Part shown: positions 1 to 64,000 of the stretch, piece by piece
Layout: each line of letters opens with the position of its first letter
Position numbering within the stretch: the stretch's first letter is position 1
Made by a program: the position numbers and the translations under genes
Source of the DNA: Echinarachnius parma
Lineage: Eukaryota; Echinodermata; Echinoidea; Clypeasteroida; Echinarachniidae
Length of the DNA stretch: 64,000 nucleotides
NCBI GenBank assembly: GCA_037951105.1
Contig: JBAMJV010008290.1
Location: 56,194 to 120,193, forward strand
Reading direction: 5' to 3'
Notes under the pieces: model-generated
The model's database searches: none
Seen by the model: only the letters and a program-made list of their open reading frames with translations
What the model was told of the DNA's origin: nothing

Positions 1-793
1 AACCACAGTACTTTTAAAGCATAACTTCAGCTACAACATATAGCATTTACTTGGCATAAATGAGGTATGAAATCGTATCTACAACTCATAATCTATCCGA
101 ATATTAAAATAAAATTTAGTGTTTGTGGACTTTTTAAAAAGTTATGGCCGAATAAAAAAAATATGTTTTTCCCATATTTTGCTAATTTGCGTGCGCGCGT
201 AATTTTGACTTTGACGCGCGCGTACTCCGTTATTACGAGTCAAGAATGGCTCAAATTGATAGGGTGCATTAAGGAATATATAAGGATTGCAAAACATGTG
301 AAAAAACGACAATTTTCCTATTCATTCGCGTTACGCGCGCAAATACGCGCGCGCCGACGCGCACGCGCGGAATTTTTTGAAACGCTTAAAATTGTCTGAA
401 ACATATAGTAAATTATTTGGGTTGGGGTTTTGAACATTTTTAAAAATTTTTTTCATTTGACGGACGCGTACGCGCGCGTCTCGGAGTGCAAACGCATGCG
501 CATACGCTTGAAAGATGACCATTGACATGATTGATATTGATACTAAATTTGAATTAAAATTGATGATGCGTGACTGAGATATGATGATTATTGATATTTT
601 ACAAAATGGCGTCCTGATGACGTCATAGTGATGTGACGTCACTGAAAAGCTTCGCAGTTCTAAGTTAGATCATGATCTATCATCATGTGAAGATTCATGA
701 CAATTGATTCATCTGATCTTGAGATATGCGACGCACAAAATTAGGAAGAAGAAAAAAGAAATAAATAAATAATAAAAATCTTGACGAAATCAA

Positions 794-823
794 TAGGTTA
801 TACATATGTATATGTATAACCTA
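794..823. repeat. Terminal hairpin of module a (single copy)
   Basis: Two 13-bp arms, TAGGTTATACATA and TATGTATAACCTA, flank the loop TGTA. It is preceded by 'cttgacgaaatcaa' and followed by 'actagatgttg' and a second short hairpin (9-bp arms AATTCGTCA / TGACGAATT, loop CTTT or TTTG-like). This is a perfect inverted repeat read directly from the sequence. Confidence 0.9.
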
Positions 824-1000
824 ACTAGATGTTGAATTCGTCACTTTGGACGAATTAAGGTTATACATATCGATTTATTATGATAAAAGGATGATTCCAA
901 AAATAACTACTCAATCATCATATCAATAATAATAGATTCCCCCCCCCCCCCCTGAAAAAAAGAGAAAAAAAAAAAAAAAAAAAAAGTAAAAAAATATTGC

Positions 1001-1060
1001 CTTGGATTCGAACCCACGACCCTTTGATCTTGTGTCACAAATTATATCGTGAGACCAACG
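1001..1060 (-). repeat. tRNA-derived segment of module b (SINE-like)
   Basis: Read on the minus strand, this stretch has a perfect RNA polymerase III B box (GGTTCGAATCC) and, about 40 bases upstream, a poor A box. The T stem is badly paired, so it is a decayed tRNA head and not a working tRNA gene. A C-run (about 941-952) and an A-rich tract lie on its low-coordinate side. The same segment sits at the same place in every b module. Confidence 0.7.
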
Positions 1061-2418
1061 AAAATGGGAAATCGGGAAAATACATCAGTGATTGCACACT
1101 GCATTTGTCATTGTAACAGTGAATTATTTGACCTTTAATTGAACCTAATTCACATATCCTTAACGCCATTTTCATAATCCGATCTTATCTTATGAAAATT
1201 ATGCCTTCCATTATAACCTACATGTGTGCTGAATTACATGTCCACGGCGTACGTGGTTATTCATGCTTGATTTATTTGACCTTTGACGGTAAATATGACG
1301 ATGAAATATGCATTTTCGCGATTTGGTGTTAACTTATGAAATGTTGGGCTTGCAAGTCCCTATCTACATGCGAAGTTTTACATTGGTAGCATAATTCTTT
1401 CAGCAGTTATAGGTCGAAAGCATACGTTTTTAGCTAACCCTCAATTTTTAACAGATTTGGACTCTCATTTCCAATCAAACAATTCATCAGGATCCAGTGA
1501 ACAAAACTAAATGGTATGAATAGATTGCAAATAGAGCAGGACATCAGCTACGATATATCAAAATTTGGGAGTACATTGATGGAGAATAAGTGAGATATGG
1601 TCAAAAGTACACTGTGATCGATTTCAACATTGATTGAAATTGAATAAAATTCGCATTTTCAACTTTAACCGTCAATACGATGACTTTATAACATTTACTC
1701 GGCATAAATGAGGTATGAATTCGTATATACAACTCATAATCTATCCGAATATTAAAAGAAAATTGGGTTTTTGTGGACTTTTAAAAAAGTTATGGCCGAA
1801 TAAAAAAAGTATGTTTTTACCATATTTTGCTAATTTGCGTGCGCGCGTAATTTTGACTTTGACGCGCGCGTACTCCGTTATTATGAGTCAACAATGACTC
1901 AAATTGATAGGGTGTGTTGAAGAATCTATAAGGAATTCAAAACATGTGAAAAAAAAAAAAATTTCTATTCTTTCGCGTTACGCGCGCAAATACGCGCACG
2001 CGCGGAAATTTTTGAAACGCTTAAAATTGTCTGAAACATATAGTAAATTACTTGGGTTAGGGTTTTGAGCATTTTAATTTTTTTTTTCATTTGACGGACG
2101 CGTACGCGCGCGTCTCCGAGTGTAAGCGCATGCGCATGAGCTTAAAAGATGACGATTGACCCGATTAATATTTATGTGAAATTTGAATTGAAATTGATGA
2201 TGCATGACTGAGATATGATGATTAATGATATTTTACAAAATGGCTTCCTGATGACGTCATAGTGATATGACGTCACTGAAAAGCTTCGCAGTTCTAAGTT
2301 AGATCATGATCTATCATCATGTGAAGATTCATGACAATTGATTCATCTGATCTTGAGATATGCGACGAACAAAATTAGGAAGAAGAAGAAAAATAAATAC
2401 AAATCTTGACGAAATCAA

Positions 2419-2448
2419 TAGGTTATACATATGTATATGTATAACCTA
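2419..2448. repeat. Terminal hairpin marking the repeat/gene boundary
   Basis: Same 13-bp arms and TGTA loop as the hairpin at 794-823. Here homology to the satellite family ends at the hairpin, and unrelated sequence ('attaatcaattactctg') follows directly. This makes the hairpin a likely natural end of the repeated element. Confidence 0.85.
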
Positions 2449-3043
2449 ATTAATCAATTACTCTGTTTAATATTCCAAATCATTAATGATTAACATTTTT
2501 TCAGTTATTTCCAGTATTTGTACGTAGAACAGGCATTTTAGAAATGACCAAAATCAATTAAACCAATTACTCTGTTCAATATTCCAAAAAAATAATTCAT
2601 ATTTTGTCCAGTATTTTCGTACAATAAACATTTTCAAAAACCGACAAATTATCATTTTTTACCGATTTTTCTCTTCAATATTCCACATTAATGTTTATAT
2701 TTTGTTATCTAGTATTTTTGTAATATAGAGCAATAATTTTCAGAAAGTACAATAATGTAACGATATCTGTTCCTGGCTAGTTTATGTCCGTGATGTAGTA
2801 TCCACTTAACAGTTCTACATAGTACAGTACAAGGAGGAAGAAAGAGAGGCAGACATTGGCCAAGATTGGAAGATAAAATCACAAAAAGGGTGTGGCTATG
2901 AGGATGACGAAAGACAGAGGACGATGGAGGAAGCTGGTTGCCAAGCGACTAGTGGTTCCCTCACGGCCAGTATGTCTTCGGGTTAGGTAAGGTGAGGAGG
3001 TGTTTACTTTACGAGATATTAAAAAGATATATAGATAGCCCAC

Positions 3044-3157
3044 CTGTTTGACAATGTACTCCTTCGTAACCAGCCGTACAGTTGCACATATATCCATTTA
3101 CTTGGTCAACACACGTAGCTCCATTCAGGCAAGGACTGGAGGAGCATTCATCTGTAT
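3044..3157 (-). CDS. Calcium-binding EGF-like exon (fourth in transcription order here)
   Basis: An exon of 114 bp (38 codons) encoding one EGF domain. The acceptor is 'cag' at 3160-3158 and the donor 'gtg' starts at 3043. Both boundaries are phase 1, as is usual for EGF exons in extracellular proteins. The domain starts D-T-D-E-C, has six cysteines in EGF spacing ([13 protein letters not shown], then CNC, then HC) and contains the C-x-D-x4-Y-x-C pattern of Ca2+-binding, Asp-hydroxylated EGF domains. Such domains serve in cell-surface or matrix proteins such as Notch-like receptors and fibropellins; the exact protein cannot be named. The nucleotide sequence is identical to the exon at 4253-4366. 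Confidence 0.88.
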
Positions 3158-3511
3158 CTGATTGATAATAGACAAGGGGAAAATAGCCCAGTAGATGATT
3201 CTATTTTAGTAATGACAATTATGATACATTTTCCCCCCATCATTATTGTGTTCAATAACGATAATACAGGCTAATAATATTTCAGACATATACTGTTAAT
3301 CCTACAGAATGAAACCACTACATTTAAAAAAAAAACTCCATAATAACAATGTTTTTAAATACTTCTTGAATATTCATGTTATGGATTATATGAAATATAG
3401 AAATATCAGCTTAATCTTAATTAAAACTCAATAAATGTATACTTTAATGTTAAACTATGTATGTTAAACAGATTATTGTTAAACATCTCAATTAAGTTAA
3501 ACGTTAATCAC

Positions 3512-3625
3512 CTGTTTCGCAGTGAACACCTTCATAACCAGCCGCGCAGGTACAATTATATCCGTTCACCTGATCAGCACAAGTCGCTCCATTCTGACAA
3601 GGGTTAGACGAACATTCATCCGTGT
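3512..3625 (-). CDS. Calcium-binding EGF-like exon (third in transcription order here)
   Basis: A 114-bp exon with phase 1 at both ends. The acceptor is 'ttag' ending at 3626 and the donor 'gtgatt' starts at 3511. It encodes a domain starting D-T-D-E-C with cysteine pattern [13 protein letters not shown] ... CTC ... HC and the C-x-D-x4-Y-x-C calcium/hydroxylation signature. It differs from its tandem copy at 4845-4958 at one position, a synonymous TGC/TGT cysteine codon. It lies 354 bp upstream, in transcription, of the exon at 3044-3157 and would splice to it in frame. Confidence 0.88.
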
Positions 3626-4252
3626 CTAATTTGAGAACAAAACAGACAAATAATTAATCAATTACTCTGTTTAATATTCCAAATGATTAATGATTTACAT
3701 TTTTTGTTGTTAGTTCTATCCAGTATGTGTACGTAGAACAGACATTTAAAACCCGACAACAAAAATGAAACCAACTACTATGTTCAATATTCCCAAAGAA
3801 TAATTTATATTTTGTCCATTTTTTTCGTACAACTAACATTTTTTCAGAAACCGACAAATTATTATTTTTACCGATTTATATCTTCAATATTCCACATTAA
3901 TGTTAATATTTTGTTATCTAGTATTTTCGTAATATAGTACAATCATTTTCAGAAAGGACAATAATGGTAGGTTATCTGTTCCTGGCTAGTTTGGTTCCGT
4001 GATGTGGTATCCACTTAACAGTTCTACATAGTACAGTACAAGGAGGAAGAAAGAGAGGCAGACATTGGCCAAGATTGGAAGATAAAATCACAAAAAGGGT
4101 GTGGCTATGAGGAAGACGAAAGATAGAGGACGATGGAGGAAGCTGGTTGCCAAGCGACTAGTGGTTCCCTCACGGCCAGTATGTCTTCGGGTTAGGTAAG
4201 GTGAGGAGGTGTTTACTTTACGAGATATTAAAAAGATATATAGATAGCCCAC

Positions 4253-4366
4253 CTGTTTGACAATGTACTCCTTCGTAACCAGCCGTACAGTTGCACATAT
4301 ATCCATTTACTTGGTCAACACACGTAGCTCCATTCAGGCAAGGACTGGAGGAGCATTCATCTGTAT
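4253..4366 (-). CDS. Calcium-binding EGF-like exon (second in transcription order here)
   Basis: Tandem copy of the exon at 3044-3157: 114 bp, acceptor 'cag' at 4369-4367, donor starting at 4252, phase 1 at both ends, same encoded EGF domain. I saw no base difference between the two. The flanking introns carry small differences (for example ggatgacg versus ggaagacg just downstream), so the duplication is recent but not a simple copy error of identical sequence. Confidence 0.88.
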
Positions 4367-4844
4367 CTGATTGATAATAGACAAGGGGAAAATAGCCCAG
4401 TAGATGATTCTATTTTAGTAATGACAATTATGATACATTTTCCCTCCATCATTATTGTGTTCAATAACGATAATACAGGCTAATAATATTTCAGACACAT
4501 ACTGTTAATCCTACAGAATAAAACCATTACATCTTTAATAAAAATGATACTCTTAACAATTGAGTACATGCTAATTAAAGAGCAAAATTGTCCCGTTATA
4601 TTGGCTAATAATATTTCAGACATATACTGTTAATCCTACAGAATGAAACCACTACATTTTTTTTAAAAACTCCATAATAACAAGTTTTGAAATACTTCTT
4701 GAATATTCATGTTATGGATTATATGAAATATGGAAATATCAGCTTAATCTTAATTAAAACTCAATAAATGTATACTTTAATGTTAAACTATGTATGTTAA
4801 ACAGATTATTGTTAAACATCTCAATTAAGTTAAACGTTAATCAC

Positions 4845-4958
4845 CTGTTTCGCAGTGAACACCTTCATAACCAGCCGCACAGGTACAATTATATCCGTTC
4901 ACCTGATCAGCACAAGTCGCTCCATTCTGACAAGGGTTAGACGAACATTCATCCGTGT
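4845..4958 (-). CDS. Calcium-binding EGF-like exon (first of the duplicated set)
   Basis: A 114-bp phase 1-1 exon, acceptor ending at 4959 and donor starting at 4844. It encodes the D-T-D-E-C EGF domain with the C-x-D-x4-Y-x-C signature. It is the most upstream EGF exon of the left cluster. The next EGF exon upstream on the same strand is at 42044-42226, across about 37 kb of satellite-like sequence. If both belong to one gene, this is the exon after a giant repeat-filled intron. Confidence 0.88.
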
Positions 4959-5237
4959 CTAATTAGAGAACAAAACAGACAAATAATTAATCAATTACTC
5001 TGTTTAATATTCCAAATGATTAATGATTTACATTTTTTTTTGTTAGTTCTATCCAGTATGTGTACGTAGAACAGACATTTAAAAACCGACAACAAAAATG
5101 AAACCAACTACTATGTTCAATATTCCCAAAGAATAATTTATATTTTGTTCATTTTTTTCGTACAACTAACATTTTTTCAGAAACCGACAAATTATTATTT
5201 TTACCGATTTATATCTTCAATATTCCACATTAATGTT

Positions 5238-5500
5238 AATTAATGTTAGTAGTAAATATATGCTTGATGGAAGTGATGTTAAGTGAGACATGTTAATACC
5301 CTTAAATAAATAAAGCATTTTGTACTATTTTATCTACTTTGTATGTCCAATGTTGGCTTTTCAGGTTTAATAATGGCCGTTTGACACACGCATACATGAG
5401 TGTGTGTTAGTGTTATGTTATTAAATGGACCTCGAGTCTAAATTGTTCTAAAAGTCTACACAGATTCTTGAACGTGCAAATAATTAATGGTTAGTTAAAT
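5238..5500. other. AT-rich spacer without recognisable feature
   Basis: Between the partial third EGF-duplication unit and the start of the next satellite block I see no exon, RNA gene or inverted repeat. It would be intronic if the EGF exons form one gene. Confidence 0.5.
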
Positions 5501-8181
5501 ACGGAACAGTGAGTTATTTTGACATATGAACCTAATTTACATATCCTTAACGCCATTTTCATAATCCGATCTTATCTTATGAAATGTTCCTTTCATTATA
5601 ACCTACATGTGTGCTGAATTTCACGTCCATGGCGTACGTGGTTATTGAGTATTCATGCTTGATTTATTTGACCTTTGACGGAAAATATGACAATGAAATA
5701 TGCATTTTCGCGATTTGGTGTTAACTTATGAAATGATGGGCTTGCAAATCCCTATCTACATGCGACGTTTCGCATTAGTAGCATAATTCCTCCAGCAGTT
5801 ATAGGTCGAAAGCATACGTTTTGGCTAAACCTCAATTTTTATCAGATTTGGACTCTTATTTACAATCAAACAATTCATCAGGATCCAGTTAACATAACGA
5901 ATTGTTGTGAAAAGATTGCGAATAGAGCAGGACATCAGCTACGATATATCAAAATTTGGGAGAAAATTGAATGAGAATAAGCGAGATATGGTCAATAGTC
6001 CGCTGTGATCGATTTCAACGTTGATTGAAATTGATTAAAATTCGCATTTTCAACTTTAACCGTCAATACGATGACTTTATAACATTTACTCGGAATAAAT
6101 GAGGTATGACTTCGTATCTACAACTCATAATCTATCCGAATATTAAAAGAAAATTGGATGTTTGTGGACTTTTTAAAAAGTTATGGCCGAATACAAAAAA
6201 GATGTTTTTACCATGTTTTGCCATTTTTTGCCATTTTGCGTGCGCGCGTAATTTTGACTTTGACACGCGCGTACTCCGTTATTATGAGTCAATAATGACT
6301 CAAGTTGATAGGGTGTGCTGAGGGATGTATAAGAATTGCAAAACATGTAAAAAAACTACATTTTTCTTATTCATTCGCGTTACGCGCGCAAATACGCGCG
6401 CGCCGACGCGCACGCGCGGAATTTTTTGAAACGCTTAAAATTGTCTGAAACATATAGTAAATTACTCGGGTTGGGGTTTTGAACATTTAAATTATTTTTT
6501 TTCACTTGACGGACGCGTATGCGCGCGTCTCTGAGTGTAAGCGCACGCGCATGAGCTTAAAAGATGACGATTGAACTGATTGATATTGATGCGAAATTTG
6601 AAGTGAAATTAATGATGCATGACTGAGTTATGATGATTATTGAAATTTGACAAAATGGCGTCCTGATGACGTCACAGTGATCTGACGAGATTAAAATGAT
6701 TACGTTGCACTAAGTCAGATGATGATCTATCATCATGTGAAGTTTCATGATGATTGATTCATTTGATCTTGAGATATGCGACGAACAAAATCGGAAGAAT
6801 AATAATAATAACTAGATGTTGAATTCGTCACGTTTGACGAATTAAGGTTATACATATTGAAATTACGATATTATGATGATATTGACTTTTCAACGCGTAC
6901 TATGATGATGTCATAACATTTACTTGGCATAAATGAATGACACCAAATAGGGTAACAATATTAATTCATTACATTCAATTGTTATCAAGTTGGGTAGTGG
7001 GAAGCTCTTAAATTGACCAAAATGACTGTAAAATGGCTCTGTACCTGACGTCTTATTTCAACCATATCACACCTTTCCTTTGGCCGATTTTGACCCGGTT
7101 TTCAGTATGTTAAAGCTGAGTTTCCTCTACACAATCATTTTTTCGATTTTATTTCACGATTTGAGCACGGGAAGAGGTCGTAATTGAAGGTTGAACTTTT
7201 GTTTTACTTTATCGTGCACTATGGAGACTTTACAAAATCTTATTGTCCATTGTTCGGTATGTATAAATATGTGCAACTCATACTCTTTCAGAATATGAAA
7301 AAATATTTGGATATATCCATGTATCACAGAAGTTATGACCGATAAGAGAAGGGCATGTTTGACCAGATTTAGCCAATTTTCACACTCGTGCGCGATTTCA
7401 AATTTAACCGTCAATTCGATGACTTTATAACATTTACTCGGCATAAATGAGGTATGAATTCGCATTTACAACTCATACTCTATCCGAATATTAAAAGAAA
7501 ATTGTGTGTTTGTGGACTTTTTAAAAAGTTATGGCCGAATAAAAAAACTATGTTTTTACCATATTTTGCCAAATTGCGTGCGCGCGTAATTTTGACTTTG
7601 ACGCGCGCGTACTCCTTTATTATGAGTCAACAATGACTCAAATTGATAGGGTGTGTTGAGGGATCTATAAGGACTGCAAAACATGTGAAAAAACGACAAT
7701 TTTCCTATTCATTCGCGTTACGCGCGCAAATACGCGCGCGCTGACGCGCACGCGCGGAATTTTTTTGAAACGCTTAAAATTGTCTGAAACATATAGTAAA
7801 TTACTCGGGTTGGGGTTTTGAGCATTTTTTGACATTTTTTTTTCATTTGACGAACGCGTACGCGCGCGTCTCCGAGTGTAATTGCACGCGCATGAGCTTA
7901 AAAGATGACCATTGATCCGATTAATATTGGTGCGAAATTTGAATTGAAATTGATAAATCATGACTGAGATATGATGATTATTAACATTTGACAAAATGGC
8001 GTCCTGATGACGTCATAGTAATGTGACGTCACTGAAAAAGTTTGCAGATCTAAGTTAGATCATGATCTATCATCATGTGAAGATTCATGACAATTGATTC
8101 ATGTGATCTTGAGATATACGACGAACAAAATTAGGAAGAAGAAAAAATAAATAATAATAATAAAAATCTTGACGAAATCAA

Positions 8182-8260
8182 TAGGTTATACATATGTATA
8201 TGTATAACCTAAAAATCTTGACGAAATCAATAGGTTATACATATGTATATGTATAACCTA
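8182..8260. repeat. Two tandem hairpin units
   Basis: Hairpins with 13-bp arms and TGTA loops lie at 8182-8211 and 8231-8260. Each is preceded by 'atcttgacgaaatcaa', giving a period of 49 bp. They end module a, just before 'actagatgttgaattcgtca'. Confidence 0.9.
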
Positions 8261-9428
8261 ACTAGATGTTGAATTCGTCACTTTTGACGAATTAAGGTTA
8301 TACATATTGAAATTTCGATATGATGATATTGACTTTTCAACTCGTAATATGATGATGTCATAACATTTACTTGGCATAAATGAATGACACAAAATAGGGT
8401 ACCAGGAACGTAATTTACATATCCTTAACGCCATTTTCATAATCCGATATTATCTTATGAAAATTATTCCTTTCATTATAACATACATGTGTGCTGAATT
8501 TCATGTCCGCGGCGTACGTGGTTATTGAGTATTCATGCTTGATTTATTTGACCTTTGACGGTAAATATGACAATGAAATATGCATTTTCGCGATTTGGTG
8601 TTAACTTATGAAATGATGGGCTTGCAAATCTCTATCGACATGCGAAGTTTCACATTGGTAGTATAATTTCTCCATCAGTTATAGTTCGAAAGCATACGTT
8701 TTGGCTAAACCTCAATTTTTATCAGATTTGGACTCTTATTTACAATCAAACAATTCATCAGGATCCAGTTAACATAACGAATTGTTGTGAAAAGATTGCG
8801 AATAGAGCACGACATCAGCTACCATATATCAAAATTGGAGAGAAAATTGTTGGAGAATAAGCGAGATATGGTCAAAAGTCCGCTGTGATCGATTTGAAAT
8901 TGATTGAAATTGATTAAAATTCGCATTTTCAACTTTAACCGTCAATACGATGACTTTATAACATTTACTCGGCATAAATGAGGTATGAATTCGTATCTAC
9001 AACTCATAATCTATCCGAATATTAAAAGAAAATTGGATGTTTGTGGACTTTTTAAAAAGTTATGGCCAAATAAAAAAAGAATGTTTTTACCATGTTTTGC
9101 CATTTTGCGTGCGCGCGTAATTTTGACTTTGACGCGCGCGTACTCCGTCATTATGAGTCAAGAATGGCTCAAATTGATAGGGTGCATTAAGCAATGTGTG
9201 AGGATTGCAAAACATGTAAAAAAATACATTTTTCTTCTTCATTCGCGTTACGCGCGCAAATACGCGCGCGCCGACGCGCACGCGCGGAATTTTTTGAAAC
9301 GCTTAAAATTGTCTGAAACATATAGTAAATTACTCGGGTTAGGGTTTTGAGCATTTCAAAAACAAAAAATTAATTGACGGACGCGTACGCGCGCGTCTCC
9401 GAGTGTAATTGCACGCGCATGAGCTTAA

Positions 9429-10055
9429 AGGGAGAGATCCACTTTTGCAAGCCAAAATTGTTGCGAGGTTATTGTCTTATATGAAAGGAAATGTCATTTA
9501 ATAGCATGCCTGAAAAAATTAGGGCTTGAAATCTCTTTTTCGTGGAGTTATAGACCTAAAACTGAATAAACTGAGGGACGTCGGTTAATTAGGTACATAC
9601 GTATTTTCGGCCGGTGAGTAAGTTTGTACATAGATTTCACGGAGTGCCAGATCGGTATGCATGACCCCTACGTGACCCGCGCTAGCTACGTGACTCGCGC
9701 ATAAGTACTAATGTGTGAGCGTTTACCAAGCAAAATACCCAAACATCGCTTTAACTGACTACATGTAATTATATATTCTTTCTTTTTGAGATCTTTTTCC
9801 GTGACATACGTTAACAAATGTCGGCTTCACAATACCTTTACGAGAATTAGTACTATATTGTTGTAATATTATGCTAAATCAGTTGAACTCCTTTATTGAC
9901 CGATATATAGTTTAAATGGAGGGACGCATTCGTTTTTCATTCGTAGAATCCAAATTAGAGGGCTGTTCGCTCTGATTTTTTTTTTGCGTGTTACATTGAT
10001 CCCCATCCGTCAACTGAAAGCTGTTCAGACGTTTTGTAAAAGTGGACCTGTCCAT
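9429..10055. mobile_element. piggyBac-type non-autonomous element (TTAA target)
   Basis: A 627-bp insertion interrupts a module a. It is flanked on both sides by TTAA (9425-9428 and 10056-10059). Its ends form an imperfect terminal inverted repeat: AGGGAGAGATCCACTTTTGC on the left, and on the right the complement of a stretch reading AAAAGTGGACCTGTCCAT. The empty site is seen in other modules as 'gagcttaaaatatgac'. TTAA duplication is the hallmark of piggyBac transposons. There is no transposase inside, so this is a MITE. Confidence 0.75.
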
Positions 10056-10329
10056 TTAAAATATGACTATTGACCTGATTAATATTGATACGAAATTTGA
10101 ATTGAAATTGATATTTCATAACTGAGATATAATGATTATTAAAATTTGACAAAATGGCGTCCTGATGACGTCACAGTCATGTGACGTCACTGAAAAGGTT
10201 AGCAGATCTAAGTTAGATCATGATCTATCATCATGTGAAGATTCATGACAATTGATTCATGTGATCTTGAGATATGCGACGCACAAAATTAGGAAGAATA
10301 AATAATAATAAAAATTCGAACGAAATCAA

Positions 10330-10424
10330 TAGGTTATACATATGTATATGTATAACCTAATAATAAAAAATAATAAAAATTCGAACGAAATCAATAGGTT
10401 ATACATATGTATATGTATAACCTA
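10330..10424. repeat. Two tandem hairpin units, variant flank
   Basis: Hairpins at 10330-10359 and 10395-10424 share the 13-bp arms and TGTA loop. Their upstream flank is 'attcgaacgaaatcaa' in place of 'atcttgacgaaatcaa', the flank type also seen in the last two units at 41.6 kb. The period is 65 bp. Confidence 0.88.
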
Positions 10425-10612
10425 ATAAATAACTAGATGTTGAATTCGTCACTTTTGACGAATTAAAGGTTATACATATCGATTTAAAATGATAAAAGGA
10501 TGATTCCAAAAATAACTACTCAATCATCATATCAATAATAATAGATTCCTCCCCCCCCCCCTGAAAAAAAAAAGAGAAAAAAAGAAGGAAAAAAAGAAAG
10601 TTAAAACATATT

Positions 10613-10673
10613 GCCTTGGATTCGAACCCACGACCCTTTGATCTTGTGTCACAAATTATACCCCGAGACCAAC
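10613..10673 (-). repeat. tRNA-derived segment of module b (SINE-like)
   Basis: Minus-strand B box GGTTCGAATCC is intact; the A-box-like element lies near 10660-10671. A C-run and A-rich tract follow on the low-coordinate side. Same structure and position as the other b modules. Confidence 0.7.
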
Positions 10674-12769
10674 ATTAGATCTCTTAACGAAAATGGGAAA
10701 TCGGGAAAGATACATCAGTGATTGCACACTGTATTTGTCATTGTAACAGTGAATTATTTGACCTTTGAACCTAATTTACATATCCTTAACGCCATTTTCA
10801 TAATCCGACCTTATCTTATGAAAATTGTTCCTTTCATTATAACATATATTTGTGCTGAATTTCATGTCCGCGGCGTACGTGGTTATTGAGTATTCATGCT
10901 TGATTTATTTGATAGTAAATATGACAATGAAATATGCATTTTCGCGATTTGGTGTTAATTTATGAAATGATGGGCTTGCAAATCCCTATCTACATGCGAA
11001 GCTTCACATTGGTAGCATCATTCCTCCAGCAGTTATAGGTCGAAAGCATACGTTTTGGCTAAACCTGAATTTTTATCAGATTTGGACTCTTATATTTAAT
11101 CAAACAATTCATCAGGATCCAGTTAACATAACGAATTGTTGTGAAAAGATTGCGAATAGAACAGGACATCAGCTACGATAATATCAAAATTTGGGAGAAA
11201 ATTGATGGAGAATAAGCGAGATATGGTCAATAGTCCGCTGTGATCGATTTCAAAATCGATTAAAATCGATTAAAATTCGCATTTTCAACTTTAACCGTCA
11301 ATATGATGACGTTATAACATTTACTCGGCATAATTGAGGTATGAATTCGTATCTACAACTCATCATCTATCTGAATATTAAAAGAAAATTGGATGTTTGT
11401 GGACTTTTTAAAAAGTTATGGCCGAATAAAAAAAGGATGTTTTTACCATGTTTTGTCATTTTGCGTGCGCGCGTAATTTTGACTTTGACGCGCGCGTACT
11501 CCGTTATTATGAGTCAACAATGACTCAAATTGATAGGGTGAGTTGAAGGATGTATCAGGATTGCAAAACATGTGAATAAACGACATTTTTTCTATGTATT
11601 TGCGTTAAGCGCGCCAATACGCGTGGCAGATTAATCACAATTGTATAGAGACACATTATAGTTCCTGAATTCATATTATTAGATAATTGAAACCACATCA
11701 CTTTTAAAGCATAACCTCAGCTACAACATATCGAAATCTGGGAGAAAATCAATGGAGAATAAGCGAGATATGGTCGGAAGTCTGCTGTGATTGATTTAAA
11801 AATCGATTAAAATAAGTTAAAATAAGTTAAAATGCGCATTTTCAACTTTAACCGTCAATATGATGACTTTATAACATTTACTCGGCATAAATGAGGTATG
11901 AGTTCGTATCTACAACTCATAATCTATCCGAATATTAAAAGAAAATTGGATGTTTATGGACTTTAAAAAAAGTTATGGCCGAATAAAAACAACGATGTTT
12001 TTACCATATTTTGCCAATTTGCTTGTGCGCGTAATTTTGACTTTGACGCGCGCGTACTCCGTTATTATGAGTCAACAATGACTCAGATTGATAGGGTGCG
12101 TTGAGGGATGTATAAGAATTGCAAAACATGTGAAAAAACGACAATTTTCTTATTCATTTGCGTTACGCGCGCAAATACGCGCGCGCCGACGCGCACGCGT
12201 GGACTTTTTTGAAACGATTAAAATTGTCTAAAACATATAGTAAATTACTCGGGTTAGGGTTTTGATCATTTTGCAATTTTGTTTTCATTTGACGGACGCG
12301 TACGCGCGCGTCTCCGAGTGTAAGCACACGCGCATCAACTTGAAATATGACGATTGACCTAATTTATATTGAAGCGAAATTTGAAGTGAAATTGATGATG
12401 CATGACTGAGTTATGATGATTATTGAAATTCGACAAAATGGCGTCCTGATGACGTCACAGTGATCTGACGAGATTAAAATGATTACGTTGCACTAAGTCA
12501 GATGATGATCTATCATCATGTGAAGTTTCATGAAGTTTGATTCATCTGATCTTGAGATATGCGACGAACAAAATCGGAAGAATAATAATAATAATAACTA
12601 GATGTTGAATTCGTCACTTTTGACGAATTAAGGTTATACATATCGATTTATTATGATAAAAGGATGATTCCAAAAATAACTACTCAATCATCATATCAAT
12701 AATAATAGATTCCCCCCCCCCCCCCCCCTGAAAAAAATAAAAATAAAAAAAGAAAGTTAAAAAATATTG

Positions 12770-12830
12770 CCTTGGATTCGAACCCAGGACCTTTTGATCT
12801 TGTGTCACAAATTATACCGCGAGACCAACA
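12770..12830 (-). repeat. tRNA-derived segment of module b (SINE-like)
   Basis: B box (minus strand) at 12774-12784 and A-box-like element at 12817-12827. A run of 17 C lies at 12712-12728. The segment recurs unchanged at +9598 and +19196. Confidence 0.7.
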
Positions 12831-13668
12831 TTAGATCTCTTAACGAAAATGGGAAATTGGGAAAGATATATCAGTGATTGCACACTGCACTTGTCATTGT
12901 AACAGTGAATTATTTGACCTTTGAACCTAAATTACATATCCTTAACGCCATTTTCATAATCCGATCTTATCTTATGAACATTTTTCCTTTCATTATACCA
13001 TACATGTGTGCTGGATTACATGTCCGCGGCGTACGTGGTTATTGAGTATTCATGGTTGATTTATTTGACCTTTAACGGTAAATATGACAATGAAATATGC
13101 ATTTTCGCGATTTGGTGTTAACTTATGAAATGATGGGCTTGCAAATCCCTATCTACATGCGAAATCTCAAATTGATAGCATAATTCCTTCAGCAGTTATG
13201 TCGATAACATACGTTTTGGCTAACCCTCAATTTGTAACAGATTTGAACTCTATTTCCAATCAAACAATTCATCAGGATCCATTGAACAAAACTAAATGGT
13301 GTGAATAGATTGCGAATAGAGCAGAACATCAGCTACGATATATCAAAATTGGGGAGTACATTGATGGAGAATAAGTGAGATATGGTCAATAGTCCGCTGT
13401 GATCGATTTCAACATTGACTGAAATTGATTAAAATTCGCATTTTCAACTTTAACCGTCAATATGATGATTTTATAACATTTACTCGGCATAAATGAGGTA
13501 TGAATTCGTATCTACAACTCATAATCTATCCGAATATTAAAAGAAAATTGGATGTTTGTGGACTTTTTAAAAAGTTATGGCCGAATAAAAAAAGGATGTT
13601 TTTACCATATTTTGCCAATTTGCGTGCGCGCGTAATTTTGACTTTGACGCGCGCGTACTCCGTTATTA

Positions 13669-13686
13669 TGAGTCAACAATGACTCA
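13669..13686. promoter_or_regulatory. Inverted pair of AP-1/TRE-type sites (representative)
   Basis: TGAGTCA at 13669-13675 and its reverse complement TGACTCA at 13680-13686 are separated by ACAA. This is a perfect 7-bp inverted repeat matching the AP-1 (TRE) consensus twice. It is kept in most a modules (for example 1881-1898, 7624-7641, 18526-18543). Binding is inferred from the motif only. Confidence 0.5.
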
Positions 13687-14051
13687 AATTGATAGGGTGT
13701 GTTGAGGGATCCATAAGGAATCCAAAACATGTGAAAAAACGACAATTTTCCTATTCATTCGCGTTACGCGCGCAAATACGCGCGCGCCGACGCGCACGCG
13801 CGGAATTTTTTGAAACGCTTAAAATTGTCTGAAACATATAGTAAATTACTCGGGTTAGGGTTTTGAGCATTTTTTGACATTTTTTTTCATTTGACGGACG
13901 CGTACGCGCGCGTCTCCGAGAGTAATTGCACGCGCATGAGCTTAAAAGATGACCATTGACCTGATAAATGTTAATGCGAAATTTGAATTGAAATTGATAT
14001 TTCATGACTGAGATATGATGATTATTAACATTTGACAAAATGGCGTCCTGA

Positions 14052-14075
14052 TGACGTCACAGTCATGTGACGTCA
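14052..14075. promoter_or_regulatory. Paired CRE sites (representative)
   Basis: TGACGTCA, the palindromic CREB/ATF site, occurs at 14052-14059 and 14068-14075, 16 bp apart start to start. Other a modules have the pair or, in the variant 'gtgatctgacgagatt', only the first site. The short a modules keep one. Function is inferred from the motif only. Confidence 0.5.
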
Positions 14076-15427
14076 CTGAAAAAGTGGGCAGTTCTAAGTT
14101 AGAACATGATCTATCATCATGTGAAGATTCATGATATTTGATTAATCTGATCTTGAGATAATCGACGAACAAAATAAGGAAGAATAAATAATAATAATAA
14201 CTAGATGTTGAATTCGTCACTTTAGACGAATTAAAGGTTATACATATTGAAATTATGATTATTATGATGATATTGACTTTTCAACGCCTAATATGATGAT
14301 GTCGTAACATTTACTTGGCATAAATGAATGACACCAAATAGGCTAACAATATTAATTCATAACAAAAGGGGAGGGGGGAGCTCTTTAATTGACCAAAATG
14401 ACTGTAAAATGGCTCTGTACCTGACGTCTTATTTCAACCATATCACACCTTTCCTTTGGCCGATTTTGACCCGGTTTTCAGTATGCTAAAGCTGAGTTTC
14501 CTCTACACAATCATTTTTTCGATTTTATTTTACGATTTGAGCACGGGAACAGGTCGTAATTGAAGGTTGAACTTTTTTTTTCTTTATCGTGCACTATGAT
14601 GACTTTACCAAATCTGATTGGCCAATGTTAAAATTGTAAAAATATGTGCAACTCATACTCTTTCAGAATATGAAAAAATATTTGTATATTTCCATTTATC
14701 AAAGAAGTTGTGACCGATAAGAGAAGTGCATGTTTGACCAGATTTAGCCAATTTTCACACTCTTTGCGCGATTTCAACTTTAACCGGTCAATTCGATGAC
14801 TTTAGAAGATTTACTCGGCATAAAGCAAGTATGAATTCGTATCTACAACTCATAATCTATCCAAATATTCAAATACAATTGTGTTTTTGTCGACTTTTGA
14901 AAAAGTTATGGCCGAATTAAAAAAGGATGTTTTTACCATATTTTGCCAATTATTTGTTTAGAACTGTTCGCCCTTAGATGTTAGATGGCGCTGTTCAGAC
15001 TTAGCCAATTTTCACACTCGTGCGCTTTTTAAATCTTAACGGTCAATATGATGACTTTGTAACATTTACTCGGCATAAATGAGGTATGAATTCGCATCTA
15101 CAACTCATAATCTTTCCGGATATTCAAAGAAATTTGCGAGTTTGTGGACTTTTTAAAAAGTTATGGCCGATAAGAGACCAGACTTGGGAAATTTTCACGC
15201 TCGTGCGCCATTTAATTTTTAACCGTCAATATGATGACTTTATGACATTTACTCGGCATGAATGAGGTATGAATTCGCATCTACACCTCATAATCTATCC
15301 GAATATTAAAAGAAAGTTGGGTTTTTGTGGACTTTTTAAAAAGTTATGCTCGAATAAAAAAATGGTTGTTTTTGATCATTTTCAGATTGTAAGATCCTTA
15401 GACGGGCGCGTACGCGCTTGTTACGTG

Positions 15428-15446
15428 GCGCATGCGCATGCGCATA
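15428..15446. promoter_or_regulatory. NRF1-like palindrome in short a module (representative)
   Basis: GCGCATGCGC, followed by ATGCGCAT, matches the nuclear respiratory factor 1 type palindrome. It recurs in the other half-unit at about 20288 and in both further array copies. A related GCGCATGCGC is at about 2127. Binding is not shown. Confidence 0.4.
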
Positions 15447-15905
15447 CTCGTAAAAGTTGCCACTCGGCGTGATGATTATTGGTGCCACATTTAAAGGGAA
15501 ATAGAAGATGCATGACTGAGATACATCCATGAATGTAATTTCACAAAATGGCGTCCCGTTGACGTCACGAATAGTCGGCGGCACCCAAAAGTTTGGCAGT
15601 TCTAAGTTAGACCAAGATCTATCATTCCGCAAAGTTTCAGGACAATAGCTGCACCCGTTATTGAGGTATCCGACGAACAAAATCCTTGTTTTCGTGTCTC
15701 TATGCATTGGCATACAGACACAAAAACAATACTAGATTTTGCATTCGTCACTTTTGACGAATTAAGGTTATACATATCGAATTCTTATGATAAAAGCATT
15801 ATTCCAAAAATAACTACTCAATCATCATATAAATAATATCACATACTCCACCCCCCCCCCCTAATAAAAAGTAAAAAAGAAGAAAAAAGAAATTTAAAAA
15901 ATATT

Positions 15906-15966
15906 GTTTTGGATTCGAACCCACGACCCTTAGATCTTGCGTCACAACTTGTTCCACGAGACCAAC
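15906..15966 (-). repeat. tRNA-derived segment of module b (SINE-like)
   Basis: Minus-strand B box is intact. Compared with the copies at 12.8 and 20.8 kb it has 'cttagatcttgcgtcacaacttgttccacgag' type changes, so it belongs to a sub-variant shared with 17625-17684. A run of 11 C precedes it. Repeats at +9598 and +19196. Confidence 0.7.
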
Positions 15967-17364
15967 ATTAGATCTCTTAACGAAAATGGGAAATCGGGAA
16001 CAATATATCAGTGATTGCACACTGCATTTGTCATTGTAACAGTGAATTATTTGACCTTTGAACCTAATTTACATATCCTTAACGCCATTTTCATAATCCG
16101 ATCTTATCTTATGAAAATTGTTCCTTTCATTATAACCTACATGTGTGCTGAATTTCATGTCCACGGCGTACGTGGTTATTCATGCTTGATTTATTTGATT
16201 TATTTGATTTATTTGACGGTAAATATGGCGATGAAATATGCATTTTCGCGATTTGGTGTTAACTTATGAAATGTTGGGCTTGCAAGTCCCTATCTACATG
16301 CGAAGTTTCACATTGGTAGCATAATTCTTTCAGCAGTTATTATTCGAAAGCATACGTTTTAGCTAACCCTCAATTTTTAACAGATTTGGACTCTCATTTC
16401 CAATCAAACAATTCATCAGGATCCAGTGAACAAAACTAAATGGTGTGAATAGATTGCGAATAGAGCAGGACATCAGCTACGATATATCAAAATTTGCGAG
16501 TACATTGATGGAGAATAAGCGAGATATGGTCAAAAGTACACTGTGATCGATTTCAACATTGATTGAAAGTGATTAAAATTCGCATTTTCAACTTTAACCG
16601 TCAATACGATGACTTTATAACATTTACTCGGCATAAATGAGGTATGAATTCGTATGTACAACTCATAATCTATCCGAATATTAAAAGAAAATTGGGTGTT
16701 TGAGGACTTTTTAAAAAGTTATGGCCGAATACAAAAAGGATGTTTTTACCATGTTTTGCCATTTTTTGCCATTTTGCGTGCGCGCGTAATTTTGACTTTG
16801 ACACGCGCGTACTCCGTTATTATGAGTCAATAATGACTCAAATTGATAGGGTGTGCTGAGGGATGTATAAGAATTGCAAAACATGTAAAAAAACTACATT
16901 TTTTTTATTCATTCGCGTTACGCGCGCAAATACACGCGCGCCGACGCGCACGCGCGGAATTTTTTGAAACGCTTAAAATTGTCTGAAACATATAGTAAAT
17001 TACTCGGGTTAGGGTTTGGAGCATTTAAAAAAAAAAAATTAATTGACGGACGCGTACGCGCGCGTCTCCGAGTGTAATTGCATGCGCATGAGCTTAAAAG
17101 ATGAACATTGACCTGATAAATATTGATGCGAAATTTGAATTGAAATTGATATTTCATGACTGAGTTATGATGATTATTAACATTTGACAAAATGGCGTCC
17201 TGATGACGTCACAGTGATGTGACGTCACTGAAAAAGTTGGCAGTTCTAAGTTAGAACATGATCTATCATCATGTGATGATTCATGATATTTGATTCATCT
17301 GATCTTGAGATAATCGACGAACAAAATTAGGAAGAAGAATAAAGAAAAATCTTGACGAAATCAA

Positions 17365-17443
17365 TAGGTTATACATATGTATATGTATAACCTAAAAATC
17401 TTGACGAAATCAATAGGTTATACATATGTATATGTATAACCTA
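17365..17443. repeat. Two tandem hairpin units inside the higher-order repeat
   Basis: Hairpins at 17365-17394 and 17414-17443, 49-bp period, same arms and loop as elsewhere. They recur at +9598 and +19196. The homologous position in the second half-unit (about 22195) has no hairpin, only an (aat)n stretch. Confidence 0.9.
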
Positions 17444-17624
17444 ATAAACTAGATTTTGAATTCGTCACTTTTGACGAATTAAGGTTATACATATCGATTT
17501 TCTTATGATAAAAGCATTATTCCAAAAATAACTACTCAATTATCATATAAATAATATCACATACTCCCCCCCCCCCCCCTAATAAAAAGTAAAAAAGAAG
17601 AAAAAAGAAATTAAAAAAATATTG

Positions 17625-17684
17625 TCTTGGATTCGAACCCACGACCCTTAGATCTTGCGTCACAACTTGTTCCACGAGACCAAC
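17625..17684 (-). repeat. tRNA-derived segment of module b (SINE-like)
   Basis: Minus-strand B box is intact, with a run of 14 C on the low-coordinate side. Recurs at +9598 and +19196 with the same C-run length. Confidence 0.7.
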
Positions 17685-20600
17685 ATTAGATCTCTTAACG
17701 AAAATGGGAAATCGGGAACGATATATCAGTGATTGCACACTGCAGTTGTCATTGTAACAGTGAATTATTTGACCTTTGAACCTAATTTACATATCCTTAA
17801 CGCCATTTTCATAATCCGATCTTATCTTATGAACATTTTCCTTTCATTATACCATACATGTGTGCTGAATTTCATGTCCGCGGCGTACGTGGTTATTGAG
17901 TATTTATGCTTGATTTATTTGACCTTTAACGGTAAATATGACAATGAAATATGCATTTTCGCGATTTGGTGTTAACTTATGAAATGATGGGTTTGAAAAT
18001 CCCTATCTACATGCGAAATCTTAAATTGATAGCATAATTCCTTCAGCAGTTATATGTCGATAAGATACGTTTTGGCTAACCCTCAATTTGTAACAGATTT
18101 GGACTCTCATTTCCAATCAAACAATTCATCAGGATCCATTGAACAAAACTAAATGGTGTGAATAGATTGCGAATAGAGCAGAACATCAGCTACGATATAT
18201 CAAAATTTGGGAGTACATTGATGGAGAATAAGTGAGATATGGTCAAAAGTACACTTTGGTCGATTTCAACATTGATTGAAATTGAGTAAAATTCGCATTT
18301 TCAACTTTAACCGTCAATACGATGACTTTATAACATTTACTCGGCATAAATGAGGTATGAATTCGTATCTACAACTCATAATCTATCCGAATATTAAACA
18401 AAAATTGGGTGTTTGTGGACTTTTTAAAAAGTTATGGCCGAATAAAAAAAGTATGTTTTTACCATATTTTGCCAATTTGCGTGCGCGCGTAATTTTGACT
18501 TTGACGCGCGTGTACTCCGTTATTATGAGTCAACAATGACTCAAATTGATAGGGTGTGTTGAGGGGATCTATAAGGAATGCAAAACATGTGAAAAAACGA
18601 CAATTTTCCTATTCATTCGCGTTACGCGCGCAAATACGCGCGCGCCGACGCGCACGCGCGGAATTTTTTGAAACGCTTAAAATTGTCTGAAACATATAGT
18701 AAATTACTCGGGTTGGGGTTTTGAACATTTTAATTTTTTTTTTTCACTTGACGGACGCGTATGCGCGCGTCTCTGAGTGTAAGCGCACGCGCATGAGCTT
18801 AATATATGACGATTGAACTGATTGATATTGATGCGAAATTTGAAGTGAAATTAATGATGCATGACTGAGTTATGATGATTATTGAAATTTGACAAAATGG
18901 CGTCCTGATGACGTCACAGTGATCTGACGAGATTAAAATGATTACGTTGCACTAAGTCAGATGATGATCTATCATCATGTGAAGTTTCATGATGATTGAT
19001 TCATTTGATCTTGAGATATGCGACGAACAAAATCGGAAGAATAATAATAATAATAAACTAGATGTTGAATTCGTCACGTTTGACGAATTAAAGGTTATAC
19101 ATATCGAAATTACCATATGATGATTATTGACTTTTCAACGCGTAATTATGATGATGTCATAACATTTACTTGGCATAAATGAATGACACCAAATGGGGTA
19201 ACAATATTCATTCATAACACAAAAGGGGAGGGGGCAGCTCTTTAATTGACCAAAATGACTGTAAAATGGCTCTGTACTTGACGTCTTATTTTGACCATGT
19301 CACACCTTTCCATGGGCCGATTTTTGCCAGGTTTTCAGTATGTTAAAGCTGAGTTTCTGCTACACAATCATTTTTTCGATTTTATTTCACGATTTGAGCA
19401 GGGGAACAGGTCGTAATTGAAGGTTGAACTTTTTTTTTCTTTATCGTGCACTATGATGAATTTACAAAATCTGATTGGCCAATGTTAAAATTGTAACAAT
19501 ATGTGCAACTCATACTCTTTCAGAATATGAAAAAATATTTGTATATATCCATGTATCAAAGAAGTTGTGACCGTTAAGAGAAATGCATGTTTGACCAGAT
19601 TTAGCCAATTTTCACACTCTTTGCGCGATTTCAACTTTAACCGGTAAATTCGATGACTTTAGAAGATTTACTCGGCATAAAGCAAGTATGAATTCGTATC
19701 TACAACTCATAATCTATCCAAATATTGAAATAAAATTGGGTTTTTGTCCACTTTTGAAAAAGTTATGGCCGAATTAAAAAAGGATGTTTTTACCATATTT
19801 TGCCAATTATTTGTTTTGAACTGTTCGCCGTTAGATGTTAGATGGCGCTATACAGACTTAGCCAATTTTCACACTCGTGCGCCAATTAAATTTCAACGGT
19901 CAATATGATGACTTTGTAACATTTACTGGGCATAAATGAGGTATGAATTCGCATCTACAACTCATAATCTTTCCGGATATTCAAAGAAATTTGGGAGTTT
20001 GTGGACTTTTTAAAAAGTTATGGCCGATAAGAGACCAGACTTGGGAAATTTTCACACTCGTGCGCTATTTAATTTTTAACCGTCAATATGATGACTTTAT
20101 AACATTTACTCGGCATAAATGAGGTATGAATTCATATCTACAACTCATAATCTATCCGAATATTAAAAGAAAGTTGGGTTTTTGTGGACTTTTTACAAAG
20201 TTATGCCCGAATAAAAAAATGGTTGTTTTTTTAGCATTTTCAGATTTTAAGATCCTTAGACGGGCGCGTACGCGCTTGTTACGTAGCGCATGCGCATGCG
20301 CATAATCGGAAAAGTTGCCACTTGGCCTGATAATTGTTGGTGCCAAATTTAAAGGGAAATAGAAGATGCATGACTGAGATACATCCATGAATGAAATTTC
20401 ACAAAATGGCGTCCTGATGACGTCACGAATAGTTGGCGGCACCCAAAAGTTTGGCAGTTCTAAGTTAGACCAAGATCTATCATCTGGCCAAGTTTCAGGA
20501 CAATAGTTGCACCCGTTATTGAGGTATCCGACGAACAAAATCCTTGTTTTCGTGTCTCTATGCATTGGCATACAGACACAAAAACAATACTAGATGTTGA

Positions 20601-20762
20601 ATTCGTCACTTTTGACGAATTAAGGTTATACATATCGACTTATTATGATAAAAGGATGATTCCAAAAATAACTACTCAATCATCTTATCAATAATAATAG
20701 ATCCCCTCCCCCTGAAAAGGAAAGAAAAAAGAATACAAAACAAAGTAAAACAAACCAAGATT

Positions 20763-20823
20763 GCCTTGGATTCGAACCCACGACCCTTTGATCTTGTGTC
20801 ACAAATTATACCGCGAGACCAAC
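20763..20823 (-). repeat. tRNA-derived segment of module b (SINE-like)
   Basis: Minus-strand B box is intact. The usual C-run is here interrupted (cccctccccctg). Recurs at +9598 and +19196. Confidence 0.7.
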
Positions 20824-21459
20824 ATTAGATCTCTTAACGAAAATGGGAAATCGGGAAAGATACATCAGTGATTGCACACTGCATTTGTCATTGTAACAGT
20901 GAATTATTTGACCTTTGAACCTAATTTACATATCCTTAATGCCATTTTCATAATCCGATCTTATCTTATGAACATTTTCCTTTCATTATACCATACATGT
21001 GTGCTGAATTTCATGTCCGCGGCGTACGTGGTTATTGAGTATTCATGCTTGATTTATTTGACCTTTAACGGTAAATATGACAATGAAATATGCATTTTCG
21101 CGATTTGGTGTTAACTTATGAAATGATGGGCTTGAAAATCCCTATCTACATGCGAAATCTCAAATTGATAGCATAATTTCTTCAGCAGTTATAGGTCGAT
21201 AACATACGTTTTGGCTAAACCTCAATTTTTATCAGATTTTGACTCTTATTTACAATCAAACAATTCATCAGGATCCAGTTAACATAACAAATTGTTGTGA
21301 AAAGATTGCGAAAAGAGCAGGACATCAGCTACGATATATCAAAATTTGGGAGTACATTGATGGAGAATAAGTGAGATATGGTCAAAAGTACACTGTGATC
21401 GATTTCAACATTGATTGAAATTGAGTAAAATTCGCATTTTCAACTTTAACCGTCAATAC

Positions 21460-24400
21460 GATGACTTTATAACATTTACTCGGCATAAATGAGGTATGAG
21501 TTCGTATCTACAACTCATAATCTATCCGAATATTAAAAGAAAATTGGATGTTTATGGACTTTAAAAAAAGTTATGGCCGAATAAAAACAACGATGTTTTT
21601 ACCATATTTTGCCAATTTGCTTGTGCGCGTAATTTTGACTTTGACGCGCGCGTACTCCGTTATTATGAGTCAACAATGACTCAGATTGATAGGGTGCGTT
21701 GAGGGATGTATAAGAATTGCAAAACATGTGAAAAAACGACAATTTTCTTATTCATTTGCGTTACGCGCGCAAATACGCGCGCGCCGACGCGCACGCGTGG
21801 ACTTTTTTGAAACGATTAAAATTGTCTAAAACATATAGTAAATTACTCGGGTTAGGGTTTTGATCATTTTGCAATTTTGTTTTCATTTGACGGACGCGTA
21901 CGCGCGCGTCTCCGAGTGTAAGCACACGCGCATCAACTTGAAATATGACGATTGACCTAATTTATATTGAAGCGAAATTTGAAGTGAAATTGATGATGCA
22001 TGACTGAGTTATGATGATTATTGAAATTCGACAAAATGGCGTCCTGATGACGTCACAGTGATCTGACGAGATTAAAATGATTACGTTGCACTAAGTCAGA
22101 TGATGATCTATCATCATGTGAAGTTTCATGAAGTTTGATTCATCTGATCTTGAGATATGCGACGAACAAAATCGGAAGAATAATAATAATAATAACTAGA
22201 TGTTGAATTCGTCACTTTTGACGAATTAAGGTTATACATATCGATTTATTATGATAAAAGGATGATTCCAAAAATAACTACTCAATCATCATATCAATAA
22301 TAATAGATTCCCCCCCCCCCCCCCCCTGAAAAAAATAAAAATAAAAAAAGAAAGTTAAAAAATATTGCCTTGGATTCGAACCCAGGACCTTTTGATCTTG
22401 TGTCACAAATTATACCGCGAGACCAACATTAGATCTCTTAACGAAAATGGGAAATTGGGAAAGATATATCAGTGATTGCACACTGCACTTGTCATTGTAA
22501 CAGTGAATTATTTGACCTTTGAACCTAAATTACATATCCTTAACGCCATTTTCATAATCCGATCTTATCTTATGAACATTTTTCCTTTCATTATACCATA
22601 CATGTGTGCTGGATTACATGTCCGCGGCGTACGTGGTTATTGAGTATTCATGGTTGATTTATTTGACCTTTAACGGTAAATATGACAATGAAATATGCAT
22701 TTTCGCGATTTGGTGTTAACTTATGAAATGATGGGCTTGCAAATCCCTATCTACATGCGAAATCTCAAATTGATAGCATAATTCCTTCAGCAGTTATGTC
22801 GATAACATACGTTTTGGCTAACCCTCAATTTGTAACAGATTTGAACTCTATTTCCAATCAAACAATTCATCAGGATCCATTGAACAAAACTAAATGGTGT
22901 GAATAGATTGCGAATAGAGCAGAACATCAGCTACGATATATCAAAATTGGGGAGTACATTGATGGAGAATAAGTGAGATATGGTCAATAGTCCGCTGTGA
23001 TCGATTTCAACATTGACTGAAATTGATTAAAATTCGCATTTTCAACTTTAACCGTCAATATGATGATTTTATAACATTTACTCGGCATAAATGAGGTATG
23101 AATTCGTATCTACAACTCATAATCTATCCGAATATTAAAAGAAAATTGGATGTTTGTGGACTTTTTAAAAAGTTATGGCCGAATAAAAAAAGGATGTTTT
23201 TACCATATTTTGCCAATTTGCGTGCGCGCGTAATTTTGACTTTGACGCGCGCGTACTCCGTTATTATGAGTCAACAATGACTCAAATTGATAGGGTGTGT
23301 TGAGGGATCCATAAGGAATCCAAAACATGTGAAAAAACGACAATTTTCCTATTCATTCGCGTTACGCGCGCAAATACGCGCGCGCCGACGCGCACGCGCG
23401 GAATTTTTTGAAACGCTTAAAATTGTCTGAAACATATAGTAAATTACTCGGGTTAGGGTTTTGAGCATTTTTTGACATTTTTTTTCATTTGACGGACGCG
23501 TACGCGCGCGTCTCCGAGAGTAATTGCACGCGCATGAGCTTAAAAGATGACCATTGACCTGATAAATGTTAATGCGAAATTTGAATTGAAATTGATATTT
23601 CATGACTGAGATATGATGATTATTAACATTTGACAAAATGGCGTCCTGATGACGTCACAGTCATGTGACGTCACTGAAAAAGTGGGCAGTTCTAAGTTAG
23701 AACATGATCTATCATCATGTGAAGATTCATGATATTTGATTAATCTGATCTTGAGATAATCGACGAACAAAATAAGGAAGAATAAATAATAATAATAACT
23801 AGATGTTGAATTCGTCACTTTAGACGAATTAAAGGTTATACATATTGAAATTATGATTATTATGATGATATTGACTTTTCAACGCCTAATATGATGATGT
23901 CGTAACATTTACTTGGCATAAATGAATGACACCAAATAGGCTAACAATATTAATTCATAACAAAAGGGGAGGGGGGAGCTCTTTAATTGACCAAAATGAC
24001 TGTAAAATGGCTCTGTACCTGACGTCTTATTTCAACCATATCACACCTTTCCTTTGGCCGATTTTGACCCGGTTTTCAGTATGCTAAAGCTGAGTTTCCT
24101 CTACACAATCATTTTTTCGATTTTATTTTACGATTTGAGCACGGGAACAGGTCGTAATTGAAGGTTGAACTTTTTTTTTCTTTATCGTGCACTATGATGA
24201 CTTTACCAAATCTGATTGGCCAATGTTAAAATTGTAAAAATATGTGCAACTCATACTCTTTCAGAATATGAAAAAATATTTGTATATTTCCATTTATCAA
24301 AGAAGTTGTGACCGATAAGAGAAGTGCATGTTTGACCAGATTTAGCCAATTTTCACACTCTTTGCGCGATTTCAACTTTAACCGGTCAATTCGATGACTT

Positions 24401-27400
24401 TAGAAGATTTACTCGGCATAAAGCAAGTATGAATTCGTATCTACAACTCATAATCTATCCAAATATTCAAATACAATTGTGTTTTTGTCGACTTTTGAAA
24501 AAGTTATGGCCGAATTAAAAAAGGATGTTTTTACCATATTTTGCCAATTATTTGTTTAGAACTGTTCGCCCTTAGATGTTAGATGGCGCTGTTCAGACTT
24601 AGCCAATTTTCACACTCGTGCGCTTTTTAAATCTTAACGGTCAATATGATGACTTTGTAACATTTACTCGGCATAAATGAGGTATGAATTCGCATCTACA
24701 ACTCATAATCTTTCCGGATATTCAAAGAAATTTGCGAGTTTGTGGACTTTTTAAAAAGTTATGGCCGATAAGAGACCAGACTTGGGAAATTTTCACGCTC
24801 GTGCGCCATTTAATTTTTAACCGTCAATATGATGACTTTATGACATTTACTCGGCATGAATGAGGTATGAATTCGCATCTACACCTCATAATCTATCCGA
24901 ATATTAAAAGAAAGTTGGGTTTTTGTGGACTTTTTAAAAAGTTATGCTCGAATAAAAAAATGGTTGTTTTTGATCATTTTCAGATTGTAAGATCCTTAGA
25001 CGGGCGCGTACGCGCTTGTTACGTGGCGCATGCGCATGCGCATACTCGTAAAAGTTGCCACTCGGCGTGATGATTATTGGTGCCACATTTAAAGGGAAAT
25101 AGAAGATGCATGACTGAGATACATCCATGAATGTAATTTCACAAAATGGCGTCCCGTTGACGTCACGAATAGTCGGCGGCACCCAAAAGTTTGGCAGTTC
25201 TAAGTTAGACCAAGATCTATCATTCCGCAAAGTTTCAGGACAATAGCTGCACCCGTTATTGAGGTATCCGACGAACAAAATCCTTGTTTTCGTGTCTCTA
25301 TGCATTGGCATACAGACACAAAAACAATACTAGATTTTGCATTCGTCACTTTTGACGAATTAAGGTTATACATATCGAATTCTTATGATAAAAGCATTAT
25401 TCCAAAAATAACTACTCAATCATCATATAAATAATATCACATACTCCACCCCCCCCCCCTAATAAAAAGTAAAAAAGAAGAAAAAAGAAATTTAAAAAAT
25501 ATTGTTTTGGATTCGAACCCACGACCCTTAGATCTTGCGTCACAACTTGTTCCACGAGACCAACATTAGATCTCTTAACGAAAATGGGAAATCGGGAACA
25601 ATATATCAGTGATTGCACACTGCATTTGTCATTGTAACAGTGAATTATTTGACCTTTGAACCTAATTTACATATCCTTAACGCCATTTTCATAATCCGAT
25701 CTTATCTTATGAAAATTGTTCCTTTCATTATAACCTACATGTGTGCTGAATTTCATGTCCACGGCGTACGTGGTTATTCATGCTTGATTTATTTGATTTA
25801 TTTGATTTATTTGACGGTAAATATGGCGATGAAATATGCATTTTCGCGATTTGGTGTTAACTTATGAAATGTTGGGCTTGCAAGTCCCTATCTACATGCG
25901 AAGTTTCACATTGGTAGCATAATTCTTTCAGCAGTTATTATTCGAAAGCATACGTTTTAGCTAACCCTCAATTTTTAACAGATTTGGACTCTCATTTCCA
26001 ATCAAACAATTCATCAGGATCCAGTGAACAAAACTAAATGGTGTGAATAGATTGCGAATAGAGCAGGACATCAGCTACGATATATCAAAATTTGCGAGTA
26101 CATTGATGGAGAATAAGCGAGATATGGTCAAAAGTACACTGTGATCGATTTCAACATTGATTGAAAGTGATTAAAATTCGCATTTTCAACTTTAACCGTC
26201 AATACGATGACTTTATAACATTTACTCGGCATAAATGAGGTATGAATTCGTATGTACAACTCATAATCTATCCGAATATTAAAAGAAAATTGGGTGTTTG
26301 AGGACTTTTTAAAAAGTTATGGCCGAATACAAAAAGGATGTTTTTACCATGTTTTGCCATTTTTTGCCATTTTGCGTGCGCGCGTAATTTTGACTTTGAC
26401 ACGCGCGTACTCCGTTATTATGAGTCAATAATGACTCAAATTGATAGGGTGTGCTGAGGGATGTATAAGAATTGCAAAACATGTAAAAAAACTACATTTT
26501 TTTTATTCATTCGCGTTACGCGCGCAAATACACGCGCGCCGACGCGCACGCGCGGAATTTTTTGAAACGCTTAAAATTGTCTGAAACATATAGTAAATTA
26601 CTCGGGTTAGGGTTTGGAGCATTTAAAAAAAAAAAATTAATTGACGGACGCGTACGCGCGCGTCTCCGAGTGTAATTGCATGCGCATGAGCTTAAAAGAT
26701 GAACATTGACCTGATAAATATTGATGCGAAATTTGAATTGAAATTGATATTTCATGACTGAGTTATGATGATTATTAACATTTGACAAAATGGCGTCCTG
26801 ATGACGTCACAGTGATGTGACGTCACTGAAAAAGTTGGCAGTTCTAAGTTAGAACATGATCTATCATCATGTGATGATTCATGATATTTGATTCATCTGA
26901 TCTTGAGATAATCGACGAACAAAATTAGGAAGAAGAATAAAGAAAAATCTTGACGAAATCAATAGGTTATACATATGTATATGTATAACCTAAAAATCTT
27001 GACGAAATCAATAGGTTATACATATGTATATGTATAACCTAATAAACTAGATTTTGAATTCGTCACTTTTGACGAATTAAGGTTATACATATCGATTTTC
27101 TTATGATAAAAGCATTATTCCAAAAATAACTACTCAATTATCATATAAATAATATCACATACTCCCCCCCCCCCCCCTAATAAAAAGTAAAAAAGAAGAA
27201 AAAAGAAATTAAAAAAATATTGTCTTGGATTCGAACCCACGACCCTTAGATCTTGCGTCACAACTTGTTCCACGAGACCAACATTAGATCTCTTAACGAA
27301 AATGGGAAATCGGGAACGATATATCAGTGATTGCACACTGCAGTTGTCATTGTAACAGTGAATTATTTGACCTTTGAACCTAATTTACATATCCTTAACG

Positions 27401-30400
27401 CCATTTTCATAATCCGATCTTATCTTATGAACATTTTCCTTTCATTATACCATACATGTGTGCTGAATTTCATGTCCGCGGCGTACGTGGTTATTGAGTA
27501 TTTATGCTTGATTTATTTGACCTTTAACGGTAAATATGACAATGAAATATGCATTTTCGCGATTTGGTGTTAACTTATGAAATGATGGGTTTGAAAATCC
27601 CTATCTACATGCGAAATCTTAAATTGATAGCATAATTCCTTCAGCAGTTATATGTCGATAAGATACGTTTTGGCTAACCCTCAATTTGTAACAGATTTGG
27701 ACTCTCATTTCCAATCAAACAATTCATCAGGATCCATTGAACAAAACTAAATGGTGTGAATAGATTGCGAATAGAGCAGAACATCAGCTACGATATATCA
27801 AAATTTGGGAGTACATTGATGGAGAATAAGTGAGATATGGTCAAAAGTACACTTTGGTCGATTTCAACATTGATTGAAATTGAGTAAAATTCGCATTTTC
27901 AACTTTAACCGTCAATACGATGACTTTATAACATTTACTCGGCATAAATGAGGTATGAATTCGTATCTACAACTCATAATCTATCCGAATATTAAACAAA
28001 AATTGGGTGTTTGTGGACTTTTTAAAAAGTTATGGCCGAATAAAAAAAGTATGTTTTTACCATATTTTGCCAATTTGCGTGCGCGCGTAATTTTGACTTT
28101 GACGCGCGTGTACTCCGTTATTATGAGTCAACAATGACTCAAATTGATAGGGTGTGTTGAGGGGATCTATAAGGAATGCAAAACATGTGAAAAAACGACA
28201 ATTTTCCTATTCATTCGCGTTACGCGCGCAAATACGCGCGCGCCGACGCGCACGCGCGGAATTTTTTGAAACGCTTAAAATTGTCTGAAACATATAGTAA
28301 ATTACTCGGGTTGGGGTTTTGAACATTTTAATTTTTTTTTTTCACTTGACGGACGCGTATGCGCGCGTCTCTGAGTGTAAGCGCACGCGCATGAGCTTAA
28401 TATATGACGATTGAACTGATTGATATTGATGCGAAATTTGAAGTGAAATTAATGATGCATGACTGAGTTATGATGATTATTGAAATTTGACAAAATGGCG
28501 TCCTGATGACGTCACAGTGATCTGACGAGATTAAAATGATTACGTTGCACTAAGTCAGATGATGATCTATCATCATGTGAAGTTTCATGATGATTGATTC
28601 ATTTGATCTTGAGATATGCGACGAACAAAATCGGAAGAATAATAATAATAATAAACTAGATGTTGAATTCGTCACGTTTGACGAATTAAAGGTTATACAT
28701 ATCGAAATTACCATATGATGATTATTGACTTTTCAACGCGTAATTATGATGATGTCATAACATTTACTTGGCATAAATGAATGACACCAAATGGGGTAAC
28801 AATATTCATTCATAACACAAAAGGGGAGGGGGCAGCTCTTTAATTGACCAAAATGACTGTAAAATGGCTCTGTACTTGACGTCTTATTTTGACCATGTCA
28901 CACCTTTCCATGGGCCGATTTTTGCCAGGTTTTCAGTATGTTAAAGCTGAGTTTCTGCTACACAATCATTTTTTCGATTTTATTTCACGATTTGAGCAGG
29001 GGAACAGGTCGTAATTGAAGGTTGAACTTTTTTTTTCTTTATCGTGCACTATGATGAATTTACAAAATCTGATTGGCCAATGTTAAAATTGTAACAATAT
29101 GTGCAACTCATACTCTTTCAGAATATGAAAAAATATTTGTATATATCCATGTATCAAAGAAGTTGTGACCGTTAAGAGAAATGCATGTTTGACCAGATTT
29201 AGCCAATTTTCACACTCTTTGCGCGATTTCAACTTTAACCGGTAAATTCGATGACTTTAGAAGATTTACTCGGCATAAAGCAAGTATGAATTCGTATCTA
29301 CAACTCATAATCTATCCAAATATTGAAATAAAATTGGGTTTTTGTCCACTTTTGAAAAAGTTATGGCCGAATTAAAAAAGGATGTTTTTACCATATTTTG
29401 CCAATTATTTGTTTTGAACTGTTCGCCGTTAGATGTTAGATGGCGCTATACAGACTTAGCCAATTTTCACACTCGTGCGCCAATTAAATTTCAACGGTCA
29501 ATATGATGACTTTGTAACATTTACTGGGCATAAATGAGGTATGAATTCGCATCTACAACTCATAATCTTTCCGGATATTCAAAGAAATTTGGGAGTTTGT
29601 GGACTTTTTAAAAAGTTATGGCCGATAAGAGACCAGACTTGGGAAATTTTCACACTCGTGCGCTATTTAATTTTTAACCGTCAATATGATGACTTTATAA
29701 CATTTACTCGGCATAAATGAGGTATGAATTCATATCTACAACTCATAATCTATCCGAATATTAAAAGAAAGTTGGGTTTTTGTGGACTTTTTACAAAGTT
29801 ATGCCCGAATAAAAAAATGGTTGTTTTTTTAGCATTTTCAGATTTTAAGATCCTTAGACGGGCGCGTACGCGCTTGTTACGTAGCGCATGCGCATGCGCA
29901 TAATCGGAAAAGTTGCCACTTGGCCTGATAATTGTTGGTGCCAAATTTAAAGGGAAATAGAAGATGCATGACTGAGATACATCCATGAATGAAATTTCAC
30001 AAAATGGCGTCCTGATGACGTCACGAATAGTTGGCGGCACCCAAAAGTTTGGCAGTTCTAAGTTAGACCAAGATCTATCATCTGGCCAAGTTTCAGGACA
30101 ATAGTTGCACCCGTTATTGAGGTATCCGACGAACAAAATCCTTGTTTTCGTGTCTCTATGCATTGGCATACAGACACAAAAACAATACTAGATGTTGAAT
30201 TCGTCACTTTTGACGAATTAAGGTTATACATATCGACTTATTATGATAAAAGGATGATTCCAAAAATAACTACTCAATCATCTTATCAATAATAATAGAT
30301 CCCCTCCCCCTGAAAAGGAAAGAAAAAAGAATACAAAACAAAGTAAAACAAACCAAGATTGCCTTGGATTCGAACCCACGACCCTTTGATCTTGTGTCAC

Positions 30401-31057
30401 AAATTATACCGCGAGACCAACATTAGATCTCTTAACGAAAATGGGAAATCGGGAAAGATACATCAGTGATTGCACACTGCATTTGTCATTGTAACAGTGA
30501 ATTATTTGACCTTTGAACCTAATTTACATATCCTTAATGCCATTTTCATAATCCGATCTTATCTTATGAACATTTTCCTTTCATTATACCATACATGTGT
30601 GCTGAATTTCATGTCCGCGGCGTACGTGGTTATTGAGTATTCATGCTTGATTTATTTGACCTTTAACGGTAAATATGACAATGAAATATGCATTTTCGCG
30701 ATTTGGTGTTAACTTATGAAATGATGGGCTTGAAAATCCCTATCTACATGCGAAATCTCAAATTGATAGCATAATTTCTTCAGCAGTTATAGGTCGATAA
30801 CATACGTTTTGGCTAAACCTCAATTTTTATCAGATTTTGACTCTTATTTACAATCAAACAATTCATCAGGATCCAGTTAACATAACAAATTGTTGTGAAA
30901 AGATTGCGAAAAGAGCAGGACATCAGCTACGATATATCAAAATTTGGGAGTACATTGATGGAGAATAAGTGAGATATGGTCAAAAGTACACTGTGATCGA
31001 TTTCAACATTGATTGAAATTGAGTAAAATTCGCATTTTCAACTTTAACCGTCAATAC
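21460..31057. repeat. 9598-bp higher-order repeat, copy 2
   Basis: Second period. Every landmark sits exactly 9598 bp downstream of copy 1, including the tRNA-like segments (22368, 25504, 27223, 30361), the hairpin pair (26963-27041) and C-runs of 17, 11 and 14. I found no mismatch to copy 1 in the stretches I compared. Confidence 0.93.
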
Positions 31058-34000
31058 GATGACTTTATAACATTTACTCGGCATAAATGAGGTATGAGTT
31101 CGTATCTACAACTCATAATCTATCCGAATATTAAAAGAAAATTGGATGTTTATGGACTTTAAAAAAAGTTATGGCCGAATAAAAACAACGATGTTTTTAC
31201 CATATTTTGCCAATTTGCTTGTGCGCGTAATTTTGACTTTGACGCGCGCGTACTCCGTTATTATGAGTCAACAATGACTCAGATTGATAGGGTGCGTTGA
31301 GGGATGTATAAGAATTGCAAAACATGTGAAAAAACGACAATTTTCTTATTCATTTGCGTTACGCGCGCAAATACGCGCGCGCCGACGCGCACGCGTGGAC
31401 TTTTTTGAAACGATTAAAATTGTCTAAAACATATAGTAAATTACTCGGGTTAGGGTTTTGATCATTTTGCAATTTTGTTTTCATTTGACGGACGCGTACG
31501 CGCGCGTCTCCGAGTGTAAGCACACGCGCATCAACTTGAAATATGACGATTGACCTAATTTATATTGAAGCGAAATTTGAAGTGAAATTGATGATGCATG
31601 ACTGAGTTATGATGATTATTGAAATTCGACAAAATGGCGTCCTGATGACGTCACAGTGATCTGACGAGATTAAAATGATTACGTTGCACTAAGTCAGATG
31701 ATGATCTATCATCATGTGAAGTTTCATGAAGTTTGATTCATCTGATCTTGAGATATGCGACGAACAAAATCGGAAGAATAATAATAATAATAACTAGATG
31801 TTGAATTCGTCACTTTTGACGAATTAAGGTTATACATATCGATTTATTATGATAAAAGGATGATTCCAAAAATAACTACTCAATCATCATATCAATAATA
31901 ATAGATTCCCCCCCCCCCCCCCCCTGAAAAAAATAAAAATAAAAAAAGAAAGTTAAAAAATATTGCCTTGGATTCGAACCCAGGACCTTTTGATCTTGTG
32001 TCACAAATTATACCGCGAGACCAACATTAGATCTCTTAACGAAAATGGGAAATTGGGAAAGATATATCAGTGATTGCACACTGCACTTGTCATTGTAACA
32101 GTGAATTATTTGACCTTTGAACCTAAATTACATATCCTTAACGCCATTTTCATAATCCGATCTTATCTTATGAACATTTTTCCTTTCATTATACCATACA
32201 TGTGTGCTGGATTACATGTCCGCGGCGTACGTGGTTATTGAGTATTCATGGTTGATTTATTTGACCTTTAACGGTAAATATGACAATGAAATATGCATTT
32301 TCGCGATTTGGTGTTAACTTATGAAATGATGGGCTTGCAAATCCCTATCTACATGCGAAATCTCAAATTGATAGCATAATTCCTTCAGCAGTTATGTCGA
32401 TAACATACGTTTTGGCTAACCCTCAATTTGTAACAGATTTGAACTCTATTTCCAATCAAACAATTCATCAGGATCCATTGAACAAAACTAAATGGTGTGA
32501 ATAGATTGCGAATAGAGCAGAACATCAGCTACGATATATCAAAATTGGGGAGTACATTGATGGAGAATAAGTGAGATATGGTCAATAGTCCGCTGTGATC
32601 GATTTCAACATTGACTGAAATTGATTAAAATTCGCATTTTCAACTTTAACCGTCAATATGATGATTTTATAACATTTACTCGGCATAAATGAGGTATGAA
32701 TTCGTATCTACAACTCATAATCTATCCGAATATTAAAAGAAAATTGGATGTTTGTGGACTTTTTAAAAAGTTATGGCCGAATAAAAAAAGGATGTTTTTA
32801 CCATATTTTGCCAATTTGCGTGCGCGCGTAATTTTGACTTTGACGCGCGCGTACTCCGTTATTATGAGTCAACAATGACTCAAATTGATAGGGTGTGTTG
32901 AGGGATCCATAAGGAATCCAAAACATGTGAAAAAACGACAATTTTCCTATTCATTCGCGTTACGCGCGCAAATACGCGCGCGCCGACGCGCACGCGCGGA
33001 ATTTTTTGAAACGCTTAAAATTGTCTGAAACATATAGTAAATTACTCGGGTTAGGGTTTTGAGCATTTTTTGACATTTTTTTTCATTTGACGGACGCGTA
33101 CGCGCGCGTCTCCGAGAGTAATTGCACGCGCATGAGCTTAAAAGATGACCATTGACCTGATAAATGTTAATGCGAAATTTGAATTGAAATTGATATTTCA
33201 TGACTGAGATATGATGATTATTAACATTTGACAAAATGGCGTCCTGATGACGTCACAGTCATGTGACGTCACTGAAAAAGTGGGCAGTTCTAAGTTAGAA
33301 CATGATCTATCATCATGTGAAGATTCATGATATTTGATTAATCTGATCTTGAGATAATCGACGAACAAAATAAGGAAGAATAAATAATAATAATAACTAG
33401 ATGTTGAATTCGTCACTTTAGACGAATTAAAGGTTATACATATTGAAATTATGATTATTATGATGATATTGACTTTTCAACGCCTAATATGATGATGTCG
33501 TAACATTTACTTGGCATAAATGAATGACACCAAATAGGCTAACAATATTAATTCATAACAAAAGGGGAGGGGGGAGCTCTTTAATTGACCAAAATGACTG
33601 TAAAATGGCTCTGTACCTGACGTCTTATTTCAACCATATCACACCTTTCCTTTGGCCGATTTTGACCCGGTTTTCAGTATGCTAAAGCTGAGTTTCCTCT
33701 ACACAATCATTTTTTCGATTTTATTTTACGATTTGAGCACGGGAACAGGTCGTAATTGAAGGTTGAACTTTTTTTTTCTTTATCGTGCACTATGATGACT
33801 TTACCAAATCTGATTGGCCAATGTTAAAATTGTAAAAATATGTGCAACTCATACTCTTTCAGAATATGAAAAAATATTTGTATATTTCCATTTATCAAAG
33901 AAGTTGTGACCGATAAGAGAAGTGCATGTTTGACCAGATTTAGCCAATTTTCACACTCTTTGCGCGATTTCAACTTTAACCGGTCAATTCGATGACTTTA

Positions 34001-37000
34001 GAAGATTTACTCGGCATAAAGCAAGTATGAATTCGTATCTACAACTCATAATCTATCCAAATATTCAAATACAATTGTGTTTTTGTCGACTTTTGAAAAA
34101 GTTATGGCCGAATTAAAAAAGGATGTTTTTACCATATTTTGCCAATTATTTGTTTAGAACTGTTCGCCCTTAGATGTTAGATGGCGCTGTTCAGACTTAG
34201 CCAATTTTCACACTCGTGCGCTTTTTAAATCTTAACGGTCAATATGATGACTTTGTAACATTTACTCGGCATAAATGAGGTATGAATTCGCATCTACAAC
34301 TCATAATCTTTCCGGATATTCAAAGAAATTTGCGAGTTTGTGGACTTTTTAAAAAGTTATGGCCGATAAGAGACCAGACTTGGGAAATTTTCACGCTCGT
34401 GCGCCATTTAATTTTTAACCGTCAATATGATGACTTTATGACATTTACTCGGCATGAATGAGGTATGAATTCGCATCTACACCTCATAATCTATCCGAAT
34501 ATTAAAAGAAAGTTGGGTTTTTGTGGACTTTTTAAAAAGTTATGCTCGAATAAAAAAATGGTTGTTTTTGATCATTTTCAGATTGTAAGATCCTTAGACG
34601 GGCGCGTACGCGCTTGTTACGTGGCGCATGCGCATGCGCATACTCGTAAAAGTTGCCACTCGGCGTGATGATTATTGGTGCCACATTTAAAGGGAAATAG
34701 AAGATGCATGACTGAGATACATCCATGAATGTAATTTCACAAAATGGCGTCCCGTTGACGTCACGAATAGTCGGCGGCACCCAAAAGTTTGGCAGTTCTA
34801 AGTTAGACCAAGATCTATCATTCCGCAAAGTTTCAGGACAATAGCTGCACCCGTTATTGAGGTATCCGACGAACAAAATCCTTGTTTTCGTGTCTCTATG
34901 CATTGGCATACAGACACAAAAACAATACTAGATTTTGCATTCGTCACTTTTGACGAATTAAGGTTATACATATCGAATTCTTATGATAAAAGCATTATTC
35001 CAAAAATAACTACTCAATCATCATATAAATAATATCACATACTCCACCCCCCCCCCCTAATAAAAAGTAAAAAAGAAGAAAAAAGAAATTTAAAAAATAT
35101 TGTTTTGGATTCGAACCCACGACCCTTAGATCTTGCGTCACAACTTGTTCCACGAGACCAACATTAGATCTCTTAACGAAAATGGGAAATCGGGAACAAT
35201 ATATCAGTGATTGCACACTGCATTTGTCATTGTAACAGTGAATTATTTGACCTTTGAACCTAATTTACATATCCTTAACGCCATTTTCATAATCCGATCT
35301 TATCTTATGAAAATTGTTCCTTTCATTATAACCTACATGTGTGCTGAATTTCATGTCCACGGCGTACGTGGTTATTCATGCTTGATTTATTTGATTTATT
35401 TGATTTATTTGACGGTAAATATGGCGATGAAATATGCATTTTCGCGATTTGGTGTTAACTTATGAAATGTTGGGCTTGCAAGTCCCTATCTACATGCGAA
35501 GTTTCACATTGGTAGCATAATTCTTTCAGCAGTTATTATTCGAAAGCATACGTTTTAGCTAACCCTCAATTTTTAACAGATTTGGACTCTCATTTCCAAT
35601 CAAACAATTCATCAGGATCCAGTGAACAAAACTAAATGGTGTGAATAGATTGCGAATAGAGCAGGACATCAGCTACGATATATCAAAATTTGCGAGTACA
35701 TTGATGGAGAATAAGCGAGATATGGTCAAAAGTACACTGTGATCGATTTCAACATTGATTGAAAGTGATTAAAATTCGCATTTTCAACTTTAACCGTCAA
35801 TACGATGACTTTATAACATTTACTCGGCATAAATGAGGTATGAATTCGTATGTACAACTCATAATCTATCCGAATATTAAAAGAAAATTGGGTGTTTGAG
35901 GACTTTTTAAAAAGTTATGGCCGAATACAAAAAGGATGTTTTTACCATGTTTTGCCATTTTTTGCCATTTTGCGTGCGCGCGTAATTTTGACTTTGACAC
36001 GCGCGTACTCCGTTATTATGAGTCAATAATGACTCAAATTGATAGGGTGTGCTGAGGGATGTATAAGAATTGCAAAACATGTAAAAAAACTACATTTTTT
36101 TTATTCATTCGCGTTACGCGCGCAAATACACGCGCGCCGACGCGCACGCGCGGAATTTTTTGAAACGCTTAAAATTGTCTGAAACATATAGTAAATTACT
36201 CGGGTTAGGGTTTGGAGCATTTAAAAAAAAAAAATTAATTGACGGACGCGTACGCGCGCGTCTCCGAGTGTAATTGCATGCGCATGAGCTTAAAAGATGA
36301 ACATTGACCTGATAAATATTGATGCGAAATTTGAATTGAAATTGATATTTCATGACTGAGTTATGATGATTATTAACATTTGACAAAATGGCGTCCTGAT
36401 GACGTCACAGTGATGTGACGTCACTGAAAAAGTTGGCAGTTCTAAGTTAGAACATGATCTATCATCATGTGATGATTCATGATATTTGATTCATCTGATC
36501 TTGAGATAATCGACGAACAAAATTAGGAAGAAGAATAAAGAAAAATCTTGACGAAATCAATAGGTTATACATATGTATATGTATAACCTAAAAATCTTGA
36601 CGAAATCAATAGGTTATACATATGTATATGTATAACCTAATAAACTAGATTTTGAATTCGTCACTTTTGACGAATTAAGGTTATACATATCGATTTTCTT
36701 ATGATAAAAGCATTATTCCAAAAATAACTACTCAATTATCATATAAATAATATCACATACTCCCCCCCCCCCCCCTAATAAAAAGTAAAAAAGAAGAAAA
36801 AAGAAATTAAAAAAATATTGTCTTGGATTCGAACCCACGACCCTTAGATCTTGCGTCACAACTTGTTCCACGAGACCAACATTAGATCTCTTAACGAAAA
36901 TGGGAAATCGGGAACGATATATCAGTGATTGCACACTGCAGTTGTCATTGTAACAGTGAATTATTTGACCTTTGAACCTAATTTACATATCCTTAACGCC

Positions 37001-40000
37001 ATTTTCATAATCCGATCTTATCTTATGAACATTTTCCTTTCATTATACCATACATGTGTGCTGAATTTCATGTCCGCGGCGTACGTGGTTATTGAGTATT
37101 TATGCTTGATTTATTTGACCTTTAACGGTAAATATGACAATGAAATATGCATTTTCGCGATTTGGTGTTAACTTATGAAATGATGGGTTTGAAAATCCCT
37201 ATCTACATGCGAAATCTTAAATTGATAGCATAATTCCTTCAGCAGTTATATGTCGATAAGATACGTTTTGGCTAACCCTCAATTTGTAACAGATTTGGAC
37301 TCTCATTTCCAATCAAACAATTCATCAGGATCCATTGAACAAAACTAAATGGTGTGAATAGATTGCGAATAGAGCAGAACATCAGCTACGATATATCAAA
37401 ATTTGGGAGTACATTGATGGAGAATAAGTGAGATATGGTCAAAAGTACACTTTGGTCGATTTCAACATTGATTGAAATTGAGTAAAATTCGCATTTTCAA
37501 CTTTAACCGTCAATACGATGACTTTATAACATTTACTCGGCATAAATGAGGTATGAATTCGTATCTACAACTCATAATCTATCCGAATATTAAACAAAAA
37601 TTGGGTGTTTGTGGACTTTTTAAAAAGTTATGGCCGAATAAAAAAAGTATGTTTTTACCATATTTTGCCAATTTGCGTGCGCGCGTAATTTTGACTTTGA
37701 CGCGCGTGTACTCCGTTATTATGAGTCAACAATGACTCAAATTGATAGGGTGTGTTGAGGGGATCTATAAGGAATGCAAAACATGTGAAAAAACGACAAT
37801 TTTCCTATTCATTCGCGTTACGCGCGCAAATACGCGCGCGCCGACGCGCACGCGCGGAATTTTTTGAAACGCTTAAAATTGTCTGAAACATATAGTAAAT
37901 TACTCGGGTTGGGGTTTTGAACATTTTAATTTTTTTTTTTCACTTGACGGACGCGTATGCGCGCGTCTCTGAGTGTAAGCGCACGCGCATGAGCTTAATA
38001 TATGACGATTGAACTGATTGATATTGATGCGAAATTTGAAGTGAAATTAATGATGCATGACTGAGTTATGATGATTATTGAAATTTGACAAAATGGCGTC
38101 CTGATGACGTCACAGTGATCTGACGAGATTAAAATGATTACGTTGCACTAAGTCAGATGATGATCTATCATCATGTGAAGTTTCATGATGATTGATTCAT
38201 TTGATCTTGAGATATGCGACGAACAAAATCGGAAGAATAATAATAATAATAAACTAGATGTTGAATTCGTCACGTTTGACGAATTAAAGGTTATACATAT
38301 CGAAATTACCATATGATGATTATTGACTTTTCAACGCGTAATTATGATGATGTCATAACATTTACTTGGCATAAATGAATGACACCAAATGGGGTAACAA
38401 TATTCATTCATAACACAAAAGGGGAGGGGGCAGCTCTTTAATTGACCAAAATGACTGTAAAATGGCTCTGTACTTGACGTCTTATTTTGACCATGTCACA
38501 CCTTTCCATGGGCCGATTTTTGCCAGGTTTTCAGTATGTTAAAGCTGAGTTTCTGCTACACAATCATTTTTTCGATTTTATTTCACGATTTGAGCAGGGG
38601 AACAGGTCGTAATTGAAGGTTGAACTTTTTTTTTCTTTATCGTGCACTATGATGAATTTACAAAATCTGATTGGCCAATGTTAAAATTGTAACAATATGT
38701 GCAACTCATACTCTTTCAGAATATGAAAAAATATTTGTATATATCCATGTATCAAAGAAGTTGTGACCGTTAAGAGAAATGCATGTTTGACCAGATTTAG
38801 CCAATTTTCACACTCTTTGCGCGATTTCAACTTTAACCGGTAAATTCGATGACTTTAGAAGATTTACTCGGCATAAAGCAAGTATGAATTCGTATCTACA
38901 ACTCATAATCTATCCAAATATTGAAATAAAATTGGGTTTTTGTCCACTTTTGAAAAAGTTATGGCCGAATTAAAAAAGGATGTTTTTACCATATTTTGCC
39001 AATTATTTGTTTTGAACTGTTCGCCGTTAGATGTTAGATGGCGCTATACAGACTTAGCCAATTTTCACACTCGTGCGCCAATTAAATTTCAACGGTCAAT
39101 ATGATGACTTTGTAACATTTACTGGGCATAAATGAGGTATGAATTCGCATCTACAACTCATAATCTTTCCGGATATTCAAAGAAATTTGGGAGTTTGTGG
39201 ACTTTTTAAAAAGTTATGGCCGATAAGAGACCAGACTTGGGAAATTTTCACACTCGTGCGCTATTTAATTTTTAACCGTCAATATGATGACTTTATAACA
39301 TTTACTCGGCATAAATGAGGTATGAATTCATATCTACAACTCATAATCTATCCGAATATTAAAAGAAAGTTGGGTTTTTGTGGACTTTTTACAAAGTTAT
39401 GCCCGAATAAAAAAATGGTTGTTTTTTTAGCATTTTCAGATTTTAAGATCCTTAGACGGGCGCGTACGCGCTTGTTACGTAGCGCATGCGCATGCGCATA
39501 ATCGGAAAAGTTGCCACTTGGCCTGATAATTGTTGGTGCCAAATTTAAAGGGAAATAGAAGATGCATGACTGAGATACATCCATGAATGAAATTTCACAA
39601 AATGGCGTCCTGATGACGTCACGAATAGTTGGCGGCACCCAAAAGTTTGGCAGTTCTAAGTTAGACCAAGATCTATCATCTGGCCAAGTTTCAGGACAAT
39701 AGTTGCACCCGTTATTGAGGTATCCGACGAACAAAATCCTTGTTTTCGTGTCTCTATGCATTGGCATACAGACACAAAAACAATACTAGATGTTGAATTC
39801 GTCACTTTTGACGAATTAAGGTTATACATATCGACTTATTATGATAAAAGGATGATTCCAAAAATAACTACTCAATCATCTTATCAATAATAATAGATCC
39901 CCTCCCCCTGAAAAGGAAAGAAAAAAGAATACAAAACAAAGTAAAACAAACCAAGATTGCCTTGGATTCGAACCCACGACCCTTTGATCTTGTGTCACAA

Positions 40001-40655
40001 ATTATACCGCGAGACCAACATTAGATCTCTTAACGAAAATGGGAAATCGGGAAAGATACATCAGTGATTGCACACTGCATTTGTCATTGTAACAGTGAAT
40101 TATTTGACCTTTGAACCTAATTTACATATCCTTAATGCCATTTTCATAATCCGATCTTATCTTATGAACATTTTCCTTTCATTATACCATACATGTGTGC
40201 TGAATTTCATGTCCGCGGCGTACGTGGTTATTGAGTATTCATGCTTGATTTATTTGACCTTTAACGGTAAATATGACAATGAAATATGCATTTTCGCGAT
40301 TTGGTGTTAACTTATGAAATGATGGGCTTGAAAATCCCTATCTACATGCGAAATCTCAAATTGATAGCATAATTTCTTCAGCAGTTATAGGTCGATAACA
40401 TACGTTTTGGCTAAACCTCAATTTTTATCAGATTTTGACTCTTATTTACAATCAAACAATTCATCAGGATCCAGTTAACATAACAAATTGTTGTGAAAAG
40501 ATTGCGAAAAGAGCAGGACATCAGCTACGATATATCAAAATTTGGGAGTACATTGATGGAGAATAAGTGAGATATGGTCAAAAGTACACTGTGATCGATT
40601 TCAACATTGATTGAAATTGAGTAAAATTCGCATTTTCAACTTTAACCGTCAATAC
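31058..40655. repeat. 9598-bp higher-order repeat, copy 3
   Basis: Third period, with landmarks 19196 bp downstream of copy 1: tRNA-like segments at about 31966, 35102, 36821 and 39959, the hairpin pair at 36561-36639, and the same three C-run lengths. No difference from copies 1 and 2 was seen where compared. Confidence 0.93.
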
Positions 40656-41397
40656 GATGACTTTATAACATTTACTCGGCATAAATGAGGTATGAGTTCG
40701 TATCTACAACTCATAATCTATCCGAATATTAAAAGAAAATTGGATGTTTATGGACTTTAAAAAAAGTTATGGCCGAATAAAAACAACGATGTTTTTACCA
40801 TATTTTGCCAATTTGCGTGCGCGCGTAATTTTAACTTTGACGCGCGCGTACTCCGTCATTATGAGTCAACAATGACTCAAATTGATAGGGTGTGTTGAGG
40901 GATCTATAAGGAATGCAAAACATGTGAAAAAACGATAATTTTCCTATTCATTCGCGTTACGCGCGCAAATACGCGCGCGCCGACGCGCACGCGCGGAATT
41001 TTTTGAAACGCTTAAAATTGTCTGAAACATATAGTAAATTACTCGGGTTGGGGTTTTGAACATTTTAATTTTTTTTTTTCACTTGACGGACGCGTATGCG
41101 CGCGTCTCTGAGTGTAAGCGCACGCGCATGAGCTTAAAATATGACGATTGAACTGATTGATATTGATGCGAAATTTGAAGTGAAATTAATGATGCATGAC
41201 TGAGTTATGATGATTATTGAAATTTGACAAAATGGCGTCCTGATGACGTCACAGTGATCTGACGAGATTAAAATGATTACGTTGCACTAAGTCAGATGAT
41301 GATCTATCATCATGTGAAGTTTCATGATGATTGATTCATTTGATCTTGAGATATGCGACGAACAAAATCGGAAGAATAATAATAATAATAATAAATA
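40656..41397. repeat. Partial fourth copy (161 bp) and flanking a module
   Basis: Identity to the array continues to 40816. At 40817 the sequence switches to a different a-module type ('gcgtgcgcgc' in place of 'gcttgtgcgc'). The rest of this module resembles the one at 18.36-19.05 kb and ends in an (aat)n stretch that leads into the hairpin array. Confidence 0.85.
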
Positions 41398-41690
41398 ATA
41401 AAAATCTTGACGAAATCAATAGGTTATACATATGTATATGTATAACCTAATAATAAAAATCTTGACGAAATCAATAGGTTATACATATGTATATGTATAA
41501 CCTAATAATAATAAAAATCTTGACGAAATCAATAGGTTATACATATGTATATGTATAACCTAAAAATAATAATAAAAATTCGAACAAAATCAATAGGTTA
41601 TACATATGATATATGTATAACCTAATAATAAAAATTCGAACAAAATCAATAGGTTATACATATGATATATGTATAACCTAATGATGATAC
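41398..41690. repeat. Five-unit hairpin array at the right end of the block
   Basis: Hairpins lie at 41420-41449, 41475-41504, 41533-41562, 41594-41624 and 41650-41680, with period 55-61 bp. The first three have flank 'cttgacgaaatc' and loop TGTA. The last two have flank 'ttcgaacaaaatc' and arms lengthened to 14 bp around GAT. After the last hairpin the satellite family stops and AT-rich single-copy-looking sequence begins. Confidence 0.92.
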
Positions 41691-42043
41691 TAATTATATG
41701 ATAATTATTATTATAATCAGGATAATAATAACTATACAACAGTTATGTTAATTTAAGAGATAATATGTTTTCATACGCAATAAAGAATAATTATAAAAGT
41801 GATTATGAAATAAATTGTTATACACGTATATTTAATTAAATTTCAATTTAATTCATTAGTTTTCATTTTAAATCAAAACAATTGTTATATATATATACGC
41901 AAATATACACCAATATTAATGACAATATTCTATTTTTGTTATATTAATGTATAAAACGGTAATCATTACTTTAACAAAAAGCACTGTGGGATATCACGTC
42001 CGTCAAGCAGGTCTTTCAAAAGATGTGTTCAAATGTGAGTTAC
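41691..42043. other. AT-rich intronic-type sequence
   Basis: No exon, RNA gene or clear repeat beyond short AT runs. It lies directly downstream (minus strand) of the EGF exon at 42044-42226, whose donor GTAACT starts at 42043. Confidence 0.5.
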
Positions 42044-42226
42044 CTGAAAACTGGCATTCGTCCCCAGAAAAGCCACTAGTACACGCGCAATCATAGTCTG
42101 AATCCCCTCGTGGAACACAGTTGGCTCCATTCATACAGGGATTCGAGGAACATGCGCCCGTTGCGTTCATTTGTGGAGTTGTAGGAATGGAGGTAGTATT
42201 TGGTGCGCGAGCATGTCTGGATAAAA
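42044..42226 (-). CDS. EGF-like exon with Thr/Ser/Pro-rich linker
   Basis: An exon of 183 bp (61 codons), phase 1 at both ends. The chosen acceptor is 'tgtacag' ending at 42227, preceded by a pyrimidine-rich tract; the donor GTAACT starts at 42043. It encodes a linker rich in Thr, Ser and Pro (NTTSIPTTP, with N-glycosylation sequons NTT and NAT), then one EGF domain with the pattern ACSSNPCMNGANC ... DCAC ... ECQ. It lacks the D-x-D/E before the first cysteine and the C-x-D/N hydroxylation site, so it is probably not calcium-binding, unlike the exons at 3-5 kb. An alternative acceptor at 42217 would change the phase. It is likely part of the same extracellular protein as the left EGF exons, by strand, phase and domain type. 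Confidence 0.8.
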
Positions 42227-42367
42227 CTGTACAAATGTGTGAAAACAGAAAATTAGTTGTTAATATCATTTCAGTTGATTGCACAATGTCCCGATGTCTG
42301 CACATGTTTGTGCGCGGCGTGCAGTAACGTGAACATTTTCCCGTATGCCCATGGCAAGGACTACAAT
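42227..42367 (-). other. Possible upstream exon or exon extension, cysteine-rich
   Basis: The reading frame stays open upstream of the EGF exon to 42367. There a second good acceptor ('tttttcttgttcag') would start a phase-1 exon beginning D-C-S-P-C-H-G-H-T-G-K-C. If spliced straight through, the exon would be 324 bp. The middle of the stretch looks like an intron 3' end, so a short exon with a weak donor near 42330 is the alternative. Cysteine spacing suggests part of an EGF-like domain, but I cannot prove that it is coding. Confidence 0.3.
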
Positions 42368-43003
42368 CTGAACAAGAAAAACGAATAAATTACGATGATT
42401 CTCGGTGTATACAACAATATCAATGTTTAATATGCTTCTGATACATGCAAATGATAATTGTCAGATTTGATTTTTTTTTTTTTTTGGTACGTGCGCGCCG
42501 GCTTGGTACGAACAGTCACGTCACGTTCACGTTCAGGTCACGTGAAGGTTTTGTACCTTTTGTGAAACAGGTCACCCAAATCTACGAAGTGTCACGTTCA
42601 GGTTCTGTACCTTTTGTGAAACAGGTAACCCAAATCTACGAAGTGTTGGGTTACGTGACCCAACAGTTTGTAGATATACTATATGCAATTCATGAAAGCT
42701 CACGTAAATTTGCGCTTGCGTAAAACAAATTAATGTAAATTGTCGTTGAGAAGAGACTAATTCTCGGTAAATTTAATCGTGAACGAACCCGTCCTACCTG
42801 CCTGAGCTACTTGCCTGAGCTACCTGCCTGAGCAAGAGTTGCAGATTTGCAGCTTGTGTTCCTTACAAGATCAGGGGGATGAATTTCATTATGTCTTAGT
42901 GTGCCCTGCATTTCAGAATGATCGGAAGCAGCTAGTTAAAGGTCATTATTTTAAGAGGCCAAATATATATAAGATGTACCAGTTATTTAATGTTAGAAAT
43001 ATT

Positions 43004-43394
43004 CCCGGGGGGGGGGGGGGTACTCAGATTATAGTCGGACGGGGGTGTGCGGCTGAGACCTCCAAACCCATACCCACATCTAAGGGTCCTTTTGCGAAAA
43101 ATGGACCCATGTCTAAGGATTTTTTTTTTCGCCTGCGGCAGATGTTTTGGGTGTATTTCCCGCGAATTTTGTGGTTTTAAGTTAGCGAGCGTAGCGAGCT
43201 TGAAAAATTTGGCAATTTCACATCGGCAAATCCCAAAATCCCGTATAAAAAAGGGGAAATATGAAAAAAGGGACCCATGTCTAAGGATTTTTTTGATGAA
43301 AAGGGGACCCATGTCTAAGGATCTTTCTTGAAAAAGTCACCCTTCCCAGCGGCACATCCCCGTATACCCAATATACGTGAGTACCCCCCCGGGG
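43004..43394. mobile_element. Small G-rich-ended inverted-repeat element inside the LINE
   Basis: A 391-bp element. The left end is CCC, a long G-run and TACTCA; the right end is its inverse, GAGTAC, a C-run and GGGG. It is flanked by a 7-bp direct repeat AAATATT (42997-43003 and 43395-43401). Removing the element and one repeat keeps the LINE reading frame open, which supports the boundaries. Inside are repeated 'gacccatgtctaaggat' motifs. No transposase is present. I do not recognise the family. Confidence 0.7.
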
Positions 43395-43570
43395 AAATAT
43401 TAAACAGTTAAAAAATGTATCAAAGTTTTGTAGTATTAATATGGCTAAGTTTTCTTAGTGTGTGCTAGTTAAAAGTTGTTGCCAAAGATTTTGTTTGTTT
43501 TGTATCATGTTTATACTTGATATATGTATATTCTCCCATGCCCCCGTGAGGGGCCGTTATTGAGAATAAA

Positions 43571-43616
43571 ATTCATTGTCATTGTCATTGTCATTGTCAT
43601 TGTCATTGTCATTGTC
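43571..43616 (+). repeat. (CATTGT)n tail of the LINE
   Basis: Seven tandem copies of the hexamer attgtc/cattgt follow 'aataaaattc'. This is a typical microsatellite-like 3' terminus of a non-LTR element, made during target-primed reverse transcription. Confidence 0.8.
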
Positions 43617-43803
43617 ACCTATACTGTAATATACAATTATAGGCGTACACAGGCCTGGGGGCTGGGGGATGGACATCCCCTACCCCCATCCCCTTACAGA
43701 AATGTCTTGGTCTCGGCCTCGAAATTTGGGACCGGTCCTGGTCTCGTCCTCGGCTGCGGTCATTTTCTACGGACACCCCCTACCCACACTCCCCCCGCTT
43801 TAA

Positions 43804-44809
43804 TATACTCCGCAAAAAAAGAAACTGGACACTTGTACAAGTTGAATTATTTCATATTAATGTACGATAAAGTGTAGATTATCATATATCGAATTAAAGG
43901 GAATTTAGTCCTCTGCATGCAGGGTATAAATTAAAGGTGTAATCGTTCATGCATGAAATGCCATGGTCAATTAACAATAGCAAGGTCTGTTTTCAAAAAT
44001 AGCAAAAACAATGGAGGACTACAACATTCGACTGAAATTATCAGGATGATAGTAAGCGTTTCACTTAAAACAAGATGTGCCGGGCAAGTAAATTATGACA
44101 TTATTTAACTTTATTGTTATGAACAATCACTGAAAAAACAAATTCGTCAATAAAACAGGGCCAGGTTATGAGAGCATCATCATACTGGTCTGTATTAGAG
44201 TCATGAGGCTTGTCTGTTTAAGTGTGTCCCCTGCAATTTTAACCAAAGTTACCTAGAGAAATGTCATGTTAAAGACTGCCCAACTGTTTGACCAATGGTG
44301 ACATCAGGTTTTGAAGATCTGTGGAGTACTGTATAATTCTTGAACAGAATTTATACAATTTTCCATGCTGAAATAAGGGCACAAAGTGTGGTTTCGACTA
44401 ATAAACCTTTGCCATGGAATTCCCTATTTTGTTACTTTTGGATGAAAATAAAACCTATAACGTTCACAATTTGTCTTCATTGATACTTTTTATTGAGATG
44501 AAGATAGAAAAGTTCACATTTGTGTTGAAAATTTATGCCATGTCATGAATATAGCGTTTTAGATTTTGCTTATCAACATTTATATGGTTGAGTGGATGTT
44601 CCATTTTTCCTATTTTTGAAAACAGACCTTGCTGTGGTTAACTGACCGTGACAAGTCATGCATGAATGATTTCATTTAGATTGTATGCCAATATTGAAGA
44701 GGGTTGTTTTATCTTTAATTTGATATACAATATCATATATTTTATCGTAAATGAATATGAAATATTTGGTCTTATACAAGTGTCCAGTTTCTTTTTTTGC
44801 GGAGTATAC
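43804..44809. mobile_element. 1-kb non-autonomous transposon with about 200-bp inverted ends
   Basis: The ends read TATACTCCGCAAAAAAAG on the left and its complement on the right (44792-44809). Inverted homology continues inward for about 200 bp with divergence, through 'gaaactggacacttgta', 'catgcatga' and 'agcaaggtctgttttcaaaaata'. The middle encodes nothing. TA at both ends would fit a TA-targeting (Tc1/mariner-like) element. Flanks on both sides are C-rich 'ggcgtac(a/c)cagg' repeats, probably an older repeat that it entered. Confidence 0.65.
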
Positions 44810-45099
44810 TTCAATTTGTCTGACGAAATATTCCCCCCCCCCCCTACACCCACCCCTTGAAAAAATCCTGGGTACGCCACTGCCTACAAGTAGTAGTTCG
44901 AATGTCAAATACATTAATTGATTTATTTAATATTGATTGGTTGGTGTGATTGTTTCATTATAATGATTGACTGATTAATTGATTGTTTATTAGATTAAAT
45001 GACTGACTTATAGATTGACTCGATTCAATAACCATAAATAAACACTATTAATCAAATCATTGTTTTATTACTTTTAAACTCATTGATCACTGCTGGCTG

Positions 45100-45140
45100 T
45101 CACTCACTCACTCACTCACTCACTCACTCACTCACTCACT
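45100..45140. repeat. (CACT)n microsatellite
   Basis: Ten uninterrupted copies of the tetranucleotide CACT. Confidence 0.95.
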
Positions 45141-45926
45141 TTCACAGGCATGCACAAGGGCCAGTACGCGCAGACGTCGAGCACGGGAACTTCAGGCGTA
45201 TGCGAACTGAATTGTCCGCTGCGTGTAGCAATTCAGCTGGAAATCAACATTTGCCAAAATCCACGCACGACACGTCTTTAGAAATACTCCAATAACAACA
45301 CAAATAATGCAAGTGGTATGGTTGTACATTACCTAAATGACAGAACTGCATATTATCGTCTCAAATTACTCTGAATTATGCACGTACATATTATAAACAA
45401 AATGAATGAAAAGATTTGATAAGGGGGTATCGGCATTTTCGTCGACATTTTTAAATCTCTTTGTGCGTGTATGTCTAGTCTTAGTAACAAGCGTTTGCAA
45501 TTTAAAAAATCTTGATTAAACGCTCACGTCACGATTTGGTTAACGCGACACTTCGAGTTTTACCGGCATGGAAAACGACAAATTGTTGGGTCACTTTACC
45601 CTACACTTCGTAGATTTGGGTGACCTGTTTCACAAAAGGTACATAACCGTTCACGTGACGTGATACGTGAACGTGACGTGACTGTTCGTACCAAGCCGTG
45701 CGCGCCTGGTGGCTGCCCGCCGACAGAGCTCTTAATTTTGTTGTGTTTTTTGCTATTACTGATTTTCTATTGATTGTGATTTGTACACTATCCATGATGT
45801 CTGTCTTCAAGCACTGGTAGGACAAATTTTGGAGAGTTTTTATATTGTACTTTTTGTGTATTTAGAGTTGACTTATTTTCACTTGCTATACTGTATACAG
45901 TACATGCAGGTACAGCCATTTTATTT

Positions 45927-48900
45927 TTGCCTATTGGCTATACTGTACATGATTTTGTGTGGTTCACTCTCACTGACACAATGATGCCATTGAAATTGCA
46001 TTTCTTTGTATTTGTTGTGCTTCTTTTGTGTAGTAGCACTCAGCTATCACATACTTATAGTTGTATGGGAGCTAACTACTTTCAACAGTTCAATTCTCGT
46101 GTTTCTGTACAATCAAAGGGAAAGTACACTGGTGGTCCCATACTGTACTATTCCAACTCTGTATCATCTTATCGAGTCAAATTGCTTATCTGTGGGGACA
46201 TTAATCCAAATCCAGGCCCTTCTAGTGATGACTCTGCCACGACCTCGGATATTCATAGGTTTCGATATACTAGTGAATTTCTTCACTCATTCAATTCTAG
46301 CAATAATTCTGAAAAATGGCGCGAGGAAAACATTGTGGCCTGGTGGAGGATTTTGTCCCTAGGTATCGGGCGAGGGCCAAAGACACATCGGGGTAAGAGG
46401 GGTGGCCGTGGGGGATTCAGAGATCATCTTAGATTATGTACAATCAATGCACGCTCCCTTCGCAATAAATTAACAATTTTTCAAGATTTTGTTACCGATA
46501 ACAAATGTGATATAGTTGCTGTTAGTGAGACATGGCTGTCTGCATCGGATGATGCTGCCATCGCAGACCTCACTCCCCCTGGTTTTGCTTTTCTGCACCA
46601 CCCCAGAGCCTCCAGACGTGGAGGAGGTGTCGGGTTCTTGTACAGGGACAACTTATCTGTAGTTCTTAATCAATCAGTTAACTACACAAGTTTTGAATCT
46701 ATGTCTGCCGTGGTCTCTAATAGCACATCCAGTCTCGAGATCTTAGTCATTTATAGACCACCAGGTTATCAATCTTTTTCACTGTTCATCAATGAATTTT
46801 CAGATCTGTTAGATGATAAATTGTATAAATTATCTCCCCTTGTTATCACAGGAGATCTTAATATACATTTAGACAATCTCTCATCCCAACATACCCAAAG
46901 GTTCAATGACCTTGTTAACGGCCATGGACTTTGCCAGTTGGTGACCACGCCTACGCACGATCATGGCCATATCCTTGATGTCATTCTAGTCCGAGACTCC
47001 GACAGGCTGTCGTTTTCTCACCTACGTGTCATACCCGGTATATCTGACCACTCTGCCGTCACCTGTTTACTCCGGTTCGACAAGCCTAAACGGAAAGATG
47101 CCACTTTCACATCTCGTAATATAAAGGGCATCAACATGGTTGACTTTGCCAAAGATGTTACTAGCAGTAGCATCATGTCTTCACCAACAGAGAGTATCGA
47201 CGATGCTGTCAGCCGCTACAACTCAGAACTCAACAGGTTACTGGACTTTCACGCACCAGCCAAGACTCGAAAAGTGAGATCCCATCAGGATAGTCCTTGG
47301 TATAACTCTGACATCTCTAAAGCGAAGCAGGAGCGGCGGAGACTTGAGAGGAAATGGCGCAACTACGGGAAGCTCCAGATAGACCGAGAGATGTTTTGTG
47401 CTCAAAGGGACCGGGTGAACTACCTTGTGTCCAAGGCTAAACGTTCGTATCACACCAGACTCATAGAAGACTGTGGAGATGATTACAAGAAACTCTTCAA
47501 TGTCGCCAATCGACTCCTGAACCGCAAACAGTCCTCTCCATTGCCTACACATGCTGATGACAGTTCCATGGCCGAAACATTTATTCAGTTCTTCCATTTA
47601 AAAGTTCAAAAAATTAGAGATAGTCTTAATCCAAATGTTGCACCACTCGAATCCGTCACCTCTTCTAAATTGGAGACTTTCCAACATTCTACCGCAGATG
47701 AAATTTTTTCTCTTCTTTGTAAACTGCCTCCTAAATCTTGTCCATTGGATCCAGTTCCTACCATCTTGTTGAAAGATTGCGCATTCACATTTGCCCCAAT
47801 TATTTCTCAAATTGTTAATCTCAGTATAGATCAAGCTACTGTGCCCTCAGTTTTAAAAACAGCCCTTATTCGCCCATTATTGAAAAAACCCTCTTTGGAT
47901 CATGAATGCTTGAAAAATTATCGTCCTGTTTGTAATCTCCCATTTTTGTTTAAGATTTTGGAGAGAGTCGTGTTCTCTAGACTCTCAGATTATTTGTTAG
48001 AATATAATTTATTTGACCCTTCACAGTCAGCTTATCGTCCACACCATAGTGTTGAGACTTTACTCATTAATGTTTCTAGTTTTATTTTACAGGAAATGGA
48101 TTCTGGATCCGTCACGGCCATGGTTCTTTTAGATCTGTCTTCGGCCTTCGACACTGTAGACCATGACATACTTGTCAATACACTCGAAAGTCTGGGTATC
48201 CAGGGCCAGGCTCTTGAATGGTTTAAATCATATCTTTCATGCCATACACAGTCTGTCATTTTGAATGGTTTCACATCCTCCTCCAGGCCACTAGGCTGTG
48301 GAGTACCCCAAGGCTCTGTGGGCGGGCCCACCCTATTTTTAATTTATTTAACTGGTCTCCAAAAGATTTTTCAACGTCATTCTGTTCATTATCATTTATA
48401 TGCAGATGACATTCAAATTTTTGTCTCTTTTTCTCCACATCAAATTAAAGCTTCCCAAACCTTGCGCAATCTAGAACATTGCATAGCTGATATTGATGCT
48501 TGGATGAAGTCAAATTCCTTGCAGTTAAACCGCAGCAAATGCGAATTCATGCTTTTTGGTTCAAAATTACAATTGAGCAAATTAGATATAGTTTCTATTT
48601 CTATTTCTGGTAATGACATTCCTTTGTCAAGCGCATGTCGCAATCTTGGCGTTATGCTTGATTCCCAAATGTCTATGTCTAACCAAATCACCAGCATGTG
48701 CAAATCAGTTCGCTATCAATTGCGGAATATTGGCTTCATCCGAAAATATCTCACTCGTTCTGCAACAGAGAAACTTGTTCACTCCCTCGTTTCTTCACGC
48801 CTTGATTTTGGTAACGGCCTACTCTATAATATACCAAATTCACAAATTGCCAAATTACAAAAGCTACAAAATGCAGCTGCACGCATTGTTTCTCTGTCAA

Positions 48901-48974
48901 GCAAACGCAGTCACATTACTCCTATCTTACAAAATCTCCACTGGTTGCCCGTGAAGGACCGTATAGTTTTTTAA
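45927..48974 (+). CDS. CR1/L2-type LINE polyprotein: endonuclease and reverse transcriptase
   Basis: An open frame of 1015 codons; the likelier start is the double Met at 45981/45984. In order it has a hydrophobic signal-like N-terminus (MPLKLHFFVFVVLLLC), a 2A-like motif C-G-D-I-N-P-N-P-G-P near residue 90, and an apurinic endonuclease domain. Endonuclease landmarks are T-I-N-A-R-S-L, S-E-T-W-L, G-D-L-N, D-V-I-L and S-D-H. The reverse transcriptase follows: N-Y-R-P-V; motif A D-L-S-S-A-F-D-T-V-D-H; motif B G-V-P-Q-G-S; motif C Y-A-D-D. It copies its own RNA at a nicked target. The frame stops at a T-run where homology continues, so the last part is frameshifted. The element sits in the minus-strand gene region but in opposite orientation. 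Confidence 0.92.
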   Translation: MPIGYTVHDFVWFTLTDTMMPLKLHFFVFVVLLLCSSTQLSHTYSCMGANYFQQFNSRVSVQSKGKYTGGPILYYSNSVSSYRVKLLICGDINPNPGPSSDDSATTSDIHRFRYTSEFLHSFNSSNNSEKWREENIVAWWRILSLGIGRGPKTHRGKRGGRGGFRDHLRLCTINARSLRNKLTIFQDFVTDNKCDIVAVSETWLSASDDAAIADLTPPGFAFLHHPRASRRGGGVGFLYRDNLSVVLNQSVNYTSFESMSAVVSNSTSSLEILVIYRPPGYQSFSLFINEFSDLLDDKLYKLSPLVITGDLNIHLDNLSSQHTQRFNDLVNGHGLCQLVTTPTHDHGHILDVILVRDSDRLSFSHLRVIPGISDHSAVTCLLRFDKPKRKDATFTSRNIKGINMVDFAKDVTSSSIMSSPTESIDDAVSRYNSELNRLLDFHAPAKTRKVRSHQDSPWYNSDISKAKQERRRLERKWRNYGKLQIDREMFCAQRDRVNYLVSKAKRSYHTRLIEDCGDDYKKLFNVANRLLNRKQSSPLPTHADDSSMAETFIQFFHLKVQKIRDSLNPNVAPLESVTSSKLETFQHSTADEIFSLLCKLPPKSCPLDPVPTILLKDCAFTFAPIISQIVNLSIDQATVPSVLKTALIRPLLKKPSLDHECLKNYRPVCNLPFLFKILERVVFSRLSDYLLEYNLFDPSQSAYRPHHSVETLLINVSSFILQEMDSGSVTAMVLLDLSSAFDTVDHDILVNTLESLGIQGQALEWFKSYLSCHTQSVILNGFTSSSRPLGCGVPQGSVGGPTLFLIYLTGLQKIFQRHSVHYHLYADDIQIFVSFSPHQIKASQTLRNLEHCIADIDAWMKSNSLQLNRSKCEFMLFGSKLQLSKLDIVSISISGNDIPLSSACRNLGVMLDSQMSMSNQITSMCKSVRYQLRNIGFIRKYLTRSATEKLVHSLVSSRLDFGNGLLYNIPNSQIAKLQKLQNAAARIVSLSSKRSHITPILQNLHWLPVKDRIVF

Positions 48975-49395
48975 ATTCTTCTATCACATTGTAAATGAAA
49001 CAGCCCCTGAATATAATAAGTCTTTGTTACGTCAATACCAAACCACACGAACTTTACGATCCTCTAACTCTGGTCTTTTACACATTCCATTTTCTAAAAA
49101 GTCTTGGGGGAACGAGCTTTTGCTCATGCCGGACCAGCCCTGTGGAATTCATTACCACAAGAGCTGAAGAACTCCAACTCTTCGGCATCCTTCAAGGGCA
49201 ACCTAAAATCTCATTTGTTCACTTGTGCGTTTTGAAGACAGACATTCTTTATGTATATATATATTCCTTTTCTATGATGTACAAAATTTCCTTATGTTCG
49301 TAATGTATTTATGTTGTAAAGCGCCTTGAGCATTTAATCAAAATGGATTATGGCGCTATATAAATCTTATGTATTATTATTATTATTTATTATAC
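48975..49395 (+). mobile_element. Frameshifted C-terminus, 3' UTR and (ATT)n tail of the CR1/L2-type LINE
   Basis: After the stop at 48972-48974 the expected LINE C-terminus continues in another frame (codons for L-R-S-S-N-S-G-L-L-H-I-P at about 49052-49087). It shifts again near the G-run at 49105, then reads a conserved end (G-P-A-L-W-N-S-L-P-Q-E-L). The 3' UTR has 'gtaaagcgccttgagca' and 'ggcgctatataaat' followed by an ATT repeat (49371-49395), the standard end of CR1/L2-group elements. Two single-base indels in homopolymers are enough to explain the breaks. Confidence 0.82.
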
Positions 49396-49437
49396 AAAAC
49401 GTTCTTGAACTCACAACTTTACGGTAACAAATTTGAT

Positions 49438-51660
49438 CTTCTTCTTCTTCTTCTTCTGGTGTAGTACAGTCCACCTACTGGTGTATCGCGTACTGGTTTG
49501 GCGGGCTCAGTGCAGTATGTACAGTGCAATAATAAAATGACTAAGTTCTATGTGCATTTAAAAAGATGCTCGCCTCCCACTAACGAAGCTGGGTTTCCTG
49601 TACCTTCTGCCGAAACTGGTCTACAGATGTGCAGTTGACCATGTCCCTTGGCAGAGCATTCCACAGTCGGATGGAGTCGGGGAAGAATGCTCGTTGGTAC
49701 AGGAGAGTTCTTGCAAATGGAACAATGAATTTATGTGTGTGTCCTCTTTGAGATTGCAGGTTGGAGGTGTTCACGTGGGATGTCGATGAGACAATGCACT
49801 ATCCTGTACACCATCACCACCTTAAACTGGGCCCTCCGTTCCTGCAGTGTCGGCCACTGAAGTTGATGAAGCATTGTTGTGACACTGCTTGTACGTCGGA
49901 AATCGTTGTATATGAACCGAGCGTAACGGCGTTGTATCATCTCCAGTTTGTTGATGTTTTTTTGGGTAGAGGGATCCCAGACTGTGCACGCATACTCTAC
50001 AATGGGGCGGATCAGAGCCTTGTAGCAAAGCACCTTCGTGTTGCGCGGACAAGGTCCGATGTTACGTTGCAGGAAGGCACTTGCAGAGCTAGCCTTTTTT
50101 GCGACAGCATTGGCGTGTTGGTTCCAGCTGAGGTCTTTTGCTAGATGCACCCCAAGGTACTTGGCTGAGTCTGGGCTGTCAAGTGTGTGGTCATGGATTG
50201 TGTAGCGGAAGGTTATGAGCTTCTTCTTCTTGGAGACATGAAGTACTTGGCATTTCTTTGGGTTGAAATCCATTAGCCAATCCTTTTCCCACCTCTCGAG
50301 TGAGGTTAGGTCTTCTTGGAGTTGGGTGGCATCGGCTTCTGTCTTTATGTCTCGGTACAACATGCAATCATCTGCAAACAATCTCACCTTGGTGTTTGGT
50401 GATACGTACTCCGGGAGATCGTTAACGAATAGGAGGAAGAGGAGGGGCCCTAGCACACTTCCTTGGGGTACGCCGGATGTGACTTCTGATGTTTCTGAAG
50501 TTACTCCTTCCAAGACAACTTGTTGAGATCTGTCCTTGAGGAAGTTTCTGATCCAGTTATGAGTCGTGCTGGTAATTCCATAGAAGTCCAATTTATACAA
50601 AAGTCTTGCATGGGGAACCTTGTCAAAGGAACCCATGTTGAGCGTCAGAAAGAATCTTGGCCTCCTCAAGGTGTGACATCATGTTGCTCGTAACTATGTG
50701 TTCCATGATCTTGCAGGTGATTGACGTGAGTGAGATAGGCCTGTAATTTGCTGGCTTGCACTTCTCACCACTTTTGAATATGGGAGCAACATCAGCCTTC
50801 CTCCAATCGTCTGGTATTTCACCCTGGTCAAGTGATGCCTGGAAGAGTAGTTTGAATACCGGGGTGATTTCTAAGGCGAGATCCTTCAGCAGTATGGGTG
50901 GTATTCTGTCTGGCCCAGGTGCTTTGTAGATGTCCAAACAAGAGAGGAGCTTGTATACACCAGCAGCACATATGTTGATGTGAGGCATTTTTGGATGTGG
51001 GCTCTTACCTTTGTCTTTGATGCTGGTAGCATCTTCATCATGGTTGAAGACAGACGTGAACTGTGAGTTCAGGATCCTGGCTTTGGTCTTGCTATCAGAA
51101 AACACGATTCCCTCGGAGGACTTCAGAGGAGCTAGACCTGATGAGTCGCATTTCTTTCCATTTATGAAGCTCCAGAATCTCTTTGGGTTGCTTTTAGAGT
51201 CCGGGCTCACAATGTCGGTAAGGAAGTTGTTGTATGCTTGCTTGCATTCTGACCTACACTGTGACTTGAGATGCTGGTATCTCTTAAAGTCCTTTGCCTT
51301 CTTGGAATTCTTAGCCTTTGCAAAGCTTCTCTTTTTCCGTCTAGTAAGGCGTTTCACAGTTGTGTTGATCCACGGCTGGTTAAATCGAGAAGACGTCATC
51401 TTGGATGGTACGTGTCTGTCGAAAAGGAGGAGGAGGGTAGACTTGATGTCATCCCACATCTCAGCGATCGGGCTGTCGGTTTTGTACTTCTCTACAAATT
51501 TTAATTGAAAAGTCTTGCACTCTTCCCTCATGTCTTGCAGTTTTGCTTTTTTCCAGAGGTAGATTTTACGTTTCCTTGGTTTGATCCTTCTGGGGGTGAT
51601 ATCAGTATCGACGAACACGATGTCGTGGTCACTGATGCCAGGGAGAGCAGCACAACGGAT
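49438..51660 (-). pseudogene. 5'-truncated, internally deleted Jockey/CR1-like LINE
   Basis: Transcribed leftward. It begins in the last part of the endonuclease (G-I-S-D-H-D-I-V at about 51650-51620) and continues through a linker and the first reverse transcriptase motifs (A-P-G-P-D-R-I-P, N-Y-R-P-I-S-L-T-S). At about 50625-50670 the segment between Q-H-G-F and F-D-K-V-P-H is missing, so motif A is damaged and the frame shifts. The rest keeps G-V-P-Q-G-S-V-L-G-P, F-A-D-D-C and K-Y-L-G-V. Another frameshift at about 49740 precedes the end R-L-W-N-A-L-P. The tail is (GAA)n on the minus strand at 49438-49457. It cannot be active. Confidence 0.88.
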
Positions 51661-52013
51661 TGATGAATGACTACACAGTATTGATATAGATTATTAAACA
51701 ACAGCATTTTCGTTGATCTTCATAAGACATGCGATATGGTTAATGATACACATTAATTGTATGAATTATCTTGTATGAATTATGGATATTTAATATCTAC
51801 CGTACAGATCTTTTAACTTTGTTGGTATGTGCAAAAAGTGATGAATGGTTGATAGAATGTTTATTATTGTTATGTGTCAGATTTGAAAGAGCATAGAATT
51901 TTAATTACAGAATCAACTTTTTTTGTATTATTTGATTTGATTTTATTGTCCACATTCAAGGTTTAAAATACAATGTATAAACAAAGCATACAAAACAATT
52001 CTTCAATCACACG

Positions 52014-52085
52014 GTCCCCGTGGCCTAGTGGTTAAGGCGTCAGCGTTCCAAGCTGGAGACCCGGGTTCGAGTCCTGGCGGAGACC
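52014..52085 (+). tRNA. tRNA-Gly(UCC)-like sequence, copy 1 (possibly pseudogene or SINE head)
   Basis: A full cloverleaf can be drawn by hand. The acceptor stem is GTCCCCG/CGGAGAC with one C-A mismatch, D arm GCCT/AGGC with A14, GG and A21, anticodon stem TCAGC/GCTGG, loop GTTCCAA giving anticodon UCC, T arm CCGGG/CCTGG with loop TTCGAGT. A box TGGCCTAGTGG and B box GGTTCGAGTCC match consensus, and TTTTT follows within 5 bases. Odd points are G at position 32, the mismatch, discriminator C73, and a shared non-tRNA flank of about 60 bp with copy 2. Confidence 0.6.
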
Positions 52086-52412
52086 AATTTTTCGACCAGT
52101 GCCTTTTTTCATTTGGAGGATTAAAGGGAGGAACAATGCTCATTAAGCTACGCCTGTTATTCTTCCTTCTCAATCATTTATGATTATTCTTTGCATTATT
52201 TAAATATTGGAAGAAACCAAAGCTGTATGTATTAGTTCTCCTTTCGTTTATATATATGTTCTAACTAATACTTGAATCACTCCTTTGTGATCCAGCTGAA
52301 GTACAGGCGGCTTGCATTGTTCGTAACTCCTTCCCCATGAATTAATTGAGTACAAAGGGCCGAGAGATTGGCTTGCCAATGACCTGAATTTGGATCTGTC
52401 TACAATCACACG

Positions 52413-52484
52413 GTCCCCGTGGCCTAGTGGTTAAGGCGTCAGCGTTCCAAGCTGGAGACCCGGGTTCGAGTCCTGGCGGAGACC
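52413..52484 (+). tRNA. tRNA-Gly(UCC)-like sequence, copy 2 (possibly pseudogene or SINE head)
   Basis: Identical to copy 1 over the whole tRNA-like part, 399 bp downstream. The flank before ('caatcacacg') and about 60 bp after ('aatttttcgaccagtgcc', 'ttggaggattaaagggagg') are shared too. That fits either a recent duplication of a tRNA gene or two copies of a tRNA-derived SINE. Confidence 0.6.
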
Positions 52485-53010
52485 AATTTTTCGACCAGTG
52501 CCTTTTTCCATTTGGAGGATTAAAGGGAGGAACAATGCACGCCTATTATTTTTCCTCCTCAATCATATATAACAACTTTACATAACAACTAATACTGCAA
52601 ATATACATCTACATAATTATATACAAACAAGTAAAGCTTGATCAGATATAAACAAGTAACGTTTGATCAGAATCGGTTCAAAGATGGCTGAAATATCCAA
52701 AACTATAACCATTTGTAATTATTGTGCGGCCCTACTATAATTCACTAAATTTGAACTAGCCGTTGAACAAATATGCTTACACATGTAAAATATGTACAAT
52801 AGATGTTTGTAAATAGTTGTTGATGATCTCTTTATTTAATTTATATTTCAACCAAACATCACGTACACAATTTTTGTATTAAAAATGCATGAAACCAATT
52901 AGTTTTTAGAAAGCACCTTTTGGAGCTTTAACGGCTATCTTTGAATGATGGAAAGCTTTTTACTTGGTCGTTTGTAATTTTCTATACATTTTGAACATGG
53001 TGGAGTTAGA

Positions 53011-54224
53011 ACTATAAGTCACGAATGCTTTTACTATACTATAAATTTGCCGAATTTCTTGCTAGGTTACAAATGCTTACGAATGCCCATGCAAATTTTA
53101 CAAATGTTTTATGATCACTACAAATGCCTTGCCGGCAATAAGAATAACTTGTGATTGCTTACGCAAATTTGAAATGCGCGGCAAATTCGCCGAAAATCAT
53201 ATAAACTTTACAATAGCTTAAAAATCGATTCACCGAAATCCTAGCTTACGCATGCCCTTGCAAATCTTCAAAATGTCTTATGATCACTATACAAATATAT
53301 TGCCAAAAATAAGAATGGCTTAAGAAATTATGAGAAATAATGTGAATATGTTGTCCTTTCGAATTAAATGATGCTCTCACAAAGTAGTGAATATCCTTGT
53401 GAATGGGTAACGGATGCAATTCGCCATCATGTGCAATGATCACAAGGTGATCGAAAGACAATCGTAAATGTTTCGTTAGCATTCGCGGTCGCTCATGCGT
53501 GTTGCGAATATTAGAAAAAATATGCTCCTAATATTCGTAAAGAAGCTGCATAATCTCATCCTTTTCTCAATATTTTCGTAAGCAATGGCAAGCCATGACA
53601 AAGCATTTATAGTTATCGTATTAGATAATTGTAAGATTCGCAAGGGCATTCGAAAGCATTCGTTACATTCGCCCCGTGTGATGTCGCTTCAAAGTAGCCA
53701 GAATTGTATAAATGTCCCGTATTCCCTTGCCCTATCCGCCATCATGTATGATTTGTGTAGTCGTTTCATTTGTAAGGTGTTCGCAGGAATTCGCAGGGTC
53801 AAAGGTAAGCATTGGCAATTAATGTGGTGATTTGATTGTTAAAGGTAGTTAAATACATTTGCTAACACGGCAAATCTTTCTAAAAATGTACATGAAACTA
53901 GGAAATAATGTTAATAAAATGCCTGAGAAATATCAAATCAATTGACCCCTTACTTCTTCAATAAACGATTTAAATACTTTTACTGTTTTACTTCGGGGAA
54001 AAAATTACTCAGCTGGTAAGAAAAAGCATTCTTTACAATTTAAGGGATCATAGCTGTCTTATGATTGCTGAAAGGTAAACCCAAAACAACTTTAATTTTT
54101 TCTTCTTCTTGATTTTTTGTATTATTTTTTGGGGGGTTAGGGAATGAACTTGTAACTTTGACATTTAAACGAGCAATGAATAATACGAATTTTGGTTTCA
54201 TCTGTCATTAGGTTAAGTACGCAC
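53011..54224. repeat. AT-rich repeat with internal direct and inverted copies
   Basis: 'gcttacgaatgcccatgcaaatt' at about 53079 and 'gcttacgcatgcccttgcaaatc' at about 53246 begin two diverged copies of a stretch of about 80 bp. An inverted relative ('aagggcattcgaaagcattcg') is at 53641-53663. This suggests an old inverted-repeat element. From about 53850 to 54224 I see nothing. Confidence 0.45.
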
Positions 54225-54955
54225 AGGGGGTGTAGGCAAGTAAATCTCCCCCCCCCCCCCCCCGCCCCCTCTCGAACAAGTTATGATAATTGAAAACTTA
54301 TAACCATTCTTCCTAGTAACATTGTTCAAATTCTTAAAATCCAATTTGAATTGTTGCGGTTCCCTCATACCTTGTTGTATTTGTATTAACAATAGAAGAA
54401 TTGGTCAGGCTATGTTTTTTTTCTCGAATTTCTCTTTCGTTAAAAGATATTTACGCTTGAAGTTTGTATATGCTAAACTATCAACTGGATAGTCGTAACG
54501 CAGGGGCGTAGACAATGGGGGGATGCGGGGTATGCACCCCCCCCCCCCCCCCCACCTCACAAGGTGGGGGATGACATGTACAATCATCCCACTCAGTCAC
54601 TTCGCTCCCTCGGGCTTGGTCCCATCGCTCCCTCGCAATGTCTCACTCTCACATCAGCCCTGTGCGTGTGGTTGGGCATGAGCCCCTACACACACAACAA
54701 TCGTGAGCCCCCTTAGGTTTTTGCCCCCCCCCCCCAATCCAAAACTGCTTCCGGCGCGCCTGGTCTCGACCAAATGAATGATCTTGCCCCCCCCCCCCCC
54801 CCCCCCCCCATGAGAAGACTTTCAACCAATTCCCTCGGTCTCGAAAAAATTAGGCAGGCGGTCTCGGCGGGGAACAAATTGGTCTCGATCCGGTGAACGG
54901 CAAATCATCCCCCCCCCCCCCCCCCCCAGGTGTAAGAACCTGTCTACGCCACTGG
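54225..54955. repeat. C-homopolymer-rich repeats
   Basis: Runs of 16 C (54248-54263), 17 C (54537-54553), 12 C (54724-54735), 23 C (54787-54809) and 19 C (54909-54927) lie within repeats that open or close with 'ggcgtagac' and 'gtctacgcc'. Parts of family M2 (54296-54500) lie between. No coding potential. Confidence 0.75.
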
Positions 54956-55060
54956 CACTGAGTCAGTAAATATCACTTTGCATTTTTGTTTATTACTCGG
55001 CCATAAAACGTCCATTGTGTGAAATGTTTACACAATACCCAGTGATATCACATAACAACA
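54296..55060 (+). repeat. Interspersed repeat family M2, copy interrupted by C-rich insertion
   Basis: 54310-54500 ('cctagtaacattgttcaaat', 'ggttccctcataccttgttg', 'tctctttcgtt') and 54958-55060 ('atatcactttgcattttt', 'attactcggcca') match the continuous copy at 56762-57060. The C-rich block at 54505-54955 is inserted between them. Confidence 0.6.
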
Positions 55061-55063
55061 ATG

Positions 55064-55848
55064 TACAGAGTGTATAAAGAAAAGAGGTACTCGAAGTTGA
55101 AAGGTCAATTATTTCAATATAATATATTTTCGTACTATAAAAGTGATGTTGCTGTACAGATCGAGTGACTATTTAGCTTTCATTTGATACCTTTTCTGAA
55201 TCAGCAGTGCCACGCATTGCTGTGTTCTTCGTTGTTGAAGATGACTGCAAAACCCACTTTTTGCAAGTTTTTGCTAATTTCTTGAAATTGATGCTGCCAT
55301 ACGTAATTAATGTTTTGTTTTGTTTTGTGAATGAATGAATCGTTTAATTGAATACATTCAATAATCATGCATGCCTGAGTACATTGTTATTGAACATTTG
55401 CGCCGGCGGACATCCACCAGAATGAGTTTTTGAAGTTGGATGGCGACCAATGTCCCCTGTTTTAACACCTTGTGACTTATTTATGTTGGAACATTTAAAG
55501 AACAAGGTGTTTTCATCTCCTCCTCATGAGCTGGATTTGTATGTGTGGGCCACATATGACACGACATGGATGTTTTGAACAAAACAAATATTTACATAAA
55601 TCACGCAACATTATGTGGCATCATTGATTTCAGGAATGTATTAATTAGTCAAAACGTTTCGCACCTGTCCTTTTCAACAACAAAGAACTGAACAATGCGT
55701 GGCACTGCTGATGCAGAAAAGGTATCAAATGAAAGATAAATAGCTACTCTTTACATCTATATCATGTTCATGGTACGAACGAACATATATTATTTCGAAA
55801 TAATTGTCCTTTAAACTTCCGAGTACTTTTGTTTGTATACACTCTGTA
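55064..55848 (+). mobile_element. Decayed mariner-like element
   Basis: The ends read TACAGAGTGTAT on the left and its complement on the right. Inverted homology extends about 190 bp inward on each side, including 'gcagtgccacgcattg'. The 785-bp element holds only a scrap of transposase (55441-55578, 45 codons before a stop). It resembles the C-terminal catalytic block of mariner transposases (W-R-P-x-S-P-x-L-T-P-C-D-L-F ... L-K-N-K-V-F), where the Asp is the third catalytic residue. The rest of the transposase is lost. Confidence 0.7.
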
Positions 55849-56761
55849 CATTGTATCAAGCATGCGTCACTGTTTGCATAGGTTAAAGATAGTAACAAAG
55901 ATACTAAAATCCTTTTTGTTGTTTTATTTTGCACTTTTTAGGTGACCGAGCAAAAATCATAGAAGAAACGAAACATTGTCAAAAGCGGCAAGAACTTGAG
56001 CATGTCATTTCGATGTTGTGATATAAATCAGGTGCTTGAATGCACTGATCAGGGTTTGTCAGTGAAACGATGCTGTTTGAAATTCCAGCCATTTAGATTT
56101 TTAAGACACACGTGGTTTACTGCATTTATCATGGTGGACCAATTTCGAAGAAATTGTAATTTTTTCTTTAATTTATTCTCAGTCAACCATGAATTAATTG
56201 CGACATCTTATTTTTGTAGTGTTTCTAGCTGTCATAAAAACATTTTGGTAAAACGAAAACTTAAAACAATTCCTCGTTATGATAGGAAGTGTATTTGTTT
56301 AGGAGGGAGGCTTGTTTTTGTGTTTAGGTTTAGATCGTGTTGTACACTTCTCGTGAACTGATTGAATCGCAATTCATATACTGTACCTCGCATATGCGAT
56401 GTCCTCTCATCTATCATTATCGTGTTGTCAGTCTTAGTAAAGGTCGCTCTGTGAAAAGAAAAGAAGGTGGTATAACTAGTGTTAATGTTAATGAGTACAT
56501 AATTGTCTATCCCAAATCATACCAAAATGCATGAATACATTACTCACAATGTTTTCACTGAACTTAAATATTGTCCTGGATACTTTCAGGTGTCAAATAG
56601 TTCCAATTATATCTAGCTTTGAAAATATTTTTTAAATCAAATTTGTGAAATAAAATGTCATATTTAGCACTGTTGTTAATTAAATACAAAATTAGTGAAT
56701 ACATTTGGAAGTATATTTATATGAATTCGAATTAATTTGTCATAATCATTAATATTTAAAG
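55849..56761. other. No supported feature
   Basis: AT-rich. A 121-codon open frame (55996-56361) has no domain I recognise, and no repeat partner in the window was seen. Confidence 0.5.
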
Positions 56762-57130
56762 GGACTTAGTAACATTGTCCAAATCCTCAAAATAATTTTT
56801 TATTCTAGCGGTTCCCTCATACCTTGTTGTATTAACAATACAATCATGGGACCGGTTTCGGTTTTTCAAATTTCCCTTTCGTTACAAAGATATGTACGAT
56901 CGAAGTATTCAGATTAAAAAAAACTCCCGTGGAGTTTTTGAAACCGTGTACAAAGTGAGTGCAGTGAGTTAGTTAATATCACTTTGCATTTTCGCTCATT
57001 ACTTGGCCATGCAATGTCCTTTTCACACAATACCCTGGTGACATATGAGATAACAACAATATACATTGCATCAACCCGTCATCACTTTTTACACATGTCA
57101 ACAAAGTTACTAGATCCCTTAAAAGTACAT
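56762..57130 (+). repeat. Interspersed repeat family M2, second copy
   Basis: Continuous copy: 'agggacttagtaacattgtcc', 'ggttccctcataccttgttg', 'atatcactttgcattttcgc', 'attacttggcca'. It continues to 'tttacacatgtcaacaaagttactagatccctt', which is the complement of the start of the repeat at 59695. Confidence 0.65.
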
Positions 57131-58027
57131 ACAATGTTTCTTTACATTATCTTGTTGTATATAAATACTTGTTAATTTGTAAATTACGTTATTAATAAGT
57201 CCTCGTACACTTTGTAATTTATTTATAATACATATGTATGATTGTACTTTTATTGACTTAATTGAAAAGATTTTATTTAATGTCCACACCATGTAGATCA
57301 CGTCGGAACTGTTGGGCGTACATTACAAATGAATTTTACAATTCAAATACATTACGAAATATAATAAGAAATTCATGTAACAATACTTGAAGATCATATA
57401 AATGCAAAACGAAGCAGGGCAAACTTATATTTACACTTACTCTTTTCATATCTTACACTATATATAATATCATTAATAAACTGGCAAATACATAAAGTAA
57501 ATTCAATGAAAGAATACAGCTATGGTGATTATCAGTGGACTTACGAAGGCAGTTCCACTATAAATAAAGGCTGTATTGCTGTGAAATGATACAAGATTAA
57601 TTTATCATCTGTATACTGGCGAGCGTAAAATAAGTGACCCAACTATTTTTCATTGAAAATACATTGCCAGACAGGTTTTACAAAGCACCCTAAATAATAT
57701 GACATACTAGGCAAAATTGTGGGGTTATGTTGTAAGTAAAATGAAACTGTTCACAATGTATTTGTTTTGTTACTTCTTTGTTTTGATTGTTACTTTTTAC
57801 CCTATGTAAATAATGATCACACCTAAATAATCATATTGTTAAAATTAAGTTAACCTAAATTCAAATTAAATTATGCCAGAAATGTAGGGACTCATTTAAA
57901 CAAAAACATGTTCATATAATTCAAAACTGACATTCTTGAAATAACATGCGTTTCGATGAAGGAACGCAATTAAAAAACGGGTTCAATTGGCAAGAATGTA
58001 TTAATTGGGTTTCGAGAAAAGACTTAC
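57131..58027. other. AT-rich intronic-type sequence
   Basis: Downstream (minus strand) of Reeler exon 2. I searched for the continuation of the Reeler fold and found no convincing exon. Confidence 0.5.
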
Positions 58028-58271
58028 GATATGTTGACTTCTTGAACATCTACACTCAATGGCGGCGTCCATGTAAATGTATTATATATTGGTTTATCGC
58101 CAATAGTTGTACTGGTCACTGCAGAATCACTCAATCCTCCACAACGAATAGTTCGAAAGTAGTGGTCAGAGTCTGATGTCGACCACCTCCCCACGATGGT
58201 ACCAGTCTCCGTGTCTCGGGCTTGCAGGAGGATACCCCTCAATGGCACCATGTCTGACGAAGTTAAGATGA
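58028..58271 (-). CDS. Reeler-domain exon 2
   Basis: An exon of 244 bp. The acceptor is 'gctacag' ending at 58272 and the donor is a perfect GTAAGT at 58027-58022. It starts in phase 1 and ends in phase 2. Joined to exon 1 it completes the middle of a Reeler domain: P-L-R-G-I-L-L-Q-A-R-D, then R-C-G-G-L-S-D-S-A-V-T, then T-F-T-W-T-P-P. These match the F-x-G-F-L-L-Q-A-R, C-x-x-x-x-D-A-V-T-H and F-x-W-x-A-P landmarks of the family. Reeler domains are extracellular and occur in reelin, spondins, ferric-chelate reductase 1 and insect defence proteins; the downstream domains decide which, and I do not see them. Confidence 0.85.
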
Positions 58272-58493
58272 CTGTAGCACAGCAAATAAAACAAGATAAT
58301 AATTATGATAATGTGTGTCCGATATGAGTCCGATAAGGAATGACTGTAGCTCAGCAAATGAACAACAGAATATGATTCTTTGCGTTCGAGTCCGATAAGG
58401 GATGACTAGAATTCAAGAGTTTGGTTTCATGTTTGCTTATCTATGATATATTGCATTAGGTCTACGTATTGTTAGCATGATTTAAGGTGGGTA

Positions 58494-58930
58494 TCATCAT
58501 CATCATCATCATCATCATCTGGACAGGAGTGTAGGGTAGCCCTGTAGATCTCCCGGTCATAAACACGTTGATAGCATTCCTTTTACTGACTGTGCACAGC
58601 ATGCGCGCATGGAAGTCAAACGATATCAAATCTTTGATTTAACCAAACAATATCCAGGCCATGTTTGAAAGTGACGGCGCTAGTAGCAGTGACTAATGAC
58701 GCAGGAAGACTGTTCCATGAACTTATAACACGCTTGCTGAAGAAACTGCTTCTGAGGTTGAGTTTACAACGGGTAGTAAAAAACTTCGGAGGATGTCCAC
58801 GAGTACGTAGGTAATCAGATCTGACAAAAAAAAAATGTTCTGGATCGATTCTGTCAATACCGTGCAGGATTTTGTAGACTTGGATCATATCTCCCCTCTC
58901 CCTTCGGTAGTGAAGAGAGAAAAGCTCAAT
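58494..58930 (-). pseudogene. 3' fragment of a non-LTR retrotransposon
   Basis: On the minus strand the frame from about 58915 reads the C-terminal LINE pattern R-G-D-M-I-Q-V-Y-K-I-L, then S-W-N-S-L-P, and stops at about 58616. The tail is a GAT repeat (58494-58519). Only the last 90 or so codons are kept. It lies in intron 1 of the Reeler gene, same strand. Confidence 0.8.
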
Positions 58931-59694
58931 AACTGGATAGATAGTGTTAACGATGTTAGATGGACAGTTTTGTTACGTTAAAGTGATATTGTTATGGTTG
59001 TATATTAATTTTATCATAACCTATGAACTCGTTTCTCTATCACCGTACGATAATTTTGTAAAGACATTATTCATTAAATCTGTAATTAGACGATGTTAGT
59101 TAATTACCGTAATCAAATTATATCTAAAATGACTTTAAAGTAAGCTACAATTAGTATGTGTTTTAAGTTATTTCAGATATTTCTTACAACCGAGTGACCA
59201 GATATAATTTGTTCTTTCCATTTTGCTTGAATCTCTCTTTGTCAAAGAGAGTCTCCTGTAGATGGGAAATGTGTCTTAATTATTATTTAGTATTTTCATG
59301 CTGTTGCCCTGAAGTGGGAAGCTACGCGTGATTTTTGCTGTCGGTATTCTGTCGGGAAATTCCCGCTCAACAATAAAGACGAACGCCAAAGACCTGAATT
59401 GAATACGGGGCTTTGTTATGATTGTTTATGGTTTGATCGCGATATTCTATTGTTAGATATTGCCTGGCCTAAGGCAATCACATGATTCAAAGCGGTGCAC
59501 AGTAAACAAAGTAATATGAGGCCAATTTCTGTATAAAACCCTTTCAAACTTGTTGGCATCGATACAAAAATGCTCAAAGGTAAATGAATATGACAAGACC
59601 AAATACGTGCAGTCATTTGAATGAACCCTATACCAGTATACAGTATTATAATATGGACATTTAAATATGAATTCAGGCATATATATGGTGCTGT

Positions 59695-60396
59695 ATTAAA
59701 GGGATCTAGTAACTTTGTTGACATGTGCAAAACGTTATGAATGGTTAATAACATGTGTGTTGTTGTGATCTAACCTGTCCACTAGGTAATGTGTAAACAG
59801 TTTCACGTTAAAGGGATAGTTAAGTTTTGAGTTTTTTTTTTTGGTATAGAGGGCGGTACACAGAATTTTTTTTATGTGAGATAATGAAAAACTGAGTGTC
59901 AAATTTGAAAGAGCATACAATTTTAATGACAGAATAAACTTTTATTGATCAAATTCGGTTCAGAAATGGCGGAAATATCCATAAACATGACCATTAGTAA
60001 TAATCGGCGGGCCCCACAAATATTTGATCATTTGAACCAGCCGTTGAAAAAAAAAAGTTGTTAAAATGCTTCCTCTTTTAAAAGATTAACAAAAGAGGTT
60101 TTTAAATAGTTGTTGATTATTCCTCTATCTAATCACTATTTCAACAAAACATCACAGGAACAATATTTTAATTTAAAAGGTTGAAACCGTTTGAGTTTTT
60201 AGAGAGCGCCCTCTTGAGTTATAACGGATTTTTGAATGATAACAGGCTTTTTACTTAGTCGTTTGTAATTTTGAATTCCTTTTGAGCATGGTGGAGTTAT
60301 AACTATTAGTTTGTAATGTAATGATGTAGGTTTTGGTTACTAACATTTATTTTGACAAAAACTGTACTCTCTTTACCAAAACTCAACTATCCTTAT
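59695..60396 (+). repeat. Interspersed repeat family M, copy A
   Basis: It starts 'aaagggatctagtaactttg' and from about 59808 has the inner unit 'aaagggatagttaagttttg' to 'ccaaaactcaactatcc', whose two ends are themselves inverted repeats. It is homologous to 51810-53010 and, in reverse, to 60625-61190. Confidence 0.7.
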
Positions 60397-60620
60397 GGAT
60401 GTCAAATGGCCGAGTAATGAGCGAAAATGCAAAGCGATATTCGCTAACTCATTTTAAAGACCTTATACACATTTATGGCTATCTAGTGGATAGTTAAACA
60501 TCCGAACAATTCAATCGCAAATATATTTCTAACGAAAGAGAAATTTTGAAAAGCCAACCCGTTCCATGCTTCTATTGGTAAAATGAATACAATGTATGAG
60601 AGAATTACCAGATTTAATTT
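60397..60620 (-). repeat. Interspersed repeat family M2, reverse copy
   Basis: Reverse complement of the M2 copies at 54.3 and 56.8 kb: 'atggccgagtaatgagcgaaaatgc', 'ctaacgaaagagaaattt', 'aatacaatgtatgagagaa'. Confidence 0.6.
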
Positions 60621-61190
60621 TTTTAAAGGGATAGTTGAGTTTGGGTAAAGAGAGTACAACTGGTTTGGTCAAACTGAATTTTAGTTACCAAAACCTGTAC
60701 CATTACCTTAAAAACTCACAGTTATAACTCCACCATGCTCAAAAGCAATACAAAGTTACACATGACTAAGTAAAAAGCCTGTTATCATTCAAAAATAGCC
60801 GTTAAAACTCAAGAGGGCGCTTTCTAAAAACTCATTTGTTTCAACCATTCTAAATAAAATATTGTGCATGTGATGTTTTGTTGAAATGGTGATTAGATAG
60901 AGAGATAATCAACAACTATTTAAGACCTATTTTTTTTTTTTTGAGAAGAGGAAGCATTTTTAACAAATTAACGACTGGTTCAAAATTGTGGGGCCCCACA
61001 AGTATTACAAATGGTTATATTTATCAACATTTCAGCCATTTCTGAACCGATTTTGATCAAATAAAGTGTATTCTGTCATTGAAATTGAATGCTCTTTCAA
61101 ATTTGACACTCAGTTCTTCATTATCTCACAAACGAATTATTTTGTGAAGCGTCCTCTATACCAAAACTAAATTTTCCTTTTAATTGGAAA
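60621..61190 (-). repeat. Interspersed repeat family M, copy B in reverse
   Basis: Reverse complement of copy A over about 560 bp. Shared landmarks are 'aagggatagttgagtttgg', 'gttataactccaccatgctc', 'agagggcgct', 'ggccccaca', 'ctctttcaaatttgacac', and the end 'cctctataccaaaact'. Copies A and B with the M2 piece between form a large interrupted inverted repeat. Confidence 0.7.
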
Positions 61191-61206
61191 TGCGCTACAT
61201 TAATAT

Positions 61207-61232
61207 AAATTATTATTATTATTATTATTATT
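61207..61232. repeat. (ATT)n microsatellite
   Basis: About eight ATT repeats after 'tataaattatt'. Confidence 0.9.
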
Positions 61233-61463
61233 TGTAATAAAAGTTACGGATTTTGATATTTTACAAGTTCCTTTTGAGAGCATAAACATCCAGATACTTT
61301 TACTCTTCATGATTCAGTTCATAAATACACGTTTGTTTGATGCTGTTGTTTTTTTCGACTTTTTTGTTATTATTTTTGATATTACAGTATGTTATATATG
61401 ATTAAAAAGTTTAAAGGGCAAATCTTAATTATTATTTTATATAAAAAAACGGTCTTCTTTTTC

Positions 61464-61682
61464 TACTTCTTCTTCTTCTCCTTCTCCTTCTTCTTCTTCT
61501 TCTTCTTCTTCTTCTTCTTCTTCTTCTTCTTCTTCTTCTTCTTCTTCTTCTTCTTCTTCTTCTTCTTCTTCTTCTTCTTCTTCTTCTTCTTCTTCTTCTT
61601 CTTCTTCTTCTTCTTCTTCCTCTTCCTCTTTTCTTCTTCTTCTTCTTCTTCTTCTTCTTCTTCTTCTTCTTCTTCTTCTTCT

Positions 61683-61729
<47 letters not shown>

Positions 61730-61743
61730 TTCTTCTTCTTCTT
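61464..61743. repeat. (TTC)n / (GAA)n tract, about 280 bp
   Basis: Polypyrimidine on the plus strand with only a few CCT interruptions (61480-61490, 61619-61631, 61705-61708). The longest pure stretch is about 130 bp (61490-61619). It lies in intron 1 of the Reeler gene, reading GAA in the transcript. Confidence 0.97.
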
Positions 61744-62301
61744 GTCTCAATACGTTATCTTCTGTGGTAAACATATTTCTCTTGGGAGTGATGCTACCCC
61801 TGCTGATCCATTGCGAATGTGTGTTTGTAAAACACTTATAGATTAATCATTTTAGGTGCTATATAAATCGAAATCGATATTATCATTATTGTACTCTACA
61901 TTCATACAAGGAATATACAACCCCATGTACCTTTTCTACCATCTGAACGTCATTAGTCATTACCATTTGAAAAACATAAATAATTTCCCGCTATATTTTA
62001 TTATAGGAAGGTAAATGAAATGAAATGAGTAAACACAACTGCACAATATCTTAAGGGATATATGTGAATAACTATAGCAAAACCATGCACTTGCGGTAAT
62101 TAATGTTTTGAAGAAATTGGCATTTTAAGTTCACATAATGTATGTAAAATACTTACAAATCATATCTTCGCCAATTGGCCGATTTGTAAGAACAGAGCAT
62201 CAAAAGACAGCTTGTGTTACGGATTTTCTAATGGTATGGATATCTACATTTTGATTTTGACCCACAAGTGCTGCTTTGCTATAGCCGGTCACATATGTTA
62301 C

Positions 62302-62521
62302 CTGTTAGTTCCTCCCCTGGATCGTAGTATTCCGGCACATAGATGAAGTATGAGTCTGTATCCCTACTGGATCGTCCTGAGCTGCTTCGCTGGGAGGAAC
62401 CCACAAGGTTCGTCATCTCCCAACCCTTGCATGTGACTGGCGCCATAGGTCCCATTGCTCGAGTCTTCACGCCATGTATACAACCGACAATAAAGCACGC
62501 TGCTAGAAGTTTAATTTCCAT
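62302..62521 (-). CDS. Reeler-protein exon 1: signal peptide and N-terminal Reeler part
   Basis: The ATG at 62521-62519 has A at -3 and G at +4. The first residues (MEIKLLAACFIVGCIHG) make a clear signal peptide, so the product is secreted or on the cell surface. Then come P-V-T-C and, near the end, Y-F-I-Y-V-P-E-Y-Y-D-P-G-E-E-L-T-G, the N-terminal strand region of a Reeler domain. The donor is GTAACA at 62301. Coding length 220 bp leaves phase 1, which fits exon 2. A Ser/Arg-rich stretch (S-S-Q-R-S-S-S-G-R-S-S-R) between the two is longer than usual in the family. Any 5' UTR exon upstream is not visible. Confidence 0.85.
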
Positions 62522-63120
62522 AGTTATCCACTGATTTATTATAATAATAAGTAATTAATTTGACGCTGCCAAACCACATTGCAAAACACATGTTGCACAG
62601 ACCATGATAAGATTACAAATGAATAAAATAATTTACGCTGTAACTTCCCTTTTCATGTGCAGATATAGCGCAATGAATCACACGTCAAGTCGCACGCAAG
62701 TTCATTGATGGGTAGTCTAACAAAGGCCTCCGCAGACTAACTAATAATGGCACGAGAATTGTGCAATGCGTTTCGCAGCAGAAATAGTTTGAATTTGCTA
62801 TTTCATAATATTATCATTGTCAAAATGCTCACTATACCATGATTAGGTGCATTGAAAAAGTCACGAGCGTAAGGACACAATCTGCTGGACAGCCGTCTTT
62901 TGCTAGAATGTTGTCTATGGATTCACCCGACAACATCACCTTGCTGAATGACCGAATCACCATTATCAACATTCTCTGGGAAAGATTTCATATCTCCTTA
63001 GATAACCTATATTCCTTCTGGTCTGTCTGGTAATAAAAGTGACATAAAAACACATTATGATTAACAAATATTGAGCATTCATATCATAGTTAACATTTGT
63101 TTAGATTTTGAATCCACGTC
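62522..63120 (-). other. Upstream region of the Reeler gene
   Basis: Just upstream of the ATG the minus strand reads 'ttattataataaat', a TATA-like stretch, but it is only about 15-30 bases from the ATG, so its role is unclear. A 64-codon open frame on the plus strand (62839-63033) has no recognisable domain. Confidence 0.3.
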
Positions 63121-63142
63121 TCCCCCCCCCCCCCCCCCCCCT
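63121..63142. repeat. C-homopolymer, about 20 bp
   Basis: Uninterrupted C-run followed by 'tcccc'. Confidence 0.9.
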
Positions 63143-63254
63143 CCCCGTAGTAACACCACTGACTGTAGAGAACTAGCAGTTTTATTTCGATCAGACACAA
63201 TGTACATTTAATACATTTCTATGGAACTGTTGTTTCTATCGGCGCTGCTTATGC

Positions 63255-63993
63255 TAGGTTTACACCATGTCCCCGGCGGCCACGGCAGCCCCGTTTCAGG
63301 CCACCGTGGACAAAACGGGATGGACGTGAGACAACGCGGGGGGACGGAATGGGCAAACGTGACTGCCGTGTATGCCGGGCCAGATTTTTAAACTGTCAAC
63401 AAATTTGCCACGGCAGCCTAGCAGGCTGTAGTAAAACGGGGTGAACGCAACGTGACAGGCCGTAACAAAACTTGGAGGCTGTCCGTAGTAGGACGGGAAG
63501 ACATTCCCCGACATCTCACGGTCCTTTCCCGTCCTATTACGGACAGCCTCCAAGTTTTGTTACGGCCTATTACGTACTGTCACGTTTTGTTGCGTTCACC
63601 CCGTTTTACTTTTGCCTGCTAGGCTTCTCATCCGCACCGTGACTGCCGTGGCAAATTTTCTTGCCCGGCATCCACGGCAATCGCGGCCTATCACGTTTGC
63701 CCATTCCGTCCCCCCACGTTGTCTCACGTCCATCCCATTTTATCCACGGTGGCCTGAAACGGGGCTGCCGTGGCCGCTGGGAACATGGTGTAAACGCATC
63801 ATCAGTGGGGGGAAGGGGCTCTTCCCCCCACGGCCCGTCACGGATACCGTGGTAGACCATGATAGACCGTGAGAAAACTTAGCAAGACCTAACAAAACTT
63901 GAATACAGAGGAAAAATTTGTCAAAATCTCACGGCGCACTACGTTTTGGGCAAACGGGGCTGCCGTGGCCGCCGGGGACATGGTGTAAACCTA
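63255..63993. mobile_element. GC-rich foldback element with nested palindrome
   Basis: The outer ends are perfect inverted repeats of 42 bp (63255-63296 and 63952-63993), starting TAGGTTTACACCATG. Inside, 63259 to about 63505 pairs with about 63520 to 63795, a near-perfect palindrome with arms of roughly 250 bp and a spacer of about 25 bp. The right inner end repeats the outer terminal motif ('catggtgtaaac'). No transposase. I see no clear target-site duplication. Confidence 0.75.
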
Positions 63994-64000
63994 TCATTAC

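Follow-up and report, generated by a model that had tools for sequence, protein, structure and literature searches.

A tandem array of putative non-autonomous Helentrons in Echinarachnius parma contains an exact six-element repeat of 9598 bp

Canonical Helitrons carry a 5′ TC and a 3′ stem-loop plus CTRR, and they use an A/T target. The stem-loop and the A/T target are also described in PMC5876387. Two further sources characterize HINEs by 12-15 bp subTIRs, an inverted repeat that is complementary to the 5′ subTIR and adjoins it, a palindrome 8-35 bp from the 3′ end, a microsatellite and central repeats (PMC4067079; PMC7492417). HINEs are further said to insert between two T residues and to leave no target duplication, and sea urchin and molluscs are among the sources of the DINE-1-like elements described (Thomas et al. 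2014, PMC4067079).

The window analyzed here, a stretch of 64,000 nucleotides, holds an array of units which, when read on the minus strand, appear to have the anatomy of non-autonomous Helentrons (HINE/DINE-1-like). Like the HINE/DINE-1-like elements of PMC4067079, these units have 13 bp subTIRs, an inverted repeat beside the 5′ subTIR, a 3′ palindrome 10 nt from the end, a microsatellite, optional central tandem repeats and T at the junctions, and no coding capacity was found in them. Unlike those elements as far as they are described there, the present ones form a long head-to-tail array with one to three central repeats, and the A elements among them carry a C-homopolymer and a stretch that may resemble a tRNA box B. 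In mite HINEs the subTIR lies 2-4 nt from the 5′ end and about 38-60 bp from the 3′ end (PMC4067079); the distance of 34-35 bp from the 3′ end found here is slightly short. Cg_HINE as described from Crassostrea gigas (PMC7492417) shares with our elements a left module of subTIR, complementary inverted repeat and microsatellite, satellite-like central repeats, and a right module of 3′ subTIR and palindrome. Cg_HINE is described there as dispersed genome-wide, whereas here whole elements form a higher-order repeat. An autonomous Helentron partner was not seen within the window.

Tandem Helitron arrays of plants were reportedly described by Xiong et al. in 2016. Our array is like those presented in a review (PMC12628747) in having head-to-tail rolling-circle elements with truncated copies. 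Satellites derived from Helitron or Helentron elements are a kind already known; a literature search made without the species name found no description of the present array. Satellite higher-order repeats, for example alpha satellite, likewise hold diverged units in a block repeated near-identically by unequal exchange. Unlike in such satellites, the unit here is a transposon-like element of 1.5-2.2 kb, and the array, of which about 41 kb are seen, is short and has exons on either side.

Our reading, which we consider fairly probable from the sequence, is that this is an array of HINEs, probably intronic, that grows by homologous recombination among its own units and in which recent recombination made exact copies.

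Organization of the array and anatomy of its elements

Self-comparison of the window showed that the exact block described below is embedded in a diverged array of the same family that spans most of 1-41.7 kb. Apart from small gaps it occupies 1-2450, about 5495-9429, and 10056 to 41.7 kb. The array consists of head-to-tail units of ~1.45-2.2 kb each. All share one orientation, as a 20 bp border motif was found 22 times on the plus strand and not at all on the minus strand of the window with up to 4 mismatches allowed. The parts of the array, and the six elements of the repeated unit in its first copy, are as follows.

1..2449, minus strand: left diverged part of the array, with one complete element at 825-2449
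5495..10432, minus strand: further diverged stretch on the left of the array, in which elements are rearranged and an insert interrupts at 9430-10055
10433..12597, minus strand: left-end element L; the exact block starts within it at 11862
12598..14200, minus strand: element A1 (1603 bp)
12598..12631, minus strand: example of a 3′ end, a stem-loop with 10 nt between its stem and the end of the element, which finishes in CTAG
14201..15731, minus strand: element B1 (1531 bp), a subtype with three ~183 bp central-repeat matches and a different 5′ end
15732..17448, minus strand: element A2 (1717 bp), whose 5′ end has two copies of the 5′ palindrome module
17366..17442, minus strand: example of a 5′ module, two copies of a 28 bp palindrome containing the 13 bp subTIR
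17449..19057, minus strand: element A3 (1609 bp)
19058..20589, minus strand: element B2 (1532 bp)
20590..22195, minus strand: element A4 (1606 bp), a putative hybrid that holds the joint of copies 1 and 2
39786..41689, minus strand: right-end element R; the exact block stops within it at 40816, and its 5′ end has about five palindrome modules (41389-41689)

The insert at 9430-10055 is 0.63 kb long, lies in a diverged element and has imperfect terminal inverted repeats (GGGAGAGATCCACTTTTGCAA / GGACAGGTCCACTTTTACAA) with TTAAA on both sides; it is MITE-like.

Likeness between elements was mostly 80-96% over aligned columns in a set of 11 of the 22 elements, the others being exact copies and the insert-bearing element at 8262-10432 being left out. 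The values above this range were 100% for A1 against its own exact copy, and 96.9% and 97.8% for two pairs, because part of the exact block is common to both members by construction.

Where the 5′ end is kept it reads AGGTTATACATATACATATGTATAACCT on the minus strand, a near-perfect palindrome at or no more than 8 nt from the border. The first half of this palindrome is the 13 bp subterminal inverted repeat AGGTTATACATAT, and its exact reverse complement precedes the 3′ stem-loop, a match for which a simple after-the-fact estimate gives a chance of about 7e-5. The subTIR is 0-8 nt from the 5′ border where that is kept, and the inverted repeat complementary to it is present as a 28 bp palindrome at 15 exact places in the window. 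The last 34 nt of the element form a stem-loop finishing in CTAG. When ten distinct elements were folded, all ten had a 3′ stem of 8-9 bp ending 10 nt before the terminus (11 nt at 15732). Canonical Helitrons have a 3′ stem-loop as well, and CTAG fits their CTRR end, while the 5′ end here opens with a palindrome and no clear TC. An AAT microsatellite is located at or just inside eight of the ten distinct borders and is absent from the two B borders. The ~183 bp central repeat gave 37 core matches in the window; within the unit every A element has one and every B element three. CTAG is followed by T in 10/10 distinct borders and by TT in 8/10, as seen at tandem borders alone. On the plus strand the A elements contain GGATTCGAACCC, a tRNA-box-B-like stretch that may resemble a SINE.

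Two other identities for the repeat unit were rejected. A known RNA gene was rejected since, at gathering score, Rfam matched nothing in the window but two tRNAs at 52 kb. Six sub-threshold Rfam matches (E up to 1) were found in 12500-17500, all to microRNA families; five fall within the 5′ palindrome, and the sixth is at the 5′ end of a B element. A protein-coding amplification unit was rejected since the longest table-11 ORF in the unit is 139 aa, and neither of the two longest ORFs (125 and 139 aa) had a Pfam match at E 0.001. When viral contigs were scanned for a 22-base motif of the element, there were 0 matches.

The 3′ end motif is kept at all 22 borders found. Among the ten distinct borders four keep the 5′ palindrome module, four join CTAG to the microsatellite, and two join it to other sequence, these being the 5′ side of the B elements. 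At two borders, 825 and 8262, the 3′ end is joined directly to an intact 5′ end (CTAG followed by TTAGGTTATAC). The palindrome module may have been lost through slippage in the flanking microsatellite. This retention of 3′ ends with frequent absence of the 5′ palindrome module is opposite to the pattern that the review gives for many plant tandem Helitron arrays, namely multiple 5′ ends and a single 3′ end (PMC12628747).

The exact 9598 bp period

The earlier note had claimed an exact tandem triplication at 11862-40816, identical even in its C-homopolymers, and our comparisons bear this out. The block of 28,955 bp is 3 x 9598 + 161 bp without a difference, as 19,357 of 19,357 positions match at offset 9598 (11862 to 31218). 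String comparison showed that the three 9598 bp units are identical to one another and that the unit opens with the very bases of the 161 bp remainder.

11862..21459, no strand: copy 1 of the exact 9598 bp period, string-identical to copies 2 and 3
21460..31057, no strand: exact copy 2, by string identity
31058..40655, no strand: exact copy 3, by string identity
40656..40816, no strand: 161 bp remainder, equal to 11862-12022; putative recombination tract within a central repeat

C-runs of 17, 11 and 14 have equal length and phase across all three copies, and a fourth homologous C-run site reads CCCCTCCCCC in every one of them. Ten base shuffles of the window gave no exact repeat longer than 15-17 bp, thus a chance origin of the exact block is excluded.

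The six elements A1, B1, A2, A3, B2 and A4 together make up the 9598 bp of the period. These form two older three-element blocks of the order A-B-A. Of 4692 positions aligned between the two halves, with 44 gap blocks, 4380 are the same (93.35%), and by blastn with gaps counted the halves are 91.4% alike. Within 41 kb, three age layers are visible of how a transposon may turn into a satellite, namely the single element, the block of three and the exact block of six.

The offset-9598 positions minus the 161 bp overlap provide 19,196 comparisons with zero differences, which gives a 95% upper bound on divergence of about 1.6e-4, versus 4-20% in the older layers. In six different A elements the homologous C-run is 14, 11, 17, 11, 14 and interrupted, and it is invariant among the three copies. 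Since the run varies among older A elements and not among copies, the homopolymer identity supports youth. C-homopolymers of 12 to 23 also occur outside the array (54248-54927, 63122-63141), therefore long C-runs are not peculiar to it. The total identity of the copies suggests either very recent copying or an effect of assembly or polishing.

Origin of the exact copies

The exact block starts at 11862 in L and stops at 40816 in R, and the closest unit borders are 736 and 873 bp away. At the site of the putative exchange 187 of 188 bp are shared by L and R, including an exact run of 161 bp, and the site lies within one central-repeat copy. Homology continues in phase outside the block, at a lower similarity, as R past 40816 matches the unit at 538 of 573 positions (93.9%). 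On the left side the 162 bp of L preceding the block (11700-11861) match the unit at 124 of 152 positions (81.6%). This lower value is limited to these last 162 bp, because the whole left part of L (10433-11861) is 94.3% like A4 (808 of 857 aligned positions, 14 gap blocks). When the complete elements are aligned, L has the same base as R at 1507 of 1591 positions, and there are 16 gap blocks.

These observations suggest an order of steps in which an older doubling of the three-element block A-B-A would have been followed, as the youngest step, by an unequal exchange between L and R. The two elements, 9.6 kb apart, would have paired via the 161 bp identical tract of the central repeat, and the product would be the hybrid element A4 and a tandem copy of six elements. 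Such an exchange would account for the hybrid nature of A4 and for a block that is n periods long with 161 bp in addition. Three copies could then be reached by one further exchange or by a single multi-copy event. Both recombination as the cause and this order of steps are what we infer from the sequence. The period plus 161 bp is expected from any tandem copying via the tract, and alone it cannot separate recombination from a loop in an assembly graph. Helentron transposition as the direct maker of the 9.6 kb copies is less likely; the block ends lie within the central repeat and off the element ends, and unequal homologous recombination therefore fits better.

The elements are anatomically of the rolling-circle transposon class, and a circle of 9.6 kb that formed a concatemer and reinserted by homology would yield three difference-free copies together in a single step. 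Tandem arrays made by Helitron rolling circles are described in PMC12628747 and PMC5876387. We nevertheless regard this model as improbable, since the block ends 736 and 873 bp off the unit borders and in the central repeat, and ends made by a transposase were not seen. A circle formed by ordinary recombination may also have been the source of a 9.6 kb concatemer.

The 161 bp tract is not the only long exact match in the window. At other offsets we found exact matches of 253, 248, 248 and 201 bp that join non-equivalent array elements, and one of 320 bp in a neighboring duplication of EGF-like exons, so that five longer exact matches stand among those listed at other offsets. In addition, R and A3 share 445 of 446 bp, and an element of the left flank has a near-identical patch of 433 of 437 bp. 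These long exact tracts and patches suggest that exchange or conversion acted more than once and that exchange is common in this array.

The options raised in the earlier note were recent amplification, gene conversion and an assembly that repeats one read path. Of these, recent amplification is the best supported, because the unit is a six-element higher-order repeat in an older array and ends in a shared central repeat. The near-identical patches between non-equivalent elements are what one would point to for an older triplication held identical by gene conversion. However, patches in the array are a few hundred bp long, yet 19 kb are without one difference, microsatellites and C-runs included. 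With 9.6 kb free of any leftover difference we find long-maintained conversion very improbable.

An effect of assembly, in which the unit is present once or twice and the assembler looped or the polisher homogenized unlike copies, is in our judgment unlikely. Polishing or path duplication would also yield zero differences, C-runs included. Among the 11 of 22 elements compared, the two pairs that by construction share part of the exact block are the only full-length pairs whose divergence falls between 0 and about 4%, and in a short-read graph built with k below 161 a loop would form at just such a tract. Against this, the joint rests on 161 exact bases amid about 94% similarity, which a long-read assembler should not create. 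Long-read overlaps span thousands of near-identical bases, and 161 exact bases in diverged surroundings are untypical of them; an overlap error thus explains the hybrid junction poorly. The other exact repeats above 161 bp (the five listed above) remain apart and unmerged in the window. Overlap assemblers also usually collapse exact tandem repeats and do not expand them. We therefore consider it likely from the sequence that at least one duplication is real. That the copy number is exactly three appears less likely than this. The 29 kb exact block exceeds the usual HiFi read length, so the assembler may have guessed how many copies to write.

If the copies made by the proposed recombination are real, they would record a very young step in the birth of a satellite, probably intronic, whose seat can be located in the central repeat. 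A further reading, which we advance with reserve as possible though doubtful, is that a Helentron-derived intronic array is now growing in higher-order repeats of six elements. Its own ~183 bp central repeat would be the seat of recombination, with 3′ ends kept and 5′ ends lost. If such expansion is true, copy number may vary among individuals and may shift intron length in 9.6 kb steps. For genome builders the locus is a ready test case of whether exact tandem copies in assemblies are true.

Genomic setting

EGF-like exons lie on both sides of the array, and all five are above the Pfam EGF cut-off and on the minus strand.

3051-3146, 3519-3614 and 4260-4355, minus strand: further left EGF-like exons
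4852..4947, minus strand: EGF-like exon adjoining the array on the left
42054..42152, minus strand: EGF-like exon to the right of the array

If the exons on both sides belong together in a single gene, the array probably lies within an intron of one animal gene. Beside the array, a tandem duplication of about 1.2-1.33 kb at 2447-5240 includes two EGF-like exons with introns, its copies being 93-98% alike, and represents exon gain.

To the right of the array are retrotransposon reading frames. A frame of 1015 aa at 45927-48974 has endonuclease and reverse transcriptase domains of a non-LTR retrotransposon, with CGDINPNPGP near its start, presumably a 2A-like motif. Such a LINE, together with the EGF-like exons and the type of the array elements, would fit a marine invertebrate, for example an echinoderm. 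A second, broken reverse-transcriptase-like element is found at 49731-51618 on the minus strand. By eye we also noted inverted copies around aacaggt(c/a)acccaaatctacgaag at 42490-42670 and 45560-45720, flanking about 3 kb to the right of the array, which are perhaps the ends of another mobile element. The two tRNAs are tRNA-Gly(TCC) genes at 52013-52086 and 52412-52485, 399 bp apart, within a duplicated stretch of about 180 bp that is 91% alike. A TCT microsatellite of about 97 copies is located at 61453-61743.
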